DNA of 64,000 bases from Siphonodentalium dalli (Eukaryota > Mollusca > Scaphopoda > Gadilida > Siphonodentaliidae), in assembly GCA_032622095.1 (NCBI GenBank), contig CP136068.1, forward strand, positions 159,359,465 through 159,423,464. Reading direction: 5' to 3'. Positions 1 through 64,000 of this stretch are shown one piece after another (position 1 is the stretch's first letter; every line of letters begins with the position of its first letter). Made by a program: the position numbers and the translations under genes. A model generated the notes under the pieces. It did not search any database. It saw only the letters and a program-made list of their open reading frames with translations, and had not been told where the DNA came from.

Positions 1-26
1 TCGTAAACTATATATTATAAGTTGAT

Positions 27-105
27 GTGGTGGATTGACTGCTACATGGTATGACATTGGCGGCTTGGCGATTATAATGTCACACCATGTTACCGTCAAT
101 CCACC
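27..105. repeat. imperfect long hairpin
   Basis: GGTGGATTGAC near 29-39 pairs with GTCAATCCACC at 95-105. A second stem, ACATGGT-TGACATT with AATGTCA-ACCATGT, lies inside it. The loop is about 17 bases. It looks like the end of an inverted-repeat mobile element, but the element is not delimited. Confidence 0.6.
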
Positions 106-310
106 GCAATAACGTATATTCTGCCGACAGTTCTGGTCAACCTTAGAAATTTGACATTTATTCCGAAGAAGGAAAAGCAGAACATGTCAAAATGTCCTAT
201 CGCTCTCGCCATAAAGTTGTTCAACGCAAACGACGTCATGAAAAAAGCAGGCAAGCGATAGACGATGTATCAGTTTCCTTTATGTTGACTGCTGGAGACG
301 TAAACATGGG
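95..310 (-). repeat. dispersed repeat, copy 1
   Basis: The reverse complement of this stretch aligns by eye, with scattered differences, to plus-strand 13621-13853. Shared blocks include TGTTTACGTCT, GTCAACATAA, GTTGAACAACT, GCGAGAGCGATAG, CATTTTGACAT and ATATACGTTATTG. Both copies end next to a GGTGGRTTGA block. No reading frame stays open in it. It is probably an old transposon family that I cannot name. Confidence 0.65.
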
Positions 311-548
311 ATATGTTGCGCGGCTTTCTGACTTCATTATTTAATACGGCAATACTGTACTTGGATAATCATGCGCAGTTGATAGATAATCATACAGTGA
401 GATTTTCGCCAATTGAAAATAATTCCCGATACTTGATACTTGATACGTGATAAGTGATGGTTGAGTGATTGACACACGGCCAGTATACATGACTGAGTGT
501 CTGTATCATTAAATGAAGTATTTGATACAAACCAAGTGAATTGATAAC

Positions 549-623
549 GTATCGGTTGTGACGGTTGGGACATCTCACTAAAGATGGATCATGTGCATAC
601 TTTTATGAGAGCCTGCACAAGCA
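549..623 (+). repeat. dispersed repeat, 75 bp
   Basis: The segment containing CACTAAAGATGGATC and TGCATACTTTTA recurs inverted at 7152-7226. The rest of 311-2316 holds no gene, RNA or repeat I can recognise; its ORFs are short and lack motifs. Confidence 0.6.
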
Positions 624-2316
624 TTGATGACGTAGTACTCTAAGCGTAATCGTGACAACATCCGAGCTTTTTGTGAAACCTCCCCACTATTAATCTTATT
701 ACAGAGGCGCATCTCCATGTTACCGACATACCACGAAAAATAGACCAACGCCAGGTGGAGACACTACTACCGCATCACAAAATGTTCCCGCACACACAGC
801 CATGTCGAGACAATATCGTCGTCAGATTGAGCCACTCGCATCATATCCGAACAAGTTGCATCGTCACATACACCAGAGGCGAATATGTATCTAGAAACCT
901 CGACGTCACATTCCCGGCGTAATTAATAACGTTGGCTACACCAATCCTGACGTCAGTGTCGTCGACGTCGAAAATGACGGATATCCCGAAATACCAGTTA
1001 GTGAATCGTGAAAATGTTCGCGTTAAATGTACTCCAACTGCCGCAGCGACACGACACTCAATAACACACACTACATCAGTTTGTTATATCTATAAAGCTT
1101 TGTGCTTATTTATTTTGGTGAAACCAGCTGGATATATTGGAATACACCACTATTAGTCAGCCCAATGTTTAACCTGTGAATTATCGATTGATTATTAATT
1201 AGCCATGCACACTTAGAAAATACGCCCAGTTATTTCATCGACCGCCTTTATTTTTCTATGCCAGCTCGGTGTTCCGTCGGTTCGTGTTATGAAGCGGTTT
1301 ATTTGGATATGAAATGCAAATCCCAGTTGGCAGGTGACCAATTGCGGAACACGATATATGGTATCCCACACCAACTGTGTGAATACATAAGACTGAACTC
1401 AGAAGATGGCATAACATTCACAATCGGGTGCTAGATTTTTTATTTGTCAATGCCATAGTGTAATCCGAATTACGCACCGTATGCCACACAAGAACCGATG
1501 TCGATTAAACAGTATACACAATTAACAATGGCGTAATATGATGTATACAAACAGCTGTAGACATAATTCACAATCCATACATAACGCTTTATTTCAAGTA
1601 ACATAATTTACCAGTGAAGTTATCGTTTATAATCACTCGAGAAATCAAGGTAAATCACACATAGGAACGTAATAACTCATTACAACCAAAAATAATAACG
1701 AGCGCCAGTTTTCTATGTAATGTGGAGTAACTCTAATTTTATCCCACAGGGTTAGAGTGAAAGACAACAACTGGAATGCGTGTATAGCTACCTGTTCAGA
1801 AAATCATAATTATTTACAGGAAGCCGATACAATAAATGTAGTAGTAACCAATACAAACATGTGGGTGACAATTTTTTGAGGCACAATAACCGCCTATACA
1901 GATGTAAGCCAAGAGGGGGAGACACCAATCGAACGCGTATGTCCCAATACAAAAAAAACAGGGAGGGAGGGAGGGTTGTCAACACAAGCGACTGTCCTCA
2001 GCCAATAAATCATTGGAAATAATGTTTAACGCAGTATAACTGCGCGCATCCCCCGGGCAAAGATATAGTTCCCATTACTCTGCTATTCAAATTATCCCCA
2101 TTCGCTAACTAAATAGCAATACTGCCAAAAATACTTGTACTTTATAATTAAGTTTTATTTTCGTCTAAGTACTCCGCAATATCAGTGTATATCTTACTTA
2201 TCTGAACTGTCATGCGGTATGATGTAGTGATAGATACGAGTGAAAGATCTCTTGATCAAACATGATTATGTTTGTACCAAATTTTTGGTTTAAGTTTACG
2301 CATCTATAACCCTGTG

Positions 2317-2325
2317 CGATAAAAT
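2317..2325. repeat. target-site duplication, left
   Basis: CGATAAAAT here is repeated exactly at 3221-3229, immediately outside the two ends of the 2326-3220 element. Nine bases is the size typical of Mutator-like insertions. Confidence 0.65.
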
Positions 2326-2338
2326 GGGTAGGGTTCTC

Positions 2339-2446
2339 TATTCCGAAGGTTCGCTATTCCGAAGGTTCACTAATCCGAAGGTTCCTAATCCGAAGGTTCA
2401 CTAATCCGAAGGTTCACTATTCCGAAGGTTCGCTATTCCGAAGGTT
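2339..2446 (+). repeat. 16-bp minisatellite, left arm
   Basis: About seven units of ATTCCGAAGGTTCRCT, with variants beginning AATCC. One unit lacks a single base. The unit order resembles that of the inverted right arm. Confidence 0.9.
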
Positions 2447-3098
2447 TTCTATTATGGGAGTTTTTAGCCAGAAATGAATCAAAATTTGCGCCCCCGTACA
2501 TTTATACACCCCAATCTAATATCTTATTTGTCCCAGATGTCGGTTATTAATAGCAAGAAGACAGTATCAGTTTATCATTTTAATATTATAGAAAGTTGAA
2601 AACACAATGACTGAAATAAACTACGAGTTAGAGATGCATTCTACCCGAACTGGCAATCTGTACTTGAAAGAAACATCAACATTAAAATCAATACGAAGTC
2701 AGAATTGCAGTTAGGTCCATTCAGCGGTATTCTGCTATACAGTAAGTTATATAGCGCCCCAGTATTGATTGACCGTAAGAGCCCCACTGTTATAGCATTT
2801 GGGACATTATATTAATCAAAATAACTCCTATGTAAATCATTTATAAATCAGATGATTTATTGAAGTTATATAGACGTAAAATAACACTTCCTAAAATATG
2901 TCGTTTTAGTCCTCAGCCGATAGACGACATATATGTCGTTCTACTCGCCAAAGGGTTAAATCTCAAGGAAACCCACGAAAACAAAAATCACATTTTTTTT
3001 TAAATGTTTTAAGTTATTTCCTTCATGATAAGAGTCTTCGTACTAAAGAACCCTCTCAATATACTTTAGAATATAGAATTAACTTTTAAAATAACAAA

Positions 3099-3209
3099 AA
3101 CCTTCGGAATAGCGAACCTTCGGAATAGTGAACCTTCGGAATAGTGAACCTTCGGATTAGTGAACCTTCGGATTAGTGAACCTTCGGAATAGCGAACCTT
3201 CGGAATAGA
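3099..3209 (-). repeat. 16-bp minisatellite, right arm
   Basis: Seven units of AGYGAACCTTCGGAAT, the reverse complement of the left arm. Read from the outer end, the variant order (ATTCC, ATTCC, AATCC, AATCC, ATTCC...) closely follows the left arm. Confidence 0.9.
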
Positions 3210-3220
3210 GACATGTTCCC

Positions 3221-3229
3221 CGATAAAAT
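3221..3229. repeat. target-site duplication, right
   Basis: CGATAAAAT, identical to 2317-2325, directly abuts the right end of the element. Confidence 0.65.
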
Positions 3230-3499
3230 ACGTCGTTTTGTACGACAATGTTATATCTCCTGATGTAGTCCCAATGCGTATATATATGCTGATTACAATA
3301 GTATAGCATGACTTTCTAAATTAGCAATATATAAACCTGAAGCACAATTCGCCTTAAAGTCAGTTTAATTACATGATTACATCGTTGACGAAAGTCACAT
3401 TATGTTTGTCGTAGTTAATATTATATTTATAATATGCAATATATTATTGATGTATTAAATAAAACATTTCCCACAGTTATCACATTAGAATCATGTCAA

Positions 3500-3595
3500 G
3501 TGTTCGCGCTGACGCTTGCCAAATTAATTAATGCAAAAATAATTCACATTTGGCAAAAGTTATTTCCATTTGGCAAACGTTTTGGCAAGCGAGTT
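3500..3595 (+). mobile_element. fragment of TTTGGCAAA-rich MITE family (hAT-like?)
   Basis: GTTCGCGCTGACGCTTGCC is followed by repeated TTTGGCAAA motifs. It closely matches the left end of the 31485-31939 element (TTCGCGCTGCCACTTGCC, then AATAATTCACATTTGGCAAA). Only one end is present. The small ORF over it is a by-product of the repeat. Confidence 0.5.
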
Positions 3596-3837
3596 TTCAT
3601 TCCCATATTACAACAAACACTACTTATTTAGCAATTGGTTACATTGGCTAATTTCCATTCCACGGACGAAGATTTCCAGTAACGGCTTATGGGGTTTTGG
3701 GGAAGTTAAAACCTTAGTCAACATGTAATGAATCCAATAGCATGTCGGTCGGCCATTGAGTACGATGGTGACATGATCACAGCTAATCCACTTTCTTGTG
3801 TTATTGTAATCAATTGGAGAGACAATTAAAGACACAG

Positions 3838-4210
3838 ATAGCCTTCGCGTGTGTATTGCTGTTAAAATAATCATACCGGTTAAAACTACAATAAACAGGT
3901 AATAATATTTAAATATAGACATATTGTGTTCTTATACAAATCATAAATATCGCGTAAATAGTTTGTTAGTGTTAGGTTCGCACGCTGTGTTATGTAAACA
4001 ACAGCCAAAAACGTTACAAAAACTGGATTTTGTTTCTGTAACCTTTTTGTCTTTTGTTTACACAACAAGGCTTTGACAATAATATACTATTTACGCGATA
4101 TTCATGATTCGTATAAGAACATGTGTGTCCATATTTTAATAATATTTCTGTTTATGGCGGTTTTAACGGATGCGACTATTTTACATGCAATACCCACCGC
4201 CAACGCTTAC
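3838..4210. mobile_element. fold-back MITE, copy 1
   Basis: The left arm (about 3838-3985) and right arm (about 4075-4210) are inverted copies. They share TATTTACGCGATATT, ATTYGTATAAGAACA, ATATTTCTGTTTATGG and GGTTTTAAC. A related element lies at 34378-34895. Both arms chance to encode a short Met-start hydrophobic stretch that mimics a signal peptide. From 4211 to 5621 I see nothing recognisable apart from short AT-rich runs. Confidence 0.65.
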
Positions 4211-5774
4211 AGTATGTTTAATAATTGCGGCCGAGACTGATTCATTAAATTTCATCGAAATGTTGTAATCTCGGTTACTATGGGTGTATTTTTTTATGCC
4301 ATAATTATCATTGTTGATATGTGACGCGAATTCAACTACTCCGTTGTTTACTTTTGATGGGTATTCTCACCAGGAGACAAAAACACAAGGCTACAAGGAA
4401 TGTACGCCAGGCTTAGTGATGCATTATGCATACATTTACGTCATGACGTCAGTCTGTTTCTGAGCCACCAGTAACTTGATACATTTCATATGTTTCCTAG
4501 TTCGTATAACATTTGCAAGCTACATTTGATTGAAATACCGGCAATGTTCCTCATGTCTAAGTGAAATTATGACAACTTCCAATTTTAAATGAATGTAATA
4601 TAATAACTCTTTTCCCAACTACGATGGTTCGACTATGGGTATAACCGTTTAACAATTGAAATTACCTTTGAAACTTTAAACCCACAGTAGCAATGTATAC
4701 CCACAGTACGATGCTGTATAGCCACAGTAGGGTGTAAAGATGAAGTTTATAAAATGGGTGTTATACACGCAATTGAACAGTGAATATGGTCAACTTGACG
4801 AATCAATGTTACATAAAGCCGATCATTAATATCGGTCTGATAGCATATGACACATTCTGAGAAAACATGTTAAAATATTTCCAATCGGCACAAGCGAACT
4901 TTTGGCCAGAGCTCTCAATTGACTGGTTATTGTTCTGTGGCCATTAGTCGGACTTTATCGCCATTCATATGAAAATGCAGTCTGCAGATGGGAGATCTGA
5001 ACATATTCAATATTATAAATCACCCCTATTTTGTACCACATTAATATAATTTGGAATAAAGTACACATCTGGCGTTACATGGACTGGCAATGTCTTTCTT
5101 TCATCCCTTCTGTTCGTTGACGTAATGGGGAGTGATATCATCTGTCATTGTTGTCGATTCGTTACTAACTCCTGAAAATAAATGAACACGTATATCATTG
5201 GTGGATCCACATGCAAACATTATATAAATTATGATAACTGCATATATATTATTCTCTCTCATTGTCTTTTATTTTGAATGAACAGTTACTAGCAACGCTC
5301 TATATATATACTTGTTTCTTGAATGACTGTATAAACTGATAAAATTGAAAGCAGTCGAGTTACCGGCAATAACATTCTGGAATGGTGGGCATTCCCCGAG
5401 CTAATTGTCTCTGATGCGAACTTAAATGCATACTAACTGCGTGTCCTTGGTTACCGATCATTTGTCATCGTAAGATGAAAACGACAGTTGTAGCGTTACC
5501 TTACTATTTTCTAGCTGTACCTTAGATGTTAATGCATATTGCACTAATACACTGCATTACTTCAGATATAAGTGGAATGTGTTAGTTAAGAGTACTCAGT
5601 AAGTTAGTATATACATATATGTTAACCCTTTACCCAACAAACCGGCCAAAAACGCCCAAATAAAGCTCCAACAGCCTAAATAATCTTCGGTCTGTCTCAA
5701 TAACACCATACAAATATGGATATCATTGGAACCGGTTCATTGACCACATTGTGATGGTTACAGTTATGCCATGT

Positions 5775-5843
5775 GCCAATGCATTCTCTTATATATGCGA
5801 GTCGACCATAGGTCGCCTCGCATATATAAGAGAATGAATTGGC
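5775..5843. repeat. 69-bp palindrome (A left)
   Basis: GCCAATGCATTCTCTTATAT...ATATAAGAGAATGAATTGGC. The stem tip is CGACC-ATA-GGTCG, flanked by a T/C mismatch, the only non-pairing position near the tip. Confidence 0.9.
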
Positions 5844-5921
5844 CTAAAAAAATATTTTTTTAACACTTTTTACCATTTTTTCTTACATTCTTTAACAATT
5901 TTATAATTTTTAATGTGTTAA

Positions 5922-5988
5922 GCCAATGCATTATCTTATATGCGAGGCGACCTATGATCGACTCGCATATGTAAGAGAATGCATTGGC
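5922..5988. repeat. 67-bp palindrome (A right)
   Basis: Reverse complement of the left palindrome, including the mismatch on the opposite arm (G/A). It carries a two-base deletion in TATATA and a single change in the tip. Confidence 0.88.
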
Positions 5989-6215
5989 ACAGGGCCACAT
6001 GTTGCGTTGCATGATCCTCCGTCCACTTCAAAATCGATGTGCGGATAACGAGGAACAATTTTTCTGCGGTCATTATCATATATTCGCCTTCATATCGTGT
6101 GGGAAAATTATACAGGGATAGTTTTGAAGCCATTATACTTTTTACTATACCTATGTTTGCCAACTAGAAAAGCGTTATATGCCGTCAGCCAGTCATCCAT
6201 TCGGACTTGTTATTG

Positions 6216-6335
6216 TCATTCCAGAGGGCTAGGTGTGATTTTACTGTCATTCCAGAGGGTTTAGGTGTGATTTTACTCTCATTCCAGAGGGTTAGGTGTG
6301 ATTTTACTCTCATTCCAGAGGGCTAGGTGTGATTT
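6216..6335 (+). repeat. 31-bp tandem repeat, 4 copies
   Basis: TCATTCCAGAGGG followed by YTAGGTGTGATTTTACT occurs at 6216, 6247, 6279 and 6310. The spacing is 31-32 bases. Confidence 0.9.
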
Positions 6336-6419
6336 TCGCTTACCATGTCAAAATAGTCGTCGGAGCAGACACACACTTACCTATACTAGTTACAAATACA
6401 ACAAATACGTTCTACTCAC

Positions 6420-6497
6420 CACCGTACTTCGCATACTGCGAACATGTCATAAATTTTCACCATTTCGCATCGGCACAGTGGACATCCATTTTGAAAA
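6420..6497 (-). CDS. internal exon of cysteine-rich secreted protein (partial gene)
   Basis: A 78-bp exon-like block on the minus strand. Upstream is a good acceptor (TTTTTCTCTGCAG, ending 6498) and downstream a consensus donor, GTGAGT (6419-6414). Entering in phase 2 it reads FQNGCPLCRCEMVKIYDM, then FAVCEVR, and leaves in phase 2. This aligns with the end of the exon at 9846-9578 (PCIPVLCECRLIKILTFAIC) in cysteine spacing, in the K-I...F-A-x-C pattern and in its donor. GCPxCxC is reminiscent of the end of an antistasin-type module, but one such motif is not enough to name the family. Its phase fits the 9.6-kb exon, so they may be two exons of one gene about 3.1 kb apart, or exons of duplicated genes. 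No further exon is secure. Confidence 0.5.
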
Positions 6498-7151
6498 CTG
6501 CAGAGAAAAAGTATAATAAAACTTTATGAACCTTTAGCATTAGAACATATGATTTTAGATACTAAACACAAATACCGATTACACGGTTGACCCCTAAAAA
6601 TTATTTGACATTGTATGCCTAAAATCTCTAAAATTCCATGAGCAGATATATATTCCCAGGCTTCGAAATTGTCCAATATATAGTAGATGACAATGACTGA
6701 AAATCATACTCGTAGTTTATACTCCATATTTATCAAAGCATTGACATGTAAGTCAAATGCTGCTAATTTCCCTGACAGGGTACCCCGGTTCGTGAACGTG
6801 GCCTCAGTCGGGATTGTATGTAAGTCACGCATGGAAGCTGGTGTGTCGGTAGAGAGCGCAAGACAGAGCGATAGGAGTGTGGCTGCTAATTAATGCATTC
6901 TTTAGATGTAACTTGTATTCGCTTTGTACGTATGTTCAATTGTTATTCAATAAAAATATTTTTTTTTAAATTAGGAACCTCTCCAATTAACACGGCGACC
7001 AACACATTTAGTGGAACTTGAATGCAGACCGTTGGCTGTCGAATAATATGCACGCAGGGCCCATTTACTTCCATAATGTATACCATGTTGTATATCAATT
7101 AGAACGCAATTGATCGTTATATATGGTAACATAATTGGGTGTTTTTCATGT

Positions 7152-7226
7152 TTGTGCAGGATCTCCTAAAAGTATGCAACCGATCCATCTTTAGTGGGAT
7201 GTCCCAATGGTCACAACCGATGCATC
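7152..7226 (-). repeat. dispersed repeat, 75 bp, inverted copy
   Basis: Reverse complement of 549-623 with a few differences. The region 6530-7150 otherwise shows nothing I can name. Confidence 0.6.
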
Positions 7227-7240
7227 ATCAATGTAAAGCA

Positions 7241-7295
7241 GGGTCTACTTTTGCCAAATATTTTGCCAAATGAAAATAATTTTTGCCAAATGTAT
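7241..7295 (+). mobile_element. fragment of TTTGGCAAA-rich MITE family
   Basis: CAGGGTCTACTTTTGCCAAA, then two more TTTTGCCAAAT motifs. It matches the reverse complement of the right end of 31485-31939. Only one end is present. Confidence 0.5.
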
Positions 7296-7964
7296 GTCCA
7301 CGACATCACTCATGTGATGTAGATTTCTTGTACGATTTCGATAGTATTGGGGCTTGGAACACCACCTAATACAGGTGTAAACCTATTTCCGGTAACATGG
7401 GGAATGGTATGAAATAAACCTAGGTATATATTCTAAAGTGTCACATGGACAATTCGGAAGTAAACTAAATTGAAAGAAGTAGAACGGGAATATGCCTGGT
7501 ATTTTATAAATTTAGTATATAGTGAGAATGCATACGGTATTATACAAATATAGCTGATCTCCAACGAGTTATGCATATATGAAAGCATATTACATGACAT
7601 GTGTATGCGTACCAGTATTACAAATCCATGCATCTTAGACATTAAATTCTAAAAACAATGAAGGTTTTTCAAAAGTTGTGGCTTCATGATTTAAATAACT
7701 ACTGGCAGTTTACGATCTATCTGAATAAAATACGAAAGTCGTAGTTATTTTAACAATATTGAAATTCAGAACACATACGTATGCTGCGAGGTTTCGAAAG
7801 AGTTAATACATAGCGAAATTTAAAATTGTGTACATGATTATGAAAATGTATGATAGTAAGCTATAAGGTGTAAAATGTTATAATTTGACAGGCATCGTCG
7901 TTAGTTCCGTTAACCGGTGATGTAGCGTTAAAGCAACATGCCATGCACTAACAGGATATATATC

Positions 7965-8400
7965 GTGAGAATCGTGAACAAGAGGTCACAAAATGTGGCG
8001 ACTCCAAATGCAAAACATGTCGCTACCTGCACACCGGGACATACTTTACCCTCAAGAATGGGCATGTTGTCCGCCCTAATGAGAACATGGACCGCAATAC
8101 CCGAAATTTAGTTTATATTATAGTATGTTCTGGATGTGAGGAATTTGATGTTGGACAAACGGGAAATTCCCTTGTCGAAAGAACAAGGATCCACCGCCAG
8201 CAAATCAGACAACCGGAATTACGGATGATTCCATTAAGTAAACATATGGATGAATGTGGGGATGGATCCTCGGGATTTTCCCCATGCACAAAATGATGGA
8301 AGTCAACACATTCAAACGGTTGCAGATGGAACACAAGTTGTTTCGGAACTAATTAAATCCGAAACTAAACTCTATCATATAATCGCGACGTCACACACCC
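7965..8400 (+). pseudogene. Penelope-like element, C-terminal GIY-YIG endonuclease remnant
   Basis: One frame reads a Cys-rich linker (KCGDSKCKTCRYL) and then NLVYIIVCSGCEEFDVGQTG, the core of a GIY-YIG nuclease with the VGQTG and ERTRIHR signatures. This order is characteristic of Penelope-like retroelements, where the nuclease follows the reverse transcriptase. The frame breaks near 8285; a second frame then carries a Lys/Glu-rich tail and a PKLN-like C-terminus behind an in-frame stop. No reverse transcriptase lies upstream, so this is a 5'-truncated, frameshifted dead copy. It sits inside the putative intron between 9578 and 6497, in the opposite orientation to that gene. Confidence 0.8.
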
Positions 8401-8806
8401 ACCTCCCGGAAGTGACGTCACAATAGATATAATTATAATAATAAAATGGCGTTATCCTGAAGATCTACGAAAAGCCGTGAAAAGGCATCGTTATACAGCC
8501 AAAACAATGTGTTTATGTGTATTCACATCTTACCTATATATAAACATGTACGTTTGAACTTGCAGCCATTAATTCAATATGTATATATATATATATCTTA
8601 CAACATAGTAGTTGACATTCTAACTACATACAACTCAAACTGAATGACCACGGCGTCACTGCTGTGATGTAGAATATTCTAACGACATTTTATTATTGTT
8701 GTCCAATTTATAAATCAGCTAGGTCCGTCATGATTGAACACATACAAAGGTCAGGTAAAACTATTTATTCAGTAATTCACTTCTTAATAGGTGCAATTTG
8801 TCTTAA

Positions 8807-9030
8807 AGGGTACTGTACACTAAACCCGGCCAGTTATGGGACCATCTCCTTTTAATCGCAACAGACTATATGTAAAAAATTAATCTATTTGAGCCATGGA
8901 TGGATGCAAAATACACTTGTGTGCTCTATGAACGATGCAAACAACGAAGTAATTATAATGCAAATTAATTTGTGAACTCCATTTAACATTGAGTTAGACA
9001 CAAAGTTGTTTATTATCGCACCGTTCTATG
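8807..9030 (+). mobile_element. MITE with GGGACCATCT terminal repeat, partial copy
   Basis: TACTGTACACTAAACCCGGC, GGGACCATCT, then GAACGATGCAAACAACG and GTAATTATAATG. It follows 28695 onward closely. The right inverted end is not recognisable, so this copy is truncated or decayed. An AT dinucleotide run lies at about 8581-8597. Confidence 0.6.
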
Positions 9031-9577
9031 AATGAAATTTATCATATTAGTTTCATAAAATCTTATTCGTTGGAGATCATCTATATTATGTTTCGCATGT
9101 TACATGCTAATTCACGTCGAGCAACAAACCATACAATATATCTGAGTGGGAGAATCAATTTAGCACAGCAAGTGTTAAAGACATATTATGTACTTGTTCG
9201 GGTGCGTGAAACTGATCAGTTAGTATTCAGACGCTATGGTTGCTGGAGGAATGTAGCATTCTACTAACATCTCCGGAAATTTGAAGCAAATCGACTGCAC
9301 CACTCCATAGAAAACATTGTCAGAACTACGCTCAATTGTAAATATTTACTACGCGATTGGGTACGCATCTATCGGCGATAAGCTAGCGAAAACGATTTCG
9401 CCATCGAGAGTTACTTCATTTAATTGATATATAAGAATGACGATGTGTGTTGTCAATTTGAATATACTATTTGTAAAAAATACTACTTTGAACAAGATTA
9501 TTCTCCATTTGTATATGATCACCATACCGGTGTGTTCCACATCACGTTAAACACGAATACGGTATTCCGCTACTCAC

Positions 9578-9846
9578 CTTCGTACGCATATTGCAAAGGT
9601 GAGGATCTTTATTAGTCGGCATTCGCACAATACAGGTATGCATGGATTATGCCATTGCCTCTCGTAGACTTCCTCACCGATCTGTGTCGGCATTAACCTC
9701 TTTCCCATTTCACGTAGCCGGTCTCCATGTATCCGAGTCAGCCCACTGAGGTGCGGATGCCGAGAGTGGACTTTGCGACATTCGACTGAATGTGCAGCCA
9801 TAAGTGCAATAAGAAACACGAACAAAAGAGCATAGAACTTCGCCAT
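9578..9846 (-). CDS. first coding exon of small secreted cysteine-rich protein
   Basis: ATG at 9846-9844 (AAGATGG context) opens an 89-codon exon ending in phase 2 at a strong donor, AAG|GTGAGT (9577-9572). Residues 1-23 form a convincing signal peptide (MAKFYALLFVFLIALMAAHS, then VEC). The mature part is basic and has a GKR at 48-50. Cysteines lie at 69, 74, 76 and 87. The last 20 residues resemble the exon at 6497-6420. The product is probably a short secreted peptide or protein. Antistasin-like inhibitor is one reading of the cysteine pattern; a peptide precursor is another, because of GKR and the dibasic sites. The family is not recognised. The first exon and its donor are well supported; the rest of the gene is not. 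Confidence 0.6.
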
Positions 9847-9948
9847 CTTAGATCAAATAATATTAAAGTCGGACACTCGATTAAAACAACTGTTGTCTGG
9901 GTTAAAGACTGATCCGTGGGTATTATATATGAGATTTCAGCTAGGAAG

Positions 9949-10100
9949 TCTTCTGAGTGGTCCAGAAATGTGATGCAAGTAAAACAGTGTGGTCTCGGCT
10001 ACAAACTCACCATGAGTTCTAGATATTACGATTCAGCTGTTGAGTGTTCTGAGTGGTCCCGAAATGCGACGCCCGACACGTCGTGTGTTGCTGAGACTTC
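9949..10100 (+). repeat. 99-bp imperfect direct duplication
   Basis: TTCTGAGTGGTCCAGAAATG at 9949 recurs as TTCTGAGTGGTCCCGAAATG about 99 bases later. Each copy has a TTCAG|CT shortly upstream and can be read as SEWSRN. This could be two decayed exons, but no donor site or conserved cysteine pattern supports it. Confidence 0.5.
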
Positions 10101-10844
10101 TCCGTGACAATCACACTTGACATTATACGTGGTGAGAGTGATATTTCCCACGGTGATGCAAATGTACCGTCGGGCGCGAATAATTAATGAAATGTGGTTA
10201 CCGGAAATATCACATACAATTTCAAGAGTCAATTTTCACCTAAGTTCGGCTGTCATTCGCACCAACATTGACTGTTTATAAATGTAATTGGTGGATTATA
10301 ATTAAGTGCACAATTGTGCATTTGGTATTTTTCTTCTATGATATTTCTTTAGAACTGCGTGAAATTATATATTGCTTTTTTACGAAATTGCTTTTGCCAT
10401 AGCTAATTTCGAGGGCTGCTGCATGTACACCAGCATACGGTATAATGAGATCCAGTCATTAAACCCATTCACATTACATGTATGTGCTGATGGTTGTATA
10501 TCAAGTTTCAAGTGTCAGATACATGTATACTGAATTTAAGTTTTGAAATCAGATCACCCACTAGTGCCAATGTGGTATTACTTCATATGAGTGTAATGGT
10601 TACCTCATTTACAATAAATCATATATTTATCCTCGTGATACCCTTATCAAAGGGTATTTAAGTTGTATGTTCCTATGGGATTGTCGTGATACATATGTAC
10701 AGTTTACAATAAACATTGCGACGAGCAGAAAATGGGCTTGGAATAGGACATTTTGTTGTCAGACCAGATGTTAGATGGGTCATTTTAAATTGGCAGATAA
10801 GCCATCGTGTGGATTTAACCCTTTACCCAGCAGAACGGTCCTGT

Positions 10845-10913
10845 GCCAATGCATTCTCTTATATATGCGAGTCGACAATAGGTCGCCTCACATATATAAG
10901 AGAATGCATTGGC
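10845..10913. repeat. 69-bp palindrome (B left)
   Basis: Same core as A left: GCCAATGCATTCTCTTATAT, tip GTCGACAATAGGTCGC with the orientation-marking mismatch. Confidence 0.9.
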
Positions 10914-11054
10914 TTAACACATATTAAAAATGATAAAATTGTCAAAGAATGTAGAAAAATATGATAAAAATTGTTAAAAAATGTAAGAAAAAATTATAAA
11001 TTGTTAAAGAATGTAAGAAAAAATGGTAAAAAGTGTTAAAACAGATATTTTTAG

Positions 11055-11123
11055 GCCAATGCATTATCTTATATATGCGAGGCGACCTATGGTCGACTCG
11101 CATATATAAGAGAATGCATTGAC
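11055..11123. repeat. 69-bp palindrome (B right)
   Basis: GCCAATGCATTATCTTATAT, tip GCGACCTATGGTCGA, ending GCATTGAC. It is an inverted copy of the left palindrome. Confidence 0.9.
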
Positions 11124-11234
11124 ACAGGGCATAACTGTAACCATCACAATGTGGTCAATGAACCGGTTCCAATGATATCCATATTTGTATGGTGTTATTG
11201 AGACAGACCGAAGATATTTTAGGCTGTTGAAGCT

Positions 11235-13620
11235 AGAGAGACTCATACACCCCAAGCATCATATGAAACCTAATCAACTTTGTCATGTTACGGTGATTAA
11301 AATGTTGAAAAATACTTCTAAAACTGAAACCTAAATCTTGCCTTAAATACAATCTCGGAAAAGAAAACTGTTTGCTCTTATTGCACAGTGTAAACCACTG
11401 CTGATATGGAACTTAAAGAGCTTATGTCTATCTTTATTGAGTCTTTTCACAATACATACACGTAGAGTCCACTTGTTAATATAAAACTAGTACTCACTAG
11501 TATAATGGGAATTAAATGTGGCCACGGTCCACGCCGCTGCTACACTCGAATCGCATGCGTGTGATTGTATTTGGTGTAGTAAGATTGCATTTCCACATCT
11601 GTTTCGAAGCCGTTCAGAATCAACTAGATCAGGCGTATGCCTTTGTGTGTATAATACTATCCTATATGCCACCAAGTCATTTGATGTGGACCAAACATGC
11701 GTTGGCACTATATGGCTATTGTTTTGCATAAAGGGTACCGTGAACAGTGCACACCCACATCGAGAAAGCAGGGGGTAGATAAATGTATCCCCAGTGTGAG
11801 ACAATTGGGACGTGGTGGAAGTGATGCCCAAATACCCAGTCGCACGCAGATTAAGTCTCCATGCTATATTCTCTCATGGCTAGCTTCAAATATATAGACA
11901 CATTTTTCAATACGGCTATATTCTCAACGTAGAGAAGTTTGTGAAATTTATACACGTTTTGGGTATTTCCAGTAATATTCGGGTATATACTTTTGTCTAA
12001 TTTCTGAGAAACATATGCAAGTTATCACCCGGTGATATTAGTCCCCGATGCCATTCTTACACAAGGTACATAATCTCTCGTCTTTGTTGCGAGATAACTA
12101 TTATGCACTATCATTTAAAACACACATGTTCACATTACAAATGCGTTGATAATATGTCCATATATGTACATATTGATTGTAATTGGAGAGGGGCAAATTA
12201 TGTACAAATCACCTTATCTAAATAATTAATCACAAACTAACATATGTTTTAAACATGCAAACGTAAGACAGGTCTTGTCACATTGTTTCATGTGAGACAA
12301 TTAACCCGTTATATCATAACTACCACTGGTTGATGTCTGATTACAAGACCGTATTAATGGTTTCTGAATGCAATTATCATTATAGGACAATATTTATGAA
12401 GTTCATGAAATATGTATGACAGTACATTTATATTGAAAAACAATCAAACGGCATATATTGAAAGCTTATACAATGGTTGCGTGCTGGTTTTTGTTTTTGG
12501 TGAAACTGACACGTGACTTCCGGTTATCAACTGTCTGGAGATTGCTAAATTGCGGAATCGGCAGTGTACCAACGGGATGTGAATGAAATTGTAAATTTCT
12601 CAACTTCCGAAGAATTCCCATGTGATCTAGGCATATTTGTTCCATTTAGACCAATTTCGTTAGCTGGCTTAATGAAAACCAGATAAGACGGCATGGCGTG
12701 GTTCGTGGCGTCATTTACGTCATGCTGGCTTTGTGGGCCGGAATCCAGACAAGATTGCACAATCTATGACAATACTTGTCACGTCGTATCCACCGGGGCC
12801 ATTGCATGCTGTTACATAAATGATTCTTAGTGTTATGTCGCCGATAAAAAGCAAAATCGAGTCACATCGTCTGTGGTTGCTTCACTACGTGTCACGTGCG
12901 ATTCACATTACTCTGAGCGTTTAAGCTCAAGTAGCATATGCCGCGATGCTCGCGTCACTGCCTGAATATACCTTTACATGTATATAGATTATCAGATCCA
13001 CTTACACATAAAATATAGACATAGCTTTACTGACATGCGTGTGTAACATTTGGCAGGTTGTGTATTCGGGCCATACTTACACAAATAACCGCACAGTTAC
13101 ATTCAACTTTGATTGATTGGTGAACAATTGTGATGTTGTCAGTTTATTCATTGATATAAAACTATTGATTTACTCTCATGCACTTCAGGGCTGCAGTAGA
13201 AGAGGTTTGTGTCAACATGCTTAGCCAGCAGCACAAATTGTGAATAACACGCATTTTGTCAGCTGCACAAACTGTGAACAACAAACATTTAGAAACACAG
13301 GTGTCGTCAATATGTGTTTGTATTATTGACTCGGCATCAAGCCATCCATTTCAATTTGCACACCATGCTGCTCTTTGGACCAACTCCAATCCATACCTCC
13401 AAGGATAAGTTAAAAGCTGAGCCCAAATCTGTAATAGTGTTTGTGTAAATTAATATAAAAAATACATTCTAACTGATTCGGCAACACTCGGAATTTGCAT
13501 CGTACCCACTATTGAGATAAAGAACAAAATATTCGTGAACAATAAATTCGAAAACAATGTATGTTCCGTCTCCAGAAAGAAACAGCGTCATTGATCGCCC
13601 AGAGAGCCGCGCAACTTATT
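11235..13620. other. no recognisable gene
   Basis: Several short overlapping ORFs occur at 11487-11897 and 12545-12760. None has a motif, a signal peptide or good splice sites. I see no RNA gene or clear repeat. Confidence 0.5.
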
Positions 13621-13853
13621 CCCTGTTTACGTCTAGAGCCGTCAACATAATGGAAACCAAGACAACCGTTTCGTCGTATCTCTTTGGCTTGCTCTTGTTA
13701 TGCTGTCATTTACGTTGAACAACTGATGGCGAGAGCGATAGCAGATTTTGACATTTTGTCTTCTGACAGTTCTTCAGATAAATGTCAAATTGCTATGAAT
13801 GACAAGGACTATCGGCGGAACATATACGTTATTGTGGTGGGTTGATAATGGGC
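13621..13853 (+). repeat. dispersed repeat, copy 2
   Basis: Plus-strand copy of the repeat at 95-310 (TGTTTACGTCT ... GTTGAACAACT ... GCGAGAGCGATAG ... ATATACGTTATTG). It ends in GGTGGGTTGA, where copy 1 has its hairpin. Confidence 0.65.
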
Positions 13854-13911
13854 TCTGCTCCAGACCGTCTCACTATCCATCCCGACGATATCGCTGACTT
13901 TGTATCGCATA

Positions 13912-13970
13912 TTGCTATCGAGGAGTTGCCTGTTACTCGCCGATGGTCGGTGTTTTCACTGGGCACAGTG
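13912..13970 (+). mobile_element. SINE body fragment
   Basis: GGAGTTGCCTGTTACTCGCC, then GATGGTCGGTG, matches the body of the intact SINE at 57821-58128 (GGAGTTGCCAGTTACTCGCC). No tRNA head and no tail are present. Confidence 0.6.
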
Positions 13971-14031
13971 GGTAATTCATCCAGTCAATGAAATCTCTGC
14001 TAGATTTGCCGTGCATTGATTTCCCTCCGTT

Positions 14032-14063
14032 AGAGACTCGCATATATAAGATAATGCATTGGC
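14032..14063. repeat. solo half-palindrome of the twin-palindrome family
   Basis: GAGACTCGCATATATAAGAT, then AATGCATTGGC followed by ACAGGG. This is one arm only, followed by TTTTCGCAAAAT, a flank also seen in degenerate form at 32076-32092. Confidence 0.75.
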
Positions 14064-14335
14064 ACAGGGTTTTCGCAAAATTTCAGCGTGCTCCTGTCGT
14101 CAAAGGGGCAACCAGAACGGGCGAGACGGGCACGTATGATGCATGGAGAATGCATTGCAATGTGTACGATGAATGGGTACTCACTTGGCAATGCCAGTGA
14201 CAATGGCTGGTGTCTGTATCTCGATGATTCAAAGAATCAATGACAACACAAAAGTGTATATATGTCTTTATATTGAGGCGTTTTAGCTATTTGGGAAAAG
14301 GGGAATGCCGGATCTGATAATTCAAGGCCGGTACA

Positions 14336-14550
14336 CGAACACCACACCGGATCCCTGATATAGTAGGAACACCACACCGGCTCAAATGATACGGTAGGAA
14401 CAGCACACCGGCTCTATGGACTGACACGAACACCACACCTACTCCCTGATATGACAGGAACACCACACCGGTTCCCTGATATGGCAGGAACACCACATCG
14501 GCTCCATGGACTGAGACGAACACCATACGGCTCCCTGAAATGGCAGGTAT
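14336..14550 (+). repeat. ~30-bp minisatellite, about 7 copies
   Basis: The unit is close to GAACACCACACCGGCTCCCT plus GATATGGCAG. Variants alternate between GATATGGCAG and GGACTGACAC. The minus-strand ORF over it (VVF repeats) only reflects the repeat. Confidence 0.88.
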
Positions 14551-15377
14551 TATTTGTTTGATTACTTCTGCTGCTGAAATGACAACGCTAACAGCAGCAT
14601 CATGTCATATGACCATGCCAATATACCGCTTGTCTATAAATGTTCATGATAACTAATCGATACGTTCTGCGATATAAACGGTGATTCCGATGTTACATTC
14701 TTTTATGTCGAATGTCCTGTCATTAAATGTACTGCTAATTAACGATCAGTACTTGGGTACATAAGTTACTATAAATATCAACAAGACTCAAACGAGCTAA
14801 TATTTGTAAAGAAATGAAGTTTGAGAAACTAGCAACTCGTGTCACGGTGCAAGCGACATATTTCTGGAACACATGCTGCCACAGTGGAGTGACCAGTTGG
14901 CCAGTGCGTGGACACTGCTAACTGGCCAATCAAAAGCGACGAACGTATGACGCCACTTGATCAATCGATAATTGGATAATTGGTTGATTGACTGCGTGCA
15001 TATTAATTTCAAAGTCGGATGCGTCTTTTTCGTCGGCAATATACTCAGGGTGGTTCTCCTGTAGCATGACGTATTATATTACAATAAATAACTCTTGTTT
15101 CGATTAAGGTTATGTGTTGTGATAATTGAACAGTTTAAAGACCAACTTACTGCAACGGCGCTGCGCGCGGTATATAATTTGTCTTCAGTTCGGTCGGTTA
15201 TAACTGCATAACATTAATCGAAACAAGCGTTATTTCTTAAATAGACGCAATTTACATACACTATACGATATAATAGTAGCATAATCATATAAATATCAAA
15301 ATTCCAATCCTCTTTTGACTGAAAGTGTTGCGGTTTTACAATGTACATATAACTGTCGTGTAAAATTCCCCGTTACA
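14551..15377. other. no recognisable feature
   Basis: AT-rich sequence without a supported gene or repeat. Confidence 0.45.
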
Positions 15378-15545
15378 TCGAGTTTTGTAGTAACTGTAGT
15401 TATAGTAGATTGAGAGTTCTGTTGTACAAATCTCCGAGTTTTGTGGTAATACATTCAACGAGTTATGTAAAAGGTTGAGGTCACGAGGTCTGCAGTAGAA
15501 AATCAGAGTTTTGTGGTATAAAATCGGCGAGTTTTACAGCAATTT
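15378..15545 (+). repeat. degenerate tandem repeat with CGAGTTTTGTGGTA core
   Basis: CGAGTTTTGTAGTAA, CGAGTTTTGTGGTAA, CGAGTTATGTAA, AGAGTTTTGTGGTA and CGAGTTTTACAGCAA recur within 165 bases. The region 15546-17129 shows a short TG run near 15620 and nothing else I can name. Confidence 0.55.
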
Positions 15546-17129
15546 GTTATTTCTTTTCGAAGACCCGTTTTGACTTCATACAAGAATATATAGAAAGTTC
15601 AATGTTTACTTGTGTAAGAGTGTGTGTGTGTGTGGACGGTAATGGCGCTGTAGCTCAGCATGATGTTGGTACTTCAGCACTCCGTCGTGTTTGGACCGAT
15701 CGCATCGGGTCGTTGAACATTGATACACACGCATGGTTAAATTGACTCGATCAGTGTCACGGTATAAGTGGTGTTGACACCAGACTCCTTAAATTGGCAT
15801 AACTAAATAAATAATCATATAATTATCGATCATTAACAACTTGTGTATGGGAATTGGTACACCGGGGAATGCAATGGAATAGGCGCCTTTGATTATATGA
15901 ACATACACCTGATCACTAAATAGCGTTTCCTATCGGCTCAGATGTTATGCTTGAAAATGTGTACGCATAGGTAACATGACATGGGGAATGCCATGGGATA
16001 GGTGATGTTGAAACCGGGTGACTTAAAATGGTACTAATAATAAGCAATAAAAAGCATTTAATATCAGCATAAACGATAGATGTAAATTTATCCGTGGAGT
16101 GTCATGCAATAGCTGATGTTTACCTCGTGTGACTAATATCTAATTCAAATTACCTGAAAGGGCACTATCAATGTACGCATTATTTACCCGAGCAACAGCG
16201 GGTACCCCAACTACGTGTAGTATGTTTTATAAAATACCATTGGAATGCACTACCATTGGCTTTATACAACTAAACATTTTTTATAACCCACAACTGACAA
16301 ATACACTAAACATAAATATTAAATAAAGTCAAGTGTATTGTCGAATTAATTGTTTGTCTCCTTTTAAACCATTGCAACTATATCAAATAAGTTGATAGAT
16401 AATACTATATATAACTTTAGCTAACATAATAATGATTTCCCAGTGAGCTCTTCTCCGCTCAACAATGTTATGCTATACAGAATGCTATATAAGAAAAGGA
16501 AAATAGGTTCTACATAAATGTCAAATACCAATAACTCATTCTGTCATTTGATTCAACTCCGACATTTGATATGGATTGCAATCTTCACAAAATTTGAATT
16601 GCATATCTTTGTTTAAATATTTCTGGCGATTATCATTTGTGGAGGCGTCCTTCCATAGAATCGCAATCAGTTGACTTTGCGCCTTATTTATGGGGTGGGT
16701 CCTTCCTAAGTGACGCATTGCTAGATCCAGTTTAAATTTGAGGGGTGGGTTTCTAACACTTAGGTGTAATACTTATTGATCTGCAGGTCATCGCTAGAGG
16801 TCCACAAACTGTTCGGTCGCAAAATACGGCATCGTGCATTGCAAAATTTAAACTACCCCTGCCAGTATGGAACTGGAATGGTGGTAGGTAATTTTTCACA
16901 AATCCATCCGAATTTAATTAGTTCTATTTTTTTTCCTCTAGATATGTTTGCGGATTTTGAAAATCTGATATCCCAACATTGAAATATTGTTACCGTCGTA
17001 TTTTAGACTTCTACCAATTTCCACCCACGTTGCACATTTTGATGGTGATGCCTGACCAAAAATGTTCCCATCGTTATATGTACTTTACAACAAATCATAT
17101 ATGTTGTATACATCGGGATAACATTACAA

Positions 17130-17640
17130 TCCGTTAAGCCGATACTGAACTCTTTGCATCGCTACTTAGTAGTGCCCGTCTTAGTTATATGAGGACGATA
17201 TCCAGTGACATTCCCATGTCATGCTACAACTGTTTACCAATTTTCAGACATATCTTCTGAGCTGATAATAATTGCTCTTTCTTGATGTTAATGTAATGTA
17301 TTAGTCCCACTTTAAGTCAAAGGCGCCGATCTCACGACATTTCCCTGGTCAAGTGACCCATGGTATCAATTTTCCTTCATATCATCTGAGCTGATACGAA
17401 ACTCACTGTATCACTGAGAACGTAGTGTCCCTTTCAGTATTTTGATGTCAACGGCATCTATATCAAGTCATATGAGGTAAGCGACACAAGTCATGTACAA
17501 TGACAATCCGCGTGTCATGATGCAACTGTTTACAATTGCACCCCACATATATTATTCTGAGCTGATAATAATACCGCTTTATTATCTATATAAGTGTCAA
17601 TTTAAGTCGTCTGATTACAACATAACTTATTTCCTGACAC
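17130..17640 (+). repeat. degenerate tandem repeat with CTGAGCTGATA core
   Basis: CTGAGCTGATA occurs at 17257, 17386 and 17557. The first and third units also share GCAACTGTTTACMAATT-type sequence, suggesting a roughly 300-bp higher-order unit. Confidence 0.6.
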
Positions 17641-20600
17641 TCATCGGGTCAATATACCCCTGTCTATCAAAGTTCAATGACCGGATCGGTGAGAAATTTG
17701 CTATGTTCTAAAATTACCGACTTATGACCAACATAAAACCCGATACAAATGCAAATTAAGTATTTGTTTGGAAATAAAATATAATTTGTGCAACAAATTC
17801 ATATTAGCGCGAAATTAAGATCCATGTAATGCCGATATTGTTTATATCAATAAAAGTCAATAGGTATACAATGATTGACTGTATTATCATGAATGTGGTG
17901 AATATGTATATATATATAGTGACGATGTTGTCATGGGTCAGGTGTAGTGCCTGCACCTGATGTGCCTGCATTGTTACTGATGTATGATCGTGCGTAGTTT
18001 TTATGGGTATACACAGGTGTGGATATGCGGTGATGGGTGGTATGTATGTGTATTATAGTCAGTGGTCCAAACAAGATATTTTTCGAGTTGCCTGCACCCC
18101 CTCGAACAAAGGATTCTTTATATCAAATTAAAGGTAATCCGATTTTGCTTGGTGCCCGTATCAGAACGTGTTTCAAAATATATTGTTCAGGGAAGACAAT
18201 TCTTACTCATAAAATAAAATTAAAATTTACTCGAGTGCAAGTGTCAGAGCATAAACCAAATATTGCAGTTACAATCTATCGTTTATATTAATTAAAAATG
18301 GTCATAGAATGATACGAGATACAAAACTGAACCAACTTATGAGCTAGTTAGAAAACATTGCGATAAATATTTTTGAAATTGCGAAAAATTACTTGGATTT
18401 TGAAAAAAAGAGTCACATATAATTAGCTTTAACTTGTGAACCACATAGGCTATTGGTCATCAATATAGCCCAAAGATAGCCCAGCTGACCTAGAAAAACG
18501 ATGGAATGCCAATAGTATTTATGTGCAAATGCGAAGTGAGCGTAAACTTAACCTTACCCCTAAAATATAATATTCGCAGAAAAGCGAATTATTTACATTA
18601 CACTCAGAATGCTGCACGCTAAACTAGCTCTAGAAACATAGACTCAAACAATCTAGATAATGGTGAAGGGAATTATAAATATCGTTGTTTGAAAGTGATC
18701 TAAGATTACTATTGAAATAAAATTAGTAAGAAATTTAAATTTTTACTATTATCTGTAAATTTTACAAAGTAGTGATTAAATTGAGAACAGTGGTCTAGAG
18801 TTAGTATATTCGTCAAGCCTCATATGATCACATTTATGTTAGCTATTTCGTATATATTTTCAAATTTTATTTTAATATTTACGGAAAAAATTGTGGTAAA
18901 TTTAGGATGGCATCCAAAACGGCCACACCAATTTTTTGGTAAGTTTTGGATGGGATCCAACAACGGCCACAGCAATCTAAGATTAATAAAACCAGGAGTT
19001 TACTAGTATCCGTGAACAACCCGAAGTAAGATTGTCTTTGACACTCTAGCCTGATAATCTTTGGAGGCTATATTTTGGTGAGAGAAAGATATTGTCTGGG
19101 GGGTAGATTTTAGCGATATTTAAAAAACTGTGCAAGTCTTATAAATTGGTCTTGGTAAATTGACCCCGCAACAGCAGTCTAGAAAGCATATATACCGTGC
19201 ATGATATATATGGGTTGCATGGACTTATATGGAATTGGTTTCCCATGACGGCCATGGACGTTCGCTGTGTGAGGGACCCATAAATCCCACACATCAACAA
19301 CCTATTTATTGCACTTCTTCCCAATGTACATATTGTTTTGAATCTACTGCGGTTTGGCTGCAATGATTCAAGCGAATGTAACTAATAATTCAAAATATTT
19401 ACCGCAATATTGTAGAACTAGCTTATAAATTGGTTCAGTGTTGTATCTCATATTGTTTTATTGTAATTTATAATTAATATAAATAATATCTTGTTTATTT
19501 TGTGTGTGGGTGTATATGGAGTGAGTGTATGGCCCTGGTGGGGGTACCTGTGTACCTTGGTTGGTTATCGCTTTCCACAATAACTCAACGATATGTTAAT
19601 CGATAGAGAGGTTACGTCAAAGATTCAGCCCTCTCGGTGGGGTTTATGCATAATGGATGAAATGCTAAACGATTTCCCCGACACTAGTTAGTAATTTGTT
19701 ATGCTAATGGGATAGAGGAGCTACACATTATGGCCCCTCTGATTTCCGTTTCAAAGTTCTGCCCATTTCTTTTAAAAACATGACCAGAAATCCCAAAATA
19801 CGTTTTCGGCACAATTCCACACTGCATACATGGAAATTAAATGTTCATGTCCCAGTATAAACTGGGACAACCATATATAATATTTAGTTAGTTGATTACC
19901 TATAATGCATAATGACCAAGTCAGTCACAATTTGGTAACTTTCCGGAACAGCAGAGAATAATGTTCAGGATATATATGTGAACAATTAACATTTTACCCA
20001 AGTCGGTTGCCATTTTGGAAGCCACTTTGTGTAGTTTGGTATATGAACAGCTTAGAGTGACATATCTAAAATATTACAAAACAATAAAAAACACGTTTCA
20101 TACCAAAGTTAGTTACAGTTTACTTAAAAAAAAATGGTCCAAACCTGAAAAGTTAAACTTTGCCGATATCTCTTGTTATATCAGTGGTTACAATGCTAAC
20201 AATTAACGAAGGGGACCCAGTCGTGTTAGTTTTGAATGAATATAAGGCAGAATAGCCAATGTTATTCATCAACCACAACTAGTAAGCGATTACACGCTGG
20301 GGAAATATTTACAATTTTCCATATTTTGGCGGCTATTTTGTGCCAAATTAACAATTTTGGTTCGAATAACTTGCAGTATTCACGGGTAGTGGTATGCCTC
20401 ACTCACATAACACAGTTATGCCCATTCCTTGTTGAAATGTGAATAGAATCACAATTATGATTTTTTGTGAAAACTTACCACAATGATAATTTAATATAAA
20501 AAGAATACAAAATAAAATCACAATTCTCAACCAGTTCAAAACAGAAGAAACTGATATAGAAGATATTAGCGAAAAGGCGTCATAGTTTCCACTTACAGTG

Positions 20601-22544
20601 ACCATTTTGGCGGCAATTTTTAATATATAACATTTTTCATGAATATGAATAAGGTGTATTCAACTATTAATATATTGGCATATCGCATGACGTAATTCCG
20701 CATTGATTTTATGAGTAGTTGCGAATTGAAATTTACCTGGCCAGATATTCAACGTTGCGGGTCTTCGTGGGTTCAATGACCGATGACTCTATAAAGCCCC
20801 CATAGCCAGATGGCAAACAACCGGCAAATTAAAGGACTGATATAGTTCGATAGCATAACCACACAAATCCGCATAAGGGAAGCGGGTCTATGTGCAGCTC
20901 AAGTTCTAACACCATTACTAATATTAAAGCTCAACACAATACTTGCTCACTTTGCATGTAGGTTCGATGTAAGGTGCATTTTTATCATTTCCATATATTA
21001 TGCGCATGCGCAAATATAGCTACCCGAACTATGTATGTTTAATCTTCCATACACCATGAACATCACATAAGTGCGGGACGGATATCTAAGTCGTTCTTGA
21101 TTAGTATCCCGATGTTTATACCTGTTACAAATATTGGTAATGAGCCAGATATTTCGGGCTTCCGGGTTATTTTCAAATTCGCTTCAGTACGATAGTTCAG
21201 GCTACCGGGTTCAATGTGTTAATAGTATTTACCAAAGTTGTGTCCTGACATGTGCCGTATATGGCGGTACTTACTAGAACGCACACCTACGGTCTATACC
21301 GGATATCGGAAATACGCTGTAAGACCTTCCACGAGACTATTTGGGTAATAGGTCAGTCAATATATTAATCAGGAAATAGTTATAAAAGATGCTTGGATAT
21401 TTTGGTATTGTCGCGTGTGATCATGTAAATCAATGATTGTTCCCCGTTATATTTAAATATCGATAATAATAACCTTGTAAGCGGCGTTGGGGTGGGGCAA
21501 TGTTACCAATGCAGCCATAATCAACTTCACAACAAGTACGGGTGGTGTCAGATCCCGTTCTGGCTTATGATCGGATGGCCCCGATCCAATTCTGCGCCGC
21601 CTCCAACAGTGGGAGAATTTAACCAAAGTACCTTATCCGATGTTAACCCGAGTCACCGGTATGCATACCATTGCCTGGCAGCACGTCAATAATTGTCGCC
21701 CTTAGGAAGTCGAGCAGATAATTGGTATGTTGCGGTAATTGGTGTAAGCTATCCTACTCAGCGTTTGTCAGACAATTTTTCACAAATATTGAACCCAATT
21801 ACTGCAAGATATATCGCAACATATAGACAATGAGATCGAACAAGTGCCACATTCGCGGATTCTCTAATGTTATGGACTTTATCAAATTGTAAAGACCGCT
21901 ATATTTCCTTGTATATTAGCACTAGCCATATTTATTCTGAAAGGGAGCCTTTAGTCAGTCGTGTAGTACACACATTCACGCACATTTTAATCTGAAACTT
22001 TGATGTAAAAAAATTAAACTAATTAAAAATACTACTTGCTCAATTTGACAACCAAATAAATTGTCCAACAAATAATGTCGTTTATTTGTGGCGCCGGAGA
22101 TAGTAGCATTCGCGGCGACAGCCGCTGAATCATGGCGACAACCCAGACTGTTTTCTCCCGAAAACCAGCACAGTATCTGCTTATAATATAACTTATTTTA
22201 GTTAGATAATCTGCTTATAATCGCCTCATTTGAGTCGATAATGTGCTGAAAATGGTAATATTTTAGTCATATTATCGACTCGTAATGAAGCAGATTATGT
22301 GCGGACATTGACACAAATAGGCCAACTTACGACTTTTCAGGTGTACGCTCTTTAACAAGAGTTTTCACTATGGTCTGCTCCCAAAATAAAAACGAAATAA
22401 CGGGTACGAGTCCATTATCTGCTTATTTCAGAATCAAATAAGCACATTATGTACATAGTTCACATTATACAATATCTGTATCTTCATGGATATATGATAA
22501 CCAGGTGTCATCACAGTCTTAGTCTAACCCACTAGATTGATTTA
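17641..22544. other. no recognisable gene
   Basis: Almost 5 kb of AT-rich sequence with only short ORFs. Weak repetition of GCCATTTTGG/TTTTGGCGGC occurs around 20010-20610, and of ATTATCTGCTTAT and its inverse around 22190-22440. The last 100 bases, from about 22440, match a dispersed repeat whose other copy is at 48330-48640. Confidence 0.5.
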
Positions 22545-22615
<71 letters not shown>

Positions 22616-23442
22616 AGACTTCCGTATATATGTGTGTATGTGGGTAATTCATAGAATCCAAAACGCGTGTACAGATTGAGCTCAAATTTCGTATGTAAGT
22701 GTAAAATCCACCGAAACGGCCGTGGTCGCCTTTTGGAGAAGAAACAGAGCACCGTTTCTCCAATCCCAAATCACCGCAATCAGCACTTCGGGGTTAATTA
22801 ATATTCGCTCGCGATCCAAGAGGAGTAACTCTACATTTTTTTATATATCTGTATATGTATATTTGTATATCCATATTCACTTCAATCTGCTAAACCCGTT
22901 GAGCCAAAACCTGCTAATACCTTGCAAAATATAGAATTTGCATTTTCTGATGCATACATTGTTTGTTACGGCTGAAAATCTTAGTCTATTTCCGAAACAT
23001 TCAGATTTTAAAGTCTAAAGTCTAAACTTACACACCATAATTCATGCTAACTGACGCAGCTATATGGCAGTGCCCCAAACCGTGAACGCCAACGACATTT
23101 TTGGCGAGAAAATAGCCCCCAAGCCGTAAATATCAACAACAACGACATTGTTGGCGAGAAAATAATTAGTTAAAATTACTAATATTTATTTTCCCTATAC
23201 GGCAATGTGATATTTTTCGGGTAGCCCCGAGCCGTGATGCCAACAACAACGACCCGAAGCCCTGAATGCCAACAACAACGACATCATCGGGTCAGTTTTT
23301 TTCCGCCCGATGTACCTTAAATCATACCTCTTTTAGGGAGGGTAAAATAATTTATCTTCAAAAGGCACGATTAACTCATTGAAAAGCGAAACAAAATGTC
23401 ATGTTTCGGACCAACGCCGCCAGTGGCGGGCTAACCTGCTAG
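22545..23442 (+). mobile_element. Helitron-like unit 0 of tandem array
   Basis: Starts TC directly after an A at 22544, then a long (TA)n run to about 22613 and TTGAGACTTCCG. It ends in hairpin CCGCC-AGT-GGCGG (23417-23429), a nine-base spacer and CTAG (23439-23442). A 5' TC, a 3' hairpin plus CTAG, and an A/T target are the Helitron hallmarks. No Rep/helicase gene is present, so it is non-autonomous. Inside, ACAACAACGACA-type motifs repeat at 23080-23285. Confidence 0.8.
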
Positions 23443-24303
23443 TCTACTTTATAATTTGAGAACTACGTATATATATATGTGTGTATATGTGTACTTCATG
23501 GAATCCAAAACGCGTGTTCAGATTGAGCTCAAATTTCGTATGTAAGTGTAAAATACCACCGACACGGCCGTGGTCGCGTTTTTGAGAAGCTCAGAACACT
23601 GTTTCTCCAATCCCAAATCACCGCAATCGGCACTTTTAATAGCGTTGATATATAAAGAGCGTTCGTTTTCCGCAGTGTCTATATAAAGAGCGTCGTTTTC
23701 GCTATCTACTTACCTGTATGACGGGAGTCTGTAGCCTGTCGCTCGAAATAGTATGCAGAGACATTTCACGACGGGAAGCGTTTGTTTTCAATTCAATGCA
23801 ATGTTATCGCTCGAGCGTTGTCTGTCGTTCCTAGGAAGGGGGGATTTCTACAGGTAAATTTCGTTTCGCTATCTACTTATCTGTATGACGGGAGTCTGTA
23901 GCCTGTCGCTCGAAATATTATGCAGAGACATTTCACGACGGGAAGCGTTTGTTTTCAATTCAATGCAATGTTATCGCTCGAGCGTTGTCTGTCGTTCCTA
24001 GGAAGGGGGATTTCTACGGGTATTTTTTTTCCGCCAGAAACAAAAAAATTAATTAAAACAATTTAAAATAAAAAAAATTTAAAAATAAAAAAAAAAATTC
24101 AGAAAAAATATATATTAAATTTAAAAAACATTAAATTCATATTAAAAAAATAAAAAAATAAATTTTTTTTTTTTTTTTTTTAAATGTCATGTTTCTAGCG
24201 AAATTTGGTACAAATGCAGCACAAGTGTCTCGGAACCTGTTGCAATTTCTTTTTCGAACAAAGCCATGGGACGAATGCCGCCATTGGCAGGCTAACCTGC
24301 TAG
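23443..24303 (+). mobile_element. Helitron-like unit 1
   Basis: Starts TCTACTTTATAATTTGAGA directly after CTAG of unit 0. It carries AAAACGCGTGTTCAGATTGA as in units 0, 3 and 4, and two copies of a 167-bp repeat (23701-24020). It ends with a decayed hairpin (TGCC...GGCA, 24276-24290) and CTAG at 24300-24303. Confidence 0.78.
23701..24020 (+). repeat. 167-bp direct repeat, 2 copies
   Basis: GCTATCTACTTACCTGTATG at 23701 recurs at 23868. Both copies run through GGGAGTCTGTAGCC and GTCGTTCCTAGGAAGG. The same doublet is present in unit 3. Confidence 0.9.
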
Positions 24304-25112
24304 TCTCTTCTATATATTTTGAGAACTCCTTGTATTCGAGAGATAGCCCACACCCTCCGGACCTCAATGATATGATCGTGAATGAGTATTGATATACCCC
24401 ACTAAACTTTGACAAACACCTGTAATGGTGTGTAGATCATTTACATATCTCTCCTATATATTTTGATACAATCTATCTAATTTACATATCTCTCTTATAT
24501 ATTTATGTTTGTGTGTGTGTTGTACTTCATACAAATCTACGATTCTCGACCGATCGGGACGAAACTTGGTACGTGTGTGTAGTTTGACCAGGCGGTGGTC
24601 GTTTTCGTATTGGCGAGCCCGTGCGATGCCCGTGCAGCGCATGCGCAGACGAGATCTCGGAAACGGGTGGAGCTATCGACTTGAAATTTGCTATGTGAAT
24701 CTATCTTGCGCCGTGTACAAATTTTATCGGGTCGCCGAGCCCGTGCGACGTCCGTGCAGCGCATGCGCAGACGAGATCTCGGAAACGGGTGGAGCTATCG
24801 ACTTGAAATTTGCTATGTGAATGTATCTTGCGCCGGGTACAAATTTTATCGGGTCGCCGAGCCCGTGCGACGCCCGTGCAGCGCATGCGCAGACGAGATA
24901 TCGGAAACGGGTGGAGCTATCGACTTGAAATTTGGCATGTGAATGTATCTTGCGCCGGGTACAAATTTTCATGCGCAGACCAGATCTCGGAAACTGGTGG
25001 AGCTACCGGGTACAAATTTTTCTTATTGAAACTCGTGGAGCTAAAAATTTAAAAAAAATATATATAAATGTCATGTTTCGGACAAGCCGCCGGTGGCGGG
25101 CTAACCTGCTAG
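24304..25112 (+). mobile_element. Helitron-like unit 2, with nested 5' ends
   Basis: Starts TCTCTTCTATATATTTTGAG. Two more 5'-end-like sequences (TCTCTCCTATATATTTTGAT near 24450, TCTCTTATATATTTATG near 24490) suggest nested or stuttered starts. The body holds 122-bp repeats (24615-25020). Ends with hairpin CCGCC-GGT-GGCGG and CTAG at 25109-25112. Confidence 0.78.
24615..25020 (+). repeat. 122-bp tandem repeat, about 3.3 copies
   Basis: GAGCCCGTGCGA recurs at 24615, 24737 and 24859. Each is followed by CAGCGCATGCGCAGACGAGA and GGAGCTATCGACTTGAAATT. Further copies sit in unit 4. The high GC of this block explains the overlapping ORFs on both strands. Confidence 0.93.
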
Positions 25113-25842
25113 TCTACTATATAATTTGAGAACTACGTATATATATATATGTGTGTATATGTGTACTTCATGGAATCCAAAACGCGTGTTCAGATTGAGC
25201 TCAAATTTCGAATGTAAGTGTAAAATTTCACCAACACGGTCGTGGTCCCGCTTTGTTAAAGCTCAGAGCACCGTTTATCCAATCACAAATCACCGCAATC
25301 GGCACTTCGGGTTTAATAGCGTTGATATATAAAGAGCGTTCGTTTTCCGCAGTGTCTATATAAAGAGCGTCGTTTTCGCTATCTACTTATCTGTATGACG
25401 GGAGTCTGTAGCCTGTCGCTCGAAATATTATGCAGAGACATTTCACGACGGGAAGCGTTTGTTTTCAATTCAATGCAATGTTATCGCTCGAGCGTTGTCT
25501 GTCGTTACTAGGAAGGGGGGATTTCTACGGGTAAATTTCGTTTCGCTATCTACTTATCTGTATGACGGGAGTCTGTAGCCTGTCGCTCGAAATATTATCC
25601 AGAGACATTTCACTACGGGAAGCGTTTGTTTTCAATTCAATGTTATCGCTCGAGTGTTTTCTGTCGTTCCTAGGAAGGGGGGATTTCTACGGGTAAATTT
25701 TTCCGCCTAAACAAAATTTAAAAATAAAAAAACAATTCAGAAAAAATATATATTAAATTTTAAAAACATTAAATTCATATTAAAAAATAAAAAACAAAAA
25801 TAAATACAAACTAAATAATTAAAAAAAATTCTAACCTGCTAG
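25113..25842 (+). mobile_element. Helitron-like unit 3, terminal hairpin deleted
   Basis: Starts TCTACTATATAATTTGAGAA and closely follows unit 1, including the 167-bp doublet (25378-25700). It ends ...AAAATTCTAACCTGCTAG with CTAG at 25839-25842. The GC-rich hairpin and the conserved ATGTCATGTTTCGGAC block found at most other ends are missing. Unit 4 nevertheless starts at the next base. Confidence 0.8.
25378..25700 (+). repeat. 167-bp direct repeat, 2 copies (unit 3)
   Basis: GCTATCTACTTATCTGTATG at 25378 and 25545. Homologous to 23701-24020. The second copy lacks a few bases of the CAATTCAATGCAATG segment. Confidence 0.9.
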
Positions 25843-25874
25843 TCTACTATATAATTTGAGACTTCCGTATATAC

Positions 25875-25921
<47 letters not shown>

Positions 25922-26815
25922 AAGGTACTTCATAGAATCGAAAACGCGTGTACAGATTGAGCTCAAACTTCCTATGTAATCGTAAAATCACACCGACACC
26001 GCCGTGGTCGCGTTTTGGAGAAGCTCAGAGCACCCGTTCTCAGTCACACAAAACGGCACTGCGGTCGTTAAGACATCAACGATCTTTATATTGACCTTAT
26101 ACGGAGGTGTTAACAATCAACGCTCTTTATTGCAATGGACGTGTCTAAACGACTGACCCCATGCGTCCGAAATACGGATGCGGATTCCAATGGACGTGGC
26201 TAAAAGACTGACCCCATGCGTCCGAAATACGGATGCGGACGAAATGCACTTATCTCGACTTTCACGACGGGATTAATTGACTGTCCGCTCTGAAGTTTAG
26301 GACGGGGAGGCGGGTACCATGAATTAACTCATTGAAAAACAAAGAATGCGTTATCTCGGAAACTGGTGGAGCTATCGAAATTTGCTATGTGAATGTATCT
26401 TGCCCCGGATACCAATTTTATCGGGTCGCCGAGCCCGTGCGACATCAGCTTCGCGCATGCGCAGACGAGATCTCGGAAACGGGTGAAGCTATCGACTTGA
26501 AATTTGGTATGTGAATGTATCTTGCCCCATGTACGAATTTTATCGGGTCACCGAGCCCGTGCGACGCCCGTGCAGCGCGTGTGCAGACGAGATCTCGGAA
26601 ACGGGTGGAGCTATCGACTTGAAATTTGATATGTGAATGTATCTTGCCCCGGATACGAATTTTATCGGGTCACCGAGCCCGTGCGACGCAAGCTTCAAAT
26701 TCAGAAGAAAAAAAAATATTACATTTAAAAAACATTAAATTAATATTAAATAATAAACATGTCATAAAATGTCATGTTTCGGACAAACGCCGCCGGTGGC
26801 GGGCTAACCTGCTAG
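25843..26815 (+). mobile_element. Helitron-like unit 4
   Basis: Starts TCTACTATATAATTTGAGAC, then a (TA)n run at 25891-25914. It holds a roughly 63-bp duplication containing ACCCCATGCGTCCGAAATAC (about 26130-26240) and three to four 122-bp repeats (26340-26700). Ends with hairpin CCGCC-GGT-GGCGG and CTAG at 26812-26815. Confidence 0.8.
26340..26700 (+). repeat. 122-bp tandem repeat (unit 4 copies)
   Basis: GAGCCCGTGCGAC recurs near 26431, 26551 and 26675 with the CTCGGAAACKGGTGRAGCTA body described in unit 2. Confidence 0.9.
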
Positions 26816-27349
26816 TCTATTATATATTTTGGAAGATCTGTCTGTGTCTGTGTGTCTGTGTGTGTCTGTAATCGATGGACTTGAAAACGACCGAGCCGAT
26901 TTCGATGAAACTTGGTATGCGGGGGTATTTTCGGCCGGGGAGTGACATGGGCCTATTAATTTCCCCGTTCGACGTGACATTGACCTTGAAATCGGGTCAT
27001 TTCAAGGTCAAACGCCCGAAAATCACGGGATTTCGATGAAACTTGGTATGTGGGATACTTTCGTATGGGGAGTCTCATAAACCTATTAATTTGCCCGTGC
27101 GACGTGACATTGACCTTGAAATCGGGTCAATTCAACGTCAAATCGCCAATTTTGATGGGATTTCGACGAAATTTTATACATAGGGTAATTCAAGGTCAAA
27201 TCGGGTAAAACCGGATGGATTTCGACGGGCACGTTTGTCGGGTACTTTTGTCCGCGCAGTGTTTTGGACTTGTCAAATCGTGACCCCACTTGACCTTCAA
27301 AATGGACAACTCAAGGTCAAAGCCCGGACGAAGTCGGGTCACCTTCTAG
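26816..27349 (+). mobile_element. Helitron-like unit 5, different family, end of array
   Basis: Starts TCTATTATATATTTTGGAAG, then a TCTGTGTG run. The body repeats TTTCGATGAAACTTGGTATG and TGACCTTGAAATCGGGTCA, unlike units 0-4. Ends with a short weak hairpin (CCCG...CGGG), ACCTT and CTAG at 27346-27349, followed by T at 27350. That completes the A...T target begun at 22544. Confidence 0.75.
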
Positions 27350-27356
27350 TACACAC

Positions 27357-27369
27357 ACACATATATATA

Positions 27370-27414
<45 letters not shown>
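27357..27414. repeat. (TA)n microsatellite
   Basis: About 58 bases of TA with one TTT interruption, directly after the Helitron array. From 27420 to about 27560 the sequence matches a second copy of the array's flanks at 48520-48600. Nothing else is recognised to 28694. Confidence 0.9.
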
Positions 27415-27415
<1 letters not shown>

Positions 27416-28694
27416 AAACATAATCGTCGTCTGTTTAACTACTATTAATAACAATATTAAAAAAAAAATAGTGTCAGTTCCAGCAACGTCGACTGTACGA
27501 TTTTAAATGATAATGTCAGAAGTACTCTCAGTTAATCTTAGTAAATACATAAATACTTGCCTTGGGCAACAGTTCGATAGTCATTCCTGATACATCGGGA
27601 CAACAATTTTGACTGTTCCCAAGAGACACATGAAATAATTGCTTACTAAATCCCAATGATTTACGAAGTAAAACTCTACTATTGGGTAACACATGCGTTT
27701 GATGTACTGCTAATTCGATAACAAGTGACGCATTTACTCCACCCTATCAGGATAGGCATGTTATTCTGAACAACTGTTTCAGGCGAGGCCTACGAAGGTC
27801 CTCACGTCGCCCAGCTGTCCCGAGACAGACTGTGTGTTTATAAACACAGACGCACATCTGTGTCTCCCTCGATTTCTTAGAGGAATCTGATGCACATGAT
27901 TATGCATCTGACTTCGTGCTAATTCAGTGATGCATAACGCATCTACTTACGCCTATGATAATACTAAATAGGCATGATATTCTGAACAAGAAGCGGGGCT
28001 TATAAGTGGTCTCTGCATTACTCCTCGGTTCATTCACATGAACTACGTGCTAATCGTTCATTTACTCCAGAACGATATGTACAAGCGCTCAGTCCTGATG
28101 AGACCTTACGCAATTCACCAGTCGTAAACATGGTGTAACAAAATGGTCGAAACACTTAACAAATTGGCAGTGTAGAGTGCTCCATGGAACGTCTCGGTCA
28201 AAGATCGGACGCGATGTTGGTATTTATCACTCTTTATAGAAAACAAAATGGAGGTTTCATTTACTTCACTGCATACAGCAGTGCTGTAGCACAGTAGTAA
28301 TAACATTATTGACCAAGTGGCAGCTTCTGAAAGTGAGAAGTGGTGCTAACAATGCTTTAGTTATTATAGTACGCGTACATTCAATTTGAACTTCCCCGCA
28401 CTGAACGAGGGTTTGTAATCTTGTTATTGGTGGTTCGTATTGTGATATTAATCACTCATATAAGTTGGATGACAATAATTTAATGTTTGAAAGATTTACT
28501 TCATCACGCTCGGGTACCATAATTCACCAGCATATCCGTTTGATATACAAGCCGGGAGACACAACATCGGTGGAATGAACATTGTTCAACACCTTGTCAT
28601 GTTGATAATTACCAACATATCGAAGCCTAGATAACTAGAAGTGGCTACATATTAATTTAAGACATCATTTCTTATTTTTATTAAATAGCTGTAA

Positions 28695-29037
28695 GGAGAC
28701 TGTGCACTAAATCCGGCTTTTTGTGGGACCATCTACTATACACCCAATACAATATGTGTAACAAGTGAATGAATTTGAGCTGCGGCTTAGTGCAAAATAC
28801 AATCGTTTTCTCTACGAACGACGCAAACAACATGGTAATTATAATGAAAATTAATTTGTGATTGGAGTCGTAACTTCATTTTCATTTAACTACCATTATC
28901 ATTGCATCGTTCATATAGACCATACGGGTGTATTGTGCACTAATGCACGGCTCCAGTACATTCATTTGTTACATATATTATGTTGAGTATAAAAGGAGAT
29001 GGTCCCATACAATGTTGGATTTAGCGAACAGTTCCCC
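28695..29037. mobile_element. MITE with ~40-bp terminal inverted repeats
   Basis: The left end GGAGACTGTGCACTAAATCC ... GGGACCATCT is matched in reverse complement by the right end GGATTTAGCGAACAGTTCCC, with AGATGGTCCCAT just inside. Length 343 bp. A partial copy is at 8807-9030. I cannot fix the target duplication, so the superfamily is open. No gene is recognised from 29038 to 30530. Confidence 0.72.
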
Positions 29038-30530
29038 AATATGTTGCCTTCCTGAAGTGTTTAACATCCTCTGCTAGAGTTCAGTAGTATTCAAGAGTAT
29101 TTTTTCACAAATTGGAAATTTAGATCAAAGTTGTTGGGAGTACACCATCACATCCCGCCCAAAATGGCCACGGCCCTGTCATGTGCATAGCCATTACTTA
29201 CCATAAAGAACAATGAATTATGTCCTCACAGTGTTTATGTATACACCAGCACCAGACTATTACATCGTGGAAGTGAAACAGTACGTTGGCTAATATATAC
29301 AGTTTATGCATACAATGCATAAACATCTTTATGCGATCTAGCACAAATTCGTTTCATGGTACCATCGGCCGTGCGAGGAATGCTTCCTTCAATTTCAGGA
29401 TGAGCGACAGAACGCTTCATCCAATGAGCAACGAATTCGACAGAAAGACCTCATGGTATAACTAATTGAAACTCGGAGAACACATCCATTCCACCACATC
29501 GAGTTCCAGTCTATAAAGCACCTGCTCTGAAGATCCCACCCACCCACCCACGCACGGATAACACGTTACATTCATTTCACATGTTATGCATTTGTGGGGG
29601 CCTCAGCCCACGGGCTGCCCCACCTGTTATGTATATATATGCTTTTATAGGCTGGAGAGTGATGCTAGCATAGTATATACAATTACTTATATCAATTTCA
29701 ATCTCTTGTCCACTATGCATGTACCATGAGGGTTGTTTCACACATCATGCCCAGTCCTCGGTAACAACTAGAAGCATATAAACATTTACTTTTAAACACG
29801 ACTGGTTTCAAGCTGCATACAATCGGAAGACATGTACCCAATTTATTTTATATATTTTCGCTGATATTATGTTTTCAGACATTATGCACGTTTCCCAGTT
29901 CGTGTGTATGTGGTTCAAGCATCAATAAAAATGAATATATCGACTTCCCTTGGGAATATTCGAAACATTATCCACATTGAAGTTAAAATCAGCCGAGAAC
30001 ATGACTCATATATAACGTCATTAGAATAAGACAGACATTCAGGGACGAACGCTTTTTCAAGTTATGTTTTAAATCGAATTACGTTTATGGCTGAAATGGG
30101 TCATTGTCGATATAAGTTGGTGTGTTTGATACGGGTTCAGTTTGAGGCATACCGTTTCGGGTACCGGTACCCAACTTGACTATTACTGTATTTGTTTTCA
30201 GCACACATTTTCATACCAAAATCTTGCACCGGGACTACCACATGCATGGCGCACGGATATATTCATTATTAAAGAACTAATTCCTGTCTCAAATTTGCTG
30301 TTTATCAGCCTCACAACGTCATGGAATGTGATAATGTATATATATAACAAAACCCACAAAAGTCAAGCTGGGTAACGTAATGACCTTGTCCCAACTATGG
30401 GTACCCAGCGCCCCAAAATGTGGCTAGTATTTAAAACATACAATTAAGCAAACGCGTCATATTACTAACATGTTTGAAATAAAACGCGTTGTATAACCTC
30501 ACGTCGACGACCAACGTGTAACATAAACAC

Positions 30531-30688
30531 CGCCTTAGATTAAACACTGCACAACGCCTTAGATTAAACACTGCACAACGCCTTAGATTAAACACTACAC
30601 AACGCCTTAGATTAAACACTGCACAACGCCTTAGATTAAACACTGCACAACGCCTTAGATTAAACACTGCACAACGCTTTAGATTAAA
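30531..30688 (+). repeat. 24-bp minisatellite, about 6.5 copies
   Basis: The unit is CGCCTTAGATTAAACACTGC plus ACAA, nearly identical between copies. The minus-strand ORF with NLRRCAVF repeats is only this repeat translated. Confidence 0.95.
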
Positions 30689-30729
30689 AGCATGTTCAGT
30701 TAACCCTTTACCCAATAGAACGGTCCTGT

Positions 30730-30795
30730 GCCAATGCATTCTCTTATATATGCGAGTCGACCATAGGTCGACTCGCATACATAAGAAATGCAGGC
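30730..30795. repeat. palindrome (C left)
   Basis: Here the tip reads GTCGACCATAGGTCGAC, so the usual mismatch has been converted to a paired T/A. The 3' arm is shortened (AAGAAATGCAGGC). Confidence 0.88.
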
Positions 30796-30860
30796 TTAAC
30801 ACATATTAAAAATGATAAAATTGTCAAAGAATGTAGAAAAATATTATAATTTGTTTTTAG

Positions 30861-30928
30861 GCAATGCATTCTCTTATATATGCGATGCGACCAATGGTCG
30901 ACTCGCATATATAAGAGAATGCATTGCC
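30861..30928. repeat. palindrome (C right)
   Basis: GCAATGCATTCTCTTATAT ... ATAAGAGAATGCATTGCC. The tip GCGACCAATGGTCGA keeps a mismatch. Confidence 0.88.
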
Positions 30929-31383
30929 ACAGGGCATAACTGTAACCATCACAATGTGGTCAATGAACAGGTTCCAATGATATTCATATTTGTATGGTGT
31001 TATTGAGACAGACCGAATATATTTTAGGCTGTTGAAGCTTTATTTGGGCGTTTTTTGGCCGTTTTGTTGGGTAAAGGGTTAAACGTTTATCTAACGTCAC
31101 TGCAACGGGTCAATTAAAACATGTGAGTGTTTATCGCGTTTTAGGTTATGTTTATATCGAACTATACGTCAAGGAAAACTTCACATCGGAGGACGTGTTT
31201 GATAACAAACACGTTTTCAACCTCAGCGGCGAAGGCGTTTTATTAAGAGGTGAAATAAGACACAAAAGTGTCGCGAATTTCAGCACCAACATCTAAAACA
31301 AAAACAGATCCATTTTATTTTATAGCATTTTATAAAATACAACTTGATCCAGTGAGACTTTTTAAATCACGACTTTTAGCGTG

Positions 31384-31389
<6 letters not shown>

Positions 31390-31458
<69 letters not shown>
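31390..31458. repeat. (TA)n microsatellite
   Basis: About 68 bases of uninterrupted TA. Confidence 0.95.
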
Positions 31459-31459
<1 letters not shown>

Positions 31460-31484
31460 AGTGTCCCATATGGAGCATCGCATA

Positions 31485-31939
31485 CAGGGTTCGCGCTGCC
31501 ACTTGCCAAATTTGCCAAAATAATTCACATTTGGCAAAAACTATTTTCATTTGGCAAAAGTTTTGGCAGGTCACTTTTTAATTCCTCAAGCAATTTGAAA
31601 AATATTGGTCAATCATTGCCATTCATTTCTGGAAACTCTTACAACATACTATTATATTAGTGGTGTTTATAAGGTTTAGGGAAAGTTAACATCTCTATTA
31701 AGTTAATCTCATAGCATTAGCACTGATGGTTGAAGGGATTACTAATCCTCCTGTGATGAGATTTGCCCTTCTGATGAAGCAGCCCTTCCACCATTGTATT
31801 GTTTGGTGATTGGCTTATTGGCTAACTGATTTTCTATCGACATCAAAAGTCGTTCAAACCGCATTTGGCAAATGCTAAACTAATTTGGCAAAAACTCTTT
31901 TCATTTGGCAAAAGTAAATTTGGTCCAGTGCGGACACTG
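31485..31939. mobile_element. TTTGGCAAA-rich MITE, hAT-like termini
   Basis: The left end CAGGGTTCGCGCTG and the reverse complement of the right end, CAGTGTCCGCACTG, match at most positions and carry the CAG...CTG ends common in hAT elements. Both flank clusters of TTTGGCAAAA. Partial relatives are at 3500-3595 and 7241-7295. The flanking 8-mers (ATCGCATA and ATAATATA) agree only partly, so no target duplication is proven. Confidence 0.55.
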
Positions 31940-32004
31940 ATAATATATAATATATAATATATAAGAGAATGCACAAACTTACAATGTCAAGGTAACTACT
32001 GTTA

Positions 32005-32074
32005 GGTCAATGTATTCTCCTATATATGCGAGGCTCACTATGGGAGACTCGCATATATCAGATAATTCAATGGA
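32005..32074. repeat. degenerate single palindrome of the twin family
   Basis: GGTCAATGTATTCTCCTATA ... TATATCAGATAATTCAATGG with a decayed tip. It is followed by a TTTTTGCAAAATG flank as at 14064. An adjacent run AATATATAAGAGAATGCACA at 31963 may be part of the partner. Confidence 0.65.
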
Positions 32075-32084
32075 ACAGATTTTT

Positions 32085-32963
32085 TTGCAAAATGTCTGGA
32101 AAGTCCAGACATGAAAGGTTTAAAATCAATAACCAACATTTAAGAGACAACCCACTCTGTCGCGTTGTATTGCATTTCGTTGACACAACACTTACACCGA
32201 CTCTCGACAAAAACAAAAAGTTCGATATAGTTCTTTGTACCGCCGTCAACAGTTCTAAAGAAGCCACTTCGGTTGTATATAATCGGTGCTACTTGCCGAT
32301 GCCATTGTATCGAGCCAAGAAACAATGTCTATTCTACGTACACACCAATGTCGAAACCCACTCGACATCACATTCGCTTTGTGTTTTATATACGCTGGAC
32401 CAACTCATTGAGCATGCGTTGTTATGATTGGAATAGCATTCAGACTGACTCGTTTGTGAAACAAAATCTCCGATAGTACTGAAGAGCCGCGAAAGTGCGT
32501 GCAGGTAACTTTATTGCGTGCGTGCATGGAACTAGATGCTATCGGGCGACTCAAATCCGATGTTCATATGTAATGTAGCTGGTGTATCGATGAAAGCAAT
32601 AGTTCCACAAAAAAAGTGCTACCGGATGTTGCAAACAAGAGGTTCCCGCTGATCCAGACAAGACTCATCGAACTGACGTGTCAAAGAAATACCGCTTTGT
32701 GAATGCAAGATTCATGAAACCACTGCCTGCATTCGTAATTAGAAATTGAAAACTGTATAGTGTTTGGGAATATAGTACTCCATTGTCTGGATAAGACAGC
32801 TCTGCATGCAGTGTGGATTTTTTAATTTAACATTTACGTCGGTTTGCATCTCGGGACCAAGCGATTTTTATTGTGATTCTGGTTGAAAAGAGAAAATAAC
32901 CGCCATCACCACAGTGGCCATACTCACCTTGTTTTCCGATAATAACATGCAACATTATTATTA
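32085..32963. other. no supported gene
   Basis: A plus-strand ORF runs to 32427 (about 106 residues after the repeat), but it shows no motif, signal peptide or splice context I can use. I leave it uncalled. Confidence 0.45.
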
Positions 32964-33020
32964 TTGAGATATGTACATATGAACGACGTTAGAAGTGTTA
33001 CAATTAAACACAAACAAAAC

Positions 33021-33302
33021 ATGTGTTGGTTACGCGTGTGTGATCAATTCAAATTCGGACTGATGTGTGTTTTGCTATTTCATGTTTCTGCCGTTTTTGG
33101 TTTGAATCCATTTCAACCTGCAAATCTTCTGATTGAAATTAAGCTAACAAACATTCTGAGGTGTGAGAAAATGTGTACGAGACATGAGTACTGTTCGAAC
33201 ATCGGATACAACGTAAAGACAAAAATGTGTGTTCTCTTAACTTCGATGGTTACAGGAGGAATGACCACTCCTATTGAGTGGATAGCGAGGAACGTCACGA
33301 AG
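33021..33302 (+). CDS. first coding exon of PAN/Apple-domain secreted protein
   Basis: ATG at 33021 opens 94 codons, ending in phase 0 at donor ACGAAG|GTAAGG (GT at 33303). Residues 10-28 form a signal peptide (FKFGLMCVLLFHVSAVFG). The mature part has cysteines at 48, 52, 58 and 70 in RCEKMCTRHEYCSNIGYN, then VKTKMCVLL: the C-x3-C-x5-C ... YN ... C-x-L core of PAN/Apple modules, which mediate protein or carbohydrate binding outside cells. An upstream in-frame ATG at 32964 is possible, but the one chosen puts the hydrophobic segment at the N-terminus. PAN modules are usually somewhat longer, so at least one more exon is expected. The open frame past 33302 to 33461 is likely intron read-through. 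Confidence 0.68.
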
Positions 33303-33489
33303 GTAAGGTTTTACTTCAGAGCGAGATACGTCACGAAGTTAGGGTACACGCTAAATCCTGGAGGGCCAGCAGAATTTTACCCCTCTGTGGGTTGTACGGC
33401 TATATGGGTGTATTGTGTTTATGTTTCCATCCGAGGGGCAGAATACACACTGCAATGTTAGACAGGTATCACTTTCCGTTGAGTGGCCA

Positions 33490-34135
33490 TTACATGCCCG
33501 TCCAAGAATAGTCAAACAAGCCCATCCAAGAGTGGTCATTCCGTGCCCCTCCAAGAGTGATATTTACGTGTACATGCCCCTCCAAGAGTGGTCATTGCAT
33601 GCCCCTACAATAGTGGTAATTACATGTCCCTCCAAGAGTGTTCATTGCACACCCCTCCAATAGTGATAATTACATGCCCCTCTAAGAGTGATCTTTGCAT
33701 GCCCTCCAAGTGTGGTAATTACATGCCCCTTCAAGAGTGTTCATTACATGCCCCTCCAATAGTGGTAATTACTTGCCCTTCCAAGAGTGTTCATTGCATG
33801 CCCCTCCAAACGTGGTAATTACATTGACATGCCCCTCCAAGTGTGGTAATTACATGGACATGCCCCTTCAAGAGCGGCCATTACCTACCCCTCCAATAGT
33901 GGTCATTGCATGCCCCTAGAGGAGTGGTAATTACATGCTCTTCCAAGAATGCTCATTATATGCACCTCTAAGAGTGTTAAGTACATGCCCATCAAAGAGT
34001 GGTCATTGCATGGCCATCAAAGACTCGTCATTACGTGCCCCTCCGAGAGTTGTCACAATATGCCCTCAAAGAGTGGTCATTATATGCCCCTCAAATAGTG
34101 GCCATTACATGCCCGTCCAAGAGTTGCAATTTTAA
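33490..34135 (+). repeat. ~31-bp minisatellite, about 20 degenerate copies
   Basis: The core is CATGCCCCTCCAAGAGTGGT plus CATTA. Variants alternate CAAGAGTG/CAATAGTG and GGTAATTACATG/GGTCATTGCATG, suggesting a two-unit period of about 62 bases in the middle. It lies in the presumed intron after the PAN exon. Overlapping ORFs (CPSKSGHCMPLQ-type) are translations of the repeat. Confidence 0.9.
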
Positions 34136-34196
34136 ACCGATGTAGATGGCAAGAGGATCACACTCGTGTACGTTGGTGTCTTTAACTTTTTTACAG

Positions 34197-34244
34197 GGGC
34201 CAATTTCCTGCATTGTATCAGGCATAATATACACATTTATATGA
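34197..34244 (+). CDS. possible short terminal exon of the PAN-domain gene
   Basis: A good acceptor, GTCTTTAACTTTTTTACAG, ends at 34196. In phase 0, matching the 33302 donor, the next 15 codons read GPISCIVSGIIYTFI and then TGA. The join would give a protein of about 109 residues. Only the acceptor and phase support it; intronic chance is a real alternative. Confidence 0.25.
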   Translation, partial: GPISCIVSGIIYTFI

Positions 34245-34377
34245 TATCAATTCGCGAAACGAAATTATACCAAGTATGTCATTCGACCACTTACACTTTT
34301 TCAAATGCATAAGCCCACAAATGCAACAACAATACGTTGTTTGCATATAATTACGCCCCGGCACATTAAAGGCACGT

Positions 34378-34895
34378 GCGGCGTTCCTTGCAGAAATATT
34401 CATATTTGTTCAAATCGCCATCAACAGAATGAATATTAAAATATATATAGTTTTGTTCATATGTCATACATAATCGGCGTGTAAATAGTATATTGTCGTC
34501 AAGACGTACGATGGTGTACGTAAACAAGAGCCTGCTCGTGTTACAGACGGTTTGCTTCTGTTTTCATAACACAGCGCAATTTTATTGGTTAATAACACAC
34601 AATTGATATATACGCTCTTTAGTATTTCCATATCAGGAAAACAGTAACAAATAACGCTTTTTATGTTTACGATATCCGGATCTAAACAAAAGCCAGGTTA
34701 TGTAACGTTTTTTTGTTGCTTTTGTTTACTTAACAAGGGGAAAACATATGACAGTAACATACTGTTTATGCCATATTTCTGATTGATATAAGAACAAGGT
34801 GTGTCTATATTGTTTCTATTATTTCTGTTTATGGCGGTTTTTGACGGAGGTGAATACTTTAACAACATACCGCCGCCAACGCCGCCCGTATCTTT
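34378..34895. mobile_element. fold-back MITE, copy 2
   Basis: The right part (34680-34895) tracks 4020-4205: AACGTTTTTTTGTTGCTTTT, TTTGTTTACTTAACAAGG, ATTTCTGTTTATGGCGGTTT. The left part is its diverged inverse (CGCCATCAACAGAATG, CGTGTAAATAGTATAT). It is larger than copy 1, and the element ends are approximate. Nothing recognised at 34896-35437. Confidence 0.6.
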
Positions 34896-35437
34896 AAGTT
34901 TAACAAGTTAGAAAGAATTACCTCAAATATGTCCGTTGTAAATATTTTGAATTTCCGTTAGTAGAGTATTCAGTTCGAACAATTGGGCGAAATTTATGTG
35001 GTTGATTTTGCCTATAGGAAGAAAAGGTGAGATACAGGAAGTCCAAAGCCGATGAAGTCAAGATCGACTTGAAAATATACAAAATGTAACTGAAGCAGAC
35101 GAACAACTATTAATTGTGTCATTAAGCTGTACTTTTCGAATTGGAAAATACAATTTATATACAAAATGAATTTGACGTGAATCCGTCTGATGCATTGATT
35201 CTCTGCAATTATTGACAAAAACTATTTTGAGATAAATTATTATTAAAACAATGTAACAAAGCGATCGGTTTATACTTTGAAGCGAACAGTTTCAACTCAC
35301 AGAGAGAGAGGACACACCATAAACACACGTGTAAACTCGCCCGGGACAATAGACTAGCGATAACATTAACTCTGCTCGAATTACTACCCCGGTGAAAAGG
35401 CCACTTACGTGTTTATCGAGAAATACAAGCAACTAAG

Positions 35438-35452
35438 GCGTTGTTGGGACTT
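35438..35452. repeat. LINE target-site duplication, 3' side
   Basis: GCGTTGTTGGGACTT. The last two bases merge with the poly(T) tract. The exact copy is at 43459-43473. Confidence 0.88.
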
Positions 35453-36232
35453 TTTTTTTTTTTTTTTTAATTATTTTTTTATTGTGAACAAAGAATAACA
35501 AAAGAGAAAAGACATAATACACGCACTCGCTCATGCTCTCGATCCAGGACATGGAAGAGCGGACTCTGCCATGACCTGGCCTACTTTCGTACCAGTGACA
35601 TGACTTTCGGAAATATTTAAAGGCACATATTGTGTTGGGACTATATCTTTCTTTAGGCACCGTTCAACTTAACAGCAAGACGAAGCAGTGATATTAGTTT
35701 CTTCCTTGAAATATATTTGACCGAAAATTTGCTTTCTTTAGCTAAAATAATGGTGATAAAACAATAGACTATTTTGTTTCCGTCAGAATAACATTCAAAA
35801 TCCCGTACTAAAGCAGCTAAAGTGTTTGATGGTGTGTAGTAAGTATATCAGGTTTGCAGAATCAAAGTTCCAAACAATATGTGTAACTTTAATTATTTTA
35901 TGTTCAGAGTTTACCATAAACAGTATAATTAATAAATTAACCATATTGAAACTGTATTGTAAATATTGGTTCGACAGCTATCTGGAAAATACACAACGCT
36001 CGCTGTTTTTGCTTTTCGGACAGTGTTGTGATGTGTTTAATAAAACAGGTGTATCTATTGCAGTTATCGTAGAATATGATTGGTCAAATTATAATGATCA
36101 GTGTAACACTAAATTGGATAGATTTCTTTCGCTCGGGTACCGGGTATAATTCATTTTGTTGTGTGCTATATTCAGAGTCACTGTTTATGTCGGGTGTATT
36201 TTTGAGTCTGCAAATATCGGGGTTTCAGTCTA

Positions 36233-39200
36233 TTATTTTATTTTTAAGGCATTTCGAAGTGTCATCCACTGGTTATCGAAGTCATAATTCATGTTACATT
36301 TTGCATTGTATCTCTCGCATCCATACCTAAATTGAAGATCGCAAAGGAATGAGCAAAGCGACAGTTGTGTTGGCGTGAATTTTGTCCTGTATATATACTG
36401 TTTCATCACTAACAGGAAGAGGTTGCTTATTGACTTTCTGTATTCGTGATCTATACCGATAATAATATTCTTCTTTGTTAGATCAATGGGAAAATGGTTG
36501 TTTTCCTTCCATATTTCAATTTCCTTTATAAAGGTTTGTACATGGGGACAGTCCCAAAAGATATGAGAAATTGTTTCCTGTAAATTTTGACACCGATTGC
36601 AGAAGTCGTCGACTCGAAGGTTAGCCAACTTCAGAAATTTATTGGTACCGATAATTCGCGTGTTTATTCTGAATTGGAGCCACTGTAATTTCGTATCGGT
36701 TGTCGTTTTAAAGGGCATGCTCAAATATTCTTCCCAATTTTCTATCTTCTCGGAAATTTCGGATTCCCATTTTTGACATGAATTTGGCATAATTTTCTCA
36801 CTTTCTAGCACTTTATAAAATAATTGTCCGCCCTTTTTGTCACGGAGTATCGCAGTAAGATTATTAGGTAGGTATGGGCATGGTATACGGATTAATGGTT
36901 GATTAAGAGAACTTGCCATTGATATAATCTGACGTTTTATGTTGCTGATAGTTATGAAATCGACGCGGATGTTGAAATTTGCATATAATGTGTGTGGGGT
37001 ATGGAATGTATAATCTGATTGGAATAAATCGTTTATAAAATATATTCCCGCATCTCTCCACGATTTAAAGTTGATTGATGAACCTCCAATTTTTATGTTC
37101 GGATTATTCCAGATAGTCGAAGCCATAATAGTATTATTTGAATTATTTAATCGCATAAATTTACACCATGCACCGAAAACATCTCTCCAGAATGGATTTG
37201 CGAACTTGTTTGTTTGCTTTGCAATATAACTTGAATGGTACGTGAGAAATAGTTGGTCGTTTAAGAAAGATGTAGTGTTACACAATGAAGCCCATTTTGA
37301 TTGTTTGCAAACCAAGCGTCGTATCCAGGTAATTTTCATGGCATTATCAAAGTTTTCAACATTAATCATCTTCAAACCTCCGTGCATATGATCGGCACAT
37401 AATTGTTTTCTTTTTATTCGATCGCGTTTGGAATTCCAAATGAAATTATATAAACAGGTATTTAGGGCTTTAAAAAAAGTTGTACCTGGACTTGGTAGAG
37501 TTATAAATAGGTGTGTCAATTTCGGTAAGATGAGGGATTTGACAACGGTTATTCTACCTAAAGGGGTCAGGAGTCTGTGTTTCCAAATTTTTGTGGTCTT
37601 TTCTATATCTTCGAGTTTATAATTGTAGTTTATATTCATGTTTGTTAAATCAGTGTCGAAGTGTATACCTAGAAAATTGAAAGTGTTTACAGTGGACAGG
37701 TTTAAATCTATAAGAACATGCCGTATTTTATTTGGTGACCCTATCCCTATCCATGCTGATTGACATTTTTCAGGATTTACGCGCAGACCCGATACCCGAG
37801 CAAATTCGTCAAGTGTTAAGTACGATTCACGTAGACTTTTTTCAGAACCATCAAGAATGAGCGTCGTGTCGTCCGCATATTGTGTTATTTTGTACTCTGA
37901 ACCGCCGAGGATAATCCCTTTAATTGTATTGTTTTGGCGTATCATTAGCCCCAAGACTTCTGCGCAGATGAGTAAAATATACGGTGATATTGGGTCACCC
38001 TGGCGGCAGCCTCTCCCTAACAAAAAGCTCTGAGAAATATGACCATTAATCAGAATAGATGAGCTGGCATGATCGTACAAAATTGATAGCCACTTCTTTA
38101 TGGTATCTCCAAAATTAAAAAGGTCAAGACATTTTCTTATAAATGACCAGGAAACAGTGTCAAACGCTTTTTCAAAATCGATAAGGAGTAGTAGACCAGA
38201 TTTATTTTCTTGCTTTGTCCTGTGAATTATGTCATATATTAATCGGGTGTTGTCTCCTATATACCTACCAGCTAAAAACCCAGTTTGATCGGGATTGATT
38301 ATAGATGAGAGCACACGTTTTATTCTGTTCGCTATACATGACGAGGCTAGTTTGTAAGATGTATTCAAAAGGGAGATGGGACGCCAGTTTTTTTAGCATC
38401 TTTCTATTTTTATCCTTTTTTGGAATCAAAGTTATAATACCTTGCTTTTGTGTGATTGATAGTTCCCCTACCGAAAACGATTCATTGAGCGAGTCTATTA
38501 AAAGGGGACTTAAGTCAGACCAAATTTTTTTATAAAATTCGTAGGTGTATCCAGATGGCCCTGGGCTTTTATTATTTTTGGTGTTCTTAAGCGCGTCTGT
38601 TAATTCTTGCAAAGTTAATGGTCCTTCAATACTCGAGGCCTGCGTAGGGTTTAGTTTAGGAACTTTTCCATCTTTAAGAAGGGAGTTTAGATCGCGATCG
38701 TCCATTGACCTATGTGAGTATAAATTAAGGTAAAATTTTCGGGTTTCTTTCATAATATCGTTTTGTTTCGTGATTGTACTACCATCGGCGATTGTCAGAC
38801 TGGTCAGGGTTTTGGAGATGTAGTTACGTTTTTCTAAATTTAGAAAATATTTTGTTGGTTTTTCACCTTCTTCTATCCATTTAGCACGAGATCGAACCAT
38901 GGCTCCGCGGATTGTTTCTTTTCGCATTGCTTCAATTTCGGCTTCTAATTTTTCCAAGTCTTTCATTATTTTCTGTTTGTCACCAGAGATGTTGGATTCA
39001 AGATCTGAAATAATTTTTTCCTTTTTTGATGTCAGATTTTTCTCGATTTTTGTTCGCTCACGTTTTCGATGTGCGGAAAAGCGTATGGTGGCGCCTCTGA
39101 TATCAAGCAACACTGCGTCGAGGAAGAGTCGTTTTCCAATTGAACATTTTATCTTGCTTTCGTTTTCGGTTACATTTGTGGAGTAAGAATATCTAATTTT

Positions 39201-40018
39201 ATTTTCAGCTATTCATTGATTTTACTAAATTAACATATTCTCTACAGTACAGAAGAGAATTATTAAATTTCCAAAACCCTGGACCAGTTTTGATGTCACT
39301 GACGTTTAATGAGAGTGAAATAATAGAATGATCTGATTTGTACCCAGGTAAAATTTCCGGTCCTTCTCCAGTTAGATTAAGGAGGTCCTCAGAGATTAAA
39401 AAATAATCTAGCCTCGCCATTTTAACTGGGGATTTTCTTCTCCACGTGTAACGTCTTCCTTGTTTATTGAATAGTCTCCACACGTCAACTAGTTCAAGGC
39501 TGCCGGCAAGGTCAACAACTTCATTTATGGCATGGGGGTTATTTATATGTTTGTAGTTATAAGTGTCTATGTCTTGTTTCTGAACAAGATTCCAGTCTCC
39601 ACACATGATTATTTGCGTGTTCCCAATCTGGGTAATTAGTTTTTTTTAGGTTAGAGTAAAAAGCTGGATTATCATCATTGGGCCCATATAAATTCACCAA
39701 ACTTAAACGTATTTTGTCTATGGTTATATCAAGTATAATAAAATTTCCACCAGAGTCTTTGTATGTTTCGTGAATAATATACTCGAAGTTATTTCTAAAT
39801 AGAATAGCTACACCTCAAGCTTGCGAAGAGTATGATGCCATTATTGCTTTGCATCCCCATTCTGCTTCAATGCACCCTTCCATGCGATTAGTAAAGTGTG
39901 TATCTTGCAAACAATATATAGATCCACCAAGGTTACGGATGTGATGGAAAACGTCTCGGCGTTTATCGGTTTGGTTAAGTCCACGGCAGTTCAGAGAAAA
40001 AACTTTTATATTACTCAT
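36233..40018 (-). pseudogene. LINE ORF2: APE endonuclease, reverse transcriptase, zinc motif (interrupted)
   Basis: From the ATG at 40018 the first segment has the APE endonuclease start (VFSLNCRGLNQ). It stops at an in-frame TGA near 39815, where the expected codon is CGA. The frame slips within an A-run at about 39640, again near 39213, and at a seven-A run at about 38390. The pieces in order are: nuclease (to 39205; MCGDWN, LDYF and SDH motifs), linker with coiled coil (39113-38400), and reverse transcriptase. RT motifs: DFEKAFD, RQGDP and YADD (about 37879-37868). A zinc-binding CNRC...H...C motif lies near 36560-36610. The final 711-codon piece reaches a natural stop at 36233. As read it is not functional, but the breaks are few and two of the three slips are in homopolymers. 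Confidence 0.88.
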
Positions 40019-42301
40019 TATAGATATGCGGACGCCCTAGCTGTCGAACCAGACACATGTTATGTAGTGGCACACACGGCACATATATATATAATATTAT
40101 GGTACATTTTGATGTCACATTCATTCGCACAAAGAAAAGGGTTACAGACATAACAAAGGTGAAGTACAAAAACAGAAAAAACAGAGACATATACAACCGG
40201 CTAAAGGTCGTCGTCTGCTTGGATGGACAACACCGACCGTCCAGTGGTGGCAGCATATACTACATGTTAAGTTCTTTGGATTGCCACAGCCCGAGCTAGA
40301 TTTATTAGTTCAATACGACTTGCATGTTCGTTTCTTATTGTATTACTATACTTTCCAAGTGATGAAATAAACCAAAGTGAAAATTAGGAGAAGATGAGAT
40401 AGACAGTTAATGGGCTGAGGCACACGGGGTGCTTATATGGATATGTATAGTATATATATACATGTAATATAGTGAAATAAACTAGTGGAATTAGGAAACT
40501 CAATTCGGTATGTAATTAAGTATGTGTTCAATTGTAATTTTTTGGAGATGAACAATCATCTTAAAAAAGTCGATTCATAACGCATCCATATCTAGGTGCA
40601 GACATTATACTGTGCTTAAGTAAGATAATATTACATATTAGTGGCATGCTAACAATGAAATAGTAGTACACATGTTATCTCTGAATAGTTACATGTTCAT
40701 GCATTAATAATAACATGAATGTGTATAGTAATTACTTTCCCCGAGCCTTGCTTATTCCACAAGCCGCACCATATGCTCACTGCGACTATTGAGCTGCACG
40801 CATATGAATTAGCATAATAAGTGTTATATGCCTTATTTTAGTCATGACCAAAGCATTGTGTGAAAGCAAGTAAACTAGATATATAGATTAAGTGGCATTT
40901 ACATGTAAATTAACTTGATAGGGAGCTGCTCATATATCAGCACCGTCAATAATTTGGAAGTAGCTCGCATTTGATGCCAAAAAATCATAATACGGCGTGG
41001 AAATAACACCAACTCATTACTTGATAAAACAGTAGCACATTTGTTAAATCTGGACGTTTTTCTTGGTTGGTGAGGCTAAATATAGATAGATACTCGACCG
41101 GGCAAACCGATCGATAAAGCACACATTCCATCAATAATTAGCACTCATCATACACGACTGATTTTGTGAGTTTGCTCGTGTGACACCCGTAGTTATGTCA
41201 AACCCCATTTGTTCCATGTGTTTATTTTTTGTGCTAATTCGGAAGGTTCCCGTAGGCGAAGTATGTTTTGGATTAATGTTTGTCTTTTGGGTTTCGGATT
41301 TCTGGATTTACTATGGATCTTATTGTGTTTCCGAAATAAGGATTATTTTCGAGAGGTCTTTCTTTAACAATTAAATAAATGGAAATAAATAGTTGAGTTG
41401 TTTGGACACTGACCAGCTGACAGTAATGCAAAACAAGAAATCAAATAGCCGAGTGTTCAACAACATGTTACTTACACGTACATGCCAGTTAGCTGATCGG
41501 ATTGATATTATTTGGTGCTGCTTGAGTAACATATGTCATGGATCCACGGTAGGCATTTACTATACACAACTATAACACGTATAGTATGTTTTTTGTTTTG
41601 TCTTTACATGTATGGATGTTACAATGTTGGGGGGGGGGGGGGTTTGGTTCAATTTAGATAATATTATGATGATAATCAGATAACGTGTACTACAATATAC
41701 TATAATAGGGCAATGAGATATAATAAGTATTAACTTAACTCATTCCATATTATGTGGCAGTATTCGAGTTATGAGATAAAGCTTCGAATATGTATTGGTA
41801 AAGATAGGATTAGGCACAATTTAGATAAATGGAAATTAGTGATTAAATTAATTCTTGTGTGACATTTGTGGGTATTAAGATCACACTGGAAATCATATGA
41901 ATGATTTGGGGAGAAATTCTGATATTATATAAAAGTTGTTTGCTATATATCAACATAGTATTTAATATTATACAGTCAAGTGGTCTCAGTATAATATTGA
42001 AAACCATGTCATTTGCATGACTATTCCAAGTAAGCTATAAAATAAGCTTTTATTTGGTGAGGTGTGTTCAAGTAGGGTGAGGTAATTTTCCACAACTGGG
42101 ATGTGAGGGGTTGGGATAATTGTATGAAATGAAGGGGTATTTGTATCATTGGAGATATATGGTTAGAGTAGGGGTGATTTTTATGATATCAATGAAAATT
42201 GAGTTAGGAATGGGGTTTTTAGTGTGACAATTTGAGATGTCACATGTTGGAAAAATACAACATATTTACATACAAATAGCATCTAAACACATCTAAACAT
42301 A
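40019..42301. other. non-coding spacer between LINE ORF1 and ORF2
   Basis: 2.28 kb, AT-rich, without a supported ORF on either strand. It includes a 14-G run at 41629-41642. L1/Tx1 elements usually have adjacent or closely spaced ORFs, so this may be a nested insertion or a family-specific spacer. I found no terminal repeat or duplication to decide. Confidence 0.6.
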
Positions 42302-43207
42302 TCAAGTATCAATTATCATGTTAAGCTCTTCCTCAGTGCGGAATTTTACAATTTTCCCAGCTGATAACTTTAAGTAAAGTTTGCCATTTGTTAACCAAGA
42401 GTTTTGTACACATGTAGCTTTGTAGGCCTTGGTAAGTAGTTCATGGTTCAGTTTTGTGGCATCTTCAACAATTGAAATGCCAGATTTTTTTAGGCAGCTC
42501 CTGGTCTCAATCACATCATACTTTGTAAATCTGTTCACAAATTTAACTATGATTGCTCTCGGTTTTTGTCTACTTTGTGGCTGATTGACTTTACCTATTC
42601 TGTGACACATGTCAATTTCACCCACCGGGAGGTCTAAGTTGAGACGTTTATGGAATAGTTCAAGCACTTTCTTTCGACAATCTTTAGCAGTCTCCTTGGA
42701 ATCCGCCTCCCCTATACCGAAAATTCGAATGCTGTCTTTACGTCCTTGTTGTTCCAAGTCATTGTAACTATATTTCATTTTCCTCATTTCTTCTGCCAAT
42801 TCATTTTCACGTTTTCCCAATAGTTCTAATTTATTATTCTTTTCCTTTTCAAGCACCTTTATTTTATTTTCGAAAGTTGTAACCTTTTCATTGAACGCTT
42901 GGAGAATGTCTTCCTTGAATTTGCTGACTATGTGGCCAAAATTTTTAATTTGGGACTGTTGTTCTTTAGAATAAGAGTCATGATTCTTTGTCGATGCTTC
43001 AGTCAGTGCATCAACTCTTGCAATCAGGTTTTGTAACTGTTTAGGAATATCACCCAAAATAGGCGACGGAGGGACAGCACCCGGTTTATCCATAAAATCT
43101 TCCATCGTAAGTTGTTTCTTTGGTTCCGGATTAAAGCTATCTTCACTATCAATTGTTGAATTTGAATTATTGTTATTTTTCTTGGAATGTTTCCTTTTTC
43201 TTGTCAT
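42302..43207 (-). CDS. LINE ORF1p, L1-type RNA-binding protein
   Basis: 301 residues, uninterrupted. In order: a basic Asn/Lys-rich N-terminus (1-20); an acidic linker (MEDFMDKPGAVPPSP, 35-48); a long coiled coil (about 55-155); an RRM-like domain beginning DSIRIFGIGEADSKETAK (about 158-228, with MCHRIGK and AIIVKF strands); and a C-terminal domain (229-301, RFTKYDVIETR ... LLTKAYK). This is the L1 ORF1p plan: trimerising coiled coil plus nucleic-acid-binding modules that package the LINE RNA. No CCHC knuckle is present. An intact ORF1 beside a broken ORF2 argues that the copy is young. Confidence 0.88.
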   Translation of the reverse strand: MTRKRKHSKKNNNNSNSTIDSEDSFNPEPKKQLTMEDFMDKPGAVPPSPILGDIPKQLQNLIARVDALTEASTKNHDSYSKEQQSQIKNFGHIVSKFKEDILQAFNEKVTTFENKIKVLEKEKNNKLELLGKRENELAEEMRKMKYSYNDLEQQGRKDSIRIFGIGEADSKETAKDCRKKVLELFHKRLNLDLPVGEIDMCHRIGKVNQPQSRQKPRAIIVKFVNRFTKYDVIETRSCLKKSGISIVEDATKLNHELLTKAYKATCVQNSWLTNGKLYLKLSAGKIVKFRTEEELNMIIDT

Positions 43208-43458
43208 TTGAGTTTTTGTTTACATTCAGATATTTAAAATGGCGGCCACTGGGCGGTCGTTGTAGTCCAGAATTAAACACCGAAATTGGGCATCACCGTT
43301 CCTCTGCTAAACGTTGGCTCTCTCGTAAAACATACCTCTTCGTTTATGGAGCAGTTCCTACCTATCTGGAACACCGATCCCCTTTTCGTAGCTTAATATA
43401 TTACTTTATTTGGACTATGTTTGAAAATGCGTCCTACCGCTGCAACGTCATTACCGGT

Positions 43459-43473
43459 GCGTTGTTGGGACTT
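43459..43473. repeat. LINE target-site duplication, 5' side
   Basis: GCGTTGTTGGGACTT, identical to 35438-35452; marks the 5' end of the element. No feature is recognised from 43474 to 43980. Confidence 0.88.
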
Positions 43474-43980
43474 GTCCAATAAGAATCGAGGAAAATGCGA
43501 GAGAAAAGTAGAGTAATTAGAGTGAAGTTAAGCATGTACAATATACATTTTGATTAAATATACCACCCGTTTATACAAGACCCCAACTGTCCAAATATTC
43601 TTTACCATGTGTCCGGGCCTAATTCAGGGGACTCCCCGTTGCATTGAGTGCTTCCAAGTCACGGCGTTTAGGCCAATTTGAAGTGCGAGACCCCAGACAA
43701 CCACCCCTCGTGCGCAATTCCATGTGTCGAATTATAAGTTAGTAGAGGATGACCTGATATATGTTCTCCGATTAGATAACGTTTGTTCCCCTTTAGTTTT
43801 GTGTTGTTCTTTCCCTGGGTAACGGTAGTTCCTACATTATTTTACTCCTAGGCTTTTGTTTGATGGGGAATGGAGGTGACTAACGCACTTGTCGATTGCG
43901 GCCAAGCCCCCTCTCACCCCATATTGAGAGCCCCATATTTTAAGTTTGTTTGGGATTGGGAGAGACTCAGTGTTTTGGCG

Positions 43981-46900
43981 GAGATGGCCACATGTTTATT
44001 AAATTAAACGATACAGAGGTTTAATGAGGGCCAACAGGTCCGGATAGTCCTCCATGCGGTGTGAGGCTCGATGGGAGTCGACTCGAGCAGCATATGCCGG
44101 TGGTGTGTCGGCCCATACATCTGGGTAGATGGATGTGATGAGCCCGATGGGGTTCTACTCGAGTAGATGTCGGTGGTGTGTCGGTCCAGACATCTAGGTG
44201 CATGGATGTGATGGGCTCGATGGGGTGCAGCTCGAGCGGCATATGCTGGTGGTATGTCGGCCCAGGCATCCGGCGGTGAATGGAGATGATGTGCTCGATG
44301 GGGTACGGCTCGAGCGACAGACACTGGTGGTATATCGGCCCAGCATCCGGTGGAATGAATGTGGTGCATGGATGTGGTTCACGAGTTCGATCCGGACCAG
44401 CATGCCCCGCACTCCGGCGATGTGACCGCACAGCAGCTGGAAAGAGAAAATAGACAAGCACAGCGAGGGAAACGAAGACATCAGCAGAAGCAGCATAAAC
44501 AAATGCGCGGCCCCTGGGAAACGGCGGGGAAGCAGAAACACAACGGGTGGAGCAAGCAGTGTATGATGCATAAGCAGCCGGGGGGGCATAATCAGCGGCG
44601 AAATCCAGGTAGCGGATGAAAAATCAGCAGTGGGTGAAGCAGAGGATGTGATGAGCTCGATTGGATTCGGCTAGAGCAGCAAAGGCCGGTTGGGCGTTGG
44701 CCCAGGCATCGAGGTGCGGGATGAGATGAGCTCGATGGGATACGGCTCGAGCAGCAGATGCCGGTGATATGACGACCCAGGCATAAGCAGCGCATGAAGC
44801 GGAAGAGGCGACGAGGCGATGACGCATGAATAGCGGATGGTACGAGATGAGGCCGCAGCGGTGGGCGGATCGGGAGCGGCGGAATAAAAAGCAGCGGGCG
44901 AAGAAGAGGATGAGTTGAGGTGAGCTCGATGGGATTCGGCTCGAGCAGCCGATGCCGGTGGTGCGGCGGCACAAGCATCGCGGGTGCGGTGAAATGAGCT
45001 CGATGGGAAACGGCTCGAGAGGCAGATGCTGGTGGGTGTCGGCCCAGGCATAAGCAACGCATGAAGCGAAGATGCGGTGAGGCAGGAGTAGCAGGTGAAA
45101 CGTGAGCTGAGGGAGGAGCGTGAGCGGCGAATTAACCGAAGCAGCGGGAGGAGCCAACGCGGCGGGAGGGGCAGAAGCTGCGGGGTAGGCAAAAGCGGGG
45201 GATAGGTGGAAGCGGCGGTGATGTATAACCAGCAGGTGAGGCGACAGCAGCGGGCGAAGCGGGTGCGGCGGTAATGAGAAGCAGCGGGTGAAGCAAAGTA
45301 TGAGATGAGCTCGATGGGATTCGGCTCGAGCAGCAGATGATGGAGGGTGGCGGCCCAGACAGCTAAGGTGAGGGATGAGATGAGCTCGATGGGAGACGGC
45401 TCGAGCGGCAGATGCCGGTGGTATGTCGGCCCAGGCATGAGCAGCGCATGAAGCGGAAGAGGCGGTGAGGCATGAGTAGTTGTTGAGACGCGATCAGCGG
45501 GTAAATCGTGAGCGGCGGATAAACAAGAGAAGCGGGGGGGCAAAAGCGGCAGGGGAGCAGGGCGGCGGTATATGCAAGAGCAGTCGGAGAGGTGGAAGCT
45601 GCGGTGAGGTATAACCAGTGAGTGAGGCGTCAGCGGCGGTGAAACGCGAGCGTCGGTAATGAGAAGCAGCGGTTGAAGCAGAGAATGAGATGAGCTCGAT
45701 GGGATTCGGCTCGAGCAGCAGATGCTGGTGGTGAGTCGGCCCAGGCATCGGGGTGCGGGATGAAATGAGCTCGATGGGAGACGGCTCGAGCGACAGATGC
45801 CGGTGGTATGTCGGCCCAGGAACACGCAGAATTGGAAGCGGAAGAGGCGGTGAGGTATGAGTAGCGGGTGAGACGTGGACGGCGGGCGAAGCGAGCGGCA
45901 GAGAAGCAGAAGCGGCGGGTGAGGTAGAAACCACACGTGAAGCAACAAGCGGCGGTTAACCATAAGCGGCGGGCGAGGCGGAGGAGCGGGTGAAGCATGA
46001 TCGGCGGGAGTGGCAGGAGCGATGGCGATTGATAAGCGGGAGTGGAGACAAAAGCAGCGAGAAGGGGCAGAGACGACGGGTGAAGCACAAGCGGCCGTGG
46101 AGCGTAAGCGGAGGTTGGAGCGTAAATGGCGGTGAAGCGTAATCGGCCGGTGAAGCGAGAGCGGCGGGTGAAGCGTTAGCGGCGGTAAAGCGGGAGCGGC
46201 TGGTGGAGCGTTATTGGCGGGTGAAGCGTTAGCAGCGGGTGAAGCATAAGCGGCGGTGAAGCGGAAGCGGCGCGTGAAGCGGAAGCGGTGGGTGATGCAA
46301 GAGCAGCGGGTGATGCACGAGAAGCGGGTGATGCAAGGGCAGCGGGTGATACAAGAGCAAGGGTTGATGCAGCATAGCGATGAGCTCGATGGGAGTCGGA
46401 TCGAGCAGCAGATGCTGGTGATGTGGCGGCCCAGACAACGGATGCATGGATTGGCAGAGCTCGATGGGATGCGGCTCGAGCGGTACAATCCGATGGACGT
46501 CGGGCCAGACAGAAGCAGCAGGTGACGCGGGTTGAAGTGTAAGCGGCGACCGAAATATAAGCAACGTTTGAAGCAAAAAGGCGGCGGGAAAGCGGCGGGT
46601 GAGGCGTAAGCGGTGACAGAAGTAGAAGCAGGAACGGCGGTTGAAGCGGAAGCGGTGGTGAACTCTAGGCGAGTGTAGAAACGGGCGGGCGATGTAGAAA
46701 CTGTGGGGAAGCACAGGCAGCGGATGGAGCAATAGCGGGGGGTGAAGCATCACTGGCGGTGAAGCAGAAGCGGCGGGGGGCATAAGCGGCAGGCGAAAGG
46801 CGCCGGCAGTGATTGATTGGCAACAGCAGGGGGAGTGAATCAGAACGATGTAGGATAAGTAGCGGCAGGGAGCACCACGGAGAAAACAGGGGGCGATATC

Positions 46901-47000
46901 GACGCCGATGATGTTAGCGGGCCACCAGCGAGCGGAATGAGACAAGCTAGTGTGAGCGGCTGCTGGGGGGAGGATAACCGAGAGAACCGATGGCCTGGCC
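43981..47000 (+). repeat. GC-rich purine-skewed tandem repeat with 385-bp higher-order period
   Basis: The core GAGCTCGATGGGATTCGGCT CGAGC occurs in doublets 74-75 bp apart at 44653/44728, 44922/44996, 45307/45382, 45692/45767 and 46382/46457, after a tetrad at about 44052-44300. Doublet starts at 44922, 45307 and 45692 are exactly 385 bases apart. Between doublets are short AAGCGGCGGGTGAAGC-type repeats. The plus strand is strongly G+A-rich and much richer in GC than its surroundings. Stops are rare on the minus strand, giving several long overlapping ORFs (up to 605 codons) in different frames. None has a start context, signal peptide or motif, so I do not call a gene. Confidence 0.85.
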
Positions 47001-48329
47001 ACCGTAGGGTGGGAGGGAGGGGGGAATTATGTCTTCACTCTATGCGATCCGGAGTTGGTCTGAACGGAAGTGGTGAATTTAACTGCGCATGCTCGAAGCT
47101 TTTTGTCGGCACGGCGGATAACTCCATATGGCATGATTGAGTCTAGTTGTCAATGCCAATGTAGCTCTGGGAAGTCACTCTCATGTGTTCTACACTCGCT
47201 GGATTAATCGCGACTTGCAACTTAAACGAGGACGTTGAGCTTGTATAAATTGTCACAAGGGTTATTCCTTGTGGCTTCATATCATTCTACAAAAAATTAA
47301 ATCGCAAAAAGCATACCAGTCATAACCAATTAAGAATATGATCTTGTTATTTAGGCTTGTATGTTCTTATAATATATAATGTGTATATCTCACGGATTGT
47401 GCGTACTTGTACAATTAACCCTAGGAGTTACATTCACTTTTGTACCGTCGGATACATGCAGAATCACCCATATCATTGTGTACTAATTTACGACATTCTG
47501 TTTGGTATATATAACATGTACACACTCTCTTGATTCAACTTTTGGTGTTTTTGTATCATTCCAATTTTTCACTAGTGCGGAAAATCAATAGAATTATCTC
47601 AGACAATAGATGTTGTTTATGTGACAACTGTGACATAGCTTACCCCGTTGCACAGTCACACTTCTGTCTTCTCAACCGTGAATCAACCGAACCGATTGTA
47701 GATACAAGTCAATTATAGCGCCAATTTCCACCACATTCATGTATACACGTTCTTCTCCAATGATACGAAGATTCGAGTCGTGTGTGTTATAACACATTTG
47801 GTGCCAGTAAAGTTTGCAAATATATTGATACAAATGTTTTAGTCCCCGATATCCTAGCAAAATCAGATACATAGAAGAAAGCACTATACGGATGTGTATC
47901 ATTCTATTTAAGAGATACACATATCCTTGCACAATGAGGGACATTGAACCATCAGAGTTTGGTATGTTATAATGGCCCATGTATTATAACATAGTTGGTT
48001 CTCATTCAAGATATTTTTCATACCACAATATACTGATGGTAATTGGTAGAATGCCTGTTCACAAATAGCGGTTACAATGTGAAGTCACATATAGTTTATT
48101 TTGAGATAAAATAAATCACAGTCAGTAGCAGATCACTTTTCAGGATCATCTAATACTGGCATCTGACAAGGGTACATCTGCCCCATACATTGGATTTATT
48201 TCATAGCCAGACATTAAAATTTAAAATCTCGCTCTGGGTCGGGCACATGCAGTCTATATAGCAATATTTATAGTAAACTATAGCTGTATAGCACCATGAA
48301 TAGAGCAGCACCCAGACATATCTTTAAAG
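47001..48329. other. no recognisable gene
   Basis: AT-rich. There is a small hairpin, CACAAGG-GTTATT-CCTTGTG, near 47256, and short ORFs without motifs. Confidence 0.45.
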
Positions 48330-48640
48330 TATTTGTACCTTCATGGAGATATGATAACCATGACTGGTGTCCTCAGAACTTATTCTTACCCACCAGGCGT
48401 ATTTATACAACTCTATGTAAAACCCAATTCTTTTCTTTTTGCGAACTAATGTGTTTATGATGTTCATGTTTTGATTCCAATAGAAATATCTATAAAAAAA
48501 AAAAAAACACACAAACAAACAAACCTCAATTTCAACCACGTCGACTCTATAGTTTAAACAGTGATAATGTCTGAAGTACGCACAGTTGTAAATAAATAAA
48601 ACATAATAAGTAACACACTTCTGTATTGGAGGGACTCCAT
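48330..48640 (+). repeat. dispersed repeat related to both flanks of the Helitron array
   Basis: CTTCATGGAGATATGATAAC ... ACCCACCAG matches 22480-22533. CACGTCGACTCTATAGTTTA AA ... GATAATGTCTGAAGTAC matches about 27487-27520. Between the two matches are only about 130-150 bases (including an A-run at 48493-48507), where the other locus holds the 4.8-kb array. Confidence 0.65.
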
Positions 48641-49145
48641 TCCCACGAATTGTCCACCACAGCATAGGGTTTCACACCACTTTAACATGGACAACGTCGC
48701 GTAACCCTGCTAGTAGTTAAATAACTTAACATGTTTAATAAATAATTAGCTGCACAGTTTAGAGACATAAATATATAGTGTGCATACCCGAGTTAATAAT
48801 TTCTGATTTTTGTTGTAAGTTTAGTTTTTGAGGACATATTAATCAAAACTGTATGGAAAAGTCCATGTCGCATCACATATGTCAAAATCCACAAAATCAA
48901 ACAGAGAATATATCTATACGCTCTTTAGCATGTGCATTCACTATGGCCCGAAGAAGCAAGTAATCACATTATGTACCTGTTTCACCTTCTATGTCGATTA
49001 TGTGCGTATCGGCGCGATGGTATGTTGACTTGATCATTCACATTAGTAGGGCGGCTCCATGTCAAAAAAGGGCGAATCGTGCATTTTATGGTAGAAGCAA
49101 CAAACTTTGTATGCAACATCCTGAAGTGATATCTTGTGGATTTGG

Positions 49146-49189
49146 ATATCATGCCAAGCTAGGGAAAACCCATGGTTGCCATGGTAACC
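49146..49189 (+). repeat. short dispersed repeat with GTTGCCATGGTAACC palindrome
   Basis: ATGCCAAGCTAGGGAAAACC then CATGGTTGCCATGGTAACC. It recurs inverted at about 59508-59553. Confidence 0.65.
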
Positions 49190-49329
49190 ACCGAAAAACA
49201 TAGCCGCCAAAAATGCCAAATTGGCTTTTTGCGGAAGTGCGATTTTAGTGCCCCTCTCCCTGCATTGCTCTCCTGGCTCAAATAGCACCATTGCTGGCAT
49301 CATGAAAGCACACGATTAGAGATTCCTCG

Positions 49330-49550
49330 TTTCCTAGAGAAGAATGTGTATCAACTTTGTGGAAATCGGCGCTAAACACGTTTAATAATTCTTATGCACC
49401 TCTCCCCCTCCGTGCATCCCTGACTCAAATGGCGCCACTATTGACGTCTGTAAACCACACCATTCGATTCCTCATGGAGATGATTATATATAAGTTTGGT
49501 GGAATCGGCGACAATTGTTTTTCGGCCCTTCTCCCTTTTTGTGCCCCTGA
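49330..49550 (+). repeat. ~130-bp degenerate direct repeat
   Basis: ATTCCTCGTTTCCTAGAGAA ... AACTTTGTGGAAATCGGCG and ATTCCTCATGGAGATGATTA ... AAGTTTGGTGGAATCGGCG are two units, each followed by a CCCTCTCC-like pyrimidine stretch. A (TA)n run lies at 49697-49727. Confidence 0.55.
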
Positions 49551-49692
49551 CAACAACATCATCACTTTAGAAAATTATAACCCGCACTATCTTATCCATT
49601 ATCTTTCTTGTAACAAAAAGTACCAAAATAGACCTCTCTATTGGTATCGAGATGGTCCCTGTAACTTATTAAAGAACACAGACAGACATTGG

Positions 49693-49727
<35 letters not shown>

Positions 49728-50279
49728 CACAGTTTAAAGTAACGTGTGCACAGTTATATATATATGGTCCAAGAATAACACGAGACATCATAATGTCAAG
49801 GGAGACAAGCCAGCTTTACACAACGTCATTTCCTGGGCGCAGTTAGCTTTCATCGGAAGTGATCAACGTAGAAATTTTGCGATATTCTGGTTGATCTATC
49901 TCGAACATCAACTCTATATCCACGCAAAAGAAACTTTCCCGTCTAACATCAGTGACCATATTATCCACACCTGGGCACTCGGATATACGCGGAATTCTGT
50001 TCTTTAATTGCCTGTTGGATTGTGGGACTTTTATGAATTTCTGCTTAATCCGTAAGAGCTGTATTTCATCTCAAATTTTGTGAGATATTCGGCTTCTTTA
50101 TCAGAGATTTAGAGAACTTTGTGACAAACTTCTCCTCATTTGTAGGAAGTTTCTTGTAAAAACGATCGTTCAAGAGTGTATCTTCCGATTTGTTGGCATA
50201 TTCAGTCGCTACCATAATCACCAGTGCACCTCCTTTGTCTGCTCTTTTACAAACAATAGTATTGTCAGAACAAAGGCGA

Positions 50280-50740
50280 TATTTTTAACAGCTGGATGGG
50301 CGTATGTGACCCAGTTTATGATTTATAGATGGACTGGTGGCAGCACAAAATACACAAGGGTAGCCCCGTGGCTGCTGTGATTATGCATACATATTGGAAT
50401 TTGGAAGATTGTTAATTTCCGTCACGCACGAGTTACATCCAATTTTTGAACAGCTGGACATGTTAACTGTGACCTATTTTGTTATTTTGTGATGGACGAA
50501 TCCAGAACAATAACCTGGTGGCTGCTATGCTTATGTCTACGCAGGCGATTTAGCAATGAAAACTGACCTTTTGTATTATGTTGACCCCATGCACGACTTA
50601 CGCCCGATGTTGAACAGCTGGACGAGCGTATGTGACCTGGTTTGTGATTTCTCGATGGACTAGTTGCGGCACCAGAATCCAGAAACGATGGCACCATAGC
50701 TGCTCTGATTATGTATATATACATGTGGGCGATTCAGTAA
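50280..50740 (+). repeat. degenerate ~160-bp tandem repeat, about 3 copies
   Basis: Repeated AGCTGGAYRDGCGTATGTGACC, then GTGATTTCTCGATGGACTAG and GTGGCTGCT. A related family in cleaner copies lies at 51890-52560. Between 50741 and 51889 I see only two GATGGGTGG-containing segments near 51210 and 51322. Confidence 0.6.
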
Positions 50741-51889
50741 CGATTATTATCATATTATGAGAACTGGGAACTAGCAACTGGGGTTGGTCTTGGAACTAGT
50801 AACGGAATTCGTAGAACTTGTGTAAGGGCAGATATGAAGCTACTCACAAACTCACAAACAGCCTTCAACGGCATTACAGCACAGTAAATTGGGTTGATAC
50901 AGTGCAATGCTAATATGGGTGAATCTGTGTTTTTTTTAAATAAGAATTAAAAGATTATTTAGCTGGTTTTGAATGAGATGATACACACCAGTGCAAACTG
51001 TATGTACTCTATATATGTAGACATCAGAGGCTACACGGGTGAAGCTGTACCTCCCTGGTATTATTTGTAAAATCTTAGTCGACGATTCTTAATGCGTCAT
51101 AACGTATGGAATTATACCTCCTAAGTTAATGGTACCTGATCGTATCGTTGTCTCCTAAAAATTTGTGAGCCGAACATTGAAGAGCATTTTTTTGATAATT
51201 CATGTTCCCGATGGGTGGGAAAGTAGTGTGGGGACCGTGGATATAATCTTGGAATCTGGTACTGATATATACGGCGCGGCAATGTCGATAGTTGTGTGGT
51301 TTAGAATAATTCAAGTGTCCGATGGGTGGTCGAGTTGGATTGTCTTCATCTAGAAATTATACACTGATATGATCGTCGCAAATCATATTAAATAAAAGGT
51401 CGACCGAACACAATGTCTCTGGACACGGTGGCTAACTGAGTGTAAACAAGAAGTCAAGGCTGTCACCGTGTAATCAACTTGTTTTATAGTATTACTGTAT
51501 ACTTAATGAAGATATAAACAAATATAAATACCGTATACATGAATATGTTGTTCGGGTGGGATGAGGTGTGTTGACAATTTGGAAATGCCGCGCAGCCTCA
51601 TACATGTACTATAGGCTATAGTCCCGGGTTTGAACAATGGGTCGATAGTCGGTGTGACTACACAGAGCGTTTAGGATTTCAAGTGGGTTTCGCTGATGAC
51701 TTCTCTTCCCGATATCGTGACGTCGTATCATTTATACCACTATATAGACATGGCAGAAAATCGCCACCATCTGCTCCTCTGGTATATAAACAATTAAACC
51801 GACAATATGGATAGAGAAACCCAAGATTAAACAGGACCTAAAACTCATACGTATTTTCAACAGCAGACTGGGAGATGTTACAAGAAAAC

Positions 51890-52560
51890 AAAGAAATGTT
51901 TTTGTAAACCGTTTTGTAGCCCATACACATGATTCCGTAGCTAGAAGCATGGCGACCTCCTGGGAATCCTTGCATTTTCATGCGGTGCCACTCGGTGGGC
52001 GTCCATGCGACAGGGACGCAACCATATAACCCCTTCCAAATGTTCGATAATTGGGCTGAAGTCAACATTGCAATTTTTGTTGCTAAATCGGCTGCATGGC
52101 CAGAACCATTGCAGTCACAAGGGAATCCTTCCGTGTATATATAGTCGTGGCCGCGATGGTTCTGGCTACGCAGCCGATTTAGTAACAAAACGTGCTACTT
52201 GGTCTCCATGCACGACTTCAGACCAATTTTCGATTATTTTTAAGGGGCTATATAGTCACGTCTGTCCTATGGATGCCCGCTGGGTGGCACCGCACGAAAA
52301 TGCAAGAATTTCCGGGTGGCCGCGATGGATCTGGCTACGCAGCCGATTTAGTATCAAAAGGGATATTTTGACACTCCATGCACGACTTCAACCCTATTTT
52401 CGAAAATATGGAACTGGTTATATGGTTGCCTCCCTGTCCTATATAAATGCCCGCTGTGCGACACCACACGAAAATTCAAGGATTCCCTTGTGACTGCCAT
52501 GGTGCTGGCCGATTTAGCAACAAAAAGTGCAATGTTGAGCTCCATGCACGATACATAATC
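51890..52560. repeat. satellite units arranged as an inverted repeat about 52140
   Basis: Plus-strand units of about 178 bp carry GGCTACGCAGCCGATTTAGT, CCATGCACGACTTCA and GAAAATGCAAG. The block 51950-52135 is the same unit on the opposite strand (CTAAATCGGCTGCATGGCCA, TTGCATTTTCATGCGGTGCC). The centre is near 52138-52142. Confidence 0.75.
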
Positions 52561-52654
52561 ATATAATATTTTTTATCAAGGTAAAGTTATCACGAAACGG
52601 TTGGGGTTAAACAAAATTAATAATGATTTCCATATTACTACGGGATATTTACTA

Positions 52655-53745
52655 GGGTTGGGACAACTATTCAAAAACTGGTTCCTTGCATACTTTTTTA
52701 GTAGAAGCATGGCATGCATATTTTCAACATAGGAAGGGTTGTGATAAAAAAATACACTCTATTCCAATGTTTTAATGTTACGTGATCTCCAAATCCAAGA
52801 TGGCTGCCGTCTTAAGCAAAACTGAGGATATTTTCGAGGATTTTTGTGCAAGTTTTTGACCAAATCTACCCCAAATAGCCGCCATATGTCCCCAAATCAT
52901 CCGATTCACTTGCTTTCATTGTTTACTGGTTCAGTCGAAACAGCAGATTTGCTCCGGAAGGTTGGAGTTAACATTGTGGGTTGTTTAACTCAGATAAAAT
53001 ATAGATTTATAACTTTGTACACAAGACCCGATATAGTTGAAAACGGTCATTGTTCATTTTGCCGTTAGAGCTGTATGGCTAGTTAAACTTAATCAATTTT
53101 GTTCTATCTCTAACTCTATGGTTAATTGACATCCATCGAACACATTAAAGACAATGCAAGGAATGAAATAGATTTCGTTCTGATGTTGGTGTGATTTAAT
53201 GTGGTTTAGTGTCACGTGACCTCTATGGTTGCTCAGATAAAATATAGATTTATAACATTGTACACAAGACCCGATGTATTTGAGAACGGTCATTGTTCGT
53301 TTTGCCGCTAGAGTTGTATGGCTCGTTAACCTTAATAATTTTTGTTCTATCTCTAACTCTATGGTTAATTAACATTCATCAAACACCTTAAAGACAATAC
53401 AAGGAATTAAATAGATTTCACTAGTGTGGGGGCAACTGTTCAAAAACTGGTTCCTTGTATACTGTTTTTAGAAGCAGCATGGCATGTGCATTTTCAATAT
53501 CAGGATGGGTTGTGCTAAATAATTGGACTCTATTCCAATGTTCAATGTCATGTGACCTCCAAATCCAAGATGGCTGCCGTCATAACCAAAAATCAGGATA
53601 TGTTCGAGGATTGTTGTGCATGTTGTTGACCAAATCTACCCAAAATAGCCGCCATATGTTCCTAATCATCCGATCCACTTGCCTATATTGTTTACTGGTT
53701 CAGTCGAAACAGCAGATGTGCTCAAGAAAGACATTATGGGTTGTT
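52655..53745 (+). repeat. segmental repeat A-B-B-A, all in direct orientation
   Basis: Block A (TTCAAAAACTGGTTCCTTG ... CAAGATGGCTGCCGTC ... GTTTACTGGTTCAGTCGAAA) is at 52655-52980 and 53430-53745. Block B (GCTCAGATAAAATATAGATT ... CTCTAACTCTATGGTTAATT) is at 52985-53180 and 53232-53420. This is a decayed tandem of roughly 0.5-0.75-kb units. Confidence 0.75.
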
Positions 53746-53938
53746 TTGAGATTTTCGTTTTGGAGGTTGAGTGAGGGTTATTTACATGCCCTTTTCACCA
53801 TATCGGTACCCTCTCATCATGTTCTACTTCAGGTTGGATAAACATTGCAATAGAGTCTTTAAAATCCCTCCAAACTGGATATGTTATGAAAATCAGAGTG
53901 GCTTGCTTCTACTAATAAATATACAAGATATGCACTTG

Positions 53939-53955
53939 CCCCCCCCCCCCCCCCC
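53939..53955 (+). repeat. 17-base C homopolymer
   Basis: Uninterrupted C17. The following 53956-54837 contains no recognised feature. Confidence 0.9.
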
Positions 53956-54837
53956 ACCAGTAATAACTGTGGACTATCGGCAAAGGCACTGTTGATGGTC
54001 CGTTGATCAGATTAAACTCTCACTCGCGAGGATACCTCACCAGCAGCGCTACGTATTTCCTGATCAGTATGGAATTATCACTGATCGCCGTCAAAAGAGT
54101 AGCCGTTAACATGCCACTTGCAACACTTAGGAAACAGCCGTCCACACCATACTGTGCCATAACAAATAGAAAATCGAAGACGGTCCCCCTCTAATGTGTT
54201 TTTGTTCTTGATGACAAAATTTTCACGGTTATTCACGCTGTTGTGGTAGGATTGTTATATATGACAACTTCAGAAATTAGCAGTCTTCCAGGGGACTTGG
54301 TATCGAACGTGTTTTTATTTTTTGAAAACAATGAAAACCGGTTCAGCCAGTTACAGAGAAGTGTTTACGATTTAAATGCAGACAGGGAACCACAGTGCAG
54401 TTATATTTGTCGATAACTTCCTGTTGATCTCTCCAAGACAAAATCCATACATGGAAATGGCATGACGATTTTAAATCTTCAAAATACATTTTCAGCGTAC
54501 AAACCTACACACCCGGATTGAAATAATTTGATGGGACATAGCATGGCATGATATTAATTATTTTATACAATAAAGTGCACTAAGGCATACACGCATGTTT
54601 TGCTTAAATGGGGACACCAATACATTTTCACTAAATGATTTGTTCTGGATCGTGAAAGATGAGCAACATTTAGTTTCACATAACACCATCACTGACTATG
54701 AAATGAAAACAGCTAAAGAGAAGACCAACAACAAATATAACTACAGTCCATGCATGTAGTTTAAAATAGAACATTCCTTGGAGTAAATTAACAATTGAAT
54801 AACACAATCAAACCACCAAATACATGTAGTGTGCTGT

Positions 54838-54928
54838 CCAAAATGTCTTATTTTTATATGTAGTACATGCGTGTCAAGTTTGGTGCTTTTACCATAAAAT
54901 GCACGATTTTGTCATCTATCAGCCCCAC
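54838..54928 (+). repeat. dispersed repeat, nearly identical to 59552-59642
   Basis: AAATGTCTTATTTTTATATG TAGTACATGCGTGT, then TTTACCATAAAATGCACGAT. Only about four differences from the second copy, so the duplication is recent. Confidence 0.8.
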
Positions 54929-54949
54929 TATTTGTGCATTAGATTATAC

Positions 54950-55560
54950 GCCTTCAATCATAAACAATCATTTTATAAAACTGGAAGTGGAGTTACGAAA
55001 TAATAAGAAACTCCATCCAGATAACGATTTCGAGCTACAAATAAGAAATTCTGTAAGATGATTGGGTGTGGGCTGGGGGGGGGTATGGAATAACTTTATT
55101 CTCAATACTTGGATGTCATATGATTTTGTTATTTTGTGCAAACTATTAGATAATCCTTCAATAAAAAACAATCATTTTTATAACTGGATTGCAAACAAAA
55201 AACTTCGAACTGAATTGGGTGGGGGTGGCGAATAACTCTATTCTTCAAACCTGTGGTGGCGAATAACATTAGTCTTTAAACTCGGACGTAGATAAGTTTC
55301 TTACTTTTTGTATTTGATTAGACGATCATTCATTCATAAACAATCATTTCATAGAACTGGAAGTCAAATTGCGAATAAAAATCGATATGAAATTATGTAT
55401 TGGTTGGTGGGTTGGCGGGGTGGTGAATAACGTTATTCTTAATACTTGGATGTCAGATGAGTTTCTTATGCTGTACATTAGATTAGTCGATCGTTCAATC
55501 ACAAACAATAGACAAAAAACAATAAACAAATGTGTTCGTTACAACTTGTTCTATCTAGTT
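54950..55560 (+). repeat. degenerate ~170-bp tandem repeat, about 4 units
   Basis: Each unit has TTCAATCATAAACAATCATT, then TAGAACTGGAAGT, a G-rich stretch (GGGTGGGGGTGG) and GAATAACKTTATTCTTAATA CTTGGATGTC. Confidence 0.7.
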
Positions 55561-55604
55561 ACGTAACCCACAACAGCGGTTCAGAGGTTAGGACGAAAAG
55601 TTGC

Positions 55605-55636
55605 GAACGGACGGACGGACGGATAGATAGACAGAT
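55605..55636 (+). repeat. (GACG)n/(GATA)n microsatellite
   Basis: ACGGACGGACGGACGGATAG then ATAGACAGATA. Nothing is recognised from 55637 to 56599. Confidence 0.85.
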
Positions 55637-56599
55637 ATTTCAATATGTCTATATAAACATACACGTAAACACCAACTTTTGTCTTTTCGGGTAAATCATC
55701 TTACGGAAAACCAAAAAGTGGTGAAACTCGCTTCGAGAGACATGCCCTTTGGCAGATTTGGTTAAATGCAGAATAAGAATGGATTTGTGGTCCATGAGCG
55801 ATACTTGTTTCTCAATGAATACATATCGCTCGCGATAATTTATGGGTGTCAATAAGAGTTTTATCGGCCTGCACATTGTTCCGATTGGTAACAAGGTAGT
55901 TTGACTGCACGTTCATACCACCGAATAGGGTTATCAATTAAATGACAACTGAACGAAAAGATGCGCTCTTTGATCACCTAAACCAGGTTTAAACTCGGAT
56001 GTTTAAACTGGAGATGATGACCCCGGGCTATATGTTCAAACATAAAACCCAACATCATAATTTTGCATATATACATAATAACTGCTAGTATACAATTTAT
56101 ATGCATACGGAAAAATTAAGCACGAAACAAATACTGCTCAGTTGTATGTATTTGATTGTATATATCGATTATAACATGTCATATAAGTGGGTTTATTTAT
56201 AGGCTATGTTAAGTGGTACATGTTTATCTGGCTGGTATATATATGACATGCACCACGGATACCGACCAAACGTTTGGTAAAACATTTGTTCGCCATCAAA
56301 TTATTTCCATCAAATTGCCGTTTGATTCAGAGATGTGAGAAGGGAGGGGTACACACGCTATTACAAGTACTTATAATTTATGTGCACATGACAACCGTCC
56401 GGTTTTAGTCTGAACATGGCATACCGTTACTTGCAGACTTTAAGTTGTGAACGTATTGTATGTATGTGTATGTAGCCTTACCGATGGGAGTAGAGGCAAT
56501 TTGAGCATCACTGCCACACATTCACGATCACGTATATTGACTGGCTATTGTAGCTTTTTACCGATCCAGCAGGAAGAGAACTTTTAATGTTTAATTGAA

Positions 56600-57470
56600 A
56601 AACTTTGAATGAATAACTCGACACGACAAACACAAAGGGCGCTTACTACCTCCAAGTCACGCCTGTTGTGTTGTGATGTTGTAGATCGCTCATATGAGGT
56701 TGGTGGCCTTTTGTTGTTGCTCGATTACCGTGAAAGTTTTGAGAGTGGTCCAAAATTAGCCTTTAGTTTATCAAACAACGTTCTATTGAAATTAAATTTC
56801 TATGGGAAATACCATAATGCCTATCGAAGCTCTCCAGGTCTACCTTGATAATGACTTTGCTTAGAATAAACTAGAACAATAAACTGTTAAATTTGCGAAA
56901 CACAATGACAATTCAATTTTCAACAAGGATGTAGCCTTTATGTCTTTTACAAAGAAACTGGGTGATATTGACCACTTTTACACACTAATTGGTTTATTAT
57001 TCTAACATCCGATCCAAGACTAACAACTCACAAATTCTAAAATATTTTAAAATAATGTTGAATGAGTTACTAAACACGACAAGCACAAAGGGCGTTCACT
57101 GTTCAAGACATATCTGTTGTTTTGTGATGTTGTATATGTCTCTGACGAGACTGGTGCCCTTTTTGTCGGTGGATTATCGTGCGAGATCAGAATTGGAGAG
57201 TGGTCCATAATTAGCCATTGGTTTATCAAACAACATTCTATTGACATTAACGTTCTATATGAAAGGCCGTAGTACTCATAAAATCTCTCCAAATCTACTT
57301 GGAAAATTGCTTTGTCTGGAATAGACTAGAATATTAAATGGTGAAATTTGCGCACAATGGCATTCACATTTCGAGAAGGATGTAGGCTCACGTCTTTTGC
57401 AAAGAAACTGGCTAATATTGACCACTTTTACAAACTAATTGGTTGATCGTTCTAACTTCCGAACCAGTTA
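56600..57470 (+). repeat. 449-bp tandem duplication, 2 copies
   Basis: 56600-57020 and 57049-57470 align over their full length with a 449-base offset (CACGACAARCACAAAGGGCG, TTTATCAAACAACRTTCTAT, TATTGACCACTTTTACAMAC). No frame stays open across both. Confidence 0.8.
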
Positions 57471-57807
57471 TTCATGAACTCGAACACATTTGATGAATAT
57501 GGCACTGCATGAGCATCCATGTATTCATTTCCAATGGCATAACGTCCAATTAGAACATTAACATAAAACGGATTTAGTGGTAAGCTGATATATATGTCGG
57601 AAGTGAATTCAATGTTCATTAAATATTATGGTTATGTATATATATATCCACAGGTTTATAATTATGATGACTAGTACACTTGCTTTGAATACATAATTTA
57701 CGATTAACTACATTGCACAAAGTCCCCAATTTTGTTTACGAAATCCATTTTATTATACAAATGACAGGCTTCTATGAAGGAAGTTGGAGTGTGACATGGA
57801 CGGATCT

Positions 57808-57820
57808 TCCTGGAGCATCC
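57808..57820. repeat. SINE target-site duplication, left
   Basis: TCCTGGAGCATCC, repeated exactly at 58129-58141. Confidence 0.88.
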
Positions 57821-58128
57821 GGTGCCTCGGTGGCTCAATCGGTTAGGGGTACAACTCCAAGCTGTTGCGCCCTCTACCGCAGGCGATAAGGGTTCAAACC
57901 CTCACGTTTCCGTCGTGGACTGTGTGGCTCGAAATCGTTATCTGGTGGAGTTGCCAGTTACTCGCCGATTGCCGGTGGTTTGCCGCACATGGTTGACGAG
58001 TTTATCAGCCATTGACATCACTGTTAGATTAGTCGCAAGTGTGCGGATTTCCTCCAACACTAAAACTGGCAATGTCGTGATATGGCCTTAGTTGCTAAAG
58101 CGACAATAAACCCCAATCAATCAATCAA
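57821..58128 (+). mobile_element. tRNA-derived SINE, complete
   Basis: 308 bp between exact 13-bp duplications. The 5' part is a tRNA-like head with an A box (TGGCTCAATCGG, 57831-57842) and B box (GGTTCAAACC, 57891-57900), the internal RNA polymerase III promoter. The body includes GGAGTTGCCAGTTACTCGCC, also found as a fragment at 13912. It ends AATAAACCCC(AATC)n. Intact boxes and duplications suggest recent mobility, using enzymes of a LINE not identified here. Confidence 0.88.
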
Positions 58129-58141
58129 TCCTGGAGCATCC
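58129..58141. repeat. SINE target-site duplication, right
   Basis: TCCTGGAGCATCC, directly after the (AATC)n tail. Confidence 0.88.
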
Positions 58142-58264
58142 AAGGTTGCCAAGAACTATTGGGATGTGGTTACAAGAATGGATGCAAAAACAATTGTAAA
58201 TTCTCGAGGGCATCATTACGCTGTTCTGCTCTATGCAGTTTCAATTGCAAATAGAGTGATGCCC

Positions 58265-58398
58265 TAAGTAATCGACCCTTTAACCACATCAGAATTATGG
58301 GTAATTGTCAGGGTTTAATCGGAAATAAATATCCATATTTTCGACTAAATCCTGAACGTTACCCATAATTCTTCTGGTGTTAGGATGTCGATTACTTA
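58265..58398. mobile_element. short inverted-repeat MITE, 134 bp
   Basis: The ends TAAGTAATCGAC and GTCGATTACTTA are perfect inverses. Similarity continues inward for about 60 bases (AGAATTATGGGTAA / TTACCCATAATTCT; CAGGGTTTA / TAAATCCTG). Possibly TA-flanked and mariner-like, but the target is not proven. Nothing recognised at 58399-59507. Confidence 0.7.
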
Positions 58399-59507
58399 AG
58401 GTATTACTGTAAGTGTTGCCAACAGTGAATGTATGCAAAATTTTCCAACTCTTTGGGGTGCGTTCACACAACTAGCAGAATTGACTAGCGATTTGTCATG
58501 AATTCTTCATACATGACTATCCATTGCACATTCTTGAATGCCACTTATCGCAGAATGAGTGTATTCGACTGTTTTATCCTATATTGGAGCTGAGAAATGC
58601 CACGAGTTATTGCACGATTGATTCTCATAATATATTAGAATAGATTTTTTTAGCACACTTCAGTTGTATAACAACTATATAGGGAATTACATATATCTCA
58701 CGATATTGCTATTGCAAATGTAAACAATTCATATTATACCTTGTTGCACATAATTCGCACCTACGCTCGTAATAAGAACATTTGCTTACCTCTATTTTGA
58801 AGAATTATAGTTAATATCATAAATATGTAAACTTTGCGGTACGTGTATGTTGTGCGTATAATACCACAATGATTAGCAGCTTGTTAAATTGTGAGTAAGT
58901 GTTATTATAGCTGCACAAAGGTAATCGGGTAGCTCCATAGCAACGGTTGTCAAGCAGTTTTGTACCAGACCAATATTGTCTGCACACACTCGCTAAAATG
59001 ATATGATATAAAGTTAACGCGGAAGATTGTCATAATCAACTTTCAGATAGTTTTATATCATATAAATGCTTCTTGTGTCATTATACCCATCAATTATAGT
59101 AATCAAAACAAACAACTCATTGTTTTTTTTTGCATTATATTTACGCTATTCCATCATCTACTGTCCTATAATTTTTGTTTTGCAATCCGTAGAATTGTTA
59201 TATATATACAGAGTGATTTATCAGTTTATGTTTTCTTGTCAAAGTACATTTTATAATAAAAAATGTACCCACATCTTAATAAAATGTTGATACACGCAGC
59301 CAATAATAGGGACTTTCAAACAAATGGCGGCCATTTTATCCGCCATTTTGATTCTACCCAACTATAACGGACACTGAGTCAATGGATATATAGCCTGATC
59401 CATTTTCAGTACAAATAGGTACATAACACGTTGTTTTTCGATGAGAAACTAAGTCATAACGATGCATACTTGTTGGGATTGAGAGAAAAACAAGAATTGT
59501 TGTCAAA

Positions 59508-59642
59508 ACGGTTACCATGGCAACCATGGGCTTTCTCCAGCTTGGCATGATATCAAAAATGTCTTATTTTTATATGTAGTACATGCGTGTTAAGTTTTGT
59601 GCTTTTACCATAAAATGCACGATTTTGTCATCTATCCGCCCC
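59508..59642. repeat. two adjacent dispersed repeats
   Basis: 59508-59553 is the inverse of 49146-49189 (GGTTACCATGGCAACCATGG). 59552-59642 is the second copy of 54838-54928. Confidence 0.75.
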
Positions 59643-59795
59643 ACTACATATACTCACTACCGCCATGTGAGGTCGGTTGTGGCCGAATTTCTCTATTATC
59701 GAGAAATGGAATTACTAAATACAGTTAGTATTGTCAAAATAAATTGTGACCCGCCATATCATATCCAGTCGTAAGTCGGGATTTTTTTACCCTGT

Positions 59796-59864
59796 GCCAA
59801 TGCATTCTCTTATATATGCGAGTCGACCATAGGTCGCCTCGCATATATAAGAGAATGCATTGGC
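59796..59864. repeat. 69-bp palindrome (D left)
   Basis: Consensus sequence, with tip GTCGACCATAGGTCGCC carrying the marker mismatch. Confidence 0.92.
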
Positions 59865-60084
59865 CTAACAATTTTTTATCATTTTTTTTAAATAAATGTT
59901 TCTGACAATTTTTAGGACATAAAATAAAAAAAACATCCATTACCTTGCAGTGAGCCCCACGCATATATAGAAGCATATATAAGAGTGTCGTCTGCTCATG
60001 TTTGTCTGGGGCTCTGTGTGGTTGAAATTATAAAATTGTTGAAGAATACAAGACAAAATTATTAAAATTGTAAAAAATTGTTAG

Positions 60085-60153
60085 GCCAATGCATTCTCTT
60101 ATATATGCGAGGCGACCTATGGTCGACTCGCATATATAAGAGAATGCATTGGC
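60085..60153. repeat. 69-bp palindrome (D right)
   Basis: Exact reverse complement of the D left palindrome as far as I can see. Confidence 0.92.
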
Positions 60154-60207
60154 ACACGGTAAACAAATCCCGACTTACGACTGGATTTGATATGGCGGGT
60201 CACAATT

Positions 60208-62129
60208 GTCAAATGCTGCCAGTTATACCTTACTATTTTAACTTGTAATTCCTTGTATCGAACTTTCAGATGATGTCGGTATCCTATCTCATTATCAATT
60301 TATACAAGAATATCACTTAAAGTATTTGTGGATATTTGATGTGCAGGGAATAAATGCGCTAAATTATGCTTCCAATGTAGCCCAAATTTGGCCCACGGTC
60401 TACATTCTGTCGTAAAAGATGACGCACCAGATATCACGCCGATTAGTCAAACTTGAGATATAACATTGTCCCAAAACGCCGTATTTGCACTCAAGTTGAC
60501 ACTATATTGCTTATGATGGTTGTCGAAATGACGTCACAAAACGTCACACTCAAACTCATACTTGCTTTGATAGAATGGCTATTATTATGGTTATATTGCA
60601 TAGGCGAAACTTCCATCAATTTGTCACATCAGGTTGCGTGTAAATATAATTAAGGGATATTGATTCTGTCGTGGAAGAGCATGTGCTGTAGAGTCGACAG
60701 CTCTATCATCGTTGGGCATGGGTGCTAAATTATCCGATTTCTGTTAGCCAGTTGAGTGCATATATAAGTAACGAATGTTGTCTTTTGTTGAAACTTGTGC
60801 ATTGAATGTGGAATCGAATGGTTCTACTCGGAAGACGGCGAAGGGACGCAGTATGATCTCCGGCCAGTGGGTAGTGCTCAGCAGATTAGAAAACCCACAG
60901 TCCCGAGCGGACCGGGAATTATACAATTGCAACACTGTCGGCGCTAAATGCTCTTTTAATCTTCCAATTGAGTGTAAATATGTATAAATAAAATGTTTAA
61001 GACATCAAACTGCTCGTGACGCGCTTAAATTGGCTGCAGTACAGGGGGCCCGTACCACATATACGCTGCTGAATAAAGGCTCCCGAAGGGATCATGGATG
61101 GGATCAAAATGTGCGCGGAGGACACAACGGGCAGCAGTCTGCGCATAATGGGGCAGCATGTCCCTATAATCCGCGTAATAAAGGTTCCATATGGGAACCT
61201 GTTTAAGATAACAACAAAAATGCATGAAGCGCACAAAAGGGCCACACGAAAACCCCTATACAGGTAGGCAGGTTGCACCCAATGGGGCCACATAGCATAT
61301 TTCAGTTAATATAGTTATACAGTAATATATCTTAATTTTGTTGCGTTCCAAATGTACATGTATCATGGCGTTATGTGGGTTCGGATGAACCAGACATGGG
61401 AAGGACAATGCTGTATATTGTCCGACCATGCACTGTCTACATTATTATATGCACGTTATCGCAACGTATACACGACACACTCTGCTACCAAATGGACATT
61501 AATGGCGGCCAAATTCGAACAGGTATAGCAACGAATTCTAGAAGAGGCAAAACAATTATCCAAAGTTCGAAATAGTTGGATTTAAATTCACACTTACGAT
61601 GCTTACGCGTAATTAGTAGAGAATCGCGCTATTTTAAATATTAATGTTGTGACCCGAATACCCTCGATTGTCGAACTGAAGAATCGTTTGGCCTCCAGAA
61701 CCTTTGGTACTAAAATATTGGTATTAATCAACTTACACAATAATTGCATATAAATATCATATGTCGTACACGAACTACCCACGTAGTGGTTCGATATACG
61801 CGTATATGTAAAGGAAATACAAATTTGATTATTCATACTGTTCGTCATCAACAATTATGAACATTTTGCTGTGTGGTGCATCCGTGATATCGGATATCGA
61901 CCCATGCACCGCGCTCACCGCATCAATTATTACGTTACTACCAGCCTTAGAGTAAAACTGGATATGTTGGATGGGGGTAAAAATACTGATGTTATTGAAA
62001 TAAAGTGTTCCCACTTCTGTATGCATGCAATGGCAAGAGAAGGATACTATTGTCCATTCCATTTATAATATAAATGATAATTTGTTCATGCCTGCGAAAA
62101 CAAAAAAAGTAACAAAGCACATTTATTTA
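60208..62129. other. no supported gene
   Basis: Short ORFs only. The longest, on the minus strand at 61293-60997 (98 codons), has no motif. The GC-richer block 61020-61300 with GGTTCC-AT-GGGAACC-type hairpins is not recognised. Confidence 0.45.
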
Positions 62130-62158
62130 CCCGTCATTTGTGACGGGCAAGCCCCTAG
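62130..62158 (+). mobile_element. Helitron-like 3' end
   Basis: A perfect 7-bp stem (CCCGTCA-TTTG-TGACGGG), a seven-base spacer (CAAGCCC) and CTAG at 62155-62158 followed by T. This is the canonical Helitron terminus. The 5' end is not located. Confidence 0.65.
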
Positions 62159-62449
62159 TACATATATTAATACACACTACCTTATATGTCAGTCCCTGTT
62201 ATCAGTCCGTTGTTTCCCACACTGCAGTGAAGCACAAAATATCAAAAAGGAGTGACCAGCCTGCCTGCTACCTCAGATAATCACCAATACACACACTCAC
62301 CATGTTCAGTTGCAGTTGCATTAGCACATAAGTGCAACATGAGGAGACTTTTGAAGAAAGTTTAAAGAGGCTGAAAATGTTAATTCTCTATTTTAAGCCA
62401 TTAAGCCTTCCATGATGGGAGCTTCCTGGTTTGTGCGCGAAAACCATGT

Positions 62450-62683
62450 GCCAATGCATTCTCTTATACATGCGAGTCGACCATAGGTCGCTTCGCATAT
62501 ATAAGAGAATGCATTGGCCTAAAAATTGTATATTATTTTTTATAATTATTAAAGAATATAAGAAAAACAATGATAATTTTGTTTCAAAGAATTTAAGAAA
62601 TATTGATAAAAATTGTTAGGCCAATGCATTCTCGTATATATGCGAGGCGACCTATGGTCGACTCGGATGCATATGAGAATGCG
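62450..62683. mobile_element. twin-palindrome MITE E
   Basis: Palindromes at 62450-62518 and 62620-62683 flank a spacer with AAAGAATATAAGAAAAAC. The left flank, GCGCGAAAACCATGTGCC, resembles the flank of the solo arm at 14064 (reversed) rather than A-D. The right palindrome has decayed (ATATGAGAATGCG). 62684-64000 contains no recognised gene. Confidence 0.75.
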
Positions 62684-64000
62684 TTTTTTCAATGTATGCC
62701 CTTGGAAAGCTGTTCCACTGAATAGTTCCATTACACATCCATGTTTTTTTGAGTATCGCCTTGATCTGTCAAAACTTTGGACAGGGACGTATAGCGAGTG
62801 ATGAGGGCGTTTTCACCCCAGAAACTTGGAAACTCCCCCCCCCCTCCCAAACTTTGGTAAAAATGTTCAACAGTGGGAAATTTCATGCCTGACAAGACTT
62901 CGTTTGGAAATTATACACCACATGCAGGTTGAAATTGTTCTCATTGTCTGGTTTGTTGTTTTTAAACCAACAATGGCATATTTTACTTATTCATCGTCAT
63001 CATATTAAATGCTCTCTACCAATTTATTGACAGATTTTAATAATTTGGATTGGGATCTATATGGATGTAATCATGTGTAGAATATAAACATTACTGTTGA
63101 TGATGACATATGGTAAAGTATTTTAATTTGCTAACGTATTGTATCAGCTCTCACTGTGTGGACCAACCAATACGGCATTCAGGTTGGGTATGGTTGAACA
63201 TAGTGAGTTTATAATAATAATTTATAAATTTTGTGCTACTCTGGTAGTTTTTTTTTTTCAATTCTGCCATCTCTTTTTTGAGAAAATTGTTCTCTTAATC
63301 TTGTCTTTGTTATAACTGGGCCCATGCATTCTAGCGTGCTATACTGTCTGATTTTCTCAATAAGCCCTAATAAAGAAGGTTGGGTCATTTCCAGTTTACA
63401 GGAATAAATATACCTCGTATACAAAAGTATACATATGCCTAGCGCATCTAATTGATCCCAATTTTTTATTCCCACTATGCCAGCCATAGGAGATATATCT
63501 AATATATGACGCTACATGGTAAATGAAGTGCGCCATGTTTCAAGTTAGTAGATCCGACCTCTACTTTGCCATATTGTCACAAGGCATAACACAAATGTTG
63601 CACAGGTCTTCGTGCAAAACGATATTTGCAGTCATGTTTTTGTTCTATGATTTTGAGTTATGTCTCTTGAATTGAATCCAACAAGCAGCGAATTCCATAT
63701 TGAACTATTATAGTTGAATATCAATTACTAATGTAATGCTGTGTATCTTGCAGCCGAAGAACACCGCATGTGGCAACGGTCAGATCAGCCTTCCCGGGAA
63801 AGAAGACACCACCACGTGTTTAGGTTTGTTTATTTATAATAGTGATCGTTATGTAAAAATTGAATCATGTTCATTTGCTGAATTCGGCTTGCATACATAT
63901 AGTGCCATGTAGTTAGAGCGGAGCACATCCGCATCGATTGCACTGCATTAATTTGCATATCAAGGGTTAAATGGATAATTGTGTGGTATACGACTGATGT

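Follow-up and report, generated by a model that had tools for sequence, protein, structure and literature searches.

Of the known systems compared, the CMITEs of Acropora corals come closest to the elements reported here. They form a group of MITE families that are flanked by TTAA and share CC[C/T]T ends but differ in their TIRs (Wang et al. 2010, PMC2872659). As presented there, CMITEs are about 100 bp long, have a 75-bp internal region that is common to the families and more conserved than the TIRs, and were estimated at about 1,600 copies; their host genome also has piggyBac transposons, CMITE tandem arrays occur, and that paper uses neither the word palindrome nor the word hairpin. The ends of piggyBac transposons are described as holding 19-bp palindromes that are bound by two cysteine-rich domains (PMC11707139), while the ATon elements of Aedes aegypti are described as abundant and non-autonomous, some of them with subterminal palindromic motifs (PMC3422177). 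It is not settled what lets one MITE family climb to tens of thousands of copies when related families remain rare. Here, we describe MITEs built around a pair of palindromes, found in a 64,000-nucleotide stretch of the Siphonodentalium dalli genome (the window) and then followed through that genome.

The twin-palindrome core in the window

An earlier note, made from the window alone, had described five paired elements and two singles as one MITE family with near-perfect palindromes as its terminal repeats. The five pairs, A to E, all lie where it placed them, with palindrome coordinates recovered for each, and its account of the palindrome itself, near-perfect with a 3-nt loop and one unpaired position, holds: each full palindrome is 69 bp long with a single T·C mismatch, and in the consensus stem of 33 pairs positions 28/42 (T·C) are the sole unpaired site, around the loop ATA. 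The reference copy, at 59796..59864 on the + strand, has just this form (33-bp arms, one T·C mismatch at 28/42, loop ATA), and both palindromes of element D fold at a z of about -16 against shuffles. The reported asymmetry between left-hand T/C and right-hand G/A is likewise observed, but it is one mismatch viewed from two strands, the G/A being the T/C read from the opposite strand. Two such palindromes make up a core with the layout CCCTGT–palindrome–AT spacer–palindrome–ACAGGG, subject to small variation.

Two copies in the window are whole (element coordinates are given without strand). Element C (30700..31082), of family 1, reads TTAA-CCCTTTACCC...GGGTAAAGGG-TTAA and has its palindromes at 30730-30794 and 30860-30928; element D (59742..60207), of family D, is flanked by the 4-bp duplication AATT, with the element proper at 59746-60203, ends GTGACCCGCC...GGCGGGTCAC and palindromes at 59796-59864 and 60085-60153. 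Elements A and B, also of family 1, are without part of the right side. In A (5622..5996), TTAA and a long outer arm (5626-5774) are followed by the left palindrome (5775-5843), the spacer, the right palindrome (5922-5988) and then ACAGGGCC, the short outer arm continuing no further and the right-hand TTAA being absent; in B (10815..11234), TTAA and the short outer arm precede palindromes at 10845-10913 and 11055-11123, the spacer contains a 30-bp tandem repeat (10926-11041) and the long arm is truncated at about 11234. Element E (62401..62688) keeps one outer arm, the left (TTAAGCCTTCCATG..., from 62401), assigned to family 3 by eye against fetched family 3 arms; its palindromes lie at 62450-62518 and 62620-62688, the second with a decayed outer half, and the right outer arm is absent.

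Both reported singles are present, in different states of repair. One is a full but diverged palindrome at 32006-32074, with tip type CTC..GAG, in a decayed family 3 copy (31957..32123) whose one outer arm ends in TTAA (32120-32123); a possible remnant of its left partner at 31957-31973 is weak (E 0.76 taken alone). The other (14035..14114) is only half a palindrome, at 14035-14063, joined to a degenerate outer arm that was matched to family 3 arms by eye and does not end in TTAA. When the window was scanned mechanically for palindromes, 16 places were listed: eight belong to the twin-palindrome family, six are pure A/T runs and the other two are an imperfect 80-bp palindrome at 3988-4067 (31/36 pairs) and one of 32 bp at 26980. 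The window copies hold no long reading frame, the longest in six window elements being 95 aa, and the window has no Rfam match.

Different outer arms around the same core

Complete copies run about 26-150 bp beyond the palindromes, and it is there that the target duplications lie, so the palindromes are sub-terminal and cannot be the true element ends that the earlier note took them for. Nor do the copies form one family: the same core sits inside at least four MITE families (1, 3, 4 and D), the outer arms of which are no more alike than shuffles (lowest p 0.095).

Families 1 and 3 begin TTAA-CCCTT, as piggyBac MITEs do, and so does family 4 at most of the ends scored, with CCCTTT or CCCTTC in most copies and a few variants. 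For family 1, 21 copies were examined (element C and 20 fetched relatives, L047 not being parsed), giving TTAA on the left in 17/20, on the right in 19/20 and equally on both sides in 16/20, with a length of 368-387 bp in 19 of the 20 parsed copies. Among 21 family 3 copies, seven were without both ends, and the others have TTAA on the left in 12/14 and on the right in 13/14; in family 4, scored by eye at one end per copy, TTAA directly precedes CCCTT at 5/6 outer ends. Family D ends in GTGACCCGCC and has a different 4-bp duplication, AWWT; neither the TTAA duplication nor the CC[C/T]T ends of a piggyBac/TTAA MITE was found in it. Loosely placed ends gave no clear duplication length for this family and were replaced by copies anchored on their ends: of 41 examined, eight were without both ends, and the remaining 33 (411-461 bp) show an identical 4-bp duplication in 25 cases (ATAT, AATT or ATTT), while at 5 bp none agree. 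When 20 tips were hand-picked regardless of outer arm, 19 carried one of three known outer arms and one was unclassified, after copies of family 4 that a fuzzy pattern had put under D were reassigned by eye. The elements are thus short, non-coding, numerous, homogeneous in length and flanked by target duplications, and their description as MITE-like mobile elements stands.

Abundance and the search for an autonomous partner

The genome from which the window comes (2.23 Gb, nine contigs) holds at least 148,732 full palindromes with up to three mismatches. A 25-mer of the tip, with any base allowed at both mismatch positions, occurs 121,292 times, its reversed control not once; the 100 tip places listed include 29 +/- pairs at spacings of 123-293 bp, and none of these places has a -/+ or same-strand neighbour inside 600 bp. 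The family 3 tip type occurs 3,649 times, with T/C in 89 of the 100 listed. Exact-pattern searches of prokaryote genomes and viral contigs, with one and with two patterns, gave no match.

As to the transposase that the earlier note proposed to look for, piggyBac transposases with TTAACCCTTT- and TTAACTCTTTAC-type ends do exist in this genome, but of the 128 matches to PF13843 none of the 36 loci examined carries the palindromes. Because the loci span no more than 1.5-2 kb on either side, they may not include the ends of all elements. Across five end types, the best match of an outer end to an autonomous element is 11-12 of 16 bases, and the 36 of 128 loci yielded no autonomous partner for the twin-palindrome MITEs. 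Nor was a transposase recovered for family D. LINE and PAN-domain matches are also present in the genome.

A proposed shared cis-acting module

Near-identical hairpin copies in otherwise unrelated families suggest that the hairpins are a working part that aids multiplication of the elements. We consider it probable, at roughly 0.6, that these are MITEs sharing a conserved cis-acting twin-palindrome module that helps them multiply and is exchanged between lineages. Such non-autonomous DNA transposons, mobilised in trans, would be two-layered. The outer arms would determine which transposase cuts and pastes, with piggyBac-type TTAA insertion for families 1, 3 and 4 and another transposase, leaving the 4-bp AWWT duplication, for family D. 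The inner core, two 69-bp quasi-palindromes inverted around an AT-rich spacer, would be retained for the help it gives in multiplication, most likely by binding transposase dimers or a host factor. Recombination or gene conversion between elements would probably have carried it from one MITE lineage to another.

The distribution of tips is what one would expect under exchange: most family 3 copies carry a tip of their own, whereas the fetched copies L109, L117 and L122 and element E carry that of families 1 and D. Families 1 and D have the same palindrome consensus. Aligned with the spacer of D, that of A matches at 83% over 53 bases and that of B at 81% over 59, in both cases better than any of 100 shuffles; the spacer of C against that of D is not above its shuffles. 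Within family 1, the palindromes vary by 0.8 and 1.6% against 2.6 and 3.3% for the outer arms, an estimate that, like all of its kind, hinges on how the copies are chosen, the strong contrast in a copy set obtained with the core as query being biased by that query.

A core common to families with different ends and insertion rules suggests that internal sequence, separable from the terminal repeats, may promote amplification, and a testable construct follows, with identical ends and with or without the palindromes. A bolder version, to which we give a low probability, would make the twin palindrome a parasite of MITEs and a portable module for amplification. It would serve two or more unrelated transposase systems (with TTAA and with AWWT insertion) and move between MITE lineages, its hairpin shape being maintained together with one obligatory T·C mismatch marking the outer versus the inner half.

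Alternative explanations and the evidence of the stems

The palindromes might instead have no role, having been acquired once and carried along as families diverged or recombined, with recent bursts accounting for near-identity, pairing and the fixed mismatch. Such neutral hitch-hiking, which we regard as unlikely, draws on the pattern of change in the stems. Across the nine full-length arms of the window, 27 stem pairs have changed, 22 on one side and five on both, with pairing kept in three of the five (one in C, two in the copy at 32006), which fits poorly with the compensated stems claimed earlier. In a larger set of 132 arms (the window plus three fetched sets chosen by similarity, and thus biased to young copies), 73 have no stem change at all; this bears out the recent spread also proposed in the note, and such spread of near-identical copies explains most of the pairing and the shared mismatch. 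Two-sided changes in this set number 11, where shuffles average 10.4. Nor does the mismatch enjoy special protection: its two sites have changed one and three times, while stem sites changed 2.64 times on average. In D copies chosen by one outer arm, variation is little lower in the far palindrome (2.6%) than in the far outer arm (3.2%). However, eight of the 11 two-sided changes restore pairing, several of them inherited together, where about a third would be expected, and the identical consensus of families 1 and D contrasts with alignable spacer parts that differ by about 18%. Family 3, which is the older family, has kept pairing through all three of its inherited two-sided changes and retains T·C in 18/20 arms. 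Selection on the structure, the other option raised in the note, finds partial support in family 3, although hairpin-templated repair and CpG decay could yield some paired changes without it.

The core could also be a transposon in its own right, which entered several older MITEs and has been carried along since. In the contexts seen, the core has similar though variable ends (CC[C/A]TGT / ACAGG-like). Joined across TA, the two flanks of D make a 94-bp palindrome in which 45/47 pairs match, and a single copy, L012, carries a D arm on one side while its other side stops at ACAGGG, between direct repeats. For D alone, insertion of the core at the centre of a palindromic element was attractive, and was weakened by a genome search with the joined flanks, which gave 1,726 candidates; none of the 40 scored is an empty copy, and the sole match spanning the middle, L105, is explained by a deletion, part of the core being still present. 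The 20 hand-picked tips include no clearly free core, setting aside the unclassified one, and by eye no constant duplication stands beside the core across families. We think nested insertion improbable.

Hairpin-templated repair (quasi-palindrome correction), which would keep both halves alike without selection, is a poorer candidate still. Several sporadic two-sided changes in family 3 restore pairing, and in the left palindrome of C the mismatch has become a T-A pair, as such repair would produce; yet it should erase T·C, and perfectly paired tips number only 550 (T-A) and 206 (G-C) of 121,292, the mismatch persists in the family 3 tip, and some of the sporadic changes fall at CpG sites and may be plain decay.

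In bacteria, REPINs are mobile units of two imperfect palindromes in inverted orientation, in which the palindromes form the ends, the transposase is of the Y1 type (RAYT) and there is no TTAA or AWWT duplication. The elements here share that inverted plan around a spacer and a very high copy number, but their palindromes are sub-terminal, and the outer arms and 4-bp duplications of complete copies contradict a mechanism in which a Y1 (HUH) transposase recognises single-stranded hairpin ends, and fit DDE transposases, making a REPIN-like system a very remote prospect.

Comparison with known systems

Families 1, 3 and 4 resemble piggyBac/TTAA MITEs in TTAA (for family 4, at most of the ends scored), the CCCTT start and short length, and differ from them in the shared twin-palindrome core and in the lack of a matching autonomous element at the loci examined. 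As at the ends of piggyBac transposons, where palindromes are described as docking sites for transposase dimers (PMC11707139), the palindromes here lie slightly inside the tips; at 69 bp they are far longer than the 19 bp there, and the likeness drawn is one of position. ATon elements, likened here by description only, differ in their target-site features, reported as TA with flanking A and T (PMC3422177). Sequence strings of the elements had no relevant match in open-access papers, and a CMITE 60-mer compared with six window elements scored within shuffles (the best, A, was reached by 15/200). With CMITEs as described (PMC2872659), the present families have in common TTAA, CC[C/T]T ends, an internal region shared by families with different TIRs, piggyBac in the same genome and tandem arrays. 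They differ in that the core is a twin palindrome, that at least 148,732 palindromes are present and that one host family, D, is not of the TTAA type. CMITEs are the closest precedent found in open-access papers, to which the present elements add twin palindromes and a host family outside the TTAA group.

Palindrome pairs in the window

The window contains five pairs of palindromes, each palindrome 65-69 bp, in elements A to E, together with a half palindrome at 14035-14063 and a diverged copy at 32006-32074, confirming the five paired elements and two singles of the earlier note. The palindrome consensus, GCCAATGCATTCTCTTATATATGCGAG-T-CGACC-ATA-GGTCG-C-CTCGCATATATAAGAGAATGCATTGGC, forms a stem of 33 pairs in which positions 28/42 (T·C) alone are unpaired. 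Because the right palindrome is the reverse complement of the left, the T/C on the left and G/A on the right, previously taken as a preserved left-right asymmetry, are a single T·C mismatch read on opposite strands. Folding as single-stranded DNA gave z of about -13 to -16 in the four good copies tested and -5.4 in the 32006 copy. A further long imperfect palindrome, unrelated in sequence by eye, lies at 3988-4067 (31/36 pairs). Elsewhere, the window holds a broken LINE that retains fragments of reverse transcriptase and endonuclease (36233-39645, minus strand), long tandem repeats with units of 18 to 385 bp and overlapping minus-strand open frames (44000-47000), and, near a 25-bp repeat array, an open frame that matches the PAN domain (32946-33461; E 1.1e-05).

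One core in several outer families

In complete family copies the palindromes are internal, with outer arms lying beyond them, and are not the element ends that the earlier note supposed. The core, namely the two inverted palindromes and their AT-rich spacer, is found within at least four families. Family 1 (element C plus 20 fetched relatives; 20 parsed, L047 unparsed) has ends CCCTTTACCC and arms of 26 bp and ~149 bp, with TTAA on the left in 17/20 parsed copies, on the right in 19/20 and the sides equal in 16/20. Family D (element D plus 40 fetched relatives, both ends in 33/41) has ends GTGACCCGCC, arms of ~50 bp and a 4-bp duplication, ATAT, AATT or ATTT, identical in 25 of the 33 two-ended copies; a 5-bp duplication agrees in none of the 33. 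In 3/33 of these copies the two sides differ, one being AATT and the other ATAT, which hints at exchange between copies, with mutation as the alternative; 20 of the 41 copies were selected by a query with left AATT, leaving only the right AATT free. The flanks of two family D insertions (L063 and L022) are palindromic past the duplication at 6/6 and 5/6 positions, and at fewer in the other 31. Family 3 (L064 and L106-L125, with window E, 32006 and 14035 assigned by eye) has ends TTAA-CCCTT[T/C]CATG, both present in 14/21, with TTAA on the left in 12 and on the right in 13 of those 14. Family 4, examined by eye at one end of each of six copies, starts TTAA-CCCTTTGAGTGCC or a near variant, TTAA immediately preceding the start in five. 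With the last six bases removed, pairwise arm similarity among the families lies within shuffles, save for CCCTTT (lowest p = 0.095, D vs 4).

The assembly containing the window (2,226,750,531 bases, 9 contigs) holds 121,292 exact matches to the 25-mer tip, with a free base at both mismatch positions (reversed control 0), and 148,732 to the full 69-mer with up to three mismatches (control 0), the palindromes alone making up 10.3 Mb, or 0.46%. Among the first 100 tips listed, a non-random sample confined to the initial 6 Mb of a single contig, tandem arrays included, 58 form 29 +/- pairs spaced 123-151 or 274-293 bp apart, the remaining 42 lie without an exact-tip partner nearby, and no -/+ or same-strand neighbours occur within 600 bp. 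On contig C1, palindrome pairs spaced much as in family 1 are repeated at 742,213-786,028 (4 pairs, period ~14.5 kb) and 826,059-915,885 (9 pairs, period ~11.2 kb), and the element seems to be carried there by large tandem arrays.

Constraint, pairing and the mismatch

The palindrome consensuses of families 1 and D are identical. The spacer of element A aligns to that of D at 83% (53 bases) and the spacer of B at 81% (59 bases), each exceeding 100/100 shuffles; the spacer of C against D falls within its shuffles. In family 1, with copies selected by whole-element query and divergence taken as mean per-site difference from consensus, gaps counted, the palindromes differ by 0.8% and 1.6%, the outer arms by 3.3% and 2.6% and the spacer by 6.5%. 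D copies picked by the core, a query biased toward the core, give 0-0.4% for palindromes, 5.3-5.9% for arms and 1.35% for the spacer, and those picked by one outer arm (15/20 copies used, substitutions only) give 0.7% for the near palindrome, 2.6% for the far palindrome and 3.2% for the far outer arm. Overall, the evidence that the palindromes are constrained is good when families are compared with one another, and modest or absent among the copies of a single family.

The pooled set of 132 arms came from core-picked D loci (46), family 1 (40), arm-picked D loci (36) and the window (10), with the duplicates L001-L008 omitted. T/C is present at 28/42 in 128 of the 132, and these sites changed 1 and 3 times, similar to the stem-site average of 2.64. 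Two-sided changes numbered 11 vs 10.4 by shuffling, with pairing restored in 8/11, several inherited jointly; in the 42 arms of core-picked D copies and element D, 6/6 substitutions disrupt pairing. The more diverged family 3 (28 arms, 17/21 loci), with G-T scored as a pair and arms located and aligned by the palindromic consensus, which biases toward structure, is paired in 89.3% of 803 cells. Relative to the family 1/D consensus it shows 105 one-sided and 48 two-sided changes, 47/48 of the latter paired. Three inherited changes account for 40 of the 48 (30/40 GC>TA, 31/39 AT>CG and 5/65 AT>GC, the last in right arms only); the other eight are sporadic, some at CpG. T·C is retained in 18/20 family 3 arms. 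The tip CTCCC-ATA-GGGAG has 3,649 copies in the assembly, and 100 of these listed comprise 89 T/C, 5 T/T, 2 T/G and one each of A/C, C/C, G/C and C/A; 100 main tips listed comprise 97 T/C and 3 T/G. Perfectly paired main tips are rare (T-A 550 and G-C 206 of 121,292).

Paired helix changes around a lasting mismatch would fit a quasi-palindrome read by a protein, but shared descent over a brief time explains much of the pattern. Of recent spread and selection on structure, the two sources suggested earlier, spread is supported and selection is supported in part: family 3 has inherited two-sided changes that keep pairing, and the number of two-sided changes in the 132 arms is at shuffle level.

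Possible movement of the core

Family 3 mostly carries the CTCCC tip, and the family 1/D tip CGACC occurs in L109, L117, L122 and window E; judged from sequence, such mixture fits core movement between families or an ancestral mixture. Twenty tips were hand-picked irrespective of outer arm from the first 4.03 Mb listed of C1, tandem arrays and some others excluded, all of the family 1/D type, so that the other family 3 tip had no chance to appear. By eye they comprise seven of family 1, six of family 4, six of family D (four insertions, two pairs having common flanks) and one unclassified, and none is a clearly free core. Nested insertion of the core into the centre of another MITE was suggested by the flanks of element D, which joined at TA form a 94-bp palindrome (45/47 pairs), but a genome search (40 of 1,726 candidates scored) gave no empty copy of the joined flanks, and the only hit spanning them is a deletion in which some core sequence survives. 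A D-type copy in L012 (~940-1410 of the locus, minus strand) has its left outer arm, stops on the right at ACAGGG and is flanked on each side by a repeat of AATTACCATGTTGT, perhaps as the result of a one-ended insertion.

Candidate transposases and known relatives

Families 1, 3 and 4 would be moved by piggyBac transposases, given their TTAA and CCCTT ends. The assembly has at least 128 PF13843 transposase matches (116 of 649 candidates scored), with element ends including TTAACCCTTTATCTGC and TTAACTCTTTACTCCCC. The search for a mobilising transposase, proposed in the earlier note, yielded no autonomous partner: palindromes were absent from all 36 piggyBac loci examined, each spanning 1.5-2 kb past the match, and among the five end types compared the best 16-base matches were 12 (family 4 vs L069) and 11 (family 1 vs L087). 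By analogy with a piggyBac transposase whose paired cysteine-rich domains bind 19-bp subterminal palindromes (PMC11707139), the subterminal palindromes could plausibly serve as transposase docking sites. Family D contradicts this simple picture, since it has a different end and a different target duplication; its own transposase might read the palindromes too, or they might serve a factor common to both systems, such as a host factor.

None of the relevant papers in the open library that was searched contains the sequence strings tried, Repbase lying outside the search. The closest precedent found is the coral CMITE group, which likewise comprises TTAA families with differing TIRs and a common internal region (PMC2872659); a CMITE 60-mer lacks clear similarity to the window elements. 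What this case contributes beyond that group is a core in the form of twin palindromes, the number of copies, and the occurrence of that core in a non-TTAA family as well.
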